From assembly GCF_000382125.1 (NCBI RefSeq), contig NZ_KB907550.1:186001-250000 (forward strand): DNA of 64,000 nt. Direction: 5' to 3'. Source of the stretch: Eudoraea adriatica DSM 19308. GTDB taxonomy: Bacteria; Bacteroidota; Bacteroidia; Flavobacteriales; Flavobacteriaceae. Positions 1-64,000 of the stretch are shown here, in pieces. Both the position numbers and the translations under genes were made by a program. Position 1 is the stretch's first letter, and each line of letters starts with the position of its first letter. The notes below the pieces were generated by a model. It was not told the DNA's origin. It worked only from the letters and a program-made list of their open reading frames with translations, and ran no database searches.

Positions 1-2
1 AG

Positions 3-1313
3 GTATTAAAGGAAACTCAATCCGATCAATGGAACAGAATGGCAATGTCATTTGCATTAAGCAGACAGGCCGGTCGTTTTGTAGGTGAAGAATTGACATA
101 TAACGAGGAGCTAACAGAAGATCAAAAACAGGTACTGGGAATTTTGACCGCAATAATTGGAAAAGAAATGGATGTTCCGAGTATTAAATCGGTCCTGGAT
201 GGAATCTATAAAAGTAATATACCAAAACCTTTAAAAGCCGGGTTTATTGAATCACTTTCCAAAGGATACGTACAGAGAGTGGATCAAATGGCAGACAAAG
301 ACAGTGAGAATTCAATCATAAAGGCTTTGAGAGCTCTGGAAAACACCAATGACCTTGGAATAATAAAAGCCGCTGGAGAACTTCGCCTGGCCATGGGATT
401 TCCTTCTTCTGAAAAGATCAATGAAATAATGGCGAAATCCCAGAAGGATATTTTAGAGCAAAAGGGGAGTATAGATGAGCAATTGCTGCAACTAAAATTA
501 ATTGGCTTGTCTGATTTCGAAAACAGGGCCTCTTTGCTTTACAAACTGCTGGATAGTAAAAGACCAATGGTTTTGCAAAAGGAATCCCTTCGACAATTAT
601 GGAATTCTAATGAAAAAGAAGTGGGGCCAAGGCTTTTAGGTATGTGGAATTCTTTGGCTCCGGAAGCCAGAAAGCACGCAACGGATATTCTGTTATATAA
701 ATCTTTTAATCATGATGTACTTTTAACTGCCATGGAAGATGGTACAGTGAACCTCGGTGAATTTAATCTTGACCTGGAGCGCAGGAGAGTATTATTGTTT
801 TCTGATGATGAAGATATTCGAAAACGAGCGGAGGCATTGTTTTCAGATAGCGGAGTTGTTCAAAGGAAACAGGTAATATTAGAAATGCAAGCTGCTTTAG
901 CCCTTAATGGTGATTCAGAAAAGGGAAGTGTTGTATTTAAAAATTTGTGTTCAAGTTGCCATATTTATGGAAGTACAGGCAATGAGGTAGGTCCTGTTTT
1001 AACCGAAATAAGCAGGAAAAGTAAGGAATCTCTGGTTCATGAAATTCTGGACCCTAATGCCGCCGTGGATACCCGATATTTAAACTACAAAGTAATCACA
1101 ACTGGCGGAAGCATCTATTTTGGGCTTGTCAGTAATGAAACAGATACAGAACTGGCATTAAAAATGACAGGTGGGGAAGAAGTAATTATTCCTAAAAATA
1201 CAATTGAAGTATTTATGTCTACCGGAAAATCTCTAATGCCGGAAGGACTGGAAGCTGGAATTAATAAACAGCAAATGGCTGATTTGCTGGCATTTCTTCA
1301 ACAACCGCGATAG
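3..1313 (+). CDS. PVC-type haem-binding protein, C-terminal part (5' end outside window)
   Basis: The reading frame is open from the first bases of the window, so this is the C-terminal part of a larger protein. The first in-window ATG at 39 is internal. The visible part has a long alpha-helical, HEAT-like stretch followed by one c-type haem site, CSSCH (C304, H308 counted from that ATG). After it comes the tail typical of the putative haem-binding domain TIGR02603 (EILDPNAAVD, then a beta-rich segment and a final helix). Family members are usually exported, fused to a beta-propeller dehydrogenase domain, and common in Planctomycetes, Verrucomicrobia and Bacteroidota. Their substrate is unknown, although sugar oxidation is often assumed. 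It converges on the TIM-barrel gene that follows. A second protein of the same general class lies at 2469-5267. Confidence 0.8.
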   Translation, partial: VLKETQSDQWNRMAMSFALSRQAGRFVGEELTYNEELTEDQKQVLGILTAIIGKEMDVPSIKSVLDGIYKSNIPKPLKAGFIESLSKGYVQRVDQMADKDSENSIIKALRALENTNDLGIIKAAGELRLAMGFPSSEKINEIMAKSQKDILEQKGSIDEQLLQLKLIGLSDFENRASLLYKLLDSKRPMVLQKESLRQLWNSNEKEVGPRLLGMWNSLAPEARKHATDILLYKSFNHDVLLTAMEDGTVNLGEFNLDLERRRVLLFSDDEDIRKRAEALFSDSGVVQRKQVILEMQAALALNGDSEKGSVVFKNLCSSCHIYGSTGNEVGPVLTEISRKSKESLVHEILDPNAAVDTRYLNYKVITTGGSIYFGLVSNETDTELALKMTGGEEVIIPKNTIEVFMSTGKSLMPEGLEAGINKQQMADLLAFLQQPR

Positions 1314-1398
1314 AGAACTTAAACTTAAAGTTTCAAATTAATCTATCAGGAAATGGGTTTTTCGAAATTGTTATTGCAGGGATGAATTTAAAGGCATT

Positions 1399-2445
1399 TT
1401 AAGCCAGAGACATTTTACAATACTCCAGGCACTTTTTAACCTCCTCTACAGCATTTGAGCCCTCCGGGATATCGTATTCCAGTTCTATGGTTACAGGAAA
1501 TTTATACTTGTTATCCCTGATTAATTGAAGGGCCTGGGTTATAGGAGTATCTCCGGTTCCCCAGGGAAGATTTCCTTTTCCATGCTCCGGTGTTTGCCGA
1601 TCTTTGGTGTGCATGCTCATTATCCGCTTATGTTTGCTCTTTATAATATCCAGCGGGGCTTTATTTCCGGCAGCTACATAATGGCCCAGATCCAGGTTCA
1701 ATGCGTTGTATTTGGATTGTTTCAGTGCTGTATCCCAGAAGGTGGGGGTTTGTTGTTCATGACCATGGTAGGCTACATAGATACCGTGTTTTTTTGCCAT
1801 AGCTCCAAGTTTTTGGGTATGAATATCATCATCCGGGTGCTCCAGGGTTACATGGCTGGCTCCTAAAGTTTTCGCTGCCCGCATTCCCCAATTAATTTCG
1901 TCGTCAGTATTGTCCTTTCCAAAGGCCCTTGGTTTAAAAGCATAAATGGTAACCCCGGCATCATTATACATCTTCCTGAGTTCTTCAAATTTGTCCATGG
2001 ATACCGTTGAACGCCATTGTGCAACTTCTTTGTTGTAAGCTGCCGTTTTTTCCTCCATTTCTGCCAACTCTTTTTCCTGCACATCACTAAGCACTTCTCC
2101 TCTGCGTTTAGATCTCATTAAAGAGTAATAGGCACGACGGTTAACCGGGTTTTCCGGTTTCCCTGCAAAGGACTCGGCCGGATCTCCCATAAGTTCAATG
2201 GCACTGATTCCACAATCCAATATGTACTTTAAGGTAGCCTCGGCACTTTGATCGGGCATGCTTCTGAAAGAATAGGTGATTACACCAATCTGTACTCCGT
2301 TTATTATTGAATTTGGCCGGTAGGGGGTTTTTAGTTTTGATGGAGCTGCAAGAAGGTAGGGACCAGATATGGCAGCACCGGCTGCAAAAGTTGCAGTAGT
2401 ACCAAGGAACTTTCTTCTGCTAAAATTGCTTTTTTTATTTTCCAT
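1399..2445 (-). CDS. Tat-exported sugar phosphate isomerase/epimerase-like TIM barrel
   Basis: This 348-residue protein begins with a twin-arginine signal (SRRKFLG, residues 9-15, then a small hydrophobic segment). The mature part looks like an AP endonuclease 2/xylose isomerase-type TIM barrel. Strand ends with likely metal or substrate ligands are AIELMGD, HVTLEHPDDD, YHGHEQQ, NLDLGHYVAAG, MHTKDRQ and IELEYDIPEG. Such proteins isomerise or epimerise sugars, and exported forms are common in Bacteroidota. The start lies 23 bases after the stop of the large dehydrogenase lipoprotein on the same strand, so the two are probably one operon acting on the same exported sugar. The exact reaction cannot be read from sequence. 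Confidence 0.85.
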   Translation of the reverse strand: MENKKSNFSRRKFLGTTATFAAGAAISGPYLLAAPSKLKTPYRPNSIINGVQIGVITYSFRSMPDQSAEATLKYILDCGISAIELMGDPAESFAGKPENPVNRRAYYSLMRSKRRGEVLSDVQEKELAEMEEKTAAYNKEVAQWRSTVSMDKFEELRKMYNDAGVTIYAFKPRAFGKDNTDDEINWGMRAAKTLGASHVTLEHPDDDIHTQKLGAMAKKHGIYVAYHGHEQQTPTFWDTALKQSKYNALNLDLGHYVAAGNKAPLDIIKSKHKRIMSMHTKDRQTPEHGKGNLPWGTGDTPITQALQLIRDNKYKFPVTIELEYDIPEGSNAVEEVKKCLEYCKMSLA

Positions 2446-2468
2446 AATGTTGTTCGTTAGGGGTTACT

Positions 2469-5267
2469 TTAGTTTATCAACTTTTCGTTATGAAGTATGC
2501 CAAATATTTTCAGTTGTCTCATGGACCAGGGAATTTCTCCTTCTTCCTTTAAATTATCAGTTAAGACAAACCGCAGGAATTTGGTTTTGCTTGGCGCAAA
2601 GGATAATATAGTATCCGGGGAATCGCATTTCCCGGCATCAACGGTATTCCATTGTGTGCCATCCATAGAAACCTGTAATTCGTAGGCCCTGGGATAGCTC
2701 TGATAAGGAGGTATACGGTCCCTGTAATTTCCCCGTCTTTTGGGAGGAGAATTAAAATGTATTTCAGTAATGGTGTTAACATCCGGAAATTCAATCTGAT
2801 ACCACATGCCTTTGCTTTGTCTTTCGCCTGTTGTCCATCCTTCAAAATTAAATGCACTCGACGGGGAAGCCGTACCCCCAATACGAGAAGGTTTTGTATG
2901 ACTGGCGCTTACCTTCCAAAGGTCAGTTGGAACCAGGATTTGAGGCACAGAAGCTAATAATTCCTCGTAAAGGTATGGCCCTTTTTGTGCTTTACTTTCT
3001 AAACGAACCTCTGCCACCTGTTCCGGTGAAACAATTGAAGCTTCATTGGTCAAATTTACACGAATGTAGCTGGCAATATCGGCAATCCAATCATCTGACT
3101 GATCACCCATTCCCACCATGAGCCCTCCCGGATAAGTCTGTCCGTCTAAAGGTCCTTCCAACCCATGCAGGAGTGTTTTTATAACATATTCCGGATGCGA
3201 CTGAACCCTGGGAGAACCTGTCAGGGGTGGTGCCATAACGGTTCCGTTGCCTAAAGAGGTGCCCGTGCCATCTGCACCGTGGCACTGTACGCATAGTTCG
3301 TTAAAAATTACACCACCCCTTTCCATTTGCTCCTGTTGTGCGGCTGTCAATTCGGGACCTGAATCTATCATCCATCCTTTTAGTTCAACCGGATTCAAAA
3401 TCTGTTCACCCAACACCTGTATTCCCCTGGCGTTATTGGATGCCATCAATGCCGTAATTTCCTCATCTAAAGTGGGGATCTTTGTTAAATTGGCTGTTAG
3501 CATAGCCTGTATGGCAACGTCCACATTGGTGTCTTTCAATAAAAGTATGTAGTCTTTAGCCAGTTCTTGGTCACCTCCTTTATATAAAGTTTCACTTACT
3601 CGAAGTGCCTGTATGCGCATTCGCGGATTTTGGTCTTTAAACAATTGACGTACCAGCATTCTATCTAATGCTCCCAATCCTTCCAAACTCCACAATGCAT
3701 GAATACGCGTCAAATGGTTTTTGCTTTCCCGCACCATTTGTTCAAGCTCCGGCACCACACTTCTATCCCGCGACATAACAATCAATTGTTGTGCCTTATC
3801 ACGCCACCAGCCATTAGGGTGCTCCAGATGTTTTACCAGTTCTGAAGGGCTTTCTTCAAACATCCTGGGTTTTGTTTTATCACGGGCAGTATCTTCATGG
3901 GTAATTCGCCATATGCGGCCCAAGCCTATAACTTTATCCAATTGGTATTGTTCAATTTTCGTACGCAGATATGTTCCTTTTTGAGCCCATTGTCCCTCTT
4001 GTATGATGCCATGATACATATCTACCACATACATAGTGCCATCCGGAGCCGTTGCCATATCTACCGGCCTGAATAAAGGATCTGTACTCCGGAGGAATTC
4101 AGATTTTTCATCCTGATAAACATTATGCAGTGTCGTAAGTCCTTCCGTTACAACCGGGTTTATCTGACGCACTATTCGAGCCACCGGCTCCCCGTAAAAC
4201 AATTGGCCGTATAATTCCCCGGGTAATCGGTCGCCCCGATAAATGTCGTTACCTGCAGACCCGGTCACTCTATTCAAAGAGCCGTCGGGCTGGCGGATCT
4301 CATCCATACCCCCTTGCATATCAGCAATTTTTACCGCTGCGCCCCATGGGACTTCAAAACCTTCGGCAAATTGATTTTCAACCTTAAAAGTGCCATAGTG
4401 AATAGGGAATTGAAAATAGGAAGGTACACCACTGGCCCCACCCTGAAACCAAAGCTTGCCATCATCATCATGCGTAATGCCCCATTGTGCCCTGTTATAT
4501 CCTGTTTTTTCCCTTATAACTCCGCCTGGTGTTTCTTTTACCCTGAAAGCGTTTACCGTACTGTACAGCCAATTATCCATACCCCAATACATAAAAGCCT
4601 GTTGGTGCTCTACATTCCCCGAGCGACCATATTTATTGGTAAAAAATTCTTTTTTGTCTGCTTTGCCATCCCCATCGGTATCCGAGTATTTGTATACGTT
4701 ATCTTCATCTGAATTCATGGTCAAAACAGCATCTTTTCCATAGGGCAGTACAAATCTGGGAAAGATTAAGCTGTCTACAAAAACACCCCCGGTTTCATAC
4801 TTTCCGTCCTTGTCCGTATCCTCCCAGCGAGAAATTCTACTGACGGGTTCCAGGGTTCCGTCTGAATCAGCGGTTAACATATATGTGCGTAATTCCAATA
4901 CGTACATTCGTCCGTTTCCGTCAAACGAAATTGCACCCGGCTGCTCAATCTGTGGTTCTGTGAGTATAGGTTCTATTTTATATCCCGGAGGTAAAAGAAA
5001 GTGACTGGCTTCTTCATCAGGATATAAAGGGAGTACAGGGTTTTTTGGGTCCAGGTCAATGCCTTTCCAGTTTTCACTTTCCGGATCTTCATCCTCAGGA
5101 ATGCTTAAAACAGGTAAGGTGTCCGACATGGTACTAATTACCATTTCAACAGGGTGTGGCCCTTCATTTTTGGTTTTGCAGCCGGCTGTTATAAGAATAA
5201 GAAGAAAAAACAGGGACAAACATTTTTGGGCCGGGATTTTTAAATCCCTGGATATTTTAGTTAGCAT
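2469..5267 (-). CDS. PVC-type dehydrogenase lipoprotein with cytochrome c and F5/8 C domains
   Basis: This 932-residue lipoprotein has its lipobox at ITAGC (C30). Residues from about 70 to 460 form a beta-propeller of the glucose/sorbosone dehydrogenase type with several Asp-rich loops such as DTDKDGKYE and DTDGDGKAD. A HEAT-like helical region follows, then a class I cytochrome c domain with CVQCH (C659, H663). About 130 residues at the C-terminus resemble an F5/8 type C (discoidin) carbohydrate-binding domain. The layout suggests surface-bound oxidation of a sugar, with electrons leaving through the haem. Dehydrogenase activity is family inference, since no characterised homologue could be checked. 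It heads an operon with the TIM-barrel gene and is divergent from the sulfatase at 5391. Confidence 0.85.
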   Translation of the reverse strand: MLTKISRDLKIPAQKCLSLFFLLILITAGCKTKNEGPHPVEMVISTMSDTLPVLSIPEDEDPESENWKGIDLDPKNPVLPLYPDEEASHFLLPPGYKIEPILTEPQIEQPGAISFDGNGRMYVLELRTYMLTADSDGTLEPVSRISRWEDTDKDGKYETGGVFVDSLIFPRFVLPYGKDAVLTMNSDEDNVYKYSDTDGDGKADKKEFFTNKYGRSGNVEHQQAFMYWGMDNWLYSTVNAFRVKETPGGVIREKTGYNRAQWGITHDDDGKLWFQGGASGVPSYFQFPIHYGTFKVENQFAEGFEVPWGAAVKIADMQGGMDEIRQPDGSLNRVTGSAGNDIYRGDRLPGELYGQLFYGEPVARIVRQINPVVTEGLTTLHNVYQDEKSEFLRSTDPLFRPVDMATAPDGTMYVVDMYHGIIQEGQWAQKGTYLRTKIEQYQLDKVIGLGRIWRITHEDTARDKTKPRMFEESPSELVKHLEHPNGWWRDKAQQLIVMSRDRSVVPELEQMVRESKNHLTRIHALWSLEGLGALDRMLVRQLFKDQNPRMRIQALRVSETLYKGGDQELAKDYILLLKDTNVDVAIQAMLTANLTKIPTLDEEITALMASNNARGIQVLGEQILNPVELKGWMIDSGPELTAAQQEQMERGGVIFNELCVQCHGADGTGTSLGNGTVMAPPLTGSPRVQSHPEYVIKTLLHGLEGPLDGQTYPGGLMVGMGDQSDDWIADIASYIRVNLTNEASIVSPEQVAEVRLESKAQKGPYLYEELLASVPQILVPTDLWKVSASHTKPSRIGGTASPSSAFNFEGWTTGERQSKGMWYQIEFPDVNTITEIHFNSPPKRRGNYRDRIPPYQSYPRAYELQVSMDGTQWNTVDAGKCDSPDTILSFAPSKTKFLRFVLTDNLKEEGEIPWSMRQLKIFGILHNEKLIN

Positions 5268-5390
5268 ACTTTAAATTTATAACAAGCTCCGAATACTATA
5301 CCTGATGAAGGAAAATTAATTATATTCAGCCCAACTTACAAGTATTTAATAAAACTTTACAAAACAGAATTTTGAAAAATCACCTTATTT

Positions 5391-6824
5391 ATGCTTCGTA
5401 ACCTTTCTTTGAGTATCCTGATCCTGTTTACAGCGGGATGCAAGCATAAAGCAGAAAAAGCAGCATCCAGGGAAGAGAAACCTCCGAATATTGTCCTGAT
5501 TTTTACCGATGATCAGGGTTATCAGGATGTGGGGGTCTTCGGAGCGAATGATATCCCTACGCCACATCTGGATCAGATGGCCAGCGACGGTATTAAATTA
5601 ACCAGTTTTTATGCCGCCCAGGCCGTATGCTCAGCGTCAAGAGCCGGGCTGTTAACAGGATGTTATCCTAATCGTATCGGGATTCACAATGCCTTCATGC
5701 CAGATAGCAAAATTGGGTTAAATCCTTCTGAAACGACTATTGCGGAAATGCTAAGAACAAAAGGATATGCAACCGGTATTTTTGGAAAATGGCATTTAGG
5801 GGACCATCCGGATTTTTTACCAACCAAACAAGGGTTTGATGAGTATTTTGGAATTCCCTATTCCAACGATATGTGGCCTTTTCATCCGCAACAGGGGCCC
5901 GTGTTTAATTTTGGACCCTTGCCTTTATATGAGAATGAAACCATAATAGACACTTTAACCAACCAGTCTCAATTAACGACTGAAATCACAGAACGCAGCG
6001 TTGATTTTATAAACAGGAATAAAGATCGTCCCTTCTTCCTTTATGTGCCGCATCCACAACCCCACGTGCCTTTATTCGTATCTGATAAATTCAGGGGAAA
6101 GTCGGGTAGGGGATTATATGGCGACGTAATTATGGAGATTGACTGGTCTGTAGGAGAGATATTGAATGCATTAAAAACCAATAATCTTGATGAAAATACA
6201 GTTGTTATTTTTACTTCGGATAATGGTCCCTGGTTATCCTACGGAAATCATGCGGGCAGTGCTTTGCCATTTCGCGAAGGTAAGGGCACAGCCTGGGAAG
6301 GGGGTCACAGAGAACCATTTATACTGAGATATCCTGAAGGTTTAAAAGGAGGCCGCACTATTGATGCTGCCGTAATGGCCATAGATATCTTACCTACGAT
6401 TGCCGCTATTACAGGATCAAAATTGCCTGAAGCTGTTATTGACGGTAAAAGTGTTTGGGAATTGCTTAAAGGAGATAGTAAAAAGAGCCCACAGGAGGCA
6501 TATTATTTTTATTACCGGGTAAATGAACTTCACGGTGTCCGATATGGGAATTGGAAGCTTTATTTCCCGCATAATTACAGAACTATGAAAGGCCAGCAAC
6601 CGGGAAAGGATGGCCTTCCCGGCGATTATGTGTATCTGGATTTAAATGAAATTGAACTTTATGACCTTTCAGAAGACGCGGGCGAAACCATAAATGTAGC
6701 TGCTGAATATCCCGAAGTTGTCGAAGAAATAGAACAGCTTGCAGATTCGATGCGAAAAAAACTAGGGGATTCCTTGAAGGATATGGAAGGAACGGATAAC
6801 AGACCGGCAGGTAGCATTGAATGA
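5391..6824 (+). CDS. S1-family sulfatase lipoprotein
   Basis: This 477-residue alkaline-phosphatase-fold sulfatase has a lipoprotein signal (FTAGC, C17). The N-terminal metal site IFTDDQGYQDVG is followed by the formylglycine motif CSASR (C80 to R84), with Cys at the position matured to formylglycine. Other active-site pieces are GKWHLGDHP, VPHPQPHVP and FTSDNGPW. Arylsulfatase A-like enzymes remove sulfate esters from glycans, which fits life on algal or animal polysaccharides. Specificity is not evident. The C-terminus overlaps the start of trmN6 by four bases (ATGA), so the two are translationally coupled despite unrelated roles. Confidence 0.92.
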   Translation: MLRNLSLSILILFTAGCKHKAEKAASREEKPPNIVLIFTDDQGYQDVGVFGANDIPTPHLDQMASDGIKLTSFYAAQAVCSASRAGLLTGCYPNRIGIHNAFMPDSKIGLNPSETTIAEMLRTKGYATGIFGKWHLGDHPDFLPTKQGFDEYFGIPYSNDMWPFHPQQGPVFNFGPLPLYENETIIDTLTNQSQLTTEITERSVDFINRNKDRPFFLYVPHPQPHVPLFVSDKFRGKSGRGLYGDVIMEIDWSVGEILNALKTNNLDENTVVIFTSDNGPWLSYGNHAGSALPFREGKGTAWEGGHREPFILRYPEGLKGGRTIDAAVMAIDILPTIAAITGSKLPEAVIDGKSVWELLKGDSKKSPQEAYYFYYRVNELHGVRYGNWKLYFPHNYRTMKGQQPGKDGLPGDYVYLDLNEIELYDLSEDAGETINVAAEYPEVVEEIEQLADSMRKKLGDSLKDMEGTDNRPAGSIE

Positions 6825-7534
6825 GAAAACCATTTAAGTTTAAACAATTTACTATTTATCAGGATCGTTGTGCCATGAAGATAGGCACAGATGGCGTTTT
6901 GTTGGGGGCCTGGGCGAATACCTCCAATTCACCTGAATCTATTTTGGATATTGGCGCCGGCACAGGGGTAATTGGGTTAATGATGGCTCAAAGATGTTCT
7001 GCGGATAGCATCGATGCCATTGAGATAGATGAGGATGGTTTTGAACAATGCGTTGAGAATTTTGAGGCCTCGCCCTGGGCAGACAGACTATTTTGTTTCC
7101 ATGCTTCCCTGGATGAATTCCTTGATGAGGTAGAGGATAAATATGACCTGATCATTTCCAACCCGCCTTTTTATTCTGAAGAATTTTCCAGTGGGGATAG
7201 GGCAAGAGACCAGGCACGTCAGAATAGTTCCCTGCCTTTTGGCCTTCTTTTAAAGGGGGTCTCTGAACTGCTCTCAGAAAATGGCATTTTTGCACTGGTA
7301 ACTCCCTTTAAAGAAGAAAAGAACGTAAAAAAAGAAGCATTAAGATTTGGGCTGTATCCATCGCGTTTAATGCATGTAAAAGGCCATCCGTCTTCTGAAG
7401 TTAAACGAAGCCTCATGGAATTCCAATTTAAAAAAACCGACATTATTACAAGTGAACTGATTATCGAAAAGTCCAGACACCGGTATACGGAGGAATATAT
7501 TAAGCTTACCCGGGATTTCTATCTTAAAATGTAA
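6821..7534 (+). CDS. trmN6: tRNA1(Val) adenine-37 N6-methyltransferase TrmN6
   Basis: This 237-residue class I SAM methyltransferase has the cofactor motif ILDIGAGTGVIGL (about residues 44-56). The N6-adenine catalytic motif NPPFY (about residues 113-117) is typical of the YfiC/TrmN6 family that methylates A37 of tRNA1(Val). Length is close to the family norm of about 240 residues. It starts within the ATGA overlap with the sulfatase stop. Its stop lies two bases from the stop of the convergent hydrolase gene, leaving no room for a separate terminator. Confidence 0.9.
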   Translation: MRKPFKFKQFTIYQDRCAMKIGTDGVLLGAWANTSNSPESILDIGAGTGVIGLMMAQRCSADSIDAIEIDEDGFEQCVENFEASPWADRLFCFHASLDEFLDEVEDKYDLIISNPPFYSEEFSSGDRARDQARQNSSLPFGLLLKGVSELLSENGIFALVTPFKEEKNVKKEALRFGLYPSRLMHVKGHPSSEVKRSLMEFQFKKTDIITSELIIEKSRHRYTEEYIKLTRDFYLKM

Positions 7535-7536
7535 GC

Positions 7537-8415
7537 TTAATCGATTCTGTAAATGGGTCGGGTCAGGCAGGTAGGACCACCCCCGCCCTTATAACTTATT
7601 TCCCGGCCCTTATAGGTATATACAATACACCCTGCTTTTCGCAAAGCATATTCGGTAAGCGGATTTCCTGCTACCATTATACATTCCCTCGGAGCAATTG
7701 CAAGCACATTGCAACCCATAGATTCGAATTCTTGTTCGGGTACCTCCACAAGGGAAAACCCACGTTCCAGAAGTTTATTTCTGAATGAAATGGGCATGAG
7801 TGGGGAATAAACGACCGCCAGGTCCTTATCTACCGGACTTAAAATTGACATTAAATGGAAGACATCTGAAGGGCCTTTGTAATGGGGAAGCTCTGCCACC
7901 AAAACCTCAATATGGTATGGAGCAAGCAGTTCTTTTAATTGTTCTATGCCGGATAAATTTGTGCGATACGTATGCCCTGCGGCCAATGTATTTTTGTTTA
8001 ACCATGCAACATCTCCCCCTTCAAGGGTTCCCGGGGGTTTAATAGTGCCAAGAACCGGGATATCACTGGCCTGGAAGAATTCTTTTTGTGCCTTTGGTTC
8101 CATAGAACGGGCTTGCTTTCCCATATTGCAAATTATCATGCCATGATCTGTGGCTATACTGGCATCACGGCAATAGATGGAATCTATGGTAACAGATTCA
8201 GATTCTGGGAAACAACTTATGTGGGGTACTTTCCGAACAAGTAAATTTTTGAATTCTTCATATTCCTCTTTTGCCCTGGTCAGATCTGGTTTGGAAAGGT
8301 AATTATGAGCAGCCCATTCCTTTTTTAGTTTCTCCTCACTAATAAATGCCTGTTCCGCGGTTTTGATAACCACGCGTTCCATTTTTTTGTATTCAGACTG
8401 ACAGGTATATTGCAT
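7537..8415 (-). CDS. DDAH/arginine deiminase-superfamily hydrolase
   Basis: This guanidino-group modifying enzyme resembles dimethylarginine dimethylaminohydrolase. Family signatures are CRDASIATDHG, LEGGDV, GHTYRTN with the catalytic His, HLMSILSP, and the C-terminal nucleophile in GPTCLTRP. Known members hydrolyse dimethylarginine or arginine to citrulline plus an amine or ammonia. The frame stays open upstream to an ATG at 8460, but that would overlap the permease by 38 bases. I place the start at the ATG at 8415, eight bases after the permease stop; another ATG at 8382 is possible. Pairing with an APC permease suggests uptake and breakdown of arginine or methylated arginine. The substrate is inference. 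Confidence 0.85.
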   Translation of the reverse strand: MQYTCQSEYKKMERVVIKTAEQAFISEEKLKKEWAAHNYLSKPDLTRAKEEYEEFKNLLVRKVPHISCFPESESVTIDSIYCRDASIATDHGMIICNMGKQARSMEPKAQKEFFQASDIPVLGTIKPPGTLEGGDVAWLNKNTLAAGHTYRTNLSGIEQLKELLAPYHIEVLVAELPHYKGPSDVFHLMSILSPVDKDLAVVYSPLMPISFRNKLLERGFSLVEVPEQEFESMGCNVLAIAPRECIMVAGNPLTEYALRKAGCIVYTYKGREISYKGGGGPTCLTRPIYRID

Positions 8416-8422
8416 CTGACTA

Positions 8423-9739
8423 TTAGGTTGAGTCTTTATTTTTCCATTTAACAAATACATAAAAGGGTATCCCTAATAGTAACAGAATAAAGCCCCAAAA
8501 TACGGACTTTTCCCCTGCGCCGAATATGGCCCAAAGGGAGTAAGAAAAAGCCAGACTCCCCATGCCGTATATTCCCAGCCAAGGTTGGGAAGGCAATTTT
8601 TTTTCTAAAAGGATGCTTACATAGGCGGCAGCCGTAAAGAGATATGGAACTACGGCAATCATGGTGCCCAGTAAAATTAGAAACCTGAATTGCTCTACCA
8701 GGCCTTCGGTATAGTTCATTAACATTACTGCAGAAGCCAAAGCACTGCCTATGAGCATTCCATAAACAGGAACACCTTTTTTGTTTTCTTTCTTAAAAAT
8801 TCCCGGAAAGAGCTTATCTTTTGCTGTGGCCTTTGGTAATTGACCTACAATTAAGATCCATCCATTAAGCGCTCCAAAGGCAGCAATTGCTGCTCCCCCT
8901 GCTACTAGACCACGTCCAAGTTCTCCGGTCATAATCCCCATGGCATCTGCAAATGGTGCCGGTGAAATGGCAAGTTCTCCTAGGGGCACCATCCCCATAA
9001 CTGCTATTGTTCCCAATATATAAACCATAGTGGTTATTAATGTTCCCAGCATAGTGGCTCTGGGAATGGTTTTTCCGGGGTCTTTTACGTTATCTGAGGG
9101 AATAGTTGCACTTTCAAACCCCAAAAAAGCATAGAGCGTCATGGTGGAGGTTATAGCAATAGCTTCAAAACTGGATGAATCACTTACATTGAAGGGTATA
9201 AAGTTGTCAATATTAAAATAGAAAAAGCCCCCAACTATAATCATTACGATGGGGGTGAGTTTAAGTATGGTTGTGACAACCTGTATTTTACCTGATTCCC
9301 TCACCCCTTTGGAATTGATCCAGGTGAGCAACCAAATTGCACTTAGTCCCGTTAGGACAGAAACCAACGGATTATTCCCCAATATCGGGAACAAAATACT
9401 CAAAGCACTTACAAAGGCAATGGCCATTATTGCCATACCAATCCAAATAGAAATCCAATATCCCCAGGCCACCAAAAATCCGGCGAATTCCCCGAAGCCC
9501 GACTTTGTATAGGCATAGGGCCCACCGGCTTTATCCAGGAATAATTTACTGAGTTTACTAAAAACCAGGGCCAGTACAAAAGTACCCAATGAGGAGGCCA
9601 GCCAACCAAGAATACTGATTCCGCCGTAGGCTGCCAGGGCTGCCGGCATTAGAAAAACACCTGCTCCAATCATATTCCCGATTACCAGAGATGTGCTCAT
9701 CCATAGCCCCAGTTTTTTATTATTCTTGTTTTGGTTCAT
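8423..9739 (-). CDS. APC-family amino acid permease
   Basis: This polytopic protein has about 12 membrane segments and the APC-family first-helix signature IGAGVFLMPAALAAYGG. It resembles the basic amino acid/polyamine antiporter branch (arginine/agmatine-type) in length and in the FLGFESATIPSDNVKDP segment. The frame extends upstream to 9835, but that extension is not membrane-like and runs into the divergent Rieske gene. The start MNQNKNNKKLGLW at 9739 gives a normal 438-residue protein. It is followed by the DDAH-like hydrolase in an apparent two-gene operon, which supports import or exchange of arginine-like substrates. Confidence 0.88.
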   Translation of the reverse strand: MNQNKNNKKLGLWMSTSLVIGNMIGAGVFLMPAALAAYGGISILGWLASSLGTFVLALVFSKLSKLFLDKAGGPYAYTKSGFGEFAGFLVAWGYWISIWIGMAIMAIAFVSALSILFPILGNNPLVSVLTGLSAIWLLTWINSKGVRESGKIQVVTTILKLTPIVMIIVGGFFYFNIDNFIPFNVSDSSSFEAIAITSTMTLYAFLGFESATIPSDNVKDPGKTIPRATMLGTLITTMVYILGTIAVMGMVPLGELAISPAPFADAMGIMTGELGRGLVAGGAAIAAFGALNGWILIVGQLPKATAKDKLFPGIFKKENKKGVPVYGMLIGSALASAVMLMNYTEGLVEQFRFLILLGTMIAVVPYLFTAAAYVSILLEKKLPSQPWLGIYGMGSLAFSYSLWAIFGAGEKSVFWGFILLLLGIPFYVFVKWKNKDST

Positions 9740-9800
9740 TGGTTTAGGTTGGTTATGAAAAGAATTATATATTTTTAAATGTACAAACTTATATAACTCG

Positions 9801-10889
9801 GTGACTGAAAAACTTAGAATTGATCCGGATATCAAAAAGGCAGAGACTTTGCCGGCCTCATTTTATCGCAATCCTGATTATTTTGAGGCGGTAAAGGAGC
9901 GCGTTTTCTACAGGTCCTGGCAATGGATCGGCCATGAAGGTTTAATGGGTGCCGGGCAGAACGCATATCCATTTATATTACTGGATAAATTTTTAACTGA
10001 GCCCATGCTTTTAACCCGGGATAAGTCAGAGAGGCTTTCCTGCCTTACGAACGTTTGCACACATCGCGGAAATTTAGTTGTTGAAAGCACAAAGGCTGCT
10101 AAAAAACTTATTTGCGGTTACCATGGGAGAAGCTTTAGTATTCATGGTAAAATGGAGCATATGCCGGAATTTGAAGATGTTGAGAATTTTCCCGGGACAT
10201 GCGATAACCTTAAAAAATTTCCATTGCAGCCCTGGGGACCTTTTTTATTTGTAGGCCTCAATCCCGCCTTTGAGATGCAAAAGGTATTGGATGCCATGAA
10301 TAAAAGGGTAGGATTTATGCCTTTGCAGGAGTTTAAACCTGATGAAAAGCGAACTAAAGATTATTTTATAAATGCAAACTGGGCACTGTATTGTGATAAT
10401 TATTTGGAAGGTTTTCATATCCCCTTTGTCCACGAGGATCTGAATTCAGTTTTAGATTACGGGGACTATGATACTATTTTGCACGACCATATGAATTTGC
10501 AGATAGGCTATGCCGAAGGTACCGAAGAGGTCTTTGATCTTCCTGAAAATCATCCGGATTTTGGAAAAAAAATAGCGGCTTATTACTACTGGGTTTTCCC
10601 AAATATGATGTTTAATTTTTACCCCTGGGGTGTTTCCGTAAATTTGGTCCAGCCCCTTGAAATGAATAAGACTAAAGTTTCCTTCTATAGTTATGTCTAT
10701 GACCCTTCAAAATTAGATAAAGGGGCCGGTTCGCAATTGGATAAGGTAGAAATGGAAGATGAAGCTGTAGTTGAAGGCGTGCAGAAGGGTATTCGCTCTC
10801 GCTTTTATAAGGCAGGCCGGTTTTCACCAACACGGGAAAAAGGGGTTCATCATTTTCACCGGCTTCTGGCAGAATTCATAAATTCATAA
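9801..10889 (+). CDS. Rieske aromatic ring-hydroxylating oxygenase, alpha subunit
   Basis: This 362-residue protein has an N-terminal Rieske domain (C86, H88 and C105, H108 in CTHRGN and CGYHGR). A C-terminal catalytic domain carries the mononuclear iron motif around D199, H206 and H211 (DNYLEGFHIPFVH). Such enzymes insert oxygen into aromatics or oxidatively demethylate quaternary amines. No reductase or beta subunit gene is adjacent, so electrons must come from elsewhere. The start codon is GTG. It shares a 61-base intergenic region with the permease on the other strand and is followed by an acyl-CoA dehydrogenase. The substrate cannot be assigned; choline- or betaine-type and aromatic substrates are both possible. 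Confidence 0.85.
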   Translation: MTEKLRIDPDIKKAETLPASFYRNPDYFEAVKERVFYRSWQWIGHEGLMGAGQNAYPFILLDKFLTEPMLLTRDKSERLSCLTNVCTHRGNLVVESTKAAKKLICGYHGRSFSIHGKMEHMPEFEDVENFPGTCDNLKKFPLQPWGPFLFVGLNPAFEMQKVLDAMNKRVGFMPLQEFKPDEKRTKDYFINANWALYCDNYLEGFHIPFVHEDLNSVLDYGDYDTILHDHMNLQIGYAEGTEEVFDLPENHPDFGKKIAAYYYWVFPNMMFNFYPWGVSVNLVQPLEMNKTKVSFYSYVYDPSKLDKGAGSQLDKVEMEDEAVVEGVQKGIRSRFYKAGRFSPTREKGVHHFHRLLAEFINS

Positions 10890-10984
10890 ATGATTGTTTT
10901 AAGGCTGTTTTTCTGTTATAAAATGTCCATTCTCTTCATTGGTTTGTTATATTCCTTTAATTACCTTTGAAAAAAAATTTACGA

Positions 10985-12163
10985 ATGAGGCCAGACTTGT
11001 TTGAAGCACCGGACTACTATAACCTTGATGAGCTTTTAAGTGAAGAACACAAGTTAGTGCGCGATGCCGCCCGTCAATGGGTAAAGCGCGATATCACGCC
11101 GATAATTGAGGAATTTGCTCAAAAAGCAGAATTTCCCAAACAGATTATAGGTGGACTTGCAGAAATTGGAGCCTTTGGGCCATATATTCCTGTGGAGTAT
11201 GGCGGAGCCGGCCTGGACCAAATAAGCTATGGACTTATTATGCAGGAAATTGAACGTGGTGACAGCGGGGTTCGGTCTACAGCTTCTGTTCAGTCTTCCC
11301 TGGTGATGTACCCTATATTTGCTTATGGAACGGAAGACCAAAGAAAGAAGTACTTGCCTAAATTGGCTACGGGAGAATATATGGGTTGTTTTGGTTTAAC
11401 TGAACCGGATCATGGGTCTAACCCCAGCGGGATGGTAACCAATTTTAAAGACAAAGGAGATCATTTTTTGTTAAACGGGGCCAAACTCTGGATCTCTAAT
11501 TCGCCATTTGCAGATATTGCAGTTGTTTGGGCCAAAAATGAAGAAGGTAGAATTCACGGATTAATTGTGGAAAGGGGAATGGAAGGATTTTCAACACCGG
11601 AAACACACAATAAATGGTCACTGAGAGCTTCTGCAACCGGAGAATTAATATTTGATAATGTCAAAGTACCAAAGGAAAACCTGTTACCGGGCAAAAATGG
11701 GCTGGGTGCTCCATTAGGATGCCTGGACTCTGCAAGATACGGCATTGCCTGGGGAGCCATAGGGGCCGCCATGGACTGTTATGATACGGCACTTCGTTAT
11801 GCGAAGGAACGAATTCAATTTGGAAAACCAATCGCAGCAACCCAGTTGCAGCAAAAGAAATTAGCAGAGATGATTACCGAAATTACCAAAGCCCAGCTTT
11901 TGGCATTTCGCCTGGGACAATTAAAAAATGAGGGAAGGGCTACTACTGCACAAATTTCTATGGCCAAACGTAACAATGTTGAGATGGCAATTAAGATAGC
12001 CCGGGAAGCCAGGCAGGTTCTCGGAGGTATGGGGATTACCGGAGAGTATAGTATAATGCGCCATATGATGAACCTGGAAAGTGTTATCACCTATGAAGGA
12101 ACTCATGATATTCATTTACTAATAACGGGTGCGGATATTACAGGGCATAACGCTTTTAAATAA
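10985..12163 (+). CDS. gcdH: glutaryl-CoA dehydrogenase-type acyl-CoA dehydrogenase
   Basis: This FAD-dependent acyl-CoA dehydrogenase has N-terminal helices, the FGLTEPDHGSNPSG beta-domain segment and the C-terminal TYEGTHDIH motif, whose Glu is the catalytic base position in glutaryl-CoA dehydrogenases. These enzymes oxidise and decarboxylate glutaryl-CoA to crotonyl-CoA in lysine and tryptophan breakdown. A TTG six codons upstream (10967) could start a longer form, but MRPDLFEAPDYYNLDELL from the ATG at 10985 looks like the usual N-terminus. It is convergent with the kinase gene, leaving 10 bases between stops. Confidence 0.88.
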   Translation: MRPDLFEAPDYYNLDELLSEEHKLVRDAARQWVKRDITPIIEEFAQKAEFPKQIIGGLAEIGAFGPYIPVEYGGAGLDQISYGLIMQEIERGDSGVRSTASVQSSLVMYPIFAYGTEDQRKKYLPKLATGEYMGCFGLTEPDHGSNPSGMVTNFKDKGDHFLLNGAKLWISNSPFADIAVVWAKNEEGRIHGLIVERGMEGFSTPETHNKWSLRASATGELIFDNVKVPKENLLPGKNGLGAPLGCLDSARYGIAWGAIGAAMDCYDTALRYAKERIQFGKPIAATQLQQKKLAEMITEITKAQLLAFRLGQLKNEGRATTAQISMAKRNNVEMAIKIAREARQVLGGMGITGEYSIMRHMMNLESVITYEGTHDIHLLITGADITGHNAFK

Positions 12164-12173
12164 AGCTCGCTCT

Positions 12174-13226
12174 TCAAAATTTCTCAGCTATAATTTCCTG
12201 CATGTATTCCATATGCTCGCTAGCTTTTAATGTAAATGCAAAAAGGCTAAGGCATCTGTCCAGATTCTGAGTTTCATACGTCACTTTGTAGTAGATATTT
12301 CTTTGCAAATAATCTGTCAACGCCCGAATTCCATGCATAAAAGGCATTATTTTTACGCCTATAGACAAATATTCAATTTCTGCTTCTGTCAGGAATTCTG
12401 AATTCATGCACAGCCCGTCAAGAAATGCCTCAAAGAGCCCTTTGTTAAATGTTATTTTGCTGAGGTCTTTTTCATCTTCTTCCACTGTATTAACTATGGT
12501 TCGGACGGCATCACCAAAATCGTAGTGAAAATACCCTTTCATTATAGTATCAAGATCTATCAGGCATAGTGCTCGTTTATTCGTTTTATCAAAGAGGATA
12601 TTATTTAGTTTGGTGTCATTATGGCAAATTCTGAGAGGCAGGTTCCCGGGATCATAAAGGCGCAGTTCTTTGAGTGTCTTTTTCGCAATAAAAATCGCCT
12701 TTTCCGAATTTTTTAACCTGTCCGGGGTTGCACTTTCCAGGGCTTTTTCAAATTGTCGGATGCGCAATGAAAGATCATTAAACCCGGGTATGGAGTCCTT
12801 AAATACATCCATAGGAGCCTCCTTGAGAAGGGAATGGAATTTTCCAATTATTCTACCGGCTTCTGCAGCCATCTTTTCATCTTCTATAGTATTAAAAGCC
12901 ATGCTGTCTGGAACCATGGTCATTAACCGCCAGCATTCACTTTCGCTTAGGTTTAAATAAGGCTTCCCGTCAAGGGTATTTATTAATGATATTTGATGGT
13001 AATTTTCATCATTCAGGTAGGGCAATGCATGATGAATATTCTGCATCATTACCTCAATATTGCTCAGCACTTTAGCATTAAGTCGTTGTAAAATATAGAC
13101 GGGTTCACCATCTTTCAGAAGCGCGAAAGTGTCATTGATATAACCTTGACTTATAGGCTGTATTTTATAGTTCCTTCTTTCAATGGAAAAATATGGCAAT
13201 ACAGCATGGGGACCATTGCTAACCAT
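12174..13226 (-). CDS. APH-fold sugar kinase, N-acetylhexosamine kinase-like
   Basis: This 350-residue protein has the aminoglycoside phosphotransferase/choline kinase fold. It contains the N-terminal glycine-loop equivalent PISQGYINDTF, the catalytic CHNDTKLNNILFD (Brenner motif) and the metal-binding LIDLDTI, then YDFGDAVRT. The QGYINDTF loop resembles the GSGHINDTY-type loop of N-acetylhexosamine 1-kinases. It follows a sugar nucleotidyltransferase gene by nine bases on the same strand. The pair would phosphorylate a free amino sugar at C1 and then activate it to an NDP-sugar, as in NahK/GlmU-like or AmgK/MurU-like recycling. The exact sugar is inference. Confidence 0.75.
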   Translation of the reverse strand: MVSNGPHAVLPYFSIERRNYKIQPISQGYINDTFALLKDGEPVYILQRLNAKVLSNIEVMMQNIHHALPYLNDENYHQISLINTLDGKPYLNLSESECWRLMTMVPDSMAFNTIEDEKMAAEAGRIIGKFHSLLKEAPMDVFKDSIPGFNDLSLRIRQFEKALESATPDRLKNSEKAIFIAKKTLKELRLYDPGNLPLRICHNDTKLNNILFDKTNKRALCLIDLDTIMKGYFHYDFGDAVRTIVNTVEEDEKDLSKITFNKGLFEAFLDGLCMNSEFLTEAEIEYLSIGVKIMPFMHGIRALTDYLQRNIYYKVTYETQNLDRCLSLFAFTLKASEHMEYMQEIIAEKF

Positions 13227-13235
13227 GGGTGTAGT

Positions 13236-14132
13236 CTATGCAGTTTCAACGGGCCATAGAGGCGTTCTGTATTCCCCGAGTTCTGTCATGTTCTGCAATT
13301 CCTTCATTGCTTTTTCCTTATCATCGGCATAAGTTACTCCAAACCACTTGCTGTCTGAAGGTATTACCGCAACACTCACTTCATTTTGTTCTAACATTTT
13401 TTGAATAACAAAAGGAATATATACTTCACCTCCCGCAATGTTTCCCTCATCTTCCAGAAATATTCGAAGATCATTTTCAATATGGTCGAAAATAGAAGGA
13501 TTACAAACCCAAAAATTCATACTTACCAATTCATCTCCACTAAAGTGGAGTCCGGAATCTGAATCTATGAGACCTTCGTTAACTTTTTGAATTTTTGTGC
13601 GTTCCACTACGGAATGCAATTTATTTCCATCCCTTTGGCAAACTCCTCTGGAAACGGAACCATATTCCGAAAGTGTATCCGAAAGTGTATAGGCTACCAG
13701 GGCATATGCATCCTTGTTTTCTCTTGTTTTTATAAAATGTGACGCATTTTTAAAGGCTCCTTTTCCATAGTAGTCGTCTGCATTTATGATTGCAAACGAA
13801 TCTTTAATGACATGTCTTGCAGTCCATACTGCATGCGCAGTTCCCCATGGTTTACTTCTTTCCCCATTGAATCCCGTTCCTTCAGGCAGGTCTGTAAGCT
13901 CCTGTGAAAGGACATCGAGCTTTATGTGGTTCGGTAATTTTGGAGACAGGTAATTTTTTAAAAAATCAACATTGTCCTTCTGTGTAATTACAACTATATG
14001 ATCAAAACCATTTTCCAAAGCGTCATAGATGCTGAATTCCATAAGAAATTCATCCTTAGGTCCAAGGCCGTCAAATTGTTTAAGTTTTCCATATCGGCTG
14101 CCTCTCCCGGCCGCCATTAGTAATAGTGTCAT
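13236..14132 (-). CDS. sugar nucleotidyltransferase (NDP-sugar pyrophosphorylase-like)
   Basis: This is a nucleotidyltransferase of the GT-A-like pyrophosphorylase fold. The N-terminal LLMAAGRGSRYGKLKQ is the nucleotide-binding G-x-G-T/S-R signature. KPWGTAHAVW and the NADDYYGKGAF metal-binding strand follow. The frame extends upstream, but MTLLLMAAGRGS at 14132 is the natural start. It precedes the APH-fold kinase in a two-gene operon, suggesting a salvage route from free sugar to sugar-1-phosphate to NDP-sugar. No left-handed beta-helix acetyltransferase domain is present, so it is not GlmU itself. Confidence 0.78.
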   Translation of the reverse strand: MTLLLMAAGRGSRYGKLKQFDGLGPKDEFLMEFSIYDALENGFDHIVVITQKDNVDFLKNYLSPKLPNHIKLDVLSQELTDLPEGTGFNGERSKPWGTAHAVWTARHVIKDSFAIINADDYYGKGAFKNASHFIKTRENKDAYALVAYTLSDTLSEYGSVSRGVCQRDGNKLHSVVERTKIQKVNEGLIDSDSGLHFSGDELVSMNFWVCNPSIFDHIENDLRIFLEDEGNIAGGEVYIPFVIQKMLEQNEVSVAVIPSDSKWFGVTYADDKEKAMKELQNMTELGEYRTPLWPVETA

Positions 14133-14213
14133 AATTCTGTTGTTATGGCGGCAAAAATAAGTTTTTAAAACGGGAATCATAAACTCTGTTAAGATTTAAC
14201 CATAATTTAAAAC

Positions 14214-14256
14214 TGATTTATGTCATATTATTTAGAACATAAAACAAATAGATTTG
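14214..14256 (+). promoter_or_regulatory. FNR-type site and -7 box of the hemN promoter
   Basis: The palindrome TGATTTATGTCA (14214-14225) is followed by TAGATTTG (14249-14256), an exact match to the Bacteroidota -7 consensus TAnnTTTG. The palindrome centre lies 36.5 bp before the last base of the box, placing it near -42 of a start around 14262. That is a class II FNR/CRP activator position. A transcript starting there excludes the in-frame TTG at 14254 and supports translation from the ATG at 14275. Confidence 0.72.
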
Positions 14257-14274
14257 TTGAAAACACTTTTTCAG

Positions 14275-15636
14275 ATGTGCAACTTAGTACACAAATACAA
14301 TATCCCCGGCCCGCGCTATACCAGTTATCCTACGGTTCCATACTGGAATATGGATACTTTTTCGGGAAAAGCCTGGAAATCTACGCTAAAGAAAAGTTTT
14401 GAAGAAAGTAATGCCAAAGAAGGCATTAGTCTCTATATTCATTTGCCGTTTTGCGAACAAATGTGTACGTTTTGTGGCTGTCATAAGCGAATTACAAAAA
14501 GGCATGAAGTAGAGAAACCTTATATAAATACCTTATTAAAAGAGTGGAGTTTATATTGTGAACTTTTTGATGCCAAACCCATAGTTAAGGAATTGCATTT
14601 GGGAGGTGGAACCCCAACTTTCTTTTCTCCGGAACACCTTAGGAGATTAATTAACGGAATATTCAGGCATGCCGAAAGAGCCGAAAATTACGAATTTAGC
14701 TTCGAAGGACATCCAAATAATACTACGAGGGCACATTTACAGGTGTTATTTGATCTTGGGTTTAGAAGGGTGAGTTATGGGGTACAGGATTATAACGAAA
14801 CCGTTCAAAAAGCAATACACCGCATTCAGCCTTTTGAAAAGGTTAGAGATGTTACCGCATGGTCTCGTGAAATTGGGTACACATCTGTAGGTCACGATCT
14901 GATTTTTGGCCTTCCTCATCAATCTCTGGAACATGTTAAGGATACCATTTTGAAAACCAAATTGTTAATGCCCGATCGTCTGGCCTTTTACAGTTATGCC
15001 CATGTGCCCTGGCTTAAAGGGAACGGGCAAAGAGGATATTTAGATGAAGACCTTCCCACGGCAGAAGAAAAACGCAACCAGTACGAGAGTGGAAAATCCT
15101 TATTGGCTGAGGTAGGTTACCATGAAATTGGAATGGATCATTTTGCACTGGAAAGCGATTCTTTATACACTGCTATGGAATCCGGAAAACTTCACAGGAA
15201 TTTTATGGGGTATACCGCTTCCAAAACCCAATTAATGATTGGCCTTGGCGTATCCAGTATAAGTGACAGCTGGTATAGCTTTGCACAGAACGTCAAAAGC
15301 CTGGAGGAATACGAACACCTTGTGGAAAATAAGATCATACCCATTTATAGAGGGCACATTCTAACGGAGGAAGATCAAATTATAAGAGGACATATATTGA
15401 ATTTAATGTGTAGATTTGAGACACATTGGGATCCTGAAAGTAAAAATTTGATATTTTTAGAACAGATCTTGACCCGTCTAAGGGAAATGGAAAAAGACGA
15501 ATTAGTTGAAATTAGCGTTAATAGTATAAAAGTTACTGAAAAAGGAAGGCCCTTCATTAGAAACATATGTATGGCTTTTGATTTGTTGTTACATAGGAAA
15601 GCACCTGAAACCAGGCTGTTTTCCATGACTATTTAA
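14275..15636 (+). CDS. hemN: oxygen-independent coproporphyrinogen III oxidase HemN
   Basis: This radical SAM enzyme oxidatively decarboxylates coproporphyrinogen III to protoporphyrinogen IX without oxygen. The hallmark N-terminus PGPRYTSYPTVPYW is followed by the cluster motif PFCEQMCTFCGC (C-x3-C-x2-C, with the extra Cys typical of true HemN), then LHLGGGTPTF and the C-terminal HemN domain. The frame begins with a TTG at 14254, but the predicted transcription start near 14262 makes the ATG at 14275 the better choice (453 residues, normal for HemN). An FNR-type site upstream fits anaerobic induction. A universal stress protein gene follows after 30 bases and is probably co-transcribed. Confidence 0.95.
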   Translation: MCNLVHKYNIPGPRYTSYPTVPYWNMDTFSGKAWKSTLKKSFEESNAKEGISLYIHLPFCEQMCTFCGCHKRITKRHEVEKPYINTLLKEWSLYCELFDAKPIVKELHLGGGTPTFFSPEHLRRLINGIFRHAERAENYEFSFEGHPNNTTRAHLQVLFDLGFRRVSYGVQDYNETVQKAIHRIQPFEKVRDVTAWSREIGYTSVGHDLIFGLPHQSLEHVKDTILKTKLLMPDRLAFYSYAHVPWLKGNGQRGYLDEDLPTAEEKRNQYESGKSLLAEVGYHEIGMDHFALESDSLYTAMESGKLHRNFMGYTASKTQLMIGLGVSSISDSWYSFAQNVKSLEEYEHLVENKIIPIYRGHILTEEDQIIRGHILNLMCRFETHWDPESKNLIFLEQILTRLREMEKDELVEISVNSIKVTEKGRPFIRNICMAFDLLLHRKAPETRLFSMTI

Positions 15637-15666
15637 AAGTGTTTAATCACCTTAAAATCTAAGATC

Positions 15667-16491
15667 ATGAAAACAATTATAGTGCCAATTGACTTTTCGG
15701 AGCAATCAGAAAATGCTTTAAAAGTTGCTGCCAGCCTTGCCAAAAAGCACGGCTCTGAAATTATAGCCTTGCATATGCTCGAACTTAATGAGGCAATGAT
15801 TTCGTCTTCAGAAGGATTTCACCCTGAACAAACGGTATTCCTGATTAAGATGGCGGAAAAACGTATAAACGAGTTCTTGGATAAACCTTATTTAGAGGGC
15901 GTAAAGAATGTAACACCTATTATAAAGCACTTTAAAGTATTTAGTGAAGTTAACGATGTTGCTGAAAAACATGGTGCTGATATGATTATTATGGGCTCAC
16001 ATGGCAGTGATGGACTTAAAGAAATATTTGTGGGTTCAAATGCTGAAAAAGTAGTTAGAAATTCTGAGATTCCGGTTCTGGTAATTAAGGATGAAATGGA
16101 AGATTTCAAAGCTGAAAATTTTGTATTCGCATGTGCATTTAAGGACGAAAGTCTTGCAGCTTTTAAAAAAGCCCAGGAGTTTGCGGATAAATTATCGGCT
16201 AAATTACATTTGGTCTATATAAATACTCCCGGAGACAACTTTTTAAGCACACAGGACGCATATGAAAAAGTGAATAAATATTTGCAAAAAGCCGGTGCAG
16301 GAAAGGAAGTAAACGTTTACAATGATTATAGCGTAGAAAAAGGCGTTTTAAATTTTAGTGAAAGTATCCAGGCCGATGTAATCGGTATCCCAACTCATGG
16401 CAGGAAAGGACTCTCACATTTCTTTATGGGAAGTATTGGAGAGGATATAACCAACCATTCCAAAATTCCGGTGATTACTTTTAAAATATAG
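15667..16491 (+). CDS. universal stress protein, two tandem UspA domains
   Basis: This 274-residue protein is built of two UspA folds. The first domain (about 1-145) begins MKTIIVPIDFSEQSENALK and contains the ATP-loop-like GSHGSDGLKEIFVGSNAEKVV. The second (about 150-274) ends with GIPTHGRKGLSHFFMGSIGEDI. Usp proteins bind ATP or other ligands and support survival under energy or oxygen limitation. It lies 30 bases after hemN with no terminator between, so it should share the FNR-type hemN promoter. A strong hairpin follows its stop. A paralogue at 42293 also sits behind an FNR-type site. Confidence 0.9.
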   Translation: MKTIIVPIDFSEQSENALKVAASLAKKHGSEIIALHMLELNEAMISSSEGFHPEQTVFLIKMAEKRINEFLDKPYLEGVKNVTPIIKHFKVFSEVNDVAEKHGADMIIMGSHGSDGLKEIFVGSNAEKVVRNSEIPVLVIKDEMEDFKAENFVFACAFKDESLAAFKKAQEFADKLSAKLHLVYINTPGDNFLSTQDAYEKVNKYLQKAGAGKEVNVYNDYSVEKGVLNFSESIQADVIGIPTHGRKGLSHFFMGSIGEDITNHSKIPVITFKI

Positions 16492-16520
16492 TTTTAGGTT
16501 GAATAATTAATTTAATATGA

Positions 16521-16554
16521 TAAAGGGGGATCCAAAAAGATTCCCCTTTATTTA
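16521..16554 (+). terminator. hairpin terminator after hemN-usp
   Basis: An 11-12 bp stem pairs AAAGGGGGATC (16522-16532) with GATTCCCCTTT (16539-16549), with one G-U pair and a 6-base loop. It is followed by TTTAT. It lies 30 bases after the usp stop and is a good intrinsic terminator for the hemN-usp unit. Confidence 0.75.
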
Positions 16555-16679
16555 TGCCAAACCGTTAATGCCATTGATACCTTTTGGCATGGATAGAAGA
16601 ATTCTCCGAGAAGCCGGTTCCATGAATTATTTCCCAACAAATTACCGATGCAATTGTAAACTGTTTTTTCTGCAATCTT

Positions 16680-16701
16680 AAAAAGCTTAATAGCTTTTTT
16701 T
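16680..16701 (+). terminator. second hairpin with T tract upstream of the RraA-like gene
   Basis: AAAAAGCT (16680-16687), loop TAAT and AGCTTTTT (16692-16699), followed by more T, form a small intrinsic-terminator-like hairpin. It lies 65 bases before the RraA-like start. It may be a backup terminator or the end of a short unannotated transcript. The rest of 16555-16764 shows no gene. Confidence 0.4.
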
Positions 16702-16764
16702 ACGTTTTTTTTGGTTATCTTATGTAGCTTAAATTCCTATTAATCATTTAACTGCTAACCAATT

Positions 16765-17691
16765 ATGAAAACCTGTTTTTTCTATTTATTCCTATTCATA
16801 TATTTTCTGGTTTGTACACCGTTGATCGCTCAGAACATGTCCAGGGAACAGATGATTGCTTATACTGCTTCCTGGTCAGGGGAGCGGTTTGAAGATGGCC
16901 GGCCAAAAATTCCGGATAGTTACCTGGAGCGAGCAAAAAATATCTCTATTGAAGAGGCCTGGGGCGCTATGAGAGGCCAGGGGTATTACAATCAATTTGA
17001 AGGTGGTTGGATAATGATACATGAAGATATGCCAATGACAGGGCGGGCATTAACAGCGCAATACATGCCAACCAGGCCTGATATCAATGATGTGATAACA
17101 AAAAAGGGTAAAGAAGAAGGGAGAATAGGAGCGTCTAATTCATGGCCAATTGATGCATTACAGCAGGGAGATATTTATGTGGCTGATGGATTTGGAAAAA
17201 TTATTGATGGCACTCTTATCGGAGACAATCTGGGTAATGCCATTTATGCTAATTCGGGAAACGGGGTAGTATTTGATGGTTCCCTAAGAGACCTTGAAGG
17301 ATTGGAGCGCATCGAGGGTTTCAATGCATTTGTAAGGGGCTGGGACCCGTCTTATATAAAAGATATGATGCTTACAGGTTTAAATACCCCAATAAGAATT
17401 GGGAGGTCTACCGTTATGCCTGGGGATCTGGTACTGGCCAAACGGGAGGGCGTCATTTTTATTCCTGCCCACCTCGTGGAACAGGTCATAACACAGGCAG
17501 AATTTGTGGCTTTAAAAGATGAATTTGGTCATTTGAGATTGAAAGAAGGAAAGTATACCCCTGGTGAAATTGATACAAAATGGACGGAGGCGATCAAAGC
17601 TGATTTTTTAAACTGGATTGAAGAAAATCAGGACAAGCTGCCAATGAGCAAAAAAGAATTTGATGACTTCTTAAAAACCAGGACATGGTAA
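16765..17691 (+). CDS. secreted RraA-family protein (possible oxaloacetate/HMG aldolase)
   Basis: This 308-residue protein has a Sec signal peptide (MKTCFFYLFLFIYFLVCTPL, cleavage near IAQ-N). The mature part carries the RraA/4-hydroxy-4-methyl-2-oxoglutarate aldolase core: GDNLGNAIYANSGNGVVFDG, then SLRDLEG with the Arg-Asp pair that binds pyruvate and metal in aldolases, and a strand near PGDLVLAKREGV. RraA-fold aldolases cleave 2-keto acids. An exported version is unusual because most members are cytoplasmic. It is followed 45 bases later by a Tat-exported enolase-superfamily protein, so a dehydratase-aldolase pair for a sugar acid outside the cytoplasm is plausible but inferred. Confidence 0.82.
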   Translation: MKTCFFYLFLFIYFLVCTPLIAQNMSREQMIAYTASWSGERFEDGRPKIPDSYLERAKNISIEEAWGAMRGQGYYNQFEGGWIMIHEDMPMTGRALTAQYMPTRPDINDVITKKGKEEGRIGASNSWPIDALQQGDIYVADGFGKIIDGTLIGDNLGNAIYANSGNGVVFDGSLRDLEGLERIEGFNAFVRGWDPSYIKDMMLTGLNTPIRIGRSTVMPGDLVLAKREGVIFIPAHLVEQVITQAEFVALKDEFGHLRLKEGKYTPGEIDTKWTEAIKADFLNWIEENQDKLPMSKKEFDDFLKTRTW

Positions 17692-17736
17692 TACTATAAA
17701 ATTTCTAATTCAATAACTTATCAATACCCACTTAAT

Positions 17737-19167
17737 ATGTACGCCAATAAAAAGGAAACACCCGGAAATAGCACAAAACAAAGAGATTCTAAAGGACGAC
17801 GGGATTTTATAAAGAAAGTAGGTTTGGGCGGATTAAGCCTGGCAGCTTTAACCTCGGCATCTGCGAATGACGAGCTTTCCTATGTTTCCCAAAATGTAAA
17901 CAGGAACTCCAGTCCGTCTACCCTTAAAATTACAGATATGCGCATCGCAGAAATTGGAGGAGATGTTGCATTCAGAACCCCAATCGTCCGGATTTATACT
18001 AACCAGGGAATTGTTGGGCATGGCGATGTAAGGGATGGCGCAGCAAAGGAATACGCATTGTTTTTAAAAAGCAGGATTTTGGGAGAAAATCCCTGCAATG
18101 TAGAACGCTTATTTGGCATTATAAAACAATTTGGATTTCATGGAAGACAGGGAGGGGGAGTATCTGCAGTGGAAATGGCTCTCTGGGATCTTGCCGGCAA
18201 GGCCTATAATGTGCCTGTTTACCAGATGCTGGGGGGAAAGTACAGGGATAAAGTGCGCGTATATTGTGATACTACAGTTTCCAGGGATGCCAATGAATAT
18301 GCCAATAGAATGCAGGCCAGAATTGATCAGGGGTATACCGCACTTAAGATGGATATTGGGATTAATCTTATCAAAGATATTCCCGGAGCAATAATTAATT
18401 CTCCGGATGCCGACTACAATCCTTATCGTTATGAATATCAATCCTATAGTCAAACAAAGCACCCCTTTACAAGGGTTCAGATTACGGACAAGGGTATAGA
18501 TTTATTAATGGAATATCTGGATGTGATGCGTTCCAAAATTGGCTATGATATTCCGATGGGTACGGATCATTGGGGTCATTTTGGGGTGAATGAAGCTATT
18601 AAAATTGCACGGGCTACAGAACCATATAACCTGGCTTATATAGAGGATATAATTCCATGGCAATACACAGAACAATGGAAAGAAATTACACAATCTTCCA
18701 CTACACCTACCCAAACAGGAGAGGATATTTACATGCTTCAGGGGGGCTTTGAAGAACTGATTAAAACCAGGTCCGTGGATATTGTACATCCGGATCCAAA
18801 TACTGCAGGTGGAATTCTGGAAACAAAAAAGATAGGCGATTTTGCTTCAAGACATGGAATAGGGTTTATGCATCATCATGCAGCAGGTCCTGTATCGTTT
18901 ATTGGATGTGTACATAGCGCGGCAGCCACGGAAAATTTCATGTGGTTGGAGCACCATGCCGTGGACAAGAAGGATTGGGAAAACCTGGTTACAGGATTCG
19001 AGGGCCCGATTGTAAAAGATGGTTATGTCACAGTTCCTGACAAACCCGGATTAGGAGTGGAATTGAACGACGAAGTTGTAAAGAAATACTTGATCAAAGG
19101 CGAAAAATTATTTGCTCCTACTCCGCAATGGGACAAGATCAGAGCCTGGGACAGATTGTGGAGCTAA
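17737..19167 (+). CDS. Tat-exported mandelate racemase/muconate lactonizing-like enolase-superfamily enzyme
   Basis: This 476-residue protein has a twin-arginine signal (GRRDFIKKVGLGG, residues about 26-38). An N-terminal capping domain (about 65-180) is followed by the barrel. Likely metal ligands are the acids in MGTDHWGHF, YIEDIIPWQ and TQTGEDIYML, with HHHAAGPVSFIG near the end. This pattern is closest to acid-sugar dehydratases (mannonate or galactonate type) of the enolase superfamily, but no specific substrate is supported. It probably forms an operon with the secreted RraA-like gene. It converges on the PIG-L deacetylase with an 8-base gap. Confidence 0.85.
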   Translation: MYANKKETPGNSTKQRDSKGRRDFIKKVGLGGLSLAALTSASANDELSYVSQNVNRNSSPSTLKITDMRIAEIGGDVAFRTPIVRIYTNQGIVGHGDVRDGAAKEYALFLKSRILGENPCNVERLFGIIKQFGFHGRQGGGVSAVEMALWDLAGKAYNVPVYQMLGGKYRDKVRVYCDTTVSRDANEYANRMQARIDQGYTALKMDIGINLIKDIPGAIINSPDADYNPYRYEYQSYSQTKHPFTRVQITDKGIDLLMEYLDVMRSKIGYDIPMGTDHWGHFGVNEAIKIARATEPYNLAYIEDIIPWQYTEQWKEITQSSTTPTQTGEDIYMLQGGFEELIKTRSVDIVHPDPNTAGGILETKKIGDFASRHGIGFMHHHAAGPVSFIGCVHSAAATENFMWLEHHAVDKKDWENLVTGFEGPIVKDGYVTVPDKPGLGVELNDEVVKKYLIKGEKLFAPTPQWDKIRAWDRLWS

Positions 19168-19175
19168 ACTCCTTG

Positions 19176-20048
19176 TTATAGATTTTTGAGCATAGGAAAC
19201 AACTTTCTTAATTCCTCATCTGTTGGTTGTTTTCCGTATTCACAAATTTCAAAACTCTCTACATGCTTTATTTCAGAGGCTTTATCTCCATACCATTTTT
19301 TAAGAGCCGTCAATGCCGCTTCATTGGGTGCATTTGAACGCCAGTTCGCCAGCATTTTGAGTCGTTCCTGTTCTCCTTTCGGAACTTTTTCCAGATTTCC
19401 TGATGTCCATGGAAGCCATTCAAAAAATTGCGATTCATGTGCTGCCAGGGCGTATATTTTCTGATCAAAAACAGCATCGATAGCCACAGCAATATCCGGC
19501 TCAAAAGGGTTTGGACGTTGAAACCGATCTTCGGAATACAAAAAAACAGGATTCTTTTTTAGGGGGGGAGTATCGGCTGCAACATTTGGCACAATAACCA
19601 TATAGGCCGCATCCTGCACCAGGATACCCGTGTAGCGATGATCCGGATGGTAATCATTTGGCCTGGGAGCTATTACTACATCGGCATTCCATTTACGGAT
19701 CTCACGGATGACCTTCAGCCTGTTTTCCAGTGTAGGCATTAGTTCCCCATCGTGATTATCCAAAACTGTATATTCTACCCCAAAACGTTTTCCGGCTTCT
19801 TCGGCTTCGGCAATCCTGATTTTTGCCAATGTACCACCGCCTTTGTTATAATGTCCGGCATCCCCATTGGTAAGAGAAACGAATTTTACCCTATGGCCCA
19901 TCCTTGCCAGTAAAATAGCTGTCCCACCGGCATCTGCATCGCAATCATCCGGGTGGGCACCAAATACAATGACATTTACAGTACTGGTTTGAGCATTACA
20001 TACATGGAAAGTAAATAATAAAAAAAAAGTAAGGAGCAGACTTCTCAT
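19176..20048 (-). CDS. secreted PIG-L/LmbE-family deacetylase
   Basis: This 290-residue zinc deacetylase has a Sec signal (MRSLLLTFFLLFTFHVCNAQ). The zinc motif AHPDDCDADAGG (about residues 33-44) and the second HPDH site in RPNDYHPDHRYTG are diagnostic of the PIG-L family, which removes N-acetyl groups from GlcNAc-type substrates. It lies 10 bases downstream of a Tat-exported Gfo/Idh/MocA oxidoreductase on the same strand. The two probably act on the same exported amino-sugar or glycan derivative. Confidence 0.88.
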   Translation of the reverse strand: MRSLLLTFFLLFTFHVCNAQTSTVNVIVFGAHPDDCDADAGGTAILLARMGHRVKFVSLTNGDAGHYNKGGGTLAKIRIAEAEEAGKRFGVEYTVLDNHDGELMPTLENRLKVIREIRKWNADVVIAPRPNDYHPDHRYTGILVQDAAYMVIVPNVAADTPPLKKNPVFLYSEDRFQRPNPFEPDIAVAIDAVFDQKIYALAAHESQFFEWLPWTSGNLEKVPKGEQERLKMLANWRSNAPNEAALTALKKWYGDKASEIKHVESFEICEYGKQPTDEELRKLFPMLKNL

Positions 20049-20058
20049 AATTTGCGGT

Positions 20059-21450
20059 TTAGGTTAGTTTCATTGCAACAGGGTCCCAGTTAACCGGTTT
20101 GTTTTTGTAATAGCTTTCATTTGCCAGCAAAGCCGCTCCTGCTGCCCTAAGCCCGAAGTTGGGGTCCTGAATTATTGTATTTTTGCCACGGATTGCCTGG
20201 AAGAAGTTGTAAAAATGGTCATAGTGGCCACCTTTGTAATCTCGGGGAGCTTCCCAGAGTGTTTCCCCCGTCTTCATGGCAGATTCTCTGTTTTCTAAGC
20301 TTTTTGAAGCGTATTCTTTCTTAATTTTCTCTTGCGTTTCTTCTGTATAAGCAATCATGGAATAATTGCCGGGGGTCATTCCCAGTTTAGAACGAACTAG
20401 TTTTACAGAATTGGAACCTACTTCCATAACTCCTTCCGTTCCAACCAGCCTGAAGCCTCCTCCACCTCCGGAGCCGGCAATAAAATTCACCCTGAAAGAG
20501 GCATTAAAAGCGGCATGTGTTTCAGTTTCAGGATAATCATAAAAAGTTAATGTAACATCGGGAACATCGCGTCCATCTTTCCAGTAGCGCAAACCGCCAG
20601 TGGAAATCGCCCGGGAAGGGCCATTAGAACTGATGATATAATTCAAAGTTGAAAAAGCATGAACAAACAGATCTCCGGCAACACCTGTTCCATAATCTCT
20701 GTAATTTCTCCATCTGAAAAAACGCGTCTTATCAAACGATACTTTTGGTGTATTTCCCAGGAAGGTATCAAAATCAACTGTATCCGGATTAGCGTCCGGA
20801 GGAATTGGATACTGCCAGGCTCCTTCCGAAGAATAACGGTCATTATACATGTCCAGAAGTACCAGGTCACCAATGGCGCCATCCTCATAAAGGAGTCGGG
20901 CTTTTTCATTTCCTAAAGAAGACATCCCCTGACTTCCAACCTGGCAGAGTGAACCGGTTTCTTTTTGAACCTTTATTATTTCATGACCTTCTTCAAATTT
21001 TTGAACCATGGGCTTTTCACAGTATACTGCTTTTCCCGCTTTCATGGCATCAATAGTAATTTTTTTGTGCCAGTGATCCGGGACGGCTACAATGACCGCA
21101 TCAATATCGTTTCGATTTAGTATCTCCCTATAATCTCTGGTAACTGCTATATCATCGCCCCAAAGTTCTTTCGCCCGGTCTAACCTTCCCAGATAAAGAT
21201 CGCAGGCAGCTACAAGCTTAACACCCTGCACTTTTAATGCAGCAGTAGTGTCATAAATTCCCTGGATACCGGATCCGATTAATGCCAAATTTATCTGATC
21301 ATTTATTGTAAACGTGTTTTCCTGATAGGTTCTGTTTAGTATTAGTTTTTGATTATAAGAGGAAGCTAAAATTTGTGGAGCTGTTGAAATTGCAGCAGCT
21401 CCCAAACCAGCGCGCCTTAAAAAGATTCTTCTCGATTGGTTCTTGCTCAT
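20059..21450 (-). CDS. Tat-exported Gfo/Idh/MocA-family oxidoreductase
   Basis: This 463-residue NAD(P)-dependent sugar oxidoreductase has the twin-arginine signal SRRIFLRRAGLGAAA starting at residue 6. The nucleotide-binding strand LALIGSGIQG, VACDLYLGR and the family EKP motif (YCEKPMVQ) are all present. The frame is open to 21531, but that extension lacks sense and touches the Rrf2 gene. MSKNQSRRIFLRR at 21450 is the proper start because it places the Tat motif at the N-terminus. Exported members of this family often carry a tightly bound cofactor. It forms an operon with the PIG-L deacetylase. Confidence 0.88.
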   Translation of the reverse strand: MSKNQSRRIFLRRAGLGAAAISTAPQILASSYNQKLILNRTYQENTFTINDQINLALIGSGIQGIYDTTAALKVQGVKLVAACDLYLGRLDRAKELWGDDIAVTRDYREILNRNDIDAVIVAVPDHWHKKITIDAMKAGKAVYCEKPMVQKFEEGHEIIKVQKETGSLCQVGSQGMSSLGNEKARLLYEDGAIGDLVLLDMYNDRYSSEGAWQYPIPPDANPDTVDFDTFLGNTPKVSFDKTRFFRWRNYRDYGTGVAGDLFVHAFSTLNYIISSNGPSRAISTGGLRYWKDGRDVPDVTLTFYDYPETETHAAFNASFRVNFIAGSGGGGGFRLVGTEGVMEVGSNSVKLVRSKLGMTPGNYSMIAYTEETQEKIKKEYASKSLENRESAMKTGETLWEAPRDYKGGHYDHFYNFFQAIRGKNTIIQDPNFGLRAAGAALLANESYYKNKPVNWDPVAMKLT

Positions 21451-21527
21451 GTTGTAGTTTGAAGTAAAGGTGTTCTGTTTTAAGCAGTTTAAATTAAGCT
21501 TTTTTAAGATGTACTCCAAGAAGTTAG

Positions 21528-21959
21528 TCAAACAGGCAGAAAAACCTTGTTTAATTCTAAATCTTTAGCCAGGTCATCTATTGTTTTGCTTTTCAGGAGA
21601 GCGATCATTTTTGATCTTGAGGGACTTATCAAGCTGTGAATTGGACAGGGCTTTTTTTCATTGCAATCTTCCAGGCCCAGCATACAGGATTCTATTCTTT
21701 TCTTGCCGTCTATTATCTCGATAATTTCCATTATCGTATGTTTTTTATTCGACTCCGTGATATAAAACCCTCCATAAGGGCCTTTTGCAGAGGAGATAAT
21801 TTTACGTTTAGCAAGTTCTTGTAATAACTTGGCAATATAGGCTTTAGGGACGTTTATTCTTTCACTGAAATCTTTAACCATCATTTTGTTGTTCTCATCT
21901 GTATGTAACGCAAGATACAATACGGCTTTTAAGGCATATTTGGAAGAATTTGAGAGCAT
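21528..21959 (-). CDS. Rrf2-family Fe-S transcriptional regulator (NsrR/IscR-like)
   Basis: This 143-residue winged-helix regulator has an N-terminal HTH (residues about 25-60, with INVPKAYIAKLLQEL as recognition region) and the wing GPYGGFYI. Three Cys in the cluster loop are spaced C92-x6-C99-x5-C105, with H108 just after. NsrR and IscR use a comparable three-Cys loop to hold an iron-sulfur cluster that senses NO or iron-sulfur status. The gene is divergent from the nos cluster and shares its regulatory region, which contains an inverted repeat between the two promoters. A role as NO- or redox-responsive regulator of nos is likely but inferred; IscR-like homeostasis is the alternative. Confidence 0.88.
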   Translation of the reverse strand: MLSNSSKYALKAVLYLALHTDENNKMMVKDFSERINVPKAYIAKLLQELAKRKIISSAKGPYGGFYITESNKKHTIMEIIEIIDGKKRIESCMLGLEDCNEKKPCPIHSLISPSRSKMIALLKSKTIDDLAKDLELNKVFLPV

Positions 21960-21976
21960 ATTTTGGATTCAAAACT

Positions 21977-21984
21977 CAAATATA
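21977..21984 (-). promoter_or_regulatory. -7 box of the rrf2 promoter
   Basis: On the minus strand this reads TATATTTG, an exact TAnnTTTG match, 18 bases before the rrf2 ATG. The predicted start is near 21971, giving a very short leader. The inverted repeat at 21987-22008 sits immediately upstream, over the -33 area. Confidence 0.55.
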
Positions 21985-21986
21985 AT

Positions 21987-22008
21987 GATAAAAAGATATT
22001 TTTATCTT
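21987..22008. promoter_or_regulatory. inverted repeat, candidate Rrf2 operator
   Basis: Two nested inverted repeats overlap here: GATAAAAA-N4-TTTTTATC (21987-22006) and AAGATA-N4-TATCTT (21993-22008). The AAGAT/ATCTT half-sites recall NsrR-type operators, although the spacing is shorter than the E. coli 11-1-11 form. The repeat centre is 23.5 bp from the end of the rrf2 -7 box, a position suited to autorepression, and about 55 bp from the nos -7 box. Assignment to the adjacent Rrf2 protein is inference. Confidence 0.5.
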
Positions 22009-22013
22009 AAATA

Positions 22014-22056
22014 TGATTAATATCATGTTTTTAGTTTACTTCCAATCTTATTTTTG
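22014..22056 (+). promoter_or_regulatory. FNR-type site and -7 box of the nos promoter
   Basis: The palindrome TGATTAATATCA (22014-22025) is followed by TATTTTTG (22049-22056), an exact -7 consensus match. The distance from palindrome centre to the last box base is 36.5 bp, identical to the hemN, ccoS and usp promoters. Transcription should start near 22062, 20 bases before the cytochrome gene. This is the likely main promoter for the cytochrome, FAS1 and nosZ genes. Confidence 0.72.
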
Positions 22057-22081
22057 ACCAATAATTAACAAGAAAAATCGA

Positions 22082-22588
22082 ATGAAACAACTACTAAAAA
22101 CTACCGTATTCCTGTTAGCTCTAATAATTATGAGTTGTGGCGGAAAAGAAGAAAAGAAAAATGACGGTTTTAGTGTTACCAGACAAAAGGCAGAAACGGA
22201 GAAGCCTGCAACTACTCCGGATGCCGATGTAACAAAAGCATCAGAACGTGTAGATCTGAACAATAAGGGTGTTGGTCCTGTAACATCAGTAGCCTTAAGT
22301 TCGGAAATCGATCAGGCAATGGCTGCAACAGGAAAAGAGGTATATAACCAAATGTGTCTTGCATGTCATAGAATTGGCAAAAAATTTATTGGCCCGGCCC
22401 CTGATGGCATTCTTGAAAGACGTACGCCGGAATGGGTTATGAACATGATTCTTAATCCCGAACAGATGGTTAAAGAAGACCCCTTGGCCAAAGATTTGTT
22501 GGTAGAGTTCAATGGTTCCCCTATGGCGAATCAGGGCCTTACCGAAGAACAGGCAAGGGCTGTCCTGGAGTATTTCAGAACCTTATAA
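22082..22588 (+). CDS. cytochrome c lipoprotein of the nos cluster
   Basis: This 168-residue protein has a lipobox (IIMSC, C19), a charged linker and one C-terminal class I cytochrome c domain with CLACH (C92, C95, H96). A Met ligand is likely within GSPMANQGL. It is the first gene of the nos cluster, directly behind the FNR-type promoter and 17 bases before the FAS1 gene. By position it is the probable membrane-anchored electron donor to NosZ, comparable to the NosC cytochromes of clade II nos clusters. Donation to NosZ is inference. Confidence 0.88.
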   Translation: MKQLLKTTVFLLALIIMSCGGKEEKKNDGFSVTRQKAETEKPATTPDADVTKASERVDLNNKGVGPVTSVALSSEIDQAMAATGKEVYNQMCLACHRIGKKFIGPAPDGILERRTPEWVMNMILNPEQMVKEDPLAKDLLVEFNGSPMANQGLTEEQARAVLEYFRTL

Positions 22589-22605
22589 CATAATAAAACA
22601 ATCAA

Positions 22606-23181
22606 ATGAAAACAAAAACTAAATTAAGACTTATTGCAGGATCATTTTTTGTGCTGACTTTGTTGGTCGGATGTAAAAATGAGGCCAAAACTAATACTTC
22701 TACGGCCACCCAGCCTGAGCAGTTATCAAAAGAATCAGGCCAGGCCTTTATAGAAGATGATGGATCTACGCCTAATGTATTACAGATTGCTATTGGTTCA
22801 CCAGATCATACAACACTTGTTGCAGCAGTACAAGCCGCCAATCTTGAAAATGCTCTTGTGAACGCAGGTCCTTTAATGGTATTTGCACCAACCAATGAGG
22901 CTTTTGATGCACTTCCTGAAGGAACTGTAGAGAACCTATTAAAACCGGAAAATAAGGATGCGTTGGCCAACATCTTAAAATATCATGTTACCCCGGGAAA
23001 TTATTCCAAGGATTTTTTAAAGAAGTTTAAAAAATTAGGACAGGCCAATGATCAGGATGTAATGATTGTTGTTGAGGGAGATGAAGTTTTGGTTGGAGGG
23101 GCTAAAATTCTTGGAAGTGTGAAAGCAGGCAATGGAATTGTCCATGTCGTAGACAAGGTAATGCTGCCACCGGAAGAATAG
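22606..23181 (+). CDS. FAS1 (fasciclin) domain lipoprotein in the nos cluster
   Basis: This 191-residue lipoprotein (LLVGC, C23) carries one FAS1 domain (about residues 55-188). Its H1 box is GPLMVFAPTNEAFDALPEG, followed by LKYHVTPGNY, and the H2-like end is GNGIVHVVDKVMLPP. FAS1 domains usually mediate adhesion or protein contacts. Here the gene is sandwiched between the cytochrome c and nosZ genes with short gaps (17 and 34 bases), so it is part of the transcript. A scaffold that holds NosZ or its donor at the membrane is a reasonable idea, but no function is established by the sequence. Confidence 0.9.
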   Translation: MKTKTKLRLIAGSFFVLTLLVGCKNEAKTNTSTATQPEQLSKESGQAFIEDDGSTPNVLQIAIGSPDHTTLVAAVQAANLENALVNAGPLMVFAPTNEAFDALPEGTVENLLKPENKDALANILKYHVTPGNYSKDFLKKFKKLGQANDQDVMIVVEGDEVLVGGAKILGSVKAGNGIVHVVDKVMLPPEE

Positions 23182-23215
23182 AAATCATTAATCAATTAAA
23201 ACTAAAGATAAAACA

Positions 23216-25168
23216 ATGAAAAATTTAAACTATTTAATTTGCATTCTCATAGGGCTAGGTATTACCTTGAGTAGTTGCAATCAATCTCAAAAAACTAATG
23301 GTGCTTTGGCATCAAGTGCTGCAGAAAAAGTTTATGTAGCCCCAGGTGAACAAGACGAGTTTTATGCTTTCCTGTCCGGAGGGTATAGCGGTAACCTTAC
23401 CGTATATGGGCTGCCCTCAGGACGTATGTTCAAGGAAATCCCGGTATTTTCACAATTCCCTACTTCTGGCTATGGATACTCCGAAGAAACAAAGCCGATG
23501 TTGAATACTTCCTTTGGATTTGTTCCCTGGGATGATTTACACCACCCGGATATTTCTCAAACCAATGGTGAATTGGATGGACGATGGATTTTTGTGAATG
23601 GTAACAACACGCCCCGAATAGCGCGGGTAAGTCTGAGTACTTTTGAGACAGAGGAGATCATTGAAGTTCCCAATAGTGCAGGTAACCACAGTTCATCATT
23701 TATTACGGAAAACACAGAGTATGTTGTAGCAGGGACCAGATTTTCAGTACCGGTACCTCAGCGAGATATGCCAATCAATGAATACAAGGGAAATTTTAAA
23801 GGCGCTTTGTCTTTTATTAGTGTAGCTCCGGATAATGGGCGATTAAATCTGGAATTCCAGGTACTAATGCCAGGTTTCAATTATGACCTTTCGCATCCTG
23901 GTAGAGGGAAATCTCATGGATGGTTCTTCTTTTCAACATATAATACTGAAGAGGCCAATTCTTTGCTGGAAGTTATGGCTTCGCAAAACGACAAGGATTT
24001 TATCGCTGCTGTAAACTGGAAGAAAATAGAGGAGTATGTAAAAAATGGTGGCGGGACGAAAATGCCGGCTAACTATGCACACAATGTCTATGATGAAGAA
24101 ACCCATACAGGAACTTCTACGATGATAAAAGAGGTAGTTACGGTAGATCCAACCCAAGTGCCGGGATCTTTATACTTCCTGCCAACTCCTAAATCGCCAC
24201 ACGGCTGTGATGTAAACCCAACCGGACAATATATTATTGGAAGCGGAAAACTTTCTGCAGACATTACAGTACACTCATTTGACAAGATGATTGCCGCTAT
24301 TGAAGGTGAAAAATTTGATGGAGAAGCGTACGGTATTCCTATACTGAAATTCGAAGAGGTCTTGGCAGGAACCGTTAAAAGTGGAGGTTTAGGGCCATTA
24401 CATACCGAATTCGATGATAAGGGTAATGCATACACCACCTTCTTTATTTCTTCAGAAGTTGTTAAATGGAAAGTAGGAACCTGGGAGGTTGTAGATAGAA
24501 AACCGACCTATTATTCTGTAGGGCATTTGATGATCCCGGGAGGAAACTCCAGGAAGCCATTCGGTAAGTATGTGGTAGCAATGAACAAGATTACCAAAGA
24601 CCGGTATCTTCCTACCGGCCCCGAAATGGAACACTCTGCGCAGATTTATGATATTTCAGGAGAAAAAATGGAATTGATATATGATTTCCCAACCCACGGT
24701 GAACCCCATTATGCTGCGGGATGCCCTGCGGAGTTGTTGGCATCAAAATCGAAAAAAATCTATCGATTAGATGAAAACAAACATAAATATGCCACTATAG
24801 GTCCTGATGATGCACGGGTAGAACGCGATGGGAATGAAGTACACATATATATGTCTACCATCCGAAGCCATTTTACACCCGACAATATTGAGGGAATCAA
24901 AGTTGGTGATAAGGTGTATTTCCATATCACGAACCATGAGCAAGATTTTGACGTACCACATGGCTTCACCATAATAGGACAGGGAACTTCCGAAATTCTG
25001 GTAATGCCGGGGCAAACCAAGACTTCGTTGTGGGAACCTAAAAAGGTTGGTGTATGGCCATTCTATTGTACGGATTTTTGTTCCGCCTTACACCAGGAGA
25101 TGCAAGGTTATATTAGAGTATCTCCTGCTAATTCAAATATTGACCTTTCCTGGTCTTTAGGAGAATAA
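23216..25168 (+). CDS. nosZ: nitrous oxide reductase NosZ, clade II (Sec-type, lipoprotein)
   Basis: This 650-residue copper enzyme reduces N2O to N2. It has a Sec/lipoprotein signal (LSSC, C21) rather than the twin-arginine signal of clade I. All seven CuZ histidines can be placed: DDLHHPD (H109, H110), GNHSS, KSPHGCDV, GPLHTEF, VGHLMIP and GEPHYAAG. The C-terminal cupredoxin domain has the CuA ligands: His in DVPHGF, C618-x3-C622-x3-H626 in CTDFCSALH, and Met in EMQGY. No residue of either centre is missing, so the enzyme should be active. It follows the cytochrome and FAS1 genes, and a strong hairpin lies after its stop. The lipid anchor would place it on a membrane face rather than free in the periplasm. 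Confidence 0.97.
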   Translation: MKNLNYLICILIGLGITLSSCNQSQKTNGALASSAAEKVYVAPGEQDEFYAFLSGGYSGNLTVYGLPSGRMFKEIPVFSQFPTSGYGYSEETKPMLNTSFGFVPWDDLHHPDISQTNGELDGRWIFVNGNNTPRIARVSLSTFETEEIIEVPNSAGNHSSSFITENTEYVVAGTRFSVPVPQRDMPINEYKGNFKGALSFISVAPDNGRLNLEFQVLMPGFNYDLSHPGRGKSHGWFFFSTYNTEEANSLLEVMASQNDKDFIAAVNWKKIEEYVKNGGGTKMPANYAHNVYDEETHTGTSTMIKEVVTVDPTQVPGSLYFLPTPKSPHGCDVNPTGQYIIGSGKLSADITVHSFDKMIAAIEGEKFDGEAYGIPILKFEEVLAGTVKSGGLGPLHTEFDDKGNAYTTFFISSEVVKWKVGTWEVVDRKPTYYSVGHLMIPGGNSRKPFGKYVVAMNKITKDRYLPTGPEMEHSAQIYDISGEKMELIYDFPTHGEPHYAAGCPAELLASKSKKIYRLDENKHKYATIGPDDARVERDGNEVHIYMSTIRSHFTPDNIEGIKVGDKVYFHITNHEQDFDVPHGFTIIGQGTSEILVMPGQTKTSLWEPKKVGVWPFYCTDFCSALHQEMQGYIRVSPANSNIDLSWSLGE

Positions 25169-25200
25169 AAGTTCTCAGAGAGATTGTTTAGTTCACAAAT

Positions 25201-25238
25201 AAAAGCGGGCTGTGTCTTGGACCTGCCCGCTTTATTCT
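25201..25238 (+). terminator. hairpin after nosZ
   Basis: AAAGCGGGC (25202-25210) pairs perfectly with GCCCGCTTT (25225-25233) around a 14-base loop and is followed by ATTCTAA. The GC-rich 9-bp stem should terminate or stabilise the cytochrome-FAS1-nosZ message and lower read-through into the accessory genes. The T tract is short, so partial termination or 3' protection is likely. Confidence 0.7.
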
Positions 25239-25295
25239 AAAATTAAAGTACGCCTCCAAATCCATGTTTAATTATTAAACGACCGAAAATTAGAA

Positions 25296-25958
25296 ATGAT
25301 GAAAAAAGCAAGTATCCTTATGATTATTGGTCCTTTGTTTCTTTTGGGCTTATACGTTTTCCCGCTATGGAACATAATGCTGGGTGCACCACAATACCCT
25401 GAACCTTTAGGGATGAACATTTATATTGATGGTATTAAGGGAGTTAGCGAATTTGATATTCAGAACATTGATGGCCTTAATCATTATATCGGGATGCGGA
25501 CTCTGCCAAAACCGGAGGATATGTGGGAGTTTAGTACCTTTCCATGGGTCATTGGGGCAATGGTGGCCCTGGGTGTAATGATTGGTCTGCTGGGATTTTT
25601 TGAAAAAGTTAGCTACAAATGGTTCATGGGATGGTTCGTGCTTATGAGTATATTGGGAGTACTAGGCATGTATGATTTCAATGCATGGATGGTAGATTAC
25701 GGTACCAATTTAGATCCAAATGCTATAATGAAACTCACCAACGCAGATGGAACTCCCGTGAGCTATAAACCACCACTTTTCGGCCATGTAAAAATGCTTA
25801 ATTTTGACGTAACCTCTTTACCTTCTACTGGTGCGTGGTTGATGTTTGTTGGCATGATGACGACTTTAATAGCATTTTTTATGGGCAAAAAAGCATGGCA
25901 ACCCAAAGGCGAGGCTGGTGCGGTGAGCCCTATCAAAGTAAAATCAAATGATCAATAA
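25296..25958 (+). CDS. NosB-like membrane protein
   Basis: This 220-residue protein has four likely membrane segments (about 5-27, 84-104, 110-128 and 187-205). A roughly 55-residue external loop follows the first segment. It lies directly between nosZ and nosL, the position of the conserved transmembrane protein called NosB in clade II nos clusters. No metal-binding motif is obvious. Two ATG codons in tandem open the gene. The nosL start lies 11 bases inside its 3' end, so the two are coupled. Function in NosZ assembly or electron supply is inferred from context. Confidence 0.75.
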   Translation: MMKKASILMIIGPLFLLGLYVFPLWNIMLGAPQYPEPLGMNIYIDGIKGVSEFDIQNIDGLNHYIGMRTLPKPEDMWEFSTFPWVIGAMVALGVMIGLLGFFEKVSYKWFMGWFVLMSILGVLGMYDFNAWMVDYGTNLDPNAIMKLTNADGTPVSYKPPLFGHVKMLNFDVTSLPSTGAWLMFVGMMTTLIAFFMGKKAWQPKGEAGAVSPIKVKSNDQ

Positions 25959-26385
25959 ATTAGTTTATCTGAGCTTAGTTCTATTTGTATTTGCGTCTTG
26001 CGAGGTAAGTCCTAAGCCAATTAATTATGGTTCTGACGGGTGTCATTTTTGTTCTATGACCATTGTGGATAAACAGCATGCGGCGCAAATAGTAACCAAA
26101 AAAGGTAAGGCTTTTAAATTTGATGCGGTGGAGTGTATGGTGAATCATTTAAAGGATGTTGATGTGGCAACAATTGAACTTTTTTTGGTTAATGATTACC
26201 AAACACCTGGCGATTTAATCGATGCCAAAAAGGCTACTTTTTTAATTAGTAAGGAAATTCCTAGTCCTATGGGCGAATACTTGTCAGGGTTTCAATCCAG
26301 AGTTGAAGCTGAGAATATTGAAGACGAGAATAATGGTAAATTATACTCCTGGAATGAGTTGTTGACAAGATTTAAAGTAGAATAA
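25948..26385 (+). CDS. nosL: copper chaperone lipoprotein NosL
   Basis: This 145-residue lipoprotein (FASC, C18) has the NosL copper-binding region GCHFCSM (C32, C35, M37) and the family segment FKFDAVECMVNHL. NosL delivers Cu(I) to apo-NosZ during CuZ assembly. Its start overlaps the NosB-like gene by 11 bases. A long hairpin with a T run follows the stop, separating it from the cupin-nosDFY genes. Confidence 0.93.
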   Translation: MINKLVYLSLVLFVFASCEVSPKPINYGSDGCHFCSMTIVDKQHAAQIVTKKGKAFKFDAVECMVNHLKDVDVATIELFLVNDYQTPGDLIDAKKATFLISKEIPSPMGEYLSGFQSRVEAENIEDENNGKLYSWNELLTRFKVE

Positions 26386-26397
26386 TAAGATTCAATT

Positions 26398-26460
26398 TAA
26401 TGGTTAATGGTATGCGGTAATTTTAAGCCCGTTAAATTCTGTTAACCATTATTTTTTTAA
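26398..26460 (+). terminator. hairpin with T run after nosL
   Basis: AATGGTTAA (26399-26407) pairs with TTAACCATT (26442-26450), enclosing a second weaker hairpin, and is followed by a run of seven T. It has the form of an intrinsic terminator or attenuator between nosL and the cupin gene. The downstream cupin-nosDFY unit would need read-through or its own promoter; no clear -7 consensus was found in the 12 bases left. Confidence 0.7.
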
Positions 26461-26472
26461 ATAAAATATTAT

Positions 26473-26769
26473 ATGATTTATACAGTTGGCAATCAAATAG
26501 CGGATCAACCCTTTGACAATCTGCAAATAAAAAAAATAGTAAAAACAGATGCTTTGGAGATTCTCAGTATTAGTTTGGAAAAGGGTGCAACTTTTCCCGA
26601 ACATAGATCACCTAAGGATGCACAATTGATCGTATTGGAGGGTAATATTGTTTTTCATATTAATGGAAATTCATACCAACTAAAAACACAACAAAATTTT
26701 AATTTCCTTAAAGCTACGCCTCATTTCGTTAAAGCCAATGAAAACTCCAAATTTTTGATAATACGATAA
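26473..26769 (+). CDS. small cupin-domain protein in the nos cluster
   Basis: This 98-residue single-domain cupin has no signal peptide. The barrel is seen in ATFPEHRSPKDAQLIVLEGNIVF, with His at FPEH, and the closing strand FNFLKATPHFVKAN with His at TPHF. The stop overlaps the nosD start (TAATG), so it is translationally coupled to nosD. Cupins of this size can bind metals or act as sensors. No known nos gene has this role, so the function is open; copper or redox handling is speculation. Confidence 0.85.
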   Translation: MIYTVGNQIADQPFDNLQIKKIVKTDALEILSISLEKGATFPEHRSPKDAQLIVLEGNIVFHINGNSYQLKTQQNFNFLKATPHFVKANENSKFLIIR

Positions 26770-28007
26770 TGTACAAATTTCAGCTACATTTCCTGGTTTT
26801 TATATTTTTTATTGGAACTTCCCTATGGGGTAAAACGATTGAGGTATGCGCTGGTTGTGAAGTGAAATCAATAAAAGAAGGGGTTGCTCTTGCAACAGAT
26901 TTTGATACTCTTCTGATTAAAAATGGCAACTATAAAGAATTCAATATCGTTGTTGACAAACCATTAACCCTGATAGGTGAAAATTACCCGGTGATAGACG
27001 GAGAAGATCGCGGTGAAATCATTCGCATTGTTTCCGATAATGTGACAATTGATGGGCTACATATTATAAACGTAGGTACCAGTTACACTACAGATTACGC
27101 GGCTATTCGTGTGGTTAAAAGTGATAACTTTCTGATACAAAATGTAGTATTAGAGAAGCTGTTTTTCGGTATATATCTGGAAAGATCGAACAACGGGAAA
27201 GTGTATAACAACAAGATTATTGGGGATGCATTGGATGAATATAATTCTGGCAATGGTATTCAACTATGGTATTCTCACCATGTTCAGGTAGACCGGAATA
27301 TTGTGCAAGGCGTTCGCGATGGTATTTACTTGGAGTTTTCTGACAATATTGCCATAAATAACAACATCAGTGCAAATAACCTCAGGTATGGCCTTCATTT
27401 TATGTTTTCGAACGATGATGTATATACGGGTAATACTTTTGAGAACAATGGTGCAGGTGTGGCCGTAATGTTTTCCAAACGCATCAGAATGGTTGGTAAT
27501 GTATTTAAAAAAAATTGGGGTACGGCTGCATTTGGGATGTTGCTCAAGGAGATCAATGATGCTGAGATAATTGGCAATACTTTTGAGGAAAATACTATTG
27601 GCATCAATATCGAAGGTTCAAATCGTATTGAATATAAAAACAATAACTTTATTAGTAATGGGTGGGCAGTGAAAGTATTAGGGGCCTGTTATACCAATTC
27701 ATTTATCAATAATAATTTCCTCTACAATTCATTTGATATTTCATATAATAGTAAATTGAACGATAATGTATTTGAAAAAAATTATTGGAGCAATTATACC
27801 GGATATGATTTGGATAAAGATGGGATAGGCGATGTGCCTTACCGACCTGTTAAATTGTTTTCATATGTTGTGAACCGGACACCAGAAACGATTGTACTTT
27901 TACGCAGTATGTTTATGGATATAATTGATTTCTCCGAAAAAGTATCGCCTGTTTTTACACCGGATAACTTATTGGATGCAATGCCGTTAATGAAAAGATC
28001 AGAATGA
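26769..28007 (+). CDS. nosD: NosD, periplasmic right-handed beta-helix maturation protein
   Basis: This 412-residue protein has a Sec signal (first 21 residues, ending TSLWG). A right-handed parallel beta-helix of repeated N/D-rich turns (about 90-330) contains GIYLERSNNGKVYNN, GIYLEFSDNIAINNN and GLHFMFSNDDVYTGN. The NosD signature NYWSNYTGYDLDKDGIGDVPY is near the C-terminus. NosD works with NosF and NosY to assemble the CuZ sulfide cluster of NosZ. It overlaps the cupin stop by one base and the nosF start by four. Confidence 0.95.
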   Translation: MYKFQLHFLVFIFFIGTSLWGKTIEVCAGCEVKSIKEGVALATDFDTLLIKNGNYKEFNIVVDKPLTLIGENYPVIDGEDRGEIIRIVSDNVTIDGLHIINVGTSYTTDYAAIRVVKSDNFLIQNVVLEKLFFGIYLERSNNGKVYNNKIIGDALDEYNSGNGIQLWYSHHVQVDRNIVQGVRDGIYLEFSDNIAINNNISANNLRYGLHFMFSNDDVYTGNTFENNGAGVAVMFSKRIRMVGNVFKKNWGTAAFGMLLKEINDAEIIGNTFEENTIGINIEGSNRIEYKNNNFISNGWAVKVLGACYTNSFINNNFLYNSFDISYNSKLNDNVFEKNYWSNYTGYDLDKDGIGDVPYRPVKLFSYVVNRTPETIVLLRSMFMDIIDFSEKVSPVFTPDNLLDAMPLMKRSE

Positions 28008-28714
28008 TACAGATAGAAAATTTGTATAAAAAATTTGGAAAAAACCAGGTGCTTTCTAATCTGGATTTGGATATTCATGGTAATGGAATATTTGCTGTGC
28101 TTGGCCCCAATGGTTCAGGCAAAACCACATTGATTAAATGCATTTTGGGTATGGTAGTTCCATCTTCAGGTGAAATTCAAGTTCAGGGCAACACAATAAA
28201 AAGGAACTGGAAATACAGACGAGAAATAAATTACCTCCCTCAAATAGCTAACTTTCCAGGCAACCTCAAAGTAAAAGAATTAATTAGGATGATCAAAGAC
28301 CTTCGTCAAATGGATAGTAAGGAAGAAGATTTGATTAGACTTTTTGCCTTGGATACTTTTTTGGACAAAAAATTAAGCACCCTTTCTGGCGGTACCAAAC
28401 AAAAGGTAAATATTGTATTGACTTTTATGTTCGATAGCCCCTTGATTATACTTGATGAACCTACTACAGGTTTAGATCCCGGGTCGCTCATAAAGTTAAA
28501 GGAACTGCTCCTTCGGGAAAAGAACAAAGGAAAGACCATCTTAATCACCACTCATATTATGCAGTTTGTTGAAGAAATGTCAGATGAAATTGTATATCTC
28601 CTGGAAGGCAACATTTTCTTTAAAGGGAATGTTGAACAATTGAAGGCCAAAACCAATCAAACAGATTTTGAACATGCCATAGCGGCCATAGCAACCCAGA
28701 CATCAGATGCTTAA
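28004..28714 (+). CDS. nosF: NosF, ABC transporter ATPase
   Basis: This 236-residue ATP-binding subunit has Walker A GPNGSGKTT (about residues 35-43), signature LSGGTKQKVNI, Walker B LIILDEPTTGLD and a switch His in ITTHIM. It forms the NosDFY complex that supports sulfur and copper cluster assembly on NosZ. ATGA overlap joins it to nosD, and its last eight bases overlap nosY. Confidence 0.95.
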   Translation: MIQIENLYKKFGKNQVLSNLDLDIHGNGIFAVLGPNGSGKTTLIKCILGMVVPSSGEIQVQGNTIKRNWKYRREINYLPQIANFPGNLKVKELIRMIKDLRQMDSKEEDLIRLFALDTFLDKKLSTLSGGTKQKVNIVLTFMFDSPLIILDEPTTGLDPGSLIKLKELLLREKNKGKTILITTHIMQFVEEMSDEIVYLLEGNIFFKGNVEQLKAKTNQTDFEHAIAAIATQTSDA

Positions 28715-29489
28715 GATTTTAAAATATAGTTTTTATGATTTAATGCGAAGCAGGTGGAGCTATGTGTATTTTCTGTTTTATTTGGCATTGGGCTTTGTGC
28801 TTTTGTTTCTTAACAATGACCTTTCAAAAGCTGTAATTACCTTAATGAACGTTATCATTGTTCTTGTACCATTGATAAGCACCATTTTCGGGGTCATGTA
28901 TTTCTATAATTCAAAAGAATTTACCGAACTGTTATTGGCTCAACCTTTGAAAAGGAGTTCAATTTTCCTGGGGCAATATCTGGGCGTGGCTGGTTCTTTA
29001 ACACTTAGCCTGGTCCTGGGATTGGGAATACCTTTTGTTCTTTACGGTTTGTTTAAAAGTGATACCATCTGGGATTTTTCATTATTGTTAATAACCGGGG
29101 CATTTCTAACATTTATTTTTGCCGCTTTGGCCTTTAATATTGCCATATCCAATGAAAACAAAATCAAAGGATTCGGGTATGCCGTATTGCTATGGCTTTT
29201 TTTAGCGGTTATTTATGATGGTTTATTCTTAATGTCATTAATCCTGTTTGAAGAATATCCCTTAGATTCTTTTTCTTTGGCAGCCATAATGTTCAACCCG
29301 ATTGACCTTTCACGAACCCTGATTCTTCTAAAATTGGATATTTCAGCACTTTTAGGTTATACAGGGGCCATATTTAACCAGTTCTTCGGGACTTACACGG
29401 GTTTGACCGTTTCCATTACCACACTTATCCTTTGGACCGTTTTGCCTATATGGCGATTGGCATACAAGGCCAGAAGAAAGGATTTTTAA
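28707..29489 (+). CDS. nosY: NosY, ABC transporter permease
   Basis: This 260-residue membrane protein has six predicted spans, typical of ABC-2 type permeases of NosDFY. Recognisable parts are FYNSKEFTELLLAQPLKR after the second span and AIMFNPIDLSRTLILLKLD before the last. It is the last gene of the nos cluster. The stop overlaps the stop of the convergent DUF1643 gene by four bases, so the two transcripts run into each other. Confidence 0.93.
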   Translation: MLKILKYSFYDLMRSRWSYVYFLFYLALGFVLLFLNNDLSKAVITLMNVIIVLVPLISTIFGVMYFYNSKEFTELLLAQPLKRSSIFLGQYLGVAGSLTLSLVLGLGIPFVLYGLFKSDTIWDFSLLLITGAFLTFIFAALAFNIAISNENKIKGFGYAVLLWLFLAVIYDGLFLMSLILFEEYPLDSFSLAAIMFNPIDLSRTLILLKLDISALLGYTGAIFNQFFGTYTGLTVSITTLILWTVLPIWRLAYKARRKDF

Positions 29490-29989
29490 TTTGAAAAGGG
29501 CACTATAAACTTTTGATAAGTACCCCGGGAAGGATGTTTCTTTGTCATTAAAACCTTTTTATCCTTGTAGAAAGAAATGATTCCGATGATGTCTTGTTGT
29601 CGTTTTAAAAATGGGTTTGTCTTCCCCCAGGCAATCAGGATTATGTCTGATTGATCTATCGCCCTGCGAATATGGATATCATTATCCGGTCCAATATCCT
29701 CGGCTTTACCTTCAAAATATTTCGTTTGAATTCGGGCAAACTGGTTAACGATTATGATCGTTTTTACATTTCTAAATAACTCAACTTCTTTTTCAAAAAT
29801 GAGTTTTTCAAGAAATTGAACAGACTTATCGGCAATTTCTGTATTGGCAATACTGGGGTTTTGCATAATAACACATACGCTATCCCCATTACTTTTTGAA
29901 GTATCTTCTATAGTAAGCTGGTATCGAAATTTTTTGCAGTCAGAAAACAGGGCCTTTACTTTTACCCCGGGAATGTGCCTGTATATCAT
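29486..29989 (-). CDS. DUF1643-family protein
   Basis: This 167-residue cytoplasmic protein matches the DUF1643 pattern: a first strand RYQLTIED, VCVIMQNPSIAN (family NPS-x-A), IIIVNQFARI (family NLFA-like), DIILIAWGKTNPF and the C-terminal TKKHPSRGTYQKF. No catalytic function is known for the family. Its ATG overlaps the deoD stop (ATGA), making it the last gene of the CoA-transferase, deoC, deoD unit. Confidence 0.8.
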   Translation of the reverse strand: MIYRHIPGVKVKALFSDCKKFRYQLTIEDTSKSNGDSVCVIMQNPSIANTEIADKSVQFLEKLIFEKEVELFRNVKTIIIVNQFARIQTKYFEGKAEDIGPDNDIHIRRAIDQSDIILIAWGKTNPFLKRQQDIIGIISFYKDKKVLMTKKHPSRGTYQKFIVPFSN

Positions 29990-30711
29990 CGTTCAACGCT
30001 GCTAGTTTGGTCTAGGCATATGTTCAGTGCAATTTTAACCATTTCTTCGAATGTGCGTTCCCGCTCTTCAAAACTGCATTTCTCTCCGGTTACCAATGAA
30101 TCAGAAATTGTAAGAATTGCCAAGGCTTCAATATTAAATTTTGCCGCAATACTATAAAGGCCCGCCGCTTCCATCTCAACACACTTAACGCCATATTCAG
30201 CCCACTTTTTATAAGCCCTTGGATCGTGCTCGTAATAAAGGTCCGAAGAAAGAACATTGCCAACTTTTATGGGAATGTTAGTTTCCTTTGTATAGGTAAC
30301 AGCTTTCATGAGTAAGTCGAAGTTTGCCGTAGGGGCATAGTTTACATCATTAAAAATAGCATTGTTAATCCCGGAATTTGTTGAAGCAGACAGGGCTAAA
30401 ACAACATCTCTAAGATTGACATCCTTTTGATAGGATCCTGCTGTGCCTACCCGGATTATTCTTTTCACATCATAATCATTAATAAGTTCATGATAGTAAA
30501 TCATGGCGGAGGGTATCCCCATGCCGCTTCCCTGTATTGAAATACGTTGCCCTTTAAATTCACCGGTATAACCAAGCATACCCCGAACATTTGAGTAACA
30601 ATAGGGTTTATCCAAAAACGTTTCAGCCATCCATTTGGCCCGTAGTGGGTCGCCTGGCATAAGGACAGAATCTGCAATCTCGTTCTTTTTTGCATTTATG
30701 TGTGCACTCAT
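29986..30711 (-). CDS. deoD: purine-nucleoside phosphorylase DeoD
   Basis: This 241-residue hexameric-type purine nucleoside phosphorylase cleaves purine (deoxy)ribonucleosides with phosphate to base and (deoxy)ribose-1-phosphate. The phosphate site is MPGDPLRAK, with RVGTAGS, and the purine site is CVEMEAAGLYSIAA. The catalytic Asp is in TISDSLVTGE. It lies three bases after deoC and overlaps the DUF1643 start. With deoC it forms a deoxynucleoside salvage module. Confidence 0.95.
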   Translation of the reverse strand: MSAHINAKKNEIADSVLMPGDPLRAKWMAETFLDKPYCYSNVRGMLGYTGEFKGQRISIQGSGMGIPSAMIYYHELINDYDVKRIIRVGTAGSYQKDVNLRDVVLALSASTNSGINNAIFNDVNYAPTANFDLLMKAVTYTKETNIPIKVGNVLSSDLYYEHDPRAYKKWAEYGVKCVEMEAAGLYSIAAKFNIEALAILTISDSLVTGEKCSFEERERTFEEMVKIALNICLDQTSSVER

Positions 30712-30714
30712 AGC

Positions 30715-31365
30715 TTATGGATTTGTTTCTTTAACAATAGCAATTCCCGAAGAGGTACCTAAGCGCGAAACGCCCATATCCAAATAACGCAGGGCGGTTT
30801 TTTTATCCTTGATTCCTCCTGAAGCTTTGATCTGTATTTTATTTTGAATCACATTACTTATTAGTTTAATATCTTCAAATGTGGCCCCCCCGGAGCCAAA
30901 CCCGGTCGAAGTTTTTATAAAATCTGCCTTACCCTCGACTACCAGCATACCAGCTAATTTTTTTTCCTCAGCAGTTAAGTAGCAAGTCTCAATAATTACT
31001 TTCAATTTCCTGGAACCAATGGCCCGTTTTATTAAAGCTATTTCCTCTTTTACAAGTCTGAATTCCCCGGATTTTAACCAACCAAGATTCATCACCATAT
31101 CTATTTCATCGGCGCCTTTTTCCATGCAATACTTAGCCTCGAATACTTTGGCTTCTGTAGACATGGCACCTAATGGAAAACCAACAACTGCGGCAATTTT
31201 GACACCGGAACCCTTCAATTCTTCCCTGGCCAGTGCTACATAACAACTATTAACACAAACGGCATAAAAATTATATTCCAGGGCCTCAGCACATAACTGT
31301 TTTATTGCCTCGGGGGTTGCCACCGGTTTTAATAAAGTGTGATCGATATGTCTTTCTATTGGCAT
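30715..31365 (-). CDS. deoC: deoxyribose-phosphate aldolase DeoC
   Basis: This 216-residue class I aldolase splits 2-deoxyribose-5-phosphate into acetaldehyde and glyceraldehyde-3-phosphate. The start IDHTLLKPVATPE is diagnostic. The Schiff-base Lys lies in ADFIKTSTGFG, and the proton-relay Lys in IKASGGIKD. It lies between the CoA-transferase gene (9-base gap) and deoD (3-base gap). Confidence 0.96.
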   Translation of the reverse strand: MPIERHIDHTLLKPVATPEAIKQLCAEALEYNFYAVCVNSCYVALAREELKGSGVKIAAVVGFPLGAMSTEAKVFEAKYCMEKGADEIDMVMNLGWLKSGEFRLVKEEIALIKRAIGSRKLKVIIETCYLTAEEKKLAGMLVVEGKADFIKTSTGFGSGGATFEDIKLISNVIQNKIQIKASGGIKDKKTALRYLDMGVSRLGTSSGIAIVKETNP

Positions 31366-31374
31366 AAATACTTT

Positions 31375-32646
31375 TTAAGATCGCTCAAATCGTTCATAGG
31401 CAGCTTTAATGAGCATTTCACGATGGTCGGGATGTGCAATAGAAATCAAAGCTTTTGCCCTTTCATATAAATTCTTGCCAAAAAGGTTTACCACACCATA
31501 TTCGGTAACTACGTAATGAACATGTGCTCTTGTGGTAGTGACCCCAGCACCTTCTTTAAGGGTAGGCGTAATCTTGCTTACTCCTTTTGGCGTTGCAGAG
31601 GAAATAGCAAAAATTGGTTTTCCCCCTTCAGAAATTGTCGCACCCCGTATAAAATCCATTTGACCCCCTACGCCGGAAAAGTGACGCTGTCCAATACTAT
31701 CGGCGCATACCTGACCTGTTAGATCTATTTCAATAGCGCTGTTTATTGCAGTTACCCTGGGGTTTCTGGCGATTACATTGGTGTCATTGGTATATGCCGC
31801 CTCTTTAAAATGCACCAACGGATTGTCATCTACAAAGTCGTATAATTTTTTAGTTCCGGCAGCGAAACTTGTTACAATTTTGTTGGTTTTTATCTTCTTT
31901 TCCTCACCGGTAATAATGCCTTTCTCCACTAATGGCAGCAGACCATCGGAAAACATTTCTGTATGTACGCCCAATCTTCGATGATTGTGCAGATTGCTCA
32001 AAACAGCATTGGGGATATTTCCTATGCCCAGTTGCAAAGTGGCACCATCTTCAATAAGGCTGGCAACATTTTTACCTATTTTGTGCTCTAAATCCGTTAT
32101 TTGCGTAATTGGTGCAACATGGATAGGCTCGTCTACCTCTATGGCCAGATCAATGCGGTTTTTATGTATAATGCCATCTCCATGTGTTCTTGGAACCTGC
32201 GGATTAATCTGAGCAATTACTTTCTTAGCCGTTTGTATTGCCGGAATTGCTATATCTACAGATACACCTAAAGAACAATACCCATGTCGGTCCGGTGGAG
32301 AAACCTGGACCACGGCAATATCAAGAGGTAAAATATTCCGCCTGAAAAGAAAGTGTATTTCGCTAAGAAAAATAGGGATATAATCCCCTTTATTTGTATT
32401 AACTGCTTTTCGGACATTACCGCCAACAAAACAACTATTTATATTAAAGGCCTCATTATATGGAGGGATGGCATATTTTACCTCCCCTTCAGTGTGTATT
32501 GAAATAATTTCTACATCCTCTAATTCCTCATACCTTTCACAAATACCATTTATTAAAGTATTAGGAGTCATGGCAGCTCCCTGCAAGAATATCCGATCTC
32601 CCGAATTAACAATAGAAGCAGCTTCTGCCGCAGTAACAATTTTCAT
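31375..32646 (-). CDS. acetyl-CoA hydrolase/transferase-family CoA-transferase (4-hydroxybutyrate CoA-transferase-like)
   Basis: This 423-residue family I CoA-transferase has an N-terminal domain with DIAVVQVSPPDRHGYCSLG and LQLGIGNIPNAV. The catalytic Glu is likely the one in NSAIEIDLTGQVCAD, close to GVGGQMDFIRGA. Members exchange CoA between acetyl-CoA and short acids such as 4-hydroxybutyrate or succinate. It could handle products of the nearby deoC reaction after oxidation, but that is speculation. It lies 52 bases downstream of the SafE-like gene, with a weak hairpin between. Confidence 0.85.
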   Translation of the reverse strand: MKIVTAAEAASIVNSGDRIFLQGAAMTPNTLINGICERYEELEDVEIISIHTEGEVKYAIPPYNEAFNINSCFVGGNVRKAVNTNKGDYIPIFLSEIHFLFRRNILPLDIAVVQVSPPDRHGYCSLGVSVDIAIPAIQTAKKVIAQINPQVPRTHGDGIIHKNRIDLAIEVDEPIHVAPITQITDLEHKIGKNVASLIEDGATLQLGIGNIPNAVLSNLHNHRRLGVHTEMFSDGLLPLVEKGIITGEEKKIKTNKIVTSFAAGTKKLYDFVDDNPLVHFKEAAYTNDTNVIARNPRVTAINSAIEIDLTGQVCADSIGQRHFSGVGGQMDFIRGATISEGGKPIFAISSATPKGVSKITPTLKEGAGVTTTRAHVHYVVTEYGVVNLFGKNLYERAKALISIAHPDHREMLIKAAYERFERS

Positions 32647-32674
32647 GTTAGTATTTTTATTGGATTTATAAAAT

Positions 32675-32699
32675 GCCTTATCAAAAAACGGATCAAGGC
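32675..32699 (-). terminator. weak hairpin at the end of the cco operon
   Basis: On the minus strand GCCTTGATC and GATAAGGC pair with one bulged base around a T-rich loop, right at the SafE-like stop codon, followed by ATTTTATAAAT. It may attenuate transcription from the cco genes into the CoA-transferase-deo unit. The stem is imperfect and the T tract poor. Confidence 0.35.
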
Positions 32700-33400
32700 T
32701 AGTGACATTCTAATTCCGTGCTAACCACTTCAGTCATTTGTTTAGGAGATACATAGGGTATTCCTAATCCCATCCCTCTTAAAATAAAAAGTACTCCGAT
32801 TATAATCACAAAAACCGGGATTAATTTCCGTATTCGTTGTTTAGCAGAATCCTTTAAGACTCCACTCAGGTAAACTGCTGCAGTCATTAAAGGAACTGTT
32901 CCCAGACCAAACAAGATCATGTATAAAGAACCTTCAACGGCTGAGCCCATTGCAATAGCACCCAGGAGGGCCATATAAACCAATCCGCAAGGCAGGAATC
33001 CATTCAGAAAACCTATTGTGAGAAATGTATCTGCTGTTTTCTTTTTCAACGCTTTACCTAAACTATTTTTAATTTTTCCAATGAGCCTGTATACCGGTTT
33101 TGAAAGACCAAACCTGCTCATGGAATTGTAAGGTATTATTACAGCTAATATCATAAGTACACCAACTAAAATTGATAGCTTTTGCTGAATGCCAAATATG
33201 TATAGTCCCTTACCTAAAAGCCCGAATAATCCACCAATAACCCCATAGGCCATTAATCTTCCAAAATGGTAGATTAAGACCTGACCTGCTTTTTTATACT
33301 TATTATTCTGATTTACCGGGAGCATAAACGCAATGGGGCCGCACATGCCTATGCAGTGTAAACTTCCCATGAGGCCCAAAACCAAAGCGGATAATAACAT
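32699..33400 (-). CDS. SafE/TauE-like (DsbD_2) membrane protein of the cbb3 cluster
   Basis: This 233-residue protein has about six membrane spans. The first span carries GSLHCIGMCGPIAFMLP with a Cys-x3-Cys pair, and a repeat-like GFLNGFLPCGLVYMALLGA lies in the middle. That pattern marks the sulfite exporter/urease-accessory UreH-like family that accompanies ccoGH in many Bacteroidota and Proteobacteria. It is eight bases downstream of ccoH. A role in copper or thiol handling for cbb3 assembly is the usual inference, and sulfite export is not supported here. Confidence 0.82.
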   Translation of the reverse strand: MLLSALVLGLMGSLHCIGMCGPIAFMLPVNQNNKYKKAGQVLIYHFGRLMAYGVIGGLFGLLGKGLYIFGIQQKLSILVGVLMILAVIIPYNSMSRFGLSKPVYRLIGKIKNSLGKALKKKTADTFLTIGFLNGFLPCGLVYMALLGAIAMGSAVEGSLYMILFGLGTVPLMTAAVYLSGVLKDSAKQRIRKLIPVFVIIIGVLFILRGMGLGIPYVSPKQMTEVVSTELECH

Positions 33401-33408
33401 GCTATTAA

Positions 33409-33855
33409 TTAATAGGTGATGCTTTTTTTAACCAGGTGCTCTTTGCCCTGATAATTCCAATATATTTTTATGTCCCAGCGACCATCCAACAAACGTTTGT
33501 CAGGTATGAGCAAATGTTTACTGGATAAACTTATAGGAAAGTCAAAATCCAAGTGTTTATTGGATGGTCTGTATAGGGACACTTTACCCTCTATATCTTT
33601 ATAATTCATTTTTGGAGGAAACGTAATTGCCAGCCCATTTTCATGTTTGACAAAAGTGAATTGAGGGGCATAATCCCTGGCATTGGTTAACGCATCAATC
33701 TCATTCTGATAGGCCAGTTCTTCCTTGTAATACTCTTCTGTTACCAAATCATGGTTTGCACGATTATCTGTGCTGGCAAGAACTACGAAATACAGTATAA
33801 ATGTGATAAACGCAGCAAAAGCCAAAACTATTCCGGTTCCCCAATTAAACTTCAT
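33409..33855 (-). CDS. ccoH: CcoH/FixH-family cbb3 assembly protein
   Basis: This 148-residue protein has one N-terminal membrane anchor (about residues 5-28) and a beta-rich exported domain ending in GRWDIKIYWNYQGKEHLV, typical of FixH. CcoH stabilises the cbb3 oxidase during assembly. It lies 28 bases after ccoG and eight bases before the SafE-like gene on the same strand. Confidence 0.88.
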   Translation of the reverse strand: MKFNWGTGIVLAFAAFITFILYFVVLASTDNRANHDLVTEEYYKEELAYQNEIDALTNARDYAPQFTFVKHENGLAITFPPKMNYKDIEGKVSLYRPSNKHLDFDFPISLSSKHLLIPDKRLLDGRWDIKIYWNYQGKEHLVKKSITY

Positions 33856-33883
33856 ATTTTTAATTTCATAGTATTAAATATTG

Positions 33884-35293
33884 TTAATTATAACTTCTTG
33901 GTGCCAGGAACCTGGCCGTTGTTGTTTCAATCAGTTCTTCTCCGCTATATACACCAATCTTCAGCTTATCTTTATCACCACTAAGGGCGGAATTATTTAT
34001 CTCTATAAACAAGGTACCTTCGGACAATTGCTGTGCAGGGACTTCAAAACTGCGGTGCGAAACCAAATCAATATTTCCTTTATGCGAGAGAAGTTTAAAA
34101 CTTACATTTTCAATATCTTTGGATGTTTTATTTATCAGCTTGTAGGTATACACATTACTGATAATATTACCTTCTTTGCGTTCATAGAGCTGTCCCGGCA
34201 ATCGCAAAATATTGGCTTCCAGATCATTTCTTAAGAAAAGCATGCCAATAAGTACTCCAATTAAAATTACAAGTACAGCAGAATAGCCTTTTAATCTGGG
34301 ATTAAACGTAAATTTTGCTTTTCGTTCAATATTATCTTCGCTGGCATACCGAATAAGACCTTTTGGAAGATTTATTTTTTCCATAATAGTGTCGCACTCA
34401 TCAATACAAGCCGTGCAGTTCACACATTCTAACTGGGTGCCATTTCTGATATCAATACCGGTTGGGCATACATGCACACATTGAAAGCAGTCTATGCAAT
34501 CGCCATAACCAAGCGCATTCCGATCTTCATTTTTACGAAATTTCTTGCGCCCGTTTTCAGATTCACCACGTTTATGGTCATAGGCCACAACAATGGATTT
34601 GTTATCTAACAAGACCCCTTGCATTCTCCCATAGGGACAGGCAATTATACAGACCTGTTCTCTGAACCAGGCAAAGACAAAATAGAATACTGCCGTAAAA
34701 ATAAGCAGGGATACCAAAGTACTTGTGTGCGCCAGAGGGCCATCAGTAACGTATTGTATTAATTGGTCACTGCCAATAAGATAGGCCAGGAAGACATTTG
34801 CAATTAAAAAGGATATTACAAAGAAGACAAACCATTTTAGCAATCGTTTCCTTATTTTTTCTCCATTCCACGACTGCTTTGCCAAACGCATCTGAGCACC
34901 TCTATCTCCATCTATCCAATACTCAATTCGCCTGAAAACCATCTCCATAAAAATTGTTTGCGGGCACATCCATCCACAAAAAATACGGCCAAATGCAACG
35001 GTAAAGAAGGCAACAAAAATTACCCCAATGATCATGGAAATAACAAAAAGATGAAAATCCTGCGGCCAGAATGGGAAACTAAAAATATTGAATCTCCGTT
35101 CCAAAACATTAAACATCAGGAACTGGTTGCCATTTATTTTAATAAATGGTGAGGCAAAGAGGAAAATCAACAAAACATAACTGACCCATTTACGATATTC
35201 GTAAAACCTGCCACTAGGTTTTTTGGGAAATATCCAGGCCCGTTTTCCTTCTTCGTTAATGGTGCCAATACTATCCCTGAAATTTTCATCCAT
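33884..35293 (-). CDS. ccoG: CcoG/FixG, Fe-S cbb3 oxidase assembly protein
   Basis: This 469-residue protein has five or more membrane spans. Two ferredoxin-like 4Fe-4S motifs begin at C266 (CIDCFQCVHVCP) and C290 (CVNCTACIDEC), preceded by the family segments FGRIFCGWMCPQTIFMEMVFR and EQVCIIACPYGRMQG. A C-terminal Ig-like domain follows. CcoG reduces Cu(II) to Cu(I) for insertion into CcoN. It lies between ccoP (36-base gap) and ccoH. Confidence 0.95.
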   Translation of the reverse strand: MDENFRDSIGTINEEGKRAWIFPKKPSGRFYEYRKWVSYVLLIFLFASPFIKINGNQFLMFNVLERRFNIFSFPFWPQDFHLFVISMIIGVIFVAFFTVAFGRIFCGWMCPQTIFMEMVFRRIEYWIDGDRGAQMRLAKQSWNGEKIRKRLLKWFVFFVISFLIANVFLAYLIGSDQLIQYVTDGPLAHTSTLVSLLIFTAVFYFVFAWFREQVCIIACPYGRMQGVLLDNKSIVVAYDHKRGESENGRKKFRKNEDRNALGYGDCIDCFQCVHVCPTGIDIRNGTQLECVNCTACIDECDTIMEKINLPKGLIRYASEDNIERKAKFTFNPRLKGYSAVLVILIGVLIGMLFLRNDLEANILRLPGQLYERKEGNIISNVYTYKLINKTSKDIENVSFKLLSHKGNIDLVSHRSFEVPAQQLSEGTLFIEINNSALSGDKDKLKIGVYSGEELIETTTARFLAPRSYN

Positions 35294-35329
35294 AGCTTTT
35301 TCTATTCAAATCGATTAGGCAGAAATGAA

Positions 35330-36289
35330 CTATTCATTCATAACCACCGAAGTAGAATCAGCCTCCTGTGCCGGCGCTGCTTCTTCCTCCGGAGTAGCTT
35401 CCTGTTGTGGAGCATTCTCGTCTACCCATAGATCACCTTCGGCCGCCTTGGGATTGGCAGGTGTAGTTCCCTGGAAAGTAAGTAAATAACTTGAAACCTG
35501 AGCCATTTCCAACGGTTTCAGGGTTTGCTTCCATGACACCATTCCTTTGCCGGCCCGTCCTCCTTCAGAAACGGTATTAAAGACATTTTTAATTCCTCCT
35601 CCCAAAATCCAGTATTCATCTGTGAGATTGGGCCCTATTCCTCCGCCACCGTCTGCCATATGACATACCACGCAATTGGTTTCAAAAATTGCTTTTCCCG
35701 CACTAATATCCGAGGCCTCAGTTAACAATTCAACGGTATTGACATCTACCAAATCCTTGGCTGTTTTTTTGTATGCTTCTATTTCAGCCTGAGCTGCAGC
35801 GACCTCAAGTTCATATTCCAGTTCCTGATCGTAATCACCATAAATTTCAAATCTGATCAGGTAAATGACACCAAAAAGAATCGTCGCATAAAATAGGTAA
35901 ACCCACCAAGGCGGCAACTTGTTGTCCAGCTCTTTTATGCCGTCATAATTATGGTCCAGAATGATTTCTCCTTCAGCTTCTATGGGTTCCGAGCCAAGCA
36001 GTTTTTTGTACATCTTCTTACCCCAGCTCCATTCCCATTGTTTTGATTTAGTTTCCAGATACCTTTCCTTACCTTCTTCGGAAAGGGTTTGAAACATGAC
36101 ATTTTCAATTGACTTTAAAATAAGTTCTATTGCAATTAAAATCAATAACACCATCAATAAAAAGAATTGCGTTATCGGATACTCAATAAATGCAGGTTTT
36201 TCTCCGGAGTCAATAAAGTATTCCATCAGTCCGAAGATGATAAAGAATAGTATTGGGATTCTGATCCACCAGGGTGACATATTTTTCAT
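35330..36289 (-). CDS. ccoP: cbb3 oxidase cytochrome c subunit CcoP, single-haem form
   Basis: This 319-residue subunit has two extra N-terminal membrane spans (about 8-26 and 38-60) and a soluble linker. The canonical CcoP span begins LPPWWVYLFYATILFG (about 123). One cytochrome c domain follows with CVVCH and the distal Met loop KGMVSWKQTL. A typical CcoP has two CxxCH sites; only one is present here. The C-terminal tail is Glu/Ala-rich and probably disordered. It sits five bases after ccoQ and before ccoG. An ATG three codons in (MSPWW) is an alternative start. Confidence 0.92.
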   Translation of the reverse strand: MKNMSPWWIRIPILFFIIFGLMEYFIDSGEKPAFIEYPITQFFLLMVLLILIAIELILKSIENVMFQTLSEEGKERYLETKSKQWEWSWGKKMYKKLLGSEPIEAEGEIILDHNYDGIKELDNKLPPWWVYLFYATILFGVIYLIRFEIYGDYDQELEYELEVAAAQAEIEAYKKTAKDLVDVNTVELLTEASDISAGKAIFETNCVVCHMADGGGGIGPNLTDEYWILGGGIKNVFNTVSEGGRAGKGMVSWKQTLKPLEMAQVSSYLLTFQGTTPANPKAAEGDLWVDENAPQQEATPEEEAAPAQEADSTSVVMNE

Positions 36290-36294
36290 GGCTT

Positions 36295-36477
36295 TTATTG
36301 TTTTGGTTGATTATCTTCTAAGGGTATTTCACTTACTTCTTTTATATGCTCTTTGGAGGCGGTAAATACCCACCAAAAAAGAACAGCAAAAAATACAAAG
36401 AAGATTAGTAGTGATATCATGGGATAGGTGGCAATACCTTCCATACTTTCCATGTGATTTTTTATGAATTTTAGCAT
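36295..36477 (-). CDS. ccoQ: CcoQ, small cbb3 oxidase subunit
   Basis: This 60-residue protein has one membrane span (LLIFFVFFAVLFWWVFTA) followed by a charged tail, the usual shape of CcoQ/FixQ. It is packed between ccoNO (3-base gap) and ccoP (5-base gap). CcoQ stabilises the interaction of CcoP with the core. Confidence 0.88.
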   Translation of the reverse strand: MLKFIKNHMESMEGIATYPMISLLIFFVFFAVLFWWVFTASKEHIKEVSEIPLEDNQPKQ

Positions 36478-36480
36478 GAT

Positions 36481-38682
36481 CTACTTGTTTTCTGACAATA
36501 ATTCGTCTGTTTCCTTAACTTTTATATCCGTACCTAAGCGCTGTAAATAGGCGATTAGTGAAACGATCTCGCGATCTCGCATTTCCACAAATTCCAATCC
36601 GTTTTCTGCTGCATATTTTTTATCTGCCTCATAAGATTTGACGAAATCGGGATCCGCATAAAGGTTTTCTTCTATCTGAATAGACTGCTCTTCCATAGAA
36701 GCAGCAGCATTTGCAATATCTTCTTCGGTATAAGGAACACCAAGAGTAACCATAGCCTCCATTTTACCTTTTATACCGCTACGATCATGTTTGTCGCGAA
36801 CCAACCACTGATATGCAGGCATAATAGAACCTGATGAGGTACTTTGCGGGTCATACATATGGTTAAGATGCCAGCTATCGGAATATTTGCCCCCAATTCG
36901 CAATAAATCGGGACCTGTTCGTTTACTGCCCCAGAGGAATGGGTGGTCATATACAAATTCGCCTGCTTTGGCGTATTCACCATAGCGTTCCACCTCACTT
37001 CGGAAAGGGCGAATCATCTGAGAATGACAACCTACACATCCTTCTCGTATATAAAGATCTCTTCCCTCCAACTCCAAAGGTGTATATGGTTTAACACTAG
37101 TAATTGTTGGTATATTAGACTTTACCAGAATAGTTGGGACTATCTGTACAACCCCCCCGATAAGTATGGCAATAGTTGCGAATATGGTTAATTTAATAGG
37201 CTTGCGTTCCAGCCAGGTATGGTATGTTTCTCCTGCTGTTCTTTTTTTAGACACCCTTGTTAGCGCAGCTGCTTCGGCCAGTTCATCTTCAACCTCGCTT
37301 CCCGAGCGAACAGTTACCACTATGTTGTACAACATTACAACAAAGCCAACAATGTAAAGAGTACCTCCAATGGCCCGCATCCAGTACATTGGAATTATTT
37401 CATTAACGGTCTCCAGGAAATTCCCGTAAACCAGGGAGCCATCCGGATTAAAATCTTTCCACATTAATGCCTGGGTAAATCCGGCTACATACATTGGCAA
37501 TGCATATAAAATGATCCCTAATGTCCCAATCCAGAAATGGAAATTGGCCATTGGTGTAGAATACAACCTGGTTTTAAACATTTTAGGAACCAGCCAGTAA
37601 ATCATACCAAAGGCAAGAAAACCATTCCAAGCCAGGGCACCCACATGCACATGGGCAATAATCCAATCACTAAAATGCGCAATTGCATTTACATTTTTTA
37701 AGGATAACATAGGACCTTCAAAAGTTGCCATCCCATAGCCTGTTATTGCAACCACCATAAATTTAAGGGTTGGGTCTGTTCGAACTTTATCCCATGCACC
37801 TCTCAGGGTTAACAATCCATTTATCATACCACCCCAGGAAGGAGCAATTAGCATTACAGAAAACGCAACACCTAAATTTTGTGCCCAATCCGGCAAGGAG
37901 GAATAGAGTAAATGATGAGGTCCTGCCCAGATATATATAAAAATCAATGACCAGAAATGCACTATGGAAAGTCTGTATGAATATACAGGCCTGTTGGCGG
38001 CTTTCGGAACAAAATAATACATCAATCCCAAAAAGGGCGTGGTAAGGAAGAAAGCTACTGCATTATGCCCATACCACCATTGAACCAGAGCATCCTGAAC
38101 TCCCGCATATACGGAGTAGCTTTTTAAAGCACTAACCGGTAATTCCAGACTATTGAAGATATGGAGAACAGCTACGGTTACAAATGTGGCCAGATAAAAC
38201 CAAATGGCCACGTAGAGATGACGTTGTCTTCTCTTTAACATTGTTCCAATCAGGTTCCATCCAAAAGCCACCCATACCAGTGCAATTGCAATATCAATTG
38301 GCCACTCCAGTTCCGCATATTCCTTAGAGGTAGTTATGCCAAGTGGAAGTGTTATTGCCGCTGCTACAATTATGGTTTGCCACCCCCAGAAATTAAAATT
38401 ACTAAGGAAGTCACTGAACATACGGGCTTTGAGCAAGCGCTGTGTGGAGTAATAAACCCCGGCAAAGATGGCGTTCCCTACAAACGCAAAAATCACAGCA
38501 TTTGTATGCAATGGGCGAAGTCGACCAAAACTTAGAAATGATATCCCATCGGTAATATTAGGGAACAGAAACATAAATGCCAGTAGTAGTCCTACCAGCA
38601 TGCCAATGATTCCCCAGAATAAAGTAGCATAGAGGAATTTTTTTACGATTTTGTTATCGTAATAGAACTGTTGTACTTCCAT
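36481..38682 (-). CDS. ccoNO: fused cbb3 oxidase subunits CcoN-CcoO
   Basis: This 733-residue protein joins catalytic CcoN (about 1-470, 12 or more spans) and the cytochrome c subunit CcoO (about 495-733). CcoN features include FGRLRPLHTNAVIFAFVGN, WWYGHNAVAFFLTTPFLG with the CuB His, GPHHLLYSSLPDW and AHVHVGALAWNGF. CcoO has a membrane anchor and CVGCHSQMIRPF (C549, H553). The enzyme reduces oxygen at very low concentration and pumps protons. Fusion of the two subunits is known in Bacteroidota. The gene follows ccoS by two bases and leads ccoQPGH. Confidence 0.96.
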   Translation of the reverse strand: MEVQQFYYDNKIVKKFLYATLFWGIIGMLVGLLLAFMFLFPNITDGISFLSFGRLRPLHTNAVIFAFVGNAIFAGVYYSTQRLLKARMFSDFLSNFNFWGWQTIIVAAAITLPLGITTSKEYAELEWPIDIAIALVWVAFGWNLIGTMLKRRQRHLYVAIWFYLATFVTVAVLHIFNSLELPVSALKSYSVYAGVQDALVQWWYGHNAVAFFLTTPFLGLMYYFVPKAANRPVYSYRLSIVHFWSLIFIYIWAGPHHLLYSSLPDWAQNLGVAFSVMLIAPSWGGMINGLLTLRGAWDKVRTDPTLKFMVVAITGYGMATFEGPMLSLKNVNAIAHFSDWIIAHVHVGALAWNGFLAFGMIYWLVPKMFKTRLYSTPMANFHFWIGTLGIILYALPMYVAGFTQALMWKDFNPDGSLVYGNFLETVNEIIPMYWMRAIGGTLYIVGFVVMLYNIVVTVRSGSEVEDELAEAAALTRVSKKRTAGETYHTWLERKPIKLTIFATIAILIGGVVQIVPTILVKSNIPTITSVKPYTPLELEGRDLYIREGCVGCHSQMIRPFRSEVERYGEYAKAGEFVYDHPFLWGSKRTGPDLLRIGGKYSDSWHLNHMYDPQSTSSGSIMPAYQWLVRDKHDRSGIKGKMEAMVTLGVPYTEEDIANAAASMEEQSIQIEENLYADPDFVKSYEADKKYAAENGLEFVEMRDREIVSLIAYLQRLGTDIKVKETDELLSENK

Positions 38683-38684
38683 AA

Positions 38685-38900
38685 TTACAATTTTTGCTTT
38701 TTATTTAGTTGGATTGATTTTTTTATTTTGGGATCAGACTTCGCAGCCTTAGTTTTTATTAACTCATCTTCAAATAACATTCTTACCGAGGGAGTGTAAG
38801 AATCGTCATACTGACCACTGCGTACAGAAATGATAAAAGCAGCAAAGAAAACCAGTGCTACCACAATACTGATTGTAAGCAATAAATAAATAACACTCAT
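38685..38900 (-). CDS. ccoS: CcoS, cbb3 oxidase maturation protein
   Basis: This 71-residue protein has one N-terminal membrane span (IYLLLTISIVVALVFFAAF) followed by the CcoS-like SVRSGQYDDSYTPSVRMLFED. CcoS is needed for haem and copper cofactor insertion in CcoN. It is the first gene after the FNR-type promoter at 38920-38962 and lies two bases before ccoNO. Confidence 0.92.
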   Translation of the reverse strand: MSVIYLLLTISIVVALVFFAAFIISVRSGQYDDSYTPSVRMLFEDELIKTKAAKSDPKIKKSIQLNKKQKL

Positions 38901-38919
38901 ACCTACCTGAATTCTGGCG

Positions 38920-38962
38920 TAAAACTACATTCCTCACCAATTTGAAAAAATGACATATGTCA
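38920..38962 (-). promoter_or_regulatory. FNR-type site and -7 box of the ccoS promoter
   Basis: The perfect palindrome TGACATATGTCA (38951-38962) lies between the ccoI stop and the ccoS start. On the minus strand it is followed by TAGTTTTA (38927 down to 38920), one base off TAnnTTTG. The centre-to-box-end distance is 36.5 bp, the same as in the other promoters. The predicted start is near 38914, about 14 bases before the ccoS ATG. This is an internal promoter that can drive ccoSNOQPGH separately from ccoI. Confidence 0.72.
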
Positions 38963-38971
38963 GGTTTTTAA

Positions 38972-41353
38972 TTAATTTAATTTCTTTCCTATCATATTTG
39001 TTGCAAGGGTTGCAAAGGCCACAATGCTAATAGAACTAAGTGGCATTAAAATAGCAGCAATAACAGGTTCTAACTGACCTGTTACCGCAAAGTAAAGGCC
39101 AACCACATTGTACATCAATGAAAGGACAAAGCATAATTTTATGATTTTCATAGCCTTTTTTGAGGCCAGAATATATTTGTTAAGATATCTGAATTTTGTA
39201 GCATCAAGAATTCCATCGCAGGCTGGGGAGAATACATTTATGTTTTCAGAAATGGCCAGGCCAACATTGCTTTGTGCCAGTGCACCCGCATCATTTAGGC
39301 CGTCGCCTACCATAAGTACCTTTTTGTCATTGGCCTGCAACTCTTTAATGAATTCAAGCTTATCCGTTGGTTTTTGATTAAAGAATAAGGGGGTCAACTT
39401 TGGTAAAAGCTTTTCCAGCCTTCCTTTTTCACCTTCATTATCACCTGATATCACGGCCAGATCCAAATAGTGCCCCATATTTTCAAATACTTCCGAAACC
39501 CCTTCCCTGTAATTATTATGAAAAACAAAACACCCCTTATAGAGATCATTCGTGCTTACATGAACAGCAGTACTTTTATAATCACTTTGTTGCTGATGTC
39601 CCACAAAATCTGCAGAACCAACTTTTATATCACTTTTATCCTTAACACCGTGCACTCCCTTGCCGGTATATTCTGTGTAATCATCAAGCGTTTCTATATT
39701 GTGTTCTTTTAACAGCTCATAGAGCGATCTGCTCAGAGGATGATTGGAGGCCCTGAGAGTGTTTTTTAAAAGGGATTCCTCTTCAGCTGTCAATTCCATA
39801 CCTTCATAAGTGATTGCGCTGGATTGCGTAGTAGTTATTGTTCCTGTTTTATCAAATATTGCAGTATCTATAAGAGCCAGTTGCTCTATAACACCGCTGT
39901 CTTTCAGATAAAATTTATTGCGCCCGAAAATCCGTAACATATTGCCCAGGGTAAAAGGGGCTGCAAGGGCAATGGCGCACGGGCAAGCTATTATAAGTAC
40001 TGCCGTAAATACATTCAATGCCTTGCTGCTGTCATGGAACATCCAAAAAGAGGCGGCAATAAATGCAATTGTCAATACAGCGATAGTAAAACGTTTTCCA
40101 ATACTGTCCGTTAAGGTTTGAAATGTAGTTGCCTTGTCTTTTTCGAAAACAGAATTGCTCCACAATTGCGTAAGATAGCTCTGGGAAACACTTTTCAAAG
40201 TTTCTATTTCAATAGCCCCATAAGTCTGTCTGCCTCCGGCAAAAACTTTATCTCCGGAATTTTTTTTGACAGGTTCAGATTCTCCGGTTACAAAACTATA
40301 ATCTATTTGGGCTTTATTACTTATTAGGATTCCATCTACCGGGATGAGTTCCTTATTCCTTATTAGTAATCTGTCGCCTCTTTTTATATCATATACCTGA
40401 ACCGTTTCCTCTTTCTTTTTTTCATTTAATCTTGTAACCGCAATTGGAAAATAGGATTTATAATCGCGCTCAAACGAAAGGAATGAATATGTTTTTTGTT
40501 GAAAGAACCGGCCTATCAGGAGGAAAAATATCAATCCGGTGAGACTGTCAAAAAATCCGGAACCCAGATTGAAGGCTATCTCAAAACTGCTTCGTAAAAA
40601 AAGGACAAGAATTCCTAAAGCTATTGGCACATCAATATTCAAAAGCTTCGAGCGCAATCCCTTATAGGCGGAAATAAAATAGTCGCTGCCTGCATAAAAT
40701 ACCACAGGCAGTGAAAAAGCAAACATCAGCCACCTGAATAAACCTTTGTATTGATCGAGCCAAAACTCTCCTACTTCGAAATACTCCGGAAAGGATAAAA
40801 ACATAATATTTCCAAAAGCAAAACCCGCAACTCCAAGTTTATACAAAATACTTCTGTCGGTTGTACTTTGCCCTTTATCATAATCATCAAGGGAGATATA
40901 AGGCTCATATCCAATTCTTGCCAGTAGAATAACCAAATCCTTTAATGAAATCCCTGCTCTTTTAAATGTTACCCGAATCATTTTTTTAGGGAAATCTACC
41001 TGTGAATTTGTGACTCCCGGATGTAATTTTTTTAAATTTTCCAAAACCCATATACACGAACTGCAGTGTATGCCGGGAATGAAAAGATTTACAATTTGAA
41101 TTGTTCCATCATCGAATTCAATTAATCGTTGGGAGATTTTATCGGAATCAAGGAAATCATATTTTCCTTCAATTGCCTTGGGAGAAGTACCCGCACCAGA
41201 TTGCAGGTCATAGAAATAGGTCAGATCGTTCGTCTGAAAAATCTCATAAACCGTTTTACACCCGTTACAACAGAAGTTCTTTTCGTCAAATACTATCGCT
41301 GTAGTGCCGCAATTATCACTACAGTGGTAACATTTAGTCATATTCTGAAACAT
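38972..41353 (-). CDS. ccoI: CcoI/FixI, copper-transporting P-type ATPase for cbb3 maturation
   Basis: This 793-residue P1B ATPase begins with a Cys-rich metal-binding segment (CYHCSDNCG, then CCNGCKTVYEIF). A heavy-metal-associated domain with CSSCIWVLENL follows, then membrane spans, the ion-path motif IACPCAIALAAP, phosphorylation site DKTGTITT and hinge VGDGLNDAGAL. The N-terminal layout is that of the FixI/CcoI branch that supplies copper to cbb3 oxidase. It is divergent from fnr, separated by 104 bases that hold an FNR-type site. ccoS follows on the same strand after 71 bases. Confidence 0.95.
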   Translation of the reverse strand: MFQNMTKCYHCSDNCGTTAIVFDEKNFCCNGCKTVYEIFQTNDLTYFYDLQSGAGTSPKAIEGKYDFLDSDKISQRLIEFDDGTIQIVNLFIPGIHCSSCIWVLENLKKLHPGVTNSQVDFPKKMIRVTFKRAGISLKDLVILLARIGYEPYISLDDYDKGQSTTDRSILYKLGVAGFAFGNIMFLSFPEYFEVGEFWLDQYKGLFRWLMFAFSLPVVFYAGSDYFISAYKGLRSKLLNIDVPIALGILVLFLRSSFEIAFNLGSGFFDSLTGLIFFLLIGRFFQQKTYSFLSFERDYKSYFPIAVTRLNEKKKEETVQVYDIKRGDRLLIRNKELIPVDGILISNKAQIDYSFVTGESEPVKKNSGDKVFAGGRQTYGAIEIETLKSVSQSYLTQLWSNSVFEKDKATTFQTLTDSIGKRFTIAVLTIAFIAASFWMFHDSSKALNVFTAVLIIACPCAIALAAPFTLGNMLRIFGRNKFYLKDSGVIEQLALIDTAIFDKTGTITTTQSSAITYEGMELTAEEESLLKNTLRASNHPLSRSLYELLKEHNIETLDDYTEYTGKGVHGVKDKSDIKVGSADFVGHQQQSDYKSTAVHVSTNDLYKGCFVFHNNYREGVSEVFENMGHYLDLAVISGDNEGEKGRLEKLLPKLTPLFFNQKPTDKLEFIKELQANDKKVLMVGDGLNDAGALAQSNVGLAISENINVFSPACDGILDATKFRYLNKYILASKKAMKIIKLCFVLSLMYNVVGLYFAVTGQLEPVIAAILMPLSSISIVAFATLATNMIGKKLN

Positions 41354-41402
41354 TTGCTAATTACCTGATCGCGAAATTGTAGTAATTTACAGAAAATATA
41401 TA

Positions 41403-41414
41403 TGATATTTGTCA
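41403..41414. promoter_or_regulatory. FNR-type site between ccoI and fnr
   Basis: The palindrome TGATATTTGTCA lies in the ccoI/fnr divergent region. Toward ccoI, the position 36.5 bp away ends an imperfect box (CAATTTCG on the minus strand, 41379 down to 41372), so activation of ccoI is possible. Toward fnr, an exact -7 box TAATTTTG (41424-41431) lies only 22.5 bp from the centre. The site therefore covers the -28 area and would suit autorepression. Confidence 0.65.
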
Positions 41415-41423
41415 CCTTTTCGA

Positions 41424-41431
41424 TAATTTTG
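41424..41431 (+). promoter_or_regulatory. -7 box of the fnr promoter
   Basis: TAATTTTG is an exact TAnnTTTG match, placing the transcription start near 41437, about 20 bases before the fnr ATG. The FNR-type palindrome lies just upstream over the -33 area. Confidence 0.55.
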
Positions 41432-41457
41432 GGCTACTAAAGCCTAAACAAAAATTT

Positions 41458-42153
41458 ATGGGTTCTGAAAGCAGGTGTGAGAATTGCATAATACGTCAGT
41501 TTAATTCTTTGCGTGCTATGAGTAAGGAAGAGTTAAAGCAGGTATCGGATTCAAAAACCTCCAGGGTTATTAAAAAAGGGGAGGCAATTTTCGAAGAAGG
41601 TGAAAAACTTAATGGTGTTTTTTGCGTAAAGGAAGGAGTTTCAAAGCTTTCCAAACTAAGCTCCAATGGGAAAGACCAAATAGTTAAATTGGCTACTAAG
41701 GGTGAAGTAATGGGTCAGCGTTCCGTAATTGCAGAGGAGACTTCAAATTTGAGCGCAGTGGCCGTTAACGATATGGAGCTTTGCTTTATTCCAAAAGAAG
41801 TAATTGTTAATACCTTACACAAGAATCCTGATTTCACTTATGAAGTGCTTCGTCTTATGGCGCATGACCTTAGAGAAGCAGATGATGTAATCGTAAATAT
41901 TTCGCAGAAAACTGTAAAACAACGTATTGCGGAAGCGTTCCTTTATCTTAAATCTAACTATGGTGAGGACGAGAAAGGCTATTTAGTTCTTACTCTTTCC
42001 AGAGAAGATATTGCCAATGTTGTGGGTACTGCTACAGAATCCTGCATTCGGATTATTTCGGAATTTAAAAAGAAGGGCTTGTTAAAAAGTTCCGGTAAGA
42101 AACTTGGAATTTTGGATGAAAAGAAACTAAGAGATCTTGCTGAAGGATTTTAG
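41458..42153 (+). CDS. Crp/Fnr-family regulator, FNR-like
   Basis: This 231-residue protein has an N-terminal cyclic-nucleotide-binding-type beta-barrel, a long dimer helix (about 120-150) and a C-terminal winged HTH (about 165-215). C7 and C10 (RCENC) and C109 (MELCFIPKE) align by eye with E. coli FNR C20, C23 and C122. The position matching FNR C29 is N16, so one classical cluster ligand is missing. The recognition helix TATESCIRII keeps Glu194 and Arg198, consistent with TGA half-sites. The gene is surrounded by TGA-N6-TCA palindromes and the cbb3 genes, so it is the likely regulator of the local low-oxygen regulon. Oxygen sensing is inferred. Confidence 0.88.
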   Translation: MGSESRCENCIIRQFNSLRAMSKEELKQVSDSKTSRVIKKGEAIFEEGEKLNGVFCVKEGVSKLSKLSSNGKDQIVKLATKGEVMGQRSVIAEETSNLSAVAVNDMELCFIPKEVIVNTLHKNPDFTYEVLRLMAHDLREADDVIVNISQKTVKQRIAEAFLYLKSNYGEDEKGYLVLTLSREDIANVVGTATESCIRIISEFKKKGLLKSSGKKLGILDEKKLRDLAEGF

Positions 42154-42224
42154 AAAAAACTCCTATATACTCCTCGTCTGCCTTAAATAAAGCCCTGCCA
42201 ATAGTTGCATTGGATTTGAAAACC

Positions 42225-42267
42225 TGACATATATCATTGTTTCGATCTAATCACAGAAGTATTTTTA
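42225..42267 (+). promoter_or_regulatory. FNR-type site and -7 box of the second usp promoter
   Basis: The palindrome TGACATATATCA (42225-42236) is followed by TATTTTTA (42260-42267), one base off consensus. The centre-to-box-end distance is again 36.5 bp. The predicted start is near 42273, 20 bases before the usp ATG. The usp gene is thus a likely member of the same regulon. Confidence 0.7.
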
Positions 42268-42292
42268 CACCATTGTTTTATTAATCGGGTGT

Positions 42293-43135
42293 ATGAAAAG
42301 AATATTATTGCCAACAGATTTTTCCAAAAATTCCCTAAATGCAATAAAGTATGCAGTCGAATTTTTTAAAGATGAAGAATGTATTTTTTATCTGTTAAAT
42401 ACCTATACCCCTGCTATAGTTCATAGTCGTTTTATGGCCACAACTATTCATGGTGGCTTATTGGAAGATAACGTCCGAACGGATTCTGAAAAGGGATTAG
42501 AAGAGCTGCTGGATGAAATCAATGCATATTATAAATACCCGCAACACAGCTTTAGAAGTGTATCTTCATTTAATTTGCTTACCGAAGAGATCAAAGAGCT
42601 TGTAGAGTGCGAGGATATTGATTTTATAGTAACTGGTACAAAAGGAGCCTCCGGCTTTGAGGAGGTTTTTTTAGGCAGCAATACCGTAAGAATCATTAAG
42701 GCGGTAAGAACGTGTCCAATCCTTGCAGTGCCTGAAAATTTTGAATATATAAAGCCAACTAGAATTGGCTTCCCAACGGATTTTAAAAGAAATTTTAGCG
42801 CTGAAGTAATTGCGCCTTTGATGCAGCTCACTGCTAAGTTTGGAGCTACAATAAATATAATGCATATAAATGAAGAGGAACAATTAAACAAGTACCAACA
42901 CTCAAATAAAGATATACTGCTGGATTATGTTTCCTCTGTACCTCATTTTATAAGGAGCATGCCATATTTTGCCAGCAAATCAGATGTAATTGAATTTTTC
43001 ATAAAGGAGTATGGTATACAAATGCTCTCATTAGTGTATTACCGCCACGGATTTTTGGAAGAATTGGTTAGAGAACCAGTTGTGAAGCGCATAGCCTTTC
43101 ATACACCAATACCTCTTCTGGTATTGCCCGACTAG
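42293..43135 (+). CDS. universal stress protein, two UspA domains
   Basis: This 280-residue protein has an N-terminal UspA domain beginning MKRILLPTDFSKNSLNAIKY and carrying GTKGASGFEEVFLGSNTVRII. A more divergent second domain starts near FEYIKPTRIGFPTDF and ends TPIPLLVLPD. The first domain keeps the GxxG(S/N) ATP-loop pattern; the second does not clearly keep it. It is paralogous to the Usp at 15667 and has its own FNR-type promoter. It is the third type of gene in the predicted regulon. Confidence 0.88.
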   Translation: MKRILLPTDFSKNSLNAIKYAVEFFKDEECIFYLLNTYTPAIVHSRFMATTIHGGLLEDNVRTDSEKGLEELLDEINAYYKYPQHSFRSVSSFNLLTEEIKELVECEDIDFIVTGTKGASGFEEVFLGSNTVRIIKAVRTCPILAVPENFEYIKPTRIGFPTDFKRNFSAEVIAPLMQLTAKFGATINIMHINEEEQLNKYQHSNKDILLDYVSSVPHFIRSMPYFASKSDVIEFFIKEYGIQMLSLVYYRHGFLEELVREPVVKRIAFHTPIPLLVLPD

Positions 43136-43182
43136 TAAAATTATTATATAAGGTGAAATTTGTCTCCGGGAAATAGATTGGG

Positions 43183-43401
43183 TTATTTCCTTACCGGGTT
43201 ATCCTCATAAAAGTCTTCAAATGTTTTTGAAGTTTTATAATGGTCTGTAAGTACTTTATAGACCATGTAAACTATCATTGTCTGACCCAGAACCGTAAGA
43301 TAAAAAACCCAGCTAAAGGCAAAATTCATAGAGGCCATTATAGTAACTATTATTAAAAGAATCGTAGTTGCCCCAACCCAGAACATTGCAGAAGTTTTCA
43401 T
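43183..43401 (-). CDS. small two-span membrane protein
   Basis: This 72-residue protein has two predicted membrane helices (about 8-27 and 30-48) and a charged C-terminal tail ending in FEDFYEDNPVRK. I do not recognise a family. It lies between the second usp gene, which converges on it, and a lipoprotein gene on the same strand 67 bases upstream. Its regular ATG start and codon use look genuine. The shape is like many small flavobacterial membrane proteins of unknown role. Confidence 0.65.
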   Translation of the reverse strand: MKTSAMFWVGATTILLIIVTIMASMNFAFSWVFYLTVLGQTMIVYMVYKVLTDHYKTSKTFEDFYEDNPVRK

Positions 43402-43468
43402 TTTTTATTTTAAAGTTATCTAAAATCAAAAAAGACCGGTGTTAAAGCAATTATAAATCTGTGGAAAA

Positions 43469-44656
43469 TTAATTATTCCAGAACATATCTTCAGCCGGAA
43501 TATTTTTTTGCCGTCCAAAATCCAGAGGATTAAAGCTAAGTACGCTAAACAAATACCAAATACTTGATGAAATAGCCGGTGTGATAGGAGCCTCATCCCA
43601 CAATAAAGAAGAACCATAACTGGTGCCTTCATTGGTTGCATACGGGATACCCATTGCACCATCCCAGGAAGAATTCTTCATTTGCGCTTTTTGCAACTCC
43701 TGAAGTGTGCTATTTGCTTCACTTACCATATTTGCTGAATTAAAAGCCACGGCCATTTGAGCGGTACCTTCTAACCAAATTACATCCTTGTCTTCATCAA
43801 AACAATAGCCCGATATTGTTTCTCCGTTAAAACTGGCCACCTGGGTGTTTTTGTAACGTTCAGCCTTGGAAAGCACCTCTTTTGGAAAATTTTCAAAAAT
43901 TAAATAACCCAGCGAATGCAGGTCCATGGCATAATAGTGTACCTCATTTTCGGGCCATGCTACCAGAAGCCTGTCATTCAGATCCCATCGCTCTTGCTTA
44001 AGATAAGCTAATATGCCGCTATGAAAGTCATCATAACCTTCAATAGCATTAAATGCGGTTATAATTCCTTCGGTTATTTTATGAATTTTTTGTCCATTTT
44101 CTCTGAAACCACCCCATAAGCCTCCATCCTCATCCTGCAAACTCCTGATCCAATTTTCCAGTAATTTGCTCAGTTCATTATAGCTGTTATTTCCTGTTTT
44201 TTCTTTATAATTATTTAGAGCGATTAATAACCAGGCATTATCGCCAAGCCAAATTGTATTGCCATTGTTCCCGGTAGTATCTCTGAATTGAAAAAAGCCT
44301 CCTCCGTTTGGTATGAATTCTGACTCGATTTTTCCATTGAAAAAATCAAAAATTTGTTCTGCTCTTGCATATTCTCCAACAGAAATGAATGCCAAGGCAG
44401 CTAATGAATTATCGTAGAGCGAAACAAAGTTTGAATCTTCGGTACTTGTTAAAAGCCCGTTGTTTAGCTGAACATGGGTGATCCAATTATAGATTTCCAG
44501 TTCTTCATTGCCAAGGGGATTTTTAAACTGGTTTTCGGTGAGGTCAGAAGAAATTGCCTCAGTCTCTTCTATATCCGTATACTCATAAACTGAATCCAGA
44601 GTACAGGAAGAGATGCAGATCCCAATAAGCACTATAAAAAGTATATTTTTAAGCAT
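43469..44656 (-). CDS. lipoprotein with (alpha/alpha)6-barrel-like domain
   Basis: This 395-residue lipoprotein (ISSC, C17) has a repeating helical pattern with aromatic Gly loops such as LYDNSLAALAFISVGEYARAEQIFDF, TIWLGDNAWLLIALNNY, DEDGGLWGGF and DVIWLEGTAQMAVAFNSA. This recalls (alpha/alpha)6 glycosidase or terpenoid-cyclase-like toroids. A carbohydrate-active role is possible, but no catalytic motif is certain. It is the first gene of a minus-strand pair with the small membrane protein and is preceded by the longest gene-free stretch in the window. Confidence 0.7.
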   Translation of the reverse strand: MLKNILFIVLIGICISSCTLDSVYEYTDIEETEAISSDLTENQFKNPLGNEELEIYNWITHVQLNNGLLTSTEDSNFVSLYDNSLAALAFISVGEYARAEQIFDFFNGKIESEFIPNGGGFFQFRDTTGNNGNTIWLGDNAWLLIALNNYKEKTGNNSYNELSKLLENWIRSLQDEDGGLWGGFRENGQKIHKITEGIITAFNAIEGYDDFHSGILAYLKQERWDLNDRLLVAWPENEVHYYAMDLHSLGYLIFENFPKEVLSKAERYKNTQVASFNGETISGYCFDEDKDVIWLEGTAQMAVAFNSANMVSEANSTLQELQKAQMKNSSWDGAMGIPYATNEGTSYGSSLLWDEAPITPAISSSIWYLFSVLSFNPLDFGRQKNIPAEDMFWNN

Positions 44657-45111
44657 TGTAAGGTGGTTTTAGATTGGGGGAATCTTTTATAAAGTTACTC
44701 AGGAAAGACAGTCACGGTTGAATTTTACGATCAATGAATGGTATGTCCGACTAAAAACCTCGCTATTGGCACATTATCCCGGAAATGAGTTTTTAACAGA
44801 AACCCGATCTTTTCGACATAGTTCAAAAACATCGACGAACGGTAAGTACTTGCTAATTTTTCCTGCTATTAATTGTAGGAATCTTCCAAAAACCAGGAAT
44901 AAGGGAGTAATAATTATGGGAGCTGCTTTTGTGCGCTACTTCAAATGATATCTCTGGTTGGATTTAGAAACAGGATCATTTTTTTTAATGGGCATAAAAG
45001 TAGATCAACCAGGATAAGGATGCCCGGTTAATAGTCAGTACCTTCAGGTCCGGAATAGAAATCGATCAGTTTATAACAACTAATTTGGAATCCTTTCATA
45101 TCTTTGTAGTG

Positions 45112-45210
45112 TTGTGTTGTACATCATTAATAATGGTGTATGTGTGTAGATGTCGATATTTATTTGACACTTACCAATGAAAGGCTTTCCAATTTGGGAG
45201 GCTTTTTTTG
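45112..45210 (+). ncRNA. candidate small RNA ending in a terminator
   Basis: A possible transcript of about 100 bases starts after the -7-like box TATCTTTG (45099-45106) and ends at the hairpin and T run at 45180-45209. No open reading frame with a sensible protein fits. There is no matching -33 element at the usual spacing, so this is only a candidate. Confidence 0.25.
45180..45210 (+). terminator. terminator hairpin upstream of the dioxygenase gene
   Basis: AAAGGCTTTCC (45180-45190) pairs with GGGAGGCTTTT (45196-45206) through 11 pairs including three G-U, with a 5-base loop, and continues into a run of T. It is orphan: no annotated gene ends just upstream on this strand, which implies a short unannotated transcript. 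Confidence 0.6.
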
Positions 45211-45326
45211 TTTGGAACATACTTTGTTTGGCATGAAATGCAAATTGCCCGAACTTTATATGGCATTATTTTACAAAACCTCCAATTTGTCGTAATTTTA
45301 GTGATGATTTTTAAACAGATTTGCTC

Positions 45327-46484
45327 ATGCCATTATATCATAAACTTGGAGATTTACCACATAAAAGACACACGGTTTTTAAGAAAAAAGACGGCAGTTT
45401 GCATTATGAGCAACTATTCGGAACCATAGGATTTGACGGGATGTCTTCCCTCATGTATCATTTATACCGTCCAACTATGGTCAAAGATATTGGTGAAGCG
45501 GAAGACCTTTCCCCTAAGGCAGCGGTTAAGTATAATATAAAATCCAGATTGCTTAAGGGCTTTCAGGTATCTCCTGAGGATGATTATCTCGATAGCCGCA
45601 AAGTTGTGTTATTCAATAGCGATGTTCACCTGGCCCTGTCAGCCCCTAAAAAATCAATGACGGATTATTTCTATAAAAATGCGGATGCCGATGAATTACT
45701 ATTTGTACACAGGGGTAAAGGAATCCTGAAAACTATGCTGGGTGAAATTCCTTTTGGCTATGGGGATTACATTCTGATACCCCGTGGCATGATTTATCAG
45801 ATTACTTTTGAAGATGAGGATAACAGGCTCTTCATAACAGAATCGTATCATCCAATTTATACGCCAAAACGATACAGGAACTGGTTTGGGCAACATTTGG
45901 AGCATTCACCATTTTGTGAACGCGATTTTAGGTTACCGGAAAATTTGCAAACTCATGATGAACTTGGAGAATTCCTTATTAAGGTAAAGAAACAAGGTCA
46001 GTTGCATCATATGATATATGCTTCACATCCTTTTGATGTGGTTGGCTGGGATGGTTATAACTACCCGTACGCTTTTTCAATACATGATTTTGAACCAATC
46101 ACAGGGCGGGTGCATCAGCCACCACCGGTGCATCAGACTTTTGAGACCAGTGCTTTTGTAGTATGTTCTTTCTGTCCCAGACTGTATGATTACCATCCAC
46201 AGGCCATACCGGCACCCTACAATCATTCAAACATAGATTCGGATGAAGTGCTCTATTATGTGGAAGGAGATTTTATGAGCCGCAAAAATATTGATAAAGG
46301 GTACATTTCTTTGCACCCTGCAGGGATCCCGCACGGCCCTCATCCGGGCACCTATGAAGCCAGTATAGGCAAAAGTGGTACGGAGGAATACGCAGTAATG
46401 GTAGACACATTTAAACCATTGCAATTAACGGATGCCGCTCTAAAAATAGATGATGGCACTTACTATCAATCCTGGCTAGAGTAG
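45327..46484 (+). CDS. hmgA: homogentisate 1,2-dioxygenase-family protein
   Basis: This 385-residue protein belongs to the homogentisate dioxygenase cupin family, the flavobacterial form somewhat shorter than the 430-450 residue classical enzyme. The iron-ligand region is near the C-terminus: YNHSNIDSDEVLYYVEGDF with His and Glu, then LHPAGIPHGPHPG with His. Homogentisate dioxygenase opens the ring of homogentisate in tyrosine and phenylalanine breakdown. The frame has a TTG two codons upstream, but MPLYHKLGDLPHKRH from the ATG at 45327 is the sensible start. It converges with hutG, overlapping by nine bases at the stops. No hppD or fumarylacetoacetase gene is adjacent. Confidence 0.88.
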   Translation: MPLYHKLGDLPHKRHTVFKKKDGSLHYEQLFGTIGFDGMSSLMYHLYRPTMVKDIGEAEDLSPKAAVKYNIKSRLLKGFQVSPEDDYLDSRKVVLFNSDVHLALSAPKKSMTDYFYKNADADELLFVHRGKGILKTMLGEIPFGYGDYILIPRGMIYQITFEDEDNRLFITESYHPIYTPKRYRNWFGQHLEHSPFCERDFRLPENLQTHDELGEFLIKVKKQGQLHHMIYASHPFDVVGWDGYNYPYAFSIHDFEPITGRVHQPPPVHQTFETSAFVVCSFCPRLYDYHPQAIPAPYNHSNIDSDEVLYYVEGDFMSRKNIDKGYISLHPAGIPHGPHPGTYEASIGKSGTEEYAVMVDTFKPLQLTDAALKIDDGTYYQSWLE

Positions 46485-47444
46485 TGCAACTTTGTGCATA
46501 ATAAAGTGAAGCAGGCTTGCAGCTAATTTGGCTGTTTGGTCATCCCGGTCGTAGGATGGGTTTAGTTCGGCCACATCAGCACTTATCAGTTTATTTGTTG
46601 CGATGATGGTATGTATTGCAACAAGGGCGATATCTACAGAAAAACCCATAGGCGAAGCCGCACTAACACCAGGCGCAAAAGCAGAGGAAAAACCATCTAA
46701 GTCAATGGTCAGATATATAAAATCGAGCTCCTCACAGAACTCATTTATCTTATTGATCACATAAGAGGTATTCTCCTTGTGGAAGAGTTCGGCCTCTATA
46801 TATTTAACATCCCATTCACGGGCGCGCTGAAATAAAATACTGTCATTGGCATCATTTCTTATCCCCAGGCATAAATAAGAAAAACCTGGATTTTCATCCT
46901 GGCATTCAACTGCTATTTGATAAAATGGGGTTCCGGAATTGTTGCCAATTTCATTAGATCTCAGATCGAAATGGGCATCAAGATTGATGATCCCGATTTT
47001 TTGATCACGCTCAATATGCTTTTTAATTCCATTATAATGTCCATAGGCTATATCATGACCCCCTCCTAACAATAAAGGCATCCCCTTATTATTCAGTACC
47101 TGAGTTACTTTTTCAGCCAATACGCTTTGCGCTTTCTCCATATCATCCCCAAGGCATACCACATTGCCGGCATCAAAAATAGCTGTACTTTCATCTAAAT
47201 GATGTGGTAGTTTTGCCAACTGGCTTCGGGCAGCCTGAGGCCCTTTCCCGGAACCTTGTCTTCCTCCGTTTCTTCGTACCCCTTCATCACATTCATAACC
47301 CAGTAATATAAAAGAATTATTTGCTGTGACAGGTATGTTTTGAATTTCAAGGTCAATTTGTTTTACTTTCTGATAAACATACAAATCCTTACTGCTTTCG
47401 CGTCCTGTCCAAATATTTTCGTCTGTTGGTTTGTACAAATTCAT
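46476..47444 (-). CDS. hutG: formimidoylglutamase HutG (ureohydrolase family)
   Basis: This arginase-family hydrolase converts formiminoglutamate to glutamate and formamide, the last step of histidine breakdown. Manganese ligands lie in LLGGGHDIAYGH, NLDAHFDLR and TIDLDGF, with SADVAELNPSYD near the end. The frame extends to a TTG at 47456, overlapping hutU, but the ATG at 47444 (MNLYKPTDENIW) gives a 4-base gap and a 322-residue protein. It is the fourth gene of a hutHIUG operon. Confidence 0.93.
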   Translation of the reverse strand: MNLYKPTDENIWTGRESSKDLYVYQKVKQIDLEIQNIPVTANNSFILLGYECDEGVRRNGGRQGSGKGPQAARSQLAKLPHHLDESTAIFDAGNVVCLGDDMEKAQSVLAEKVTQVLNNKGMPLLLGGGHDIAYGHYNGIKKHIERDQKIGIINLDAHFDLRSNEIGNNSGTPFYQIAVECQDENPGFSYLCLGIRNDANDSILFQRAREWDVKYIEAELFHKENTSYVINKINEFCEELDFIYLTIDLDGFSSAFAPGVSAASPMGFSVDIALVAIHTIIATNKLISADVAELNPSYDRDDQTAKLAASLLHFIMHKVALL

Positions 47445-47448
47445 TGGG

Positions 47449-49473
47449 TTATTCAAATAATTCGTCTAATAATTTATCAGCTACCAGGTTGGGCAATGTA
47501 ACTTTTAGACCCGGGCTTCGCTTCATTTCCCTTTTAATTGCAAATAGTGCTTCTTTGTTTCTGGCCCAGCTCCTGCGTGATATTCCATTATTTACATCAT
47601 AAAACAGCATATTTTTCAGGCGTTTAGCAGCCTCTCCTGAGCCATCGAGTACCATCCCGAAACCACCGTTGATAACTTCGCCCCATCCGACCCCGCCACC
47701 GTTGTGAATAGAAACCCAGCTTGCACCTCTAAAACTATCTCCTATTACATTGTGGATAGCCATGTCTGCCGTAAACCGGCTTCCGTCATAAATATTGCTG
47801 GTTTCCCTGAATGGCGAATCTGTACCGCTTACATCATGGTGATCCCTTCCCAGGACGACTGGGGAAGAAATTTGGCCTGCTTCAATGGCTGCATTAAAAG
47901 CCTCGGCAATCTTAATCCTTCCTTCTGCATCTGCATACAATATCCGGGCCTGTGAACCTACTACCAGCTTATTCGATTCTGCTTCACGAATCCATTTTAT
48001 ATTATCCTCCATTTGCTGTTGAATCTCTTCTGGTGCTGTTTGTCTAATTTGCTCCATTACGTTTAAAGCTATCGCGTCTGTCTTCTGCAGGTCTTCAGGA
48101 TTTCCGGAGGTACAAACCCATCTGAATGGGCCAAAACCATAATCAAAACACATTGGGCCCAAAATATCCTGAACATAAGATGGATATTTAAAATCAATAT
48201 TGTTTTCGGACATGATATCCGCACCGGCCCTGGAAGCCTCCAGCAAAAAAGCATTGCCATAGTCAAAGAAATAGGTTCCTTTAGCCGCATGTTTATTTAT
48301 CGCATTTACTTGTCGTCTTAAAGATTCCTGAACCTTTTCCTTAAAGAGTCCTGGATTTTCAGCCATCATGGTGTTTGCTTCCTCAAAGGTTAGTCCAGCC
48401 GGGTAATACCCTCCGGCCCATGGATTGTGTAAAGAGGTTTGATCTGATCCGAGATGAATAAAAAGCTCTTCTTCGCAAAACCGTTCCCATACATCCACTA
48501 CATTACCGACATACGCAAGGGAAACTATTTCATTCTTATTTATGGCTTCTTTGGTTCGGGCAATCAGCGTATCAAAAGTTTTATGGAGCTCATCTACCCA
48601 ACCCTGTTCAAATCTTTTGGTTGCAGCCGCTTCATTTACCTCTGCACAAACTGTAATGCAGCCAGCAATATTTCCGGCTTTTGGCTGCGCGCCACTCATG
48701 CCCCCCAGGCCCGCAGTGAGAAATATTTTCCCTTTTGGGGATTCCGTTTTTGACAATACCTTCCTAAATGCATTCATTACAGTAATCGCGGTTCCATGAA
48801 CTATACCCTGTGGTCCAATATACATATAAGAGCCGGCAGTCATTTGCCCGTATTGAGTTACGCCCAGGGCATTGTATTTTTCCCAATCTTCCTGAGAGGA
48901 ATAGTTAGGAATCATCATACCGTTGGTTATTACTACTCTGGGTGCGTCCTTTGAAGAAGGGAACAATCCCATTGGATGCCCCGAATACATATGGAGGGTT
49001 TGTTCTGCGGTCATGGTAGCCAGATACTTCATAGTAAGGAGATATTGTGCCCAATTCTGAAAGACCGCACCATTTCCTCCATAGGTTATCAATTCGTCAG
49101 GATGTTGTGCTACTTCAGGATCCAGATTATTCTGTATCATAAGCATTATCGCTGCACTTTCAACGGTTGTGGCAGGATATTCAGAAATTGGCCGGGCATG
49201 CATTTTATATCCGGGTTTAAAACGATACATATAAATGCGGCCATATTTTTCCAATTCAGCAGCAAATTCTTTAGAAAGTTCACCATGCCAGGTATCGGGA
49301 AAATAGCGCAATGCATTTCTTATGGCCAGTTTTTTTTCTTCCCGGCTCAGTATTTGCTTTCTCTTTGGTGCATGATTTAATTCAGCAATACGCGATTTTG
49401 GTGCTGGTAATTCCTTCGGAATTCCCATCAGGATCTCATCTCGAAAACGCAATTGTGTCTTGGAATTATCCAT
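47449..49473 (-). CDS. hutU: urocanate hydratase HutU, long form
   Basis: This 674-residue NAD-dependent urocanate hydratase converts urocanate to imidazolone propionate. Recognisable regions are TYGGNGAVFQNW, MYSGHPMGLFPS, FLTAGLGGMSGAQPKAG, the NAD-binding segment near CITVCAEVNE, and CFDYGFGPFRWVCTSG with a conserved Cys. The protein is longer than the roughly 555-residue proteobacterial HutU and close to the 676-residue animal-type enzyme. It is separated from hutI by five bases and from hutG by four. Confidence 0.96.
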   Translation of the reverse strand: MDNSKTQLRFRDEILMGIPKELPAPKSRIAELNHAPKRKQILSREEKKLAIRNALRYFPDTWHGELSKEFAAELEKYGRIYMYRFKPGYKMHARPISEYPATTVESAAIMLMIQNNLDPEVAQHPDELITYGGNGAVFQNWAQYLLTMKYLATMTAEQTLHMYSGHPMGLFPSSKDAPRVVITNGMMIPNYSSQEDWEKYNALGVTQYGQMTAGSYMYIGPQGIVHGTAITVMNAFRKVLSKTESPKGKIFLTAGLGGMSGAQPKAGNIAGCITVCAEVNEAAATKRFEQGWVDELHKTFDTLIARTKEAINKNEIVSLAYVGNVVDVWERFCEEELFIHLGSDQTSLHNPWAGGYYPAGLTFEEANTMMAENPGLFKEKVQESLRRQVNAINKHAAKGTYFFDYGNAFLLEASRAGADIMSENNIDFKYPSYVQDILGPMCFDYGFGPFRWVCTSGNPEDLQKTDAIALNVMEQIRQTAPEEIQQQMEDNIKWIREAESNKLVVGSQARILYADAEGRIKIAEAFNAAIEAGQISSPVVLGRDHHDVSGTDSPFRETSNIYDGSRFTADMAIHNVIGDSFRGASWVSIHNGGGVGWGEVINGGFGMVLDGSGEAAKRLKNMLFYDVNNGISRRSWARNKEALFAIKREMKRSPGLKVTLPNLVADKLLDELFE

Positions 49474-49478
49474 CTCTT

Positions 49479-50735
49479 TTAGGGCTTATGTTTATCGTAG
49501 ATTAATTTCCCTTTTTTAAATACCATGCACGGTTTGAAAGACCCCTGGTTATAAAGTACTTCATTAAAATCAGAAGTATGAAATAAACTAAAATCCGCAA
49601 AATAACCCTGTTGTAATTTCCCGCGGTTAGCAAGCTTGAGAGCAGCAGCGGCTCTGAATGTAATTCCTGCCAGTACTTCGGCATTCGTTAATTTTTCCAT
49701 GGTCCCTAATATGGCCGCCTGGGTAAGCAGGTCTCCCATGGGAGCTGAACCCGGATTGTGATCGCTGGCAATAACCAGGGAACCACCTGCATCCAGTATT
49801 TTCCTTGCCGGGGTAAAATTACAGCCCAGGCCTAATGAGGCCCCCGGCAAGGCTGTGGCAATAACATTGCTTTTGGCCAGTAACTCTATTTCATAAGATG
49901 TACTTGCCTCCAAATGATCTGCACTAACGGCATTGAATTTAACCGCAACCGCACTTCCTCCAACTGAAAACTGATCTGCGTGAATGGTAATATCAAAACC
50001 CATTTCAACAGCTTTTGTCAGGTATGGGGTGATGTCTGCTTCATTAAATGCCCCTTTCTCAATAAAAGCATCAACCCTGTTTGCCAATTTGTCTTTTTTT
50101 AATATCGGGAACAATTGGTCACTTATTTCTGAAAGATACTCTGATGAACTTCCATTAAAATCTCTGGGGAGCATATGTGCAGCTAAACAAGTTGAAATAA
50201 AATCCAACGGGTAGTGGTTGTCAGCCTCTTTAATTGCTTTAAGCATTTTCAGTTCTTCTTCTACCGAAAGTCCATAACCACTTTTTACCTCAATGGTGGT
50301 AACACCGTTTTTAAGATGCTGTTTGGCCCTTTTAAGGATTCCCCTGACCAATTCTTTTTGGGTAGCTTTCCTTGTTTGTTGCACGGTGTCCCAGATACCG
50401 CCCCCTTCTTCTGCTATTTCCAAATAAGTTTTGCCCGCATTCCTCATGGCATAATCCCTGGCGCGCGATCCTCCAAAACAAATATGTGTATGAGAATCCA
50501 CAAACCCCGGAAGGCAAATATGATTTCCTTCCAGCTGAATTAATTGAACATCCACGTCTTTTAATTCAGATAGCAGCTTTTTATATTTATCTATTGATTT
50601 GACCAGGCCATCTTCGCAAAAAATCCCTGCATCTTCAATAAGCTGAAGCTGGTTATCTGAGACAGGTCCTTTTAAGGGTATTCCCGTCATAGTAATTACC
50701 TGGCTTAATGGACCAATAAGTATTAGCTCCTTCAT
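49479..50735 (-). CDS. hutI: imidazolonepropionase HutI
   Basis: This 418-residue amidohydrolase-fold enzyme opens 4-imidazolone-5-propionate to formiminoglutamate. Metal ligands are in VDSHTHICFGG, DITIHADQFS, SADHLEAS and ASDHNPGSAP. Length is typical for HutI. It lies five bases after hutH and five bases before hutU. Confidence 0.96.
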   Translation of the reverse strand: MKELILIGPLSQVITMTGIPLKGPVSDNQLQLIEDAGIFCEDGLVKSIDKYKKLLSELKDVDVQLIQLEGNHICLPGFVDSHTHICFGGSRARDYAMRNAGKTYLEIAEEGGGIWDTVQQTRKATQKELVRGILKRAKQHLKNGVTTIEVKSGYGLSVEEELKMLKAIKEADNHYPLDFISTCLAAHMLPRDFNGSSSEYLSEISDQLFPILKKDKLANRVDAFIEKGAFNEADITPYLTKAVEMGFDITIHADQFSVGGSAVAVKFNAVSADHLEASTSYEIELLAKSNVIATALPGASLGLGCNFTPARKILDAGGSLVIASDHNPGSAPMGDLLTQAAILGTMEKLTNAEVLAGITFRAAAALKLANRGKLQQGYFADFSLFHTSDFNEVLYNQGSFKPCMVFKKGKLIYDKHKP

Positions 50736-50740
50736 AGTCG

Positions 50741-52318
50741 TTAATAATTTTCAAACTCCTCTGAATAAGTCGTCTTTAAAGAAAGTTGCTCTCTTTTACA
50801 AACCTCATGAATACGTTGTATGATGGTTTGTTTCTGTACCAATTCTATCCCTTGCTCTATATCATCGGCAAAAACCCGGTCTTTTTTGGCAAAGGCCACT
50901 TTTTTCCGAACTTCTTTATGTACTTCATCAAGCAAAATTCCCGATTTTAAAGGTTTCCTGAATTCAAAAGCCTGAGTGGCAGTCAGCAGTTCTATGGCTA
51001 ATATTTTTTCAAGATTTCCAAGAACACGCAGCGCTTTTCTGGCTCCAATAGAACCCATGCTTACATGGTCTTCCTGCCCCATGGAAGTAGGGATGCTATC
51101 TGCGCTCGAAGGAAAGCAAAGTCCTTTATTTTCGCTGGCCAAAGCCGCAGTCGTATATTGCAGGATCATGTATCCTGAATTAATGCCCGTATCTTCCATT
51201 AGCAATTTTGGAACCCCGGGATTACCCTCCAGTGCAAGATATATGCGCCTATCAGAAATATTGCCCAGTTCGGACGCTGCCAGACAGGCATAATCCAATG
51301 CCATGGCTAATGGCTGGCCGTGAAAATTACCACCGCTTATTGTCAGTTCTTCATTAATAATAACCGGATTATCTGTTACAGCATTTAATTCTATCTGAAC
51401 CAATTCCTTGAGATGCAGCCAGGCGTTTCTGGAGGCCCCATGGACCTGGGGAATACAACGCAAAGAATAGGGATCCTGCACACGTTCACAGTCAATATGA
51501 TCTTCCATTATCTCAGAACCTTTCAGGAGCAGCTTAACCCGCTCTGCCACATGAATATTTCCCTTAAAAGGACGTAGCCCATGCAATTCAGAGTAGAATG
51601 GTTTTATGGAGCCTTGTAAACCTTCAACCATCATTGCTCCTATAATATCTGCATGAGTCAGGCAATTGTGAAATTTGTCTAACACTTTTATTGCATGTGC
51701 TGTGATGAACTGGGTACCATTTATTAGTGCCAATCCTTCCTTTGGACCAAGTTCCAGTGGCTTAAGTCCGGTTTTTCTGAATAATTCCCCGGTCTCGATG
51801 GTGGTATCTTCATAATACACTTTGCCAAAACCTATAAGAGGTAAAAAAAGGTGCGCAAGCGGTGCCAGGTCACCTGAAGCCCCTACGGAACCCTGCGACG
51901 GCACTATTGGAATGACATTGTTTTCTATATGCCAGAGAATCCGGTCTAATGTTTCCTCTGCTATTCCTGAATACCCCCGGGCAAGAGCGTGAATCTTTAA
52001 AATAAGCATCAGTTTAGCCAATTCAGATTTAATTGGCTTGCCAACACCAACACTATGGCTTTTGAGAATGTTTGTCTGTAAAACTCTGGTTTCTTCTTTG
52101 GAAATATTTGTAGTGCACAGGGGTCCGAACCCCGTATTTATCCCATATACGGCTTGTCCTTTTTCAACAATTTTTTCAACCACACGCTTGCTCTTCCGAA
52201 CCCGATTTCTGGCGGTATCTGATAACAGGCCTTGCACAGATCCAGATTCAATTCCCAGCGCTATGCTGCAACTAAGTTCTTCCTCGCCATAGAGAAAGGT
52301 TTGCGTTGATGAAACCAT
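50741..52318 (-). CDS. hutH: histidine ammonia-lyase HutH
   Basis: This 525-residue lyase deaminates histidine to urocanate. The MIO prosthetic group forms from A147-S148-G149 in GSVGASGDLAPLAH. YGINTGFGPL, NGTQFITAHA and SGGNFHGQPLAMALD are further signatures. It is the first gene of hutHIUG. The 118 bases before it are shared with the divergent nitroreductase gene. No Hut repressor gene is adjacent. Confidence 0.96.
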   Translation of the reverse strand: MVSSTQTFLYGEEELSCSIALGIESGSVQGLLSDTARNRVRKSKRVVEKIVEKGQAVYGINTGFGPLCTTNISKEETRVLQTNILKSHSVGVGKPIKSELAKLMLILKIHALARGYSGIAEETLDRILWHIENNVIPIVPSQGSVGASGDLAPLAHLFLPLIGFGKVYYEDTTIETGELFRKTGLKPLELGPKEGLALINGTQFITAHAIKVLDKFHNCLTHADIIGAMMVEGLQGSIKPFYSELHGLRPFKGNIHVAERVKLLLKGSEIMEDHIDCERVQDPYSLRCIPQVHGASRNAWLHLKELVQIELNAVTDNPVIINEELTISGGNFHGQPLAMALDYACLAASELGNISDRRIYLALEGNPGVPKLLMEDTGINSGYMILQYTTAALASENKGLCFPSSADSIPTSMGQEDHVSMGSIGARKALRVLGNLEKILAIELLTATQAFEFRKPLKSGILLDEVHKEVRKKVAFAKKDRVFADDIEQGIELVQKQTIIQRIHEVCKREQLSLKTTYSEEFENY

Positions 52319-52418
52319 TAAATCATTTTTTTGGTACCATAAATGTATTCAATAAGTTTCAGAAAAATAGGATTGACACCCCACTTTAATTTGAATATTA
52401 TATCACAATTAGAAGTTC

Positions 52419-52426
52419 TAACTTTG
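52419..52426 (+). promoter_or_regulatory. -7 box before the nitroreductase gene
   Basis: TAACTTTG is an exact TAnnTTTG match ending 11 bases before the ATG at 52437. The mRNA would therefore be almost leaderless, unless the second ATG at 52446 is used. An upstream TTTG at 52390-52393 lies farther than the usual -33 spacing. Confidence 0.4.
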
Positions 52427-52436
52427 CAAAACTAAA

Positions 52437-53000
52437 ATGTTTCGAATGGTATTTGAATTGATTAAAAAGAGGCGTTCTGTATTTCCCGCACAATACACAA
52501 AACAGCCGATACACAAATCGGAGATTGAAAAAATCCTGGAGTCTGCCAACTGGGCACCTACCCATAAGAAAACGGAACCCTGGCGGTTTAAGGTCTTTTT
52601 GCAAAATTCAAAAGAGGAATTGGGTCAGTTCCTTGCAAAAAAGTATAAGGAGACCGAAACGAACCCAAAGGCTTTTAAAGTAAAAAAACTTCTGAGTAAC
52701 CCAGGCAGATCTGCGGCGGTCATAGCAATATGCATGCAGAGGGATCCGAAAGAAAGCCTTCCCGAATGGGAGGAAATTGCCGCTACTTCAATGGCTGTTC
52801 AGAATATGTGGCTATGTTGTACGGAAATGGGAATAGGCTGCTATTGGAGTTCCCCGGGTCTTATTAAATATATGGGGGAGTTTATTGAGCTGGCAGATGG
52901 AGAGCAATGCCTCGGATTTTTATATATGGGACGTTATGAAGAGGAAATCTCTGTTGTGGAAAGAAAGCCCATTCAGGATAAGGTAGTATGGTTTAATTAA
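52437..53000 (+). CDS. nitroreductase-family FMN oxidoreductase
   Basis: This 187-residue FMN-dependent protein has the N-terminal phosphate-binding KKRRSVFPAQY, the NWAPTHKKTEPWRF loop and the C-terminal LGFLYMGRY, all typical of nitroreductases related to YdjA. The physiological substrate is unknown. Its first or second ATG (52437 or 52446) may be used; the -7 box at 52419 leaves almost no leader. The stop overlaps the stop of the convergent DUF456 gene by four bases. Confidence 0.88.
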   Translation: MFRMVFELIKKRRSVFPAQYTKQPIHKSEIEKILESANWAPTHKKTEPWRFKVFLQNSKEELGQFLAKKYKETETNPKAFKVKKLLSNPGRSAAVIAICMQRDPKESLPEWEEIAATSMAVQNMWLCCTEMGIGCYWSSPGLIKYMGEFIELADGEQCLGFLYMGRYEEEISVVERKPIQDKVVWFN

Positions 53001-53518
53001 GAACTAAAAAAAAACGGGAATAGTTCTTTTTTGTATTCCCATGTCTTGGCTATAAAAAGCCCCAGATAAATTATAGTTACTACAAATTTCAGGAAGGTAC
53101 CGGTAAGAAAGCCAATAAATGAGCCGAAAGCAGCTTTGAGGGCTGTTTTATTATCTGCTTTATTAATGAGTTCCCCTATAAGTGCACCAATAAACGGCCA
53201 GATTATTATTCCAAAAACACCAAGAATTGGAAATAAAATGGCAACAAGCAGCCCTATAATGGTTCCTGCCATCCCGGCTTTGCTTCCGCCAAATTTTCTG
53301 GTGCCTATTGCCGGAATTAAGTAATCTAATGCAAATACAATTGCCGCAACCAAAAAAGTGATCCCCAAAAACCACCAGTCATTAGGAATTGCCTTTGTAA
53401 GGACCAATAGCAATAATCCTATCCAGCTTACCGGAGGGCCGGGCAATACAGGTAAAAAACTCCCCAGAATGCCCACTATCATAAAAATGAACCCCAAAAA
53501 GAACAAGGTAATGTCCAT
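52997..53518 (-). CDS. DUF456-family membrane protein
   Basis: This 173-residue hydrophobic protein has five or so membrane spans. The conserved start is GILGSFLPVLPGPPVSWIGLL, and Gly-rich helices such as GMAGTIIGLLVAILFPILG are characteristic of DUF456. Function is unknown. It is divergent from the lipoprotein-ruvC genes across 130 bases and overlaps the nitroreductase stop. Confidence 0.85.
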   Translation of the reverse strand: MDITLFFLGFIFMIVGILGSFLPVLPGPPVSWIGLLLLVLTKAIPNDWWFLGITFLVAAIVFALDYLIPAIGTRKFGGSKAGMAGTIIGLLVAILFPILGVFGIIIWPFIGALIGELINKADNKTALKAAFGSFIGFLTGTFLKFVVTIIYLGLFIAKTWEYKKELFPFFFSS

Positions 53519-53648
53519 GAAAACAATTTGCTATAGGACGAAGATAGGGTCTATTTGTTACATGTCTTTTTGAGGAAGCGGGAAATCCGTAATTTCTGAG
53601 ACCTATTTGCCCGAAAAAGTCGTAATTTTCCGCAAGAATACCTATTAA

Positions 53649-54134
53649 ATGAGGAAGTTGCTAATTTTGTCTTGTCTATGCCTGCTGTCCTCCTGTGATT
53701 TGTTTACTTCTTCAGAAGTGAAAACACAACAATTGGTGGAAAAAGAATTACAGGCAATAAACTGGAATGACGTTGATCAATTCCCCCTTTTTGAAGTTTG
53801 TGACGAATCAGTGTCCAAATCTTCACAAAAAGAGTGCTTTGAAAATACATTGCTATTGCATTTTTCAAAGACCTTGGAGGAATTTGAATTTATATTAGAC
53901 AAAGATGTTAATGAAGCGGTATATGTAGATTTCCTCGTCGATAAAGAAGGAAAAATCAGTGTTTTGAATATTGATAAAAACAGAATTATTCAGGAACAGA
54001 TTCCTGAATTTGATGGTATTATAAGCAGAAGTCTAAAAAGTCTTCCCCCATTGGGGCCTGCTTTAAAAAGAGGAATGCCCGTAAATGCCAAATTCAGAAT
54101 CCCGATTGTTTTAAATTCAGAGGAAACCAAGTAA
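53649..54134 (+). CDS. lipoprotein with TonB C-terminal-like domain
   Basis: This 161-residue lipoprotein (LLSSC, C16) has a short mixed domain that resembles a TonB C-terminal fold: YVDFLVDKEGKISVLNID, then ISRSLKSLPPLGPALKRG and a final strand VNAKFRIPIVL. Proteins of this shape frequently precede ruvC in Flavobacteriaceae. The stop lies one base before the ruvC start. A box resembling -7 (TAATTTTC, 53623-53630) lies 19 bases upstream. Confidence 0.75.
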   Translation: MRKLLILSCLCLLSSCDLFTSSEVKTQQLVEKELQAINWNDVDQFPLFEVCDESVSKSSQKECFENTLLLHFSKTLEEFEFILDKDVNEAVYVDFLVDKEGKISVLNIDKNRIIQEQIPEFDGIISRSLKSLPPLGPALKRGMPVNAKFRIPIVLNSEETK

Positions 54135-54135
54135 A

Positions 54136-54687
54136 GTGCAAAACGAAAAAATAATATTGGGTATCGATCCCGGAACTTCTATCATGGGATTCGGGATTAT
54201 TAAAGTGACCGGTAAGAAGATGACATTTATTCAAATGAATGAATTACTGCTCAAAAAATACAAAGACCCTTTTACCAAGCTCAAACTTATTTTTGAGCGA
54301 ACCATTGAACTTATTGACACCTACCATCCGGATGAAATTGCCATAGAAGCTCCCTTTTATGGCAAAAATGTTCAGTCGATGCTAAAACTTGGCCGGGCGC
54401 AGGGAGTAGCTATGGCGGCCGGGCTTTCCAGACAGATTCCAATAACAGAATATTTTCCCAAAAAAATAAAAATGGCCATTACCGGTAATGGTAATGCCAG
54501 TAAGGAACAAGTTGCAAAAATGCTTCAAAGCACACTTGGATTAAAATCACTACCTAAAAACTTGGACAGTACAGATGGTCTGGCGGCAGCAGTTTGTCAT
54601 TTCTATAATGAAGGAAGGGTAGAGGCAGGTAAAAATTATACCGGATGGTCTGCATATGTAAAACAAAATGAAGATCGATTAAAATAA
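54136..54687 (+). CDS. ruvC: Holliday junction endonuclease RuvC
   Basis: This 183-residue RNase H-fold resolvase cuts Holliday junctions. Catalytic acids are in LGIDPGTSIMGFG, IAIEAPFYGKN and NLDSTDGLAAAVCH. The start is GTG, one base after the stop of the preceding lipoprotein, so the two are translationally linked. The DUF3667 gene follows after six bases. Confidence 0.95.
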   Translation: MQNEKIILGIDPGTSIMGFGIIKVTGKKMTFIQMNELLLKKYKDPFTKLKLIFERTIELIDTYHPDEIAIEAPFYGKNVQSMLKLGRAQGVAMAAGLSRQIPITEYFPKKIKMAITGNGNASKEQVAKMLQSTLGLKSLPKNLDSTDGLAAAVCHFYNEGRVEAGKNYTGWSAYVKQNEDRLK

Positions 54688-54693
54688 ACAGCA

Positions 54694-55437
54694 TTGACTT
54701 CCGAATTAAAATATTGCAGGAATTGCGGAATTACGGTTTCAAATAAATATTGTGAAAACTGTGGACAACGCACCTCTGTATATAAAGTAAGCTTTAAAGA
54801 GACTATCCACGATTTTATTGATGCTGCCTTATCATTAAATGCACCGTTTTTTATAACATTAAAACAACTTATCGTAAATCCCGGGATTGTATTAAGAGAG
54901 TATCTAGAGGGTAAACGAAAAAAATATTATAAGCCAGTTGCCTTTTTTTTACTTACCACAGTAGCATATCTGGTTATTCGTTCGGCAATTGGTTTTGATC
55001 CTTTTAATGATAACGTGGTTGAAGTTGAAAGCACTAAGGATGGGCAGCTTTTAATCAAGGCACGTGATTTTATGTTGTTCAATATCAATAAGCTGCTTTT
55101 TATTTTTGTAATCACACTGGCCCTATTTTCGAAATTATTCTTCTACAAGAGATATTCCCTGGCGGAATATTTTGCCATTTCTTTTTATTTAACAGGGATT
55201 AATACTCTATTAATTACTCTGAATTTATTTTTAGTGGTAGGAGTGGGTAAGGAAATGAAACTTTTAGAAATACTTCTAATGTTAGTTTATTTTATTTATG
55301 CTATGTGTTCTGTTATAAGCACAAATAAATCAGTGATTATCATAAAGTCATTTATAGTATTTATACTTTCCTATATTGCCTATGTAAACCTAAGCTTTGG
55401 TTTGTCTTACCTAATTGTTCTATTTCAAAATAGCTAA
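54694..55437 (+). CDS. DUF3667 zinc-ribbon membrane protein
   Basis: This 247-residue protein begins with a zinc ribbon (C8, C11, C20, C23 in CRNCG and CENCGQR). The DUF3667 linker FKETIHDFIDAALSLNAPFF and LREYLEGKRKKYYKP follow, then four membrane spans. The start is TTG. Function is unknown, although the family is widespread in Bacteroidota. Its stop overlaps the hemW start by one base. Confidence 0.85.
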   Translation: MTSELKYCRNCGITVSNKYCENCGQRTSVYKVSFKETIHDFIDAALSLNAPFFITLKQLIVNPGIVLREYLEGKRKKYYKPVAFFLLTTVAYLVIRSAIGFDPFNDNVVEVESTKDGQLLIKARDFMLFNINKLLFIFVITLALFSKLFFYKRYSLAEYFAISFYLTGINTLLITLNLFLVVGVGKEMKLLEILLMLVYFIYAMCSVISTNKSVIIIKSFIVFILSYIAYVNLSFGLSYLIVLFQNS

Positions 55438-56570
55438 TGGCAGGCATTTATATCCATATCCCTTTTTGCAAACAGGCCTGCTATTACTGTGACTTTCATT
55501 TTTCAACCAGCCTGGCCAAAAAAGATGCTATGATAGTGGCTCTGAAGCAGGAACTGTATTTGAGAAAAGAGGAATTCAAAAATGAGGAAATTGAAACTAT
55601 TTATTTTGGAGGGGGAACACCGTCCTTATTGGAAAAAAATGAAATTGCCCAAATAATTGATGCAATAAGCAAGTATTATCAGGTAATAGAGAACCCGGAA
55701 ATTACATTGGAGGCCAACCCCGATGATTTATCGGTAAGCAAAATTGATGAACTCAGCGATTCAGCCGTCAACAGACTAAGTATTGGCATACAGTCTTTTT
55801 TTGATCAGGACCTAAAATTGATGAATAGGGCACACACTGCCGATGATGCCCATAATTGTCTTATCGAGGCCCGGAAACATTTCGACAATATTTCAATTGA
55901 TCTGATTTACGGGATACCCGGGCTGACAAACATGCGCTGGGAGGAGAATATTGCCAGGGCACTATCTTATGACCTACCACATATCTCTAGTTATGCATTA
56001 ACCGTGGAGCCTAAAACGGCCTTGAAGGCATTTATAGAAAAAGGGTTAATTCCGGATGTCGATGATGAAACAGCACAAGAACAGTTCTATTTGTTACTTA
56101 ACAAATTGGAAACGGAAGGGTTTGTGAATTATGAAATTTCTAATTTTGGGAAAGAGGGTTTTTATTCAAAGAATAACACATCCTACTGGCAGGGGAAAAA
56201 GTATTTGGGAATAGGTCCTTCTGCACATTCTTATGACGGTAAGAAAAGGGGATGGAATATTAGAAATAATTCTAAATATATAAAATCCATTAATCAGGAT
56301 ATACTGCCATTGGAAGAAGAAATTTTAACTGTTATGGACAGATATAATGAATATATCATGACCGGGCTTCGGACGATTTGGGGGATATCACTGAAGAAAA
56401 TTCAAACAGAATTTGGCAAATTTTACTATGACTACGTTTTAAAACAATCAGATAAATATATTAAAGAGGGATTGCTTTTTGCCGATAGGGAAATGCTAGG
56501 GGTTACTAAAAAAGGAAAGTTTTTGTGCGATGGGATCGCAAGTGATTTATTTATGATTAAATTGAATTAA
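55437..56570 (+). CDS. hemW: HemW, radical SAM haem chaperone
   Basis: This 377-residue protein has the radical SAM motif PFCKQACYYCDFHF (C-x3-C-x2-C) and IYFGGGTPSLL. It lacks the PGPRYTSYP N-terminus and the extra cluster Cys of true HemN. It is therefore HemW, a haem-binding chaperone for respiratory enzymes, rather than a coproporphyrinogen oxidase. It overlaps the DUF3667 stop by one base and precedes the cyclase-family gene by 19 bases. The window also contains a genuine hemN at 14275. Confidence 0.92.
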   Translation: MAGIYIHIPFCKQACYYCDFHFSTSLAKKDAMIVALKQELYLRKEEFKNEEIETIYFGGGTPSLLEKNEIAQIIDAISKYYQVIENPEITLEANPDDLSVSKIDELSDSAVNRLSIGIQSFFDQDLKLMNRAHTADDAHNCLIEARKHFDNISIDLIYGIPGLTNMRWEENIARALSYDLPHISSYALTVEPKTALKAFIEKGLIPDVDDETAQEQFYLLLNKLETEGFVNYEISNFGKEGFYSKNNTSYWQGKKYLGIGPSAHSYDGKKRGWNIRNNSKYIKSINQDILPLEEEILTVMDRYNEYIMTGLRTIWGISLKKIQTEFGKFYYDYVLKQSDKYIKEGLLFADREMLGVTKKGKFLCDGIASDLFMIKLN

Positions 56571-56589
56571 GATTCTTACCTTAAGATTT

Positions 56590-57342
56590 ATGCTGGCACA
56601 TATAAAACACAAGAGCGGGGATTATCAGATAGACCTTTCAAAACCGCTGGATATTTCAATTTCTTTAAAAGGTAATGAATCTAATCTCCGGGCCTGGAAC
56701 CTGGATGCACCTTTGATAGTGCCGCATGTAGAGGAAGGATTTATTGGCAAAGTTTCAGAAGGCGCTTCAGTCAATTTTAACGACATCAATTTTAATCCTC
56801 ATGCACATGTAACTCATACAGAATGCCTCGGACATATCGCAAAAGAAAGCTATTCTGTAAATAAACAACTTACCAGCTACTTTTTCCTTGCGGAGGTCGT
56901 AACTATTGCCCCGGAAAAGTATCAGGATGATTTTGTGGTCTCTAAAAAGCAAATTCAATATGCAATTGGAAATAAAAATTGCGAAGCAATCGTCATCCGG
57001 ACCTTGCCTAACCTGACAGAAAAATTATCAAGGAAGTATTCCGGCACCAATCCACCTTATCTATTGGAAGAAGCCGCGCAATATTTAGTGGATAAAGGGA
57101 TAGATCATTTGCTGATAGACCTCCCATCAGTTGACAAAGAAAAAGACAATGGTGCTCTTCTGGCCCATAATGCTTTCTGGCAATTGGAAGGCCAGAGGCG
57201 AACAAAGGCCACTATTACGGAATTTATCTTTGTGGAGAATTTTATTAAAGACGGAACTTATATTTTGAATTTGCAACTGGCGCCCATTGAAAATGACGCC
57301 AGCCCCAGCAGGCCGGTTTTGTATAAAGTACTGGAATCATGA
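56590..57342 (+). CDS. cyclase-family metal hydrolase (kynurenine formamidase-like)
   Basis: This 250-residue protein has the metal-binding motif HAHVTHTECLGHI, which matches the H-x-G/V-T-H-x-D/E pattern of the cyclase family, and LLIDLPSVDKEKDNG with LLAHNAFW later. Known members include bacterial kynurenine formamidase. The Glu in place of the usual Asp after THT may alter metal binding. It is co-directional with hemW. A stretch of 188 bases of uncertain content follows. Confidence 0.82.
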   Translation: MLAHIKHKSGDYQIDLSKPLDISISLKGNESNLRAWNLDAPLIVPHVEEGFIGKVSEGASVNFNDINFNPHAHVTHTECLGHIAKESYSVNKQLTSYFFLAEVVTIAPEKYQDDFVVSKKQIQYAIGNKNCEAIVIRTLPNLTEKLSRKYSGTNPPYLLEEAAQYLVDKGIDHLLIDLPSVDKEKDNGALLAHNAFWQLEGQRRTKATITEFIFVENFIKDGTYILNLQLAPIENDASPSRPVLYKVLES

Positions 57343-57530
57343 AAATCCTTGTAAATTTGGGGAATTGGATATAGTTTTTAATCTTTCTGGGGAAAACATT
57401 TCTATTCCTTTAAAAAAAGGAACAATGAATATTTTATTTTGCCATTCCTCCCCGGACGACAATATGGGATTAGTTTTAAAGTATGTGAAGGGATTTAAGT
57501 ACTCACATTTAAGTAAATTAGGAAAGAACA

Positions 57531-58154
57531 ATGGAAAGTATTTTTGAACTTTTTTTAGGATCGGTATTAGGTGCTATCCTCATGTATTGGATGTATTCAT
57601 TATTTCGAATAAAGAGGAGGAAAGAACTTACGGAACATCAATCTACTATTATCCTGGAAAAAATTAAAAGTGTTTGTAAATTAATATCAGTGGAAGGGGA
57701 TTTTGCCGAGATTTACAGGTATGAGAATACGAGGGAACATTTTATGAGCCTGCTTAGCAGTAAAAAGAAGGCTTTGATTGTAATTAATGCAAAAGCTCAA
57801 ATAGGATACGATCTCAAAAAGGTTCTTATGCATGCCGACACGGATAAAAAAAAGATAATCCTTTCTAACTTTCCCCAACCTGAAGTTCTTTCAATAGAAC
57901 CGGAACTTGAATTCTACGATATAAAAAACGGACTTTTCAATTCATTTACGCCAAGTGATCTGACGTCATTGAATCAGGAAGCAAAAAAACATGTTATGGA
58001 GAAAATCCCTGAAAGCGGCCTGATGGATACAGCAAGGCGGGAAGCTTTGGAAGCAGTTTTATTGATTGAGAAAATCGTTGAAACTATCGGTTGGAAATTG
58101 GATTACTCGGCTTTGGAATTAAGTGAACACAATAAACCTTTTATTGAAAAATAA
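57531..58154 (+). CDS. DUF4230-family membrane-anchored protein
   Basis: This 207-residue protein has an N-terminal membrane helix (about 7-25) and a long domain with KSVCKLISVEGDFAEIYRY and KALIVINAKAQIGYDLKKVLM, the core of DUF4230. A helical C-terminus follows with ARREALEAVLLIEKIVE. Function is unknown. It is followed 25 bases later by the Dabb-domain gene. Confidence 0.85.
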   Translation: MESIFELFLGSVLGAILMYWMYSLFRIKRRKELTEHQSTIILEKIKSVCKLISVEGDFAEIYRYENTREHFMSLLSSKKKALIVINAKAQIGYDLKKVLMHADTDKKKIILSNFPQPEVLSIEPELEFYDIKNGLFNSFTPSDLTSLNQEAKKHVMEKIPESGLMDTARREALEAVLLIEKIVETIGWKLDYSALELSEHNKPFIEK

Positions 58155-58179
58155 TTATTTTAATATAAATCATCATAGA

Positions 58180-58581
58180 ATGAAAAAGACAGTTTGTATT
58201 TTAACCCTTTTATTTATTAGCATAACAGCTTATAGTCAACAAGATAAACAAATGAAGAATTTAGATCCACGTTTTGTGCACACCGTATACTTTTGGCTCA
58301 ATAATCCCGATAGTGAGGAAGACCAGAAGCAATTTGAAAAGGCAATGAAGAAATTCATGAAGAAGTCGAAACATGCAAATACGCACTATGTGGGAAAACC
58401 ACCTAAGGCCACCCGTGATGTTGTAGACGATTCCTTTACTTATGCTCTGATTGTAAGTTTTAAATCTGCCAAAGAACAGGAGAAGTACCAAAATGAAAAG
58501 GCACATCTGGAATTTATTGAAGAGGCACAAAACCTGTGGAATAAAGTAATCGTTTATGATTCGCAGGGGATCAAACTATAA
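58180..58581 (+). CDS. secreted Dabb-domain (stress-responsive A/B barrel) protein
   Basis: This 133-residue protein has a Sec signal (MKKTVCILTLLFISITAYSQ). The small alpha/beta barrel is recognised from DPRFVHTVYFWLNNPDS (Dabb start) and YALIVSFKSAKEQEKYQNEKAHLEF. An upstream in-frame ATG at 58123 overlaps the DUF4230 gene and lacks a signal, so 58180 is chosen. An exported Dabb protein is less common than cytoplasmic ones. Its role is unknown. Confidence 0.8.
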   Translation: MKKTVCILTLLFISITAYSQQDKQMKNLDPRFVHTVYFWLNNPDSEEDQKQFEKAMKKFMKKSKHANTHYVGKPPKATRDVVDDSFTYALIVSFKSAKEQEKYQNEKAHLEFIEEAQNLWNKVIVYDSQGIKL

Positions 58582-58652
58582 CCTTTCGAAGAATAACCTC
58601 AGCTTATTTCACAAAATATTTCAGTTAAGGATTGCATTAAGGGCTTTTTAAA

Positions 58653-59012
58653 ATGAATATCGAGGAATTCAGAGAACTTTGTTTGCAAAAAAAAGGAGTT
58701 ACGGAAGAATTTCCTTTTGATGCCGATACCCTGGTCTTTAAAGTGATGGGTAAAATTTTTACCATTGCCCCCCTGGAACGTATTCCAACACAGGTAAATC
58801 TGAAATGTGACCCTGAAAGGGCTATTGAGTTGCGGGAAACCTATGACGGGATTATTATCCCGGGCTATCATATGAGCAAGGTACATTGGAACACCTTGTT
58901 TCTGGAACAATTACCTGCAAACCTTATATCAGACCTTGTCCATCATTCCTATGAATTGGTTGTTTCCGGGCTAACAAAAAAACAAAAAGCAGAGCTCGGG
59001 GGTATGATTTAA
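58653..59012 (+). CDS. MmcQ/YjbR-family DNA-binding-like protein
   Basis: This 119-residue protein has the DUF419 pattern: FRELCLQKKGVTEEFPFD, FKVMGKIFTIAPL, VNLKCDPERAIELRE and HMSKVHWNTLFLE. The fold is double-wing-like. The biochemical role is unknown. It lies 71 bases after the Dabb gene and 60 bases before the MutS-like gene. Confidence 0.88.
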   Translation: MNIEEFRELCLQKKGVTEEFPFDADTLVFKVMGKIFTIAPLERIPTQVNLKCDPERAIELRETYDGIIIPGYHMSKVHWNTLFLEQLPANLISDLVHHSYELVVSGLTKKQKAELGGMI

Positions 59013-59072
59013 TCTTCAAATACCTTTTATAATACTATATCTTTAACACCTGAATTCAAAGAGCAAGATTAT

Positions 59073-60845
59073 ATGCTTAATCCCACTAAATTCTACTACG
59101 AAAGGCTGGACAGCCTGAACAACTTGCTTTTTAAGGTGAACAGGCAATTAAAGGTTTCCGGCATGCTTAGACTTTCGGTTTTTGTCCTTACAATTCTGGG
59201 GATATACTTACTTTACGACAATTCTGATTACATCATTTTGGTTATTCTGTTTTCCGCAATACTCTTCATTTTTTTGGTTTCAAGACATACAGACCTGAAC
59301 TACCAGAAAAGCAGACTGAAGGCTTTGATCTCCATAAATGAAACGGAGTTACAGGTATTGGGCAGAAAATATTATCATTTACCAGATGGTAATGAATTTA
59401 TAGATCCCGGCCATTTTTATAGTCAGGATATAGATCTTTTCGGGAAGGGATCTTTTTACCAATATTGCAATCGAACAGCTATAGCGGAAGGCAGTAAATC
59501 ATTGGCTGCACTGCTTACGGAAAACAATATCGAAAATGTAATTGACAAACAGGAAGCGATAAAAGAACTTCGATCCATAGCGGAATGGAGACAGGAATTT
59601 TCTGCGGTTGCCGGATTGATAAAAACGGAGATTTCGTCGGAGAATTTAATTGGCTGGTTAAAAACATATCAGACATTCGTTCCTAAACTGATGAAGATAT
59701 TCCCCAATATTTTTTCAGTCTTCTCCCTGGCAGCAATTGGCCTTTATTACTTTAACTATTTACCGGGATGGGGATTGCTGTTTTGGTTCTTCATTGGCCT
59801 GGGGATTACAGGTAAATATTTGAGGAAGGTTAATATCCTTTCTCAGAACACATCAAATTTACAGAACAGTTTTAGGCAGTATCAAAAATTGATTTTGCTT
59901 CTTGAGGATATGAATTTTCAAGCCAGAGTTTTGGAAAAAGAAAAAAATAACATTTTGGAGAATGGGATCAGGGTTTCCAAAGTTCTTAAACAATTTTCAG
60001 GAATGCTCAATGGCTTCGAGCAAAGAAATAATATGCTTTTTGGAGTCCTGGCAAATGGATTTCTGTTATGGGACCTGAGATATGCCTGTAACATAGAAAA
60101 ATGGATTGGTATACACGGTAAGAATGTAGAGCGCTGGCTGAATTCCATTGCTAATTTTGATGCTTACAATAGCCTCGGAAATTTTGCTTTTAATCACCCC
60201 GAATATTCCTTTCCTGAAATAATAAAAAATGATCTTGTCCTTGAGGCGGTGAATGTCTCTCATCCTATGCTGGACCCTGCAGAAGGGGTAACAAATAATT
60301 TTAAGATTTGCAGGGAAGAATTTTTTGTTATCACCGGCGCCAATATGGCCGGTAAGAGCACATTTCTTCGTACCATCTCACTCCAGATTATTATGGCCAA
60401 TATAGGTTTGCCGGTATGCGCAAGTTCGGTAAGATACCAGCCAATAAAACTTATAACAAGTATGCGCACTGTAGATTCTTTAACTGCGCATGAATCCTAC
60501 TTTTTTTCTGAACTCAAACGCCTGAAGTTTATTATTGATAGTATCAGGAATGATGAATATTTTATTGTGCTGGATGAAATCCTGAAAGGGACCAACAGCA
60601 CGGATAAGGCAATAGGTTCCAGAAAGTTTGTTGAAAAATTAGTTGGTTCTGATTCCACCGGACTTATTGCTACTCATGACTTAAGCCTTTGTGAAGTGGC
60701 TAAAAGTCTCAACAAGGTTGAAAACTATTATTTTGATGCGGAAATTATAGAGGATGAACTGCATTTTGATTATAAATTCAAAAAAGGGATTTGTCAGAAT
60801 ATGAATGCCTCATTTTTATTGAAGAAAATGAATATAGTTGAATAG
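59073..60845 (+). CDS. membrane-anchored MutS-related ATPase
   Basis: This 590-residue protein has two to four membrane spans in its N-terminal half (about 30-75 and 210-250). A C-terminal MutS ATPase domain has Walker A GANMAGKST (G422 to T430), Walker B YFIVLDEILKGTNSTDKAIG and ATHDLSLC. It lacks the mismatch-binding domain I of MutS. Such truncated, membrane-associated MutS relatives are common in Bacteroidota and have no agreed function. It is followed three bases later by a YdjM-like gene. Confidence 0.85.
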   Translation: MLNPTKFYYERLDSLNNLLFKVNRQLKVSGMLRLSVFVLTILGIYLLYDNSDYIILVILFSAILFIFLVSRHTDLNYQKSRLKALISINETELQVLGRKYYHLPDGNEFIDPGHFYSQDIDLFGKGSFYQYCNRTAIAEGSKSLAALLTENNIENVIDKQEAIKELRSIAEWRQEFSAVAGLIKTEISSENLIGWLKTYQTFVPKLMKIFPNIFSVFSLAAIGLYYFNYLPGWGLLFWFFIGLGITGKYLRKVNILSQNTSNLQNSFRQYQKLILLLEDMNFQARVLEKEKNNILENGIRVSKVLKQFSGMLNGFEQRNNMLFGVLANGFLLWDLRYACNIEKWIGIHGKNVERWLNSIANFDAYNSLGNFAFNHPEYSFPEIIKNDLVLEAVNVSHPMLDPAEGVTNNFKICREEFFVITGANMAGKSTFLRTISLQIIMANIGLPVCASSVRYQPIKLITSMRTVDSLTAHESYFFSELKRLKFIIDSIRNDEYFIVLDEILKGTNSTDKAIGSRKFVEKLVGSDSTGLIATHDLSLCEVAKSLNKVENYYFDAEIIEDELHFDYKFKKGICQNMNASFLLKKMNIVE

Positions 60846-60848
60846 TAT

Positions 60849-61850
60849 ATGGATTCATTAACACAAATAGTTTTAGGGGCCTCTGTAGGAGAGGTTGTGC
60901 TAGGCAAAAAGGTGGGTAATAAAGCCATGTTTTATGGGGCAATAGCAGGCACTATCCCGGATCTTGATGTCTTGAGTCGCTATTTTGTTGATACCGTTAC
61001 GGCCACGGAATGGCACAGGGGTTTTAGTCATTCTATTCTGTTTAGCCTTTTGTTTGCACCTGTTTTTGGCTGGATCATTTCAAAAATCGAGATAAAATCT
61101 GGTGTTAGCTGGCAGGAATGGTCTAAACTTATGTTCTGGGGATTGTTTACCCATCCTGTTTTGGACTCCTTTACTACCTGGGGCACTCAACTTTTTTGGC
61201 CTTTTGATCTTCGTCTGGCCTTTCAGAATATTTTTGTTATAGATCCTTTGTATACTTTTCCTTTTCTGTTTTTTCTGATTTTAAGCATGAGAATGCACAG
61301 ACTGTCACCCGAGAGGAGAAAGTATAATAGAATAGGACTTATGGTTAGCAGTGGTTATCTGGCAGTAACATTGCTATTGAAAGGAATAACCTATATAAAG
61401 TTTACCGATAATTTGAAGGAGCAGCGCATTGCTTTTGAACAGATAGAGACCAGGCCTACACCTTTTAATTCCATACTTTGGACTGCCAATGTAGATGCCG
61501 GCAAAGAATATTTAATAGGTGAATATTCACTGTTCGACACTAAGCCAATTATATTCAGGGCATATCCTAAAAACCATCGCTTATTGGGAGACCTGGCCGG
61601 TGAGGATAAAATTCATCGCCTTATAAAAATAGCAGAAGGCTGGTATACGATATCACGCAAGGAGCAATCCCTGCTCTTCAATGACCTTCGTTTTGGCTTG
61701 ATTAGCCTTAATCCTATTAATCCCAAATTTGCTTTTAGCTACAAGCTCCTTAAAATAAACAATGAGGTCATCGTGGAAGAAACTCCAAAATTCAAAGAAG
61801 ATGCACAAAACGTTTTAATAGAATTGTGGGCAAGGATCTGGGGTAATTAA
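60849..61850 (+). CDS. YdjM/DUF457-family membrane-bound metal-dependent hydrolase
   Basis: This 333-residue protein has about five membrane spans. The family motif GAIAGTIPDLDVL and the His motif EWHRGFSHSILF give a likely metal site, with THPVLDSFTTWGTQL after it. The family includes the LexA-regulated YdjM of E. coli; substrate unknown. It is tightly linked to the MutS-like gene. The convergent DUF4407 gene follows across 35 bases. Confidence 0.85.
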   Translation: MDSLTQIVLGASVGEVVLGKKVGNKAMFYGAIAGTIPDLDVLSRYFVDTVTATEWHRGFSHSILFSLLFAPVFGWIISKIEIKSGVSWQEWSKLMFWGLFTHPVLDSFTTWGTQLFWPFDLRLAFQNIFVIDPLYTFPFLFFLILSMRMHRLSPERRKYNRIGLMVSSGYLAVTLLLKGITYIKFTDNLKEQRIAFEQIETRPTPFNSILWTANVDAGKEYLIGEYSLFDTKPIIFRAYPKNHRLLGDLAGEDKIHRLIKIAEGWYTISRKEQSLLFNDLRFGLISLNPINPKFAFSYKLLKINNEVIVEETPKFKEDAQNVLIELWARIWGN

Positions 61851-61885
61851 TCTCAGATACCTGATTTTTTTAAGGTTTAGAAAAC

Positions 61886-62986
61886 TTACAAACTTTTAAT
61901 CTGCAAATCATGAAAAGTATCTGCCTGTAGTCGAAGCAATTCTTCTGCTTTCTGTTTTTTATAGGTATAAACGGCTTCTTCCTCTGCTATTTCACCATAT
62001 ATTTTCTCATTCAGTAAAGTGTCTGTAGCCAGGATTTTTTGACGTTGTTGTACTTTTTGCATCACCCAGGTTTCCACGGCACTTTCCTCATCTTCCAGTT
62101 TAAGGTCGTAGGGCCCTTTTGGAGCGAGAAGTTTTACAATTATTGGTGAGGTTTCAATGGCAAGAAAAAGCAGGAAAATAAAAAAGGATGGAAACCATGA
62201 CAATTCTCCCAACGCATTTATGCGGGCCATAAGGCCATCAAATCCGTCAATGACTGGTTGAGAATCTTCAACCGCCAGCGAATATTCTTTGTTTAAAGCA
62301 GCAATTTGAGATTCTTTATCCGCAATCTTCAGTGCATTGGCCTCTTTTAATTGTCTTAATTCCAACAGGGCAGCATCGTGCTTTTCCCTTTTCTCCTTGT
62401 ACACCGGTCCTTTGCCCAAAAGCATTGTTCCTGCTCTTCCCTCTGCCTCGGAAATATAGGTATCGTAAAGGGCATTGGTCTCTGCTTCCTTTATATTTAT
62501 TTCATTCTTAAGCGAAGTAATATCTTCATTCAGATTCGCTACCACAGGGGTATATTGCCGGGCAATTTGCGCTTTGTTTGCAAGGGTGAGTTCATTTTTT
62601 TGTTCCAATAAAACCTGGTTGATTTCCTTTTCGAAAATTTTCATTTCCAACGGCTTGGATATCACAACGGCAATAATGACTGCCAAAATTATCCTGGGAG
62701 TTGCCTGTAAAAACTCACTTTTAAAGCTGTCTCTTTTTTTAATGGTCGAGACTATGAACCGGTCCAGGTTAAAAATCAACAGGCCCCAAATAAGGCCAAA
62801 GAAGATAGCAGTATAAAGGTTGTCAAATACCGTATAGAGTGCATAAGAAGCGGCGATAAAGGCCATTACAGCCGTAAAAAAAACAGTTGCTCCAATGCCC
62901 GCGTATTTGTTTTGCTCTCCTGAAGAACAGGATTCCAGAATGCCCGTGTCCGCTCCGGAACAGAGGATAAAAAAGCGTCGTATCAT
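61886..62986 (-). CDS. DUF4407-family membrane/coiled-coil protein
   Basis: This 366-residue protein starts RRFFILCSGADTGILESC, then has three membrane spans (about 30-110) with LIWGLLIFNLDRFIVSTIKK. A long coiled coil (about 130-245) is followed by a fourth span and a helical C-terminal tail. That is the DUF4407 layout. Function is unknown; the shape suggests a membrane-attached scaffold. The 151 bases upstream (62987-63137) show no gene. Confidence 0.85.
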   Translation of the reverse strand: MIRRFFILCSGADTGILESCSSGEQNKYAGIGATVFFTAVMAFIAASYALYTVFDNLYTAIFFGLIWGLLIFNLDRFIVSTIKKRDSFKSEFLQATPRIILAVIIAVVISKPLEMKIFEKEINQVLLEQKNELTLANKAQIARQYTPVVANLNEDITSLKNEINIKEAETNALYDTYISEAEGRAGTMLLGKGPVYKEKREKHDAALLELRQLKEANALKIADKESQIAALNKEYSLAVEDSQPVIDGFDGLMARINALGELSWFPSFFIFLLFLAIETSPIIVKLLAPKGPYDLKLEDEESAVETWVMQKVQQRQKILATDTLLNEKIYGEIAEEEAVYTYKKQKAEELLRLQADTFHDLQIKSL

Positions 62987-63137
62987 AATAGTGTTCGTTT
63001 TTGATTCTACTGGTTAGAACGCAATTTGTTCTGATTTGTTACACTAAAATGAAATAAAAACAGCTTATTAAGTCGGTATTATGCTATCTGAAAGCATTCC
63101 CTAAATATTTCTGGGAAAGCAAAGCCTTTTGAGAAAT

Positions 63138-64000
63138 TTAAGTTCTTTGGGAAAAGAGTTCGGTATAGTATTTATAAAAATAGGGAATTGTCTCAATTCC
63201 TTTTAAATAGTTCCAGACCCCGAAATGTTCGTTGGGGGAATGGATGGCATTACTGTCAAGGCCGAAACCCATAAGGATTGATTTGCTGCCCAATTCTTCC
63301 TCGAATAGAGGTACAATAGGGATACTTCCTCCATTCCTTTTGGGTACCGGAACTTTTCCAAAAGTAGTTTCAAAAGCTTTACTCGCGGCCTTATAGCCAA
63401 TGCTGTCTATAGGTGTTACATAGCTCTCCCCGCCATGATGCGGGTTAACCTTTATCCTTACGCCGGGAGGGGCTATATTTTCAAAATGCTGTGTAAACAA
63501 CCGGGTGATTTCCTGCCAGTCCTGATGAGGTACCAGTCTCATGGATATTTTGGCGTATGCCTTGCTTGGGATTACTGTTTTAGCTCCTTCGCCTGTATAT
63601 CCTCCCCATATTCCGTTTACATCAAGGGTGGGGCGAATGGAGTTCCTTTCATTGGTGGAATAGGATTTTTCTCCATAGATATCCTGGATATCAAGTGCTT
63701 TTTTATAGGCATCAAGATCAAAAGGTGCTTTGGCCATTGCGGCCCTTTCTTCCTTGGTGAGTTCATCTACCTTATCATAAAATCCCGGTATGGTTATATG
63801 GTTATTTTCATCATGTAAAGTGGCAATCATTTTTGCCAGAATGTTGATTGGATTGGCCACAGCTCCGCCGTAAAGCCCGGAATGGAGGTCCCGGTTTGCA
63901 CCAGTAACTTCTACTTCTACATAACTTAACCCTCTTAACCCGGTGGTAATTGAGGGGATGTCATTTGCAATAAGTCCGGTATCTGAAATGAGAATAATAT
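63138..64000 (-). CDS. M20-family dipeptidase, C-terminal part (5' end outside window)
   Basis: The frame is open to the window end, so the GTG at 63858-63860 is internal. Conserved M20 parts are the dimerisation-domain entry RDLHSGLYGGAVANP, then WGGYTGEGAKTVIPSKAYAKISMRLVP. GSIPIVPLFEEELG follows, and the C-terminal zinc-ligand region is SNAIHSPNEHFG. These peptidases cleave dipeptides such as carnosine or Cys-Gly with two zinc ions. The N-terminal catalytic half with the bridging Asp is mostly outside the window. Confidence 0.9.
   Translation of the reverse strand, partial: IILISDTGLIANDIPSITTGLRGLSYVEVEVTGANRDLHSGLYGGAVANPINILAKMIATLHDENNHITIPGFYDKVDELTKEERAAMAKAPFDLDAYKKALDIQDIYGEKSYSTNERNSIRPTLDVNGIWGGYTGEGAKTVIPSKAYAKISMRLVPHQDWQEITRLFTQHFENIAPPGVRIKVNPHHGGESYVTPIDSIGYKAASKAFETTFGKVPVPKRNGGSIPIVPLFEEELGSKSILMGFGLDSNAIHSPNEHFGVWNYLKGIETIPYFYKYYTELFSQRT

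Follow-up and report, generated by a model that had tools for sequence, protein, structure and literature searches.

An FNR-type palindrome at a fixed distance from the −7 box in Eudoraea adriatica promoters, and its probable use by more than one activator

The hemN, nos, ccoS and usp promoters in the window (the whole 64,000-nucleotide stretch of Eudoraea adriatica DSM 19308 DNA that was analysed) each carry a TGAY-N4-RTCA palindrome whose centre lies 36.5 bp from the last base of a TAnnTTT[GA] box. The same phase, a gap of 23 bp between the two words, predominates across the genome, and we consider it quite probable that these are class II-type activator promoters on which the encoded FNR-like protein and a second regulator use one slot. 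Little has been described of low-oxygen control in Bacteroidota, a group in which clade II nosZ genes are numerous. A base-pair-exact grammar would make it possible to predict the regulons of uncultured marine flavobacteria from sequence, including the switch-on of N2O reductase, and would reveal class II activation with a sigma factor whose −7 preference differs; the cysteines of the FNR-like protein bear on whether the ligands of an FNR sensor can be exchanged.

Spacing in the window, the genome and relatives

The sites and their genes are listed in Table 1. Four TGA-N6-TCA palindromes at a constant 36.5 bp had been proposed in an earlier note on this DNA, and the distance proved exact at all four places. 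The four boxes end in G twice and in A twice, TAnnTTTG being the −7 box of Bacteroidota sigma-A promoters. The motif TGAYWWWTRTCA occurs at five distinct places in the window; at the fifth, an exact TAnnTTT[GA] box is absent at the 36.5 phase. The hemN box overlaps the listed TTG start (14254), an in-frame ATG lies 19 bp past the box (14275), and the ATG is the likelier start. We take the nosZ of the window to be of clade II.

Table 1. Promoter elements and genes at the window sites
Feature	Positions	Strand	Basis or remark
Palindrome TGATTTATGTCA, hemN promoter	14214..14225	+	sequence match
−7 box TAGATTTG, hemN promoter; palindrome centre 36.5 bp from last base	14249..14256	+	sequence match
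hemN, oxygen-independent coproporphyrinogen III oxidase	14275..15636	+	TIGR00538 above cut-off
Palindrome TGATTAATATCA, nos promoter	22014..22025	+	sequence match
−7 box TATTTTTG, nos promoter	22049..22056	+	sequence match
Cytochrome c, fasciclin-domain protein and Sec-dependent nosZ; first genes of nos cluster	22082..25168	+	Pfam Cytochrom_C, Fasciclin; TIGR04246
nosL and nosD, nos cluster	25948..28007	+	PF05573, TIGR04247
ccoS, then ccoNO fusion (cbb3 oxidase)	36481..38900	-	TIGR00847, NF011053, TIGR00780
−7 box TAGTTTTA, ccoS promoter	38920..38927	-	sequence match; composite kept in relatives
Palindrome TGACATATGTCA, ccoS promoter	38951..38962	-	sequence match
Heavy-metal P-type ATPase, ccoI by position	38972..41353	-	TIGR01525/TIGR01511 best, below cut-off
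Degraded −7 box CAATTTCG towards ccoI, 36.5 position	41372..41379	-	3/5 fixed bases
Fifth palindrome TGACAAATATCA, between ccoI and fnr	41403..41414	-	faces ccoI, same gap, degraded box
FNR-like activator, cysteines C7, C10, C56, C109	41458..42153	+	Pfam/NCBIfam profiles, homologue alignments
Palindrome TGACATATATCA, usp promoter	42225..42236	+	sequence match
−7 box TATTTTTA, usp promoter	42260..42267	+	sequence match; composite kept in relatives
Universal stress protein gene (usp)	42293..43135	+	PF00582

Over the complete genome (3.90 Mb), 76 palindrome-plus-box pairs were found at gaps of 8–38 bp, 53 of them at 23 bp and 23 across the other 30 gaps, with 0 and 1 pairs at gaps 22 and 24, respectively. 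The Poisson tail for 53 pairs at gap 23 is ~1e-76, or ~1e-69 if the four window sites are left out, and the reversed pattern gave 13 matches over the whole genome against the 76 real pairs. Almost all of the gap-23 sites (51/53, three of the sites with a flank shorter than 140 bp to one side) are outside any stop-to-stop frame of at least 150 codons, compared with 6 of the 13 off-gap pairs examined out of 23. The shared phase had been held to exceed chance, and the concentration at the 36.5-bp phase, the reversed-pattern count and the position outside long frames agree with this. The 53 boxes end in G in 25 cases and in A in 28 (the search pattern has R at that place), and a T directly follows TCA at 48 sites. 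In seven, the start codon is absent or more than 150 bp past the box. Downstream genes were scanned for all but three sites: C2:205906 has no ORF start within 400 bp, C4:45821 is at the edge of the examined stretch, and C1:542881 is doubtful, as it lies inside a 288-codon minus-strand frame and its nearest start is 320 bp off.

A scan of related genomes had also been proposed, and the phase recurs there: among the palindrome-plus-box pairs listed from five other genera, 80 of 150 have a gap of 23, and gaps 22 and 24 hold five each. Within 80 named FNR loci, which are of course homologous, 215 of 263 pairs (gaps 8–60) are at gap 23. In named relatives, every one of the 73 loci with the ccoS signature keeps the ccoS promoter composite; a composite lies within 260 bp 3' of fnr in 76 of the 80 loci, and where a usp-like start follows downstream (79 loci), it lies within 303 bp in 77. 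In 70 of the 80, the 200 bp upstream of fnr also contain a palindrome, and there the gap-23 position retains four of the five fixed box bases in 63 loci and three in seven; the first T of this degraded, ccoI-facing box is missing in all 70.

The FNR-like protein and its assignment to sites

The FNR-like protein matches PF00027 (cNMP-binding type) and PF13545 (Crp HTH) above cut-off, and scores 106.4 bits with the NCBIfam Fnr subfamily model, below its 228-bit cut-off. An ExxxR recognition helix reads TGA half-sites, and E194 and R198 align with that helix of FNR and do not vary among 24 aligned homologues. The cluster ligands of E. coli FNR are C20, C23, C29 and C122. The protein aligns with the FNR of PDB 5cvr over residues 5–228, a span that includes the cluster region, and relative to the [4Fe-4S] sensor of E. 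coli and 5cvr three ligand cysteines correspond, C7, C10 and C109 to C20, C23 and C122 (E. coli numbering), whereas C29 is replaced (by N, S or T in homologues; N16 in the window protein) and an invariant C56 is added. All 81 near homologues, counting the window protein itself, carry the set C7/C10/C56/C109, as do all 20 order-wide homologues, two of which need a TTG start. Cluster binding is not assured because the C29 equivalent is missing. The protein may well work like FNR but, since C29 is replaced and C56 is new, we do not file it as a canonical FNR; the rearranged cysteine set (C29 lost, C56 gained) looks new. The AlphaFold model was poor (mean pLDDT 60.6; 23 close homologues).

Among order-level genomes, and counting an FNR homologue where the match starts at or before residue 9 with E ≤1e-38, AT-core composites were present in 33 of the 41 with a homologue spanning the N-terminal cysteines versus 5 of the 77 others, a hand tally compared by Fisher test in which the genomes are related and the P value is not clean. 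The exact AT-core composite is absent from the remaining 8 of the 41, and the 5 exceptional genomes hold one or two each. The encoded FNR, which the earlier note had named as the likely regulator, is thereby supported for the four window promoters, its binding and activation there being predicted.

Two kinds of site and a second regulator

The 53 gap-23 sites comprise 21 with an AT core, at hemN, nos, cco, ferredoxin/POR and usp genes, and 32 others, at Hsp20, FtsH, peroxiredoxin, dodecin and usp genes. T14 occurs in 5 of the 21 versus 28 of the 32 (P 5e-6). The four window palindromes fit TGAYWWWTRTCA, and that part of the proposed regulon motif stands, but the motif misses 32 of the 53 sites. 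Sites of the form TGAYC..RTCATT, which often retain a TTG/TTT −33-like element, accompany a gene for a receiver-CRP/FNR fusion that adjoins a sensor-kinase-like gene: all six genomes with at least two such sites carry the fusion, and in five of them a site lies within ~6 kb of its gene. The AT-core sites fit the encoded FNR, and TGAYC..RTCATT appears to track the fusion. In family f5, the four FNR homologues examined lack the cysteines, and two other f5 genomes still hold looser-core gap-23 sites (G016, 6; G032, 8). The geometry had been proposed to mark a single FNR regulon; in that form the proposal was not supported, given the 32 sites lacking TGAYWWWTRTCA, the fusion's association with TGAYC..RTCATT and the sites retained in f5.

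It seems unlikely, although conceivable, that FNR alone uses all 53 sites and that the cores differ through noise or with promoter strength. The TGAY/RTCA half-sites and the gap are indeed identical in both sets, but this was imposed by the search pattern, and the strong difference in T14, together with the different gene sets, is hard to accommodate. In several genomes an AT-core site belongs to a gene next to that for the fusion, as a single regulator would allow; against this, every genome with two or more TGAYC..RTCATT sites has the fusion, with sites mostly near its gene, and five FNR-positive genomes without a fusion match (G055, G061, G066, G100 and G127) have none. We favour at least two regulators: the fixed slot appears to be used by at least one more, the receiver-CRP/FNR fusion, with a partly distinguishable site, and its gene set looks like a stress regulon. 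Because AT-core sites sit directly 3' of the fusion gene in some genomes, the regulator cannot be read from the core in every case. A strict family-wide rule (AT core for FNR, C core for the fusion) was rejected owing to exceptions; the TGAYC..RTCATT composite is missing from 9 of 16 fusion-bearing genomes and occurs once in each of 4 that lack the fusion. For the E. adriatica genome, and no further, the rule is retained as likely.

Proposed mechanism and known systems

At class II FNR/CRP promoters of E. coli the site is centred at −41.5, and the FNR consensus is TTGAT-N4-ATCAA. In a transcription-start map of F. psychrophilum (PMC9723704) the −7 box spans −12 to −5, so the palindrome centre would be at −41.5, with start sites taken from another genus. 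This predicted centre, and the narrow tolerance seen in the gap distribution, are those of class II promoters and agree with the activator position near −42, on a Bacteroidota −7 element, that had been suggested. The E. adriatica promoters resemble those of E. coli in TGA-N6-TCA, in the predicted −41.5 centre adjoining the core promoter and in their low-oxygen genes; they differ in having a TAnnTTTG −7 box, which they share with F. psychrophilum sigma-A promoters (PMC9723704), rather than an E. coli −10, and in that the outer T/A is not required, the T past TCA being usual instead.

In the mechanism that sequence, spacing, conservation and gene content suggest for binding, activation, the cluster, the oxygen signal and the assignment of protein to site, a CRP/FNR-family dimer would occupy TGAY-N4-RTCA adjoining the −33 region and contact sigma-A RNA polymerase on the TAnnTTT[GA] −7 box, the contact surface setting the spacing to a single base pair. 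At hemN, nos, ccoS and usp (and ccoI, with its weak box), the dimer would most likely be the FNR-like protein, active at low oxygen, when its cysteines hold an intact iron-sulfur cluster; at other places in the genome, the fusion would occupy the same slot on TGAYC..RTCATT sites.

Repressor sites usually tolerate variable positions, and FNR proteins usually activate such genes. Both points count against the palindrome being a repressor operator over the core promoter, its position fixed by RNA polymerase occlusion. This is very improbable: the palindrome does abut the −33 region, but hardly any pairs occur at gaps 22 and 24 in E. adriatica or in the five genera, and oxygen limitation strongly induces cbb3 genes and raises heme-synthesis enzymes in the relative F. 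psychrophilum (PMC9723704). Chance co-occurrence of AT-rich words can practically be discounted: both words are short and the window has 39.6 percent G+C, but 53 pairs at one gap contrast with a mean of 0.77 at the others, the reversed control falls far below the real count, and the AT-core composite control gave one match in 118 genomes.

The architecture is known in kind, but the exact flavobacterial grammar and the slot sharing look new. No FNR operator on a TAnnTTTG box was found in the literature searched, which excluded most subscription papers and all preprints; none of the 17 papers found there with TAnnTTTG was FNR-themed by title or abstract opening. The available part of PMC9723704 describes no FNR/CRP operator, with 0 occurrences of "Crp" in its main text. 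CRP/FNR homologues of Flavobacteriales, Ignavibacteria and Saprospiraceae are treated as MalR-like and thought to sense carbon in PMC8510549, which reports no evidence that they control denitrification; this differs from the low-oxygen FNR reading preferred here. With evenly divided confidence, we extend that reading to a single −41.5 slot in Flavobacteriaceae, common to two or more activators, possibly three, that respond to distinct inputs: FNR (C7/C10/C56/C109), a phosphorylation-controlled receiver-CRP/FNR stress fusion and possibly small CRPs beside YgaP-like genes, in which the core and 3' flank, not position, would discriminate.

In proteobacterial FNR, Anr and FixK regulons, a single type of site governs hemN, cbb3 and nitrous oxide reductase genes. 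The E. adriatica set likewise has these genes on a common site type, and adds ferredoxin, 2-oxoacid:ferredoxin oxidoreductases, a pyridine-nucleotide-disulphide-type flavoprotein, TonB and three usp genes.

Spacing of palindrome and -7 box

Re-reading of the window sequence bore out to the base the palindromes, boxes and 36.5-bp geometry that the earlier note had described at four promoters (hemN, nos, ccoS and usp). The 3.90-Mb genome was scanned for TGAYNNNNRTCA followed, with 8-38 bp between them, by TANNTTTR, where a gap of 23 bp sets the palindrome centre 36.5 bp before the last box base. The fixed spacing proposed for the window promoters extends over the genome: 53 of 76 matches had gap 23, the remaining 30 gaps together contributed 23 (at most three at any one gap), and the reversed pattern gave 13 matches against the 76. 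The excess corresponds to a Poisson tail of ~1e-76, or 1e-69 once the four window sites behind the idea are left out. A T immediately 3' of the palindrome was present in 48/53 gap-23 sites but in only 8/23 off-gap pairs. Outside any stop-to-stop frame of at least 150 codons lie 51 of the 53 gap-23 sites, and 7 of 13 off-gap pairs examined (from the 23) lie inside one. A start codon occurs within 400 bp downstream of 51/53 sites, the box-to-start distance (median, 30 bp) being 10-60 bp in 33 of these 51. At C2:325261-325334, between a ferredoxin and a 2-oxoacid oxidoreductase gene, and at C8:18288-18361, a single palindrome is common to two divergent gap-23 promoters; one dimer could there face two polymerases.

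At class II promoters of E. coli, FNR and CRP bind centred at -41.5. PMC9723704 places the F. psychrophilum -7 box at -12 to -5; because the palindrome centre lies 36.5 bp from the last box base, it would fall at -41.5 in Eudoraea, provided that the box position can be carried over from another genus. The class II mechanism suggested in the earlier note is the best reading.

Genes downstream of two kinds of site

Sites were called AT-core if the core fits TGAYWWWTRTCA on either strand, giving 21 AT-core and 32 other-core sites among the 53. T at position 14 was found in 5/21 AT-core versus 28/32 other-core sites (P = 5e-6), and TT[GT] after TCA, a -33-like element, in 4/21 versus 20/32. The first downstream genes of 50 of the 53 sites were covered by a Pfam scan, in which 11 had no match and two matched DUFs only.

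Genes following gap-23 sites, and two regulator genes
Feature	Coordinates	Strand	Preceding gap-23 site	Signature
FNR-like gene	window 41458-42153			
Receiver-cNMP-HTH_Crp fusion, 352 aa	C4:461720-462775	minus		
hemN			AT-core	TIGR00538
Cytochrome c/fasciclin-domain/Sec-dependent nosZ cluster			AT-core	TIGR04246
ccoS-ccoNO			AT-core	TIGR00847, NF011053
usp	window 42293		AT-core	
usp	C1:77244		AT-core	
usp	C4:460304		AT-core	
Ferredoxin, two 2-oxoacid:ferredoxin oxidoreductases, pyridine-nucleotide-disulphide-type flavoprotein, multihaem cytochrome			AT-core	
TonB, FadL-like porin, MlaE, alkyl sulfatase			AT-core	
Hsp20, FtsH, LonB-like protease, AhpC/TSA peroxiredoxin, dodecin			other-core	
usp	C4:461647		other-core	
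PNPOx-like protein, LytTR response regulator, OmpA-family protein, two YgaP-like proteins			other-core	

About half of the other-core set is unspecific or without known function, and the label "stress regulon" would rest on the minority of genes named. The lineage is aerobic, and the two oxidoreductases and ferredoxin under AT-core sites at C2:321800-328000 were unexpected; they may indicate a micro-oxic or fermentative mode.

The TTG at 14254 that the ORF finder gave as the hemN start overlaps the -7 box, and the in-frame ATG 14275 is probably the true start. The FNR-like gene is flanked by ccoI and usp. A palindrome occupies the ccoI-fnr spacer in 70 of 80 named loci; the box facing ccoI, degraded to CAATTTCG in the window, retains at gap 23 four of five fixed bases in 63 of these 70 and three in seven, its first T missing in all 70. 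Since palindrome and partial box recur in relatives, the four window promoters are probably five, the fifth being that of ccoI, with a weak box.

Conservation of the spacing and of FNR cysteines

The 80 best FNR loci are headed by one from a Flavobacteriaceae MAG (97 percent), followed by six Eudoraea records (88-96 percent), the nearest named relatives. Around the FNR gene in 80 named loci, 215 of 263 pairs (gaps 8-60) had gap 23, a count that reflects conservation and not independent events because the loci are mutually related; gaps 9 (17 pairs) and 17 (10 pairs) followed. The composite of palindrome and box precedes ccoS in 73/73 loci bearing the ccoS signature; in 76/80 it is found within 260 bp 3' of fnr. 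Across five further genera of the family, gap 23 accounted for 80 of the 150 matches listed, gaps 22 and 24 for five each, and no remaining gap for more than five; 16 more matches, all from genome G010, fall outside those 150. With TANNTTTG, the composite occurred in 56/198 genomes of the phylum versus five control matches, including 19/19 of the own family, and was sparser beyond it.

C7, C10, C56 and C109 are present in all 81 close FNR homologues, the window's own included, and C196 in 35; position 16, equivalent to E. coli C29, is always N. Order-wide (n = 20), C56 and C109 are invariant, C7/C10 occur in 18 by first-ATG starts or in all 20 if TTG starts of two are allowed, and position 16 holds N, S or T. 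Alignment to FNR of PDB 5cvr and its variants agrees with this register, and we infer from the sequences that C7, C10, C56 and C109 would hold an iron-sulfur cluster. All four cysteines were absent from the four homologues inspected in the order-level family f5, although f5 genomes G016 and G032 have six and eight gap-23 sites with a looser core; there the same slot may respond to another signal.

Regulators proposed to share the promoter slot

Four proteins of the genome contain a Crp HTH: the FNR-like protein, the fusion and two small CRPs. Upstream of the fusion is a 631-aa ORF resembling, by eye, a sensor kinase, and downstream lies a usp gene preceded by a gap-23 site. AT-core composites occurred in 38/118 order-level genomes (one control match): by hand tally, in 33 of the 41 whose FNR homologue covers the N-terminal cysteines and in 5 of the 77 others. 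These five comprise two fusion carriers, two genomes of 0.6 Mb and one member of f5, a family in which 1/19 genomes with a homologue has the composite.

Full-length fusion relatives, judged by frame length and alignment, were found in 15/117 other order-level genomes (16/118 including our own), and TGAYC..RTCATT composites in 11/118 (one control match). All six genomes with at least two such composites carry the fusion, five of them with a site within ~6 kb of its gene. The fusion is also present in G010, with a single match; a fusion search in the single-match genomes G014, G077, G087 and G102 found none, and nine fusion-bearing genomes have no such composite. Near fusion genes of other genomes, gap-23 sites precede usp-, Hsp20-, peroxiredoxin- and YtxH-like genes and, in G075 and G071, a kinase-like gene (by eye, from first residues); in some genomes the site beside the fusion gene is of the AT-core kind. 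Because of these AT-core sites and the nine genomes, the two kinds are not cleanly separable across the family. The geometry proposed for an FNR regulon stands, but not as one regulon: the second site type and its link to the fusion call for a wider, shared promoter slot. A class II slot served by FNR and the fusion is, in our judgement, likely, short of near-certain because the link of the second site type to the fusion has exceptions.

Gap-23 sites at C1:566481 and C1:200285 precede YgaP-like transmembrane genes, one directly after a small CRP gene and the other ~4 kb from the second; the small CRPs are perhaps a third regulator on the same geometry.
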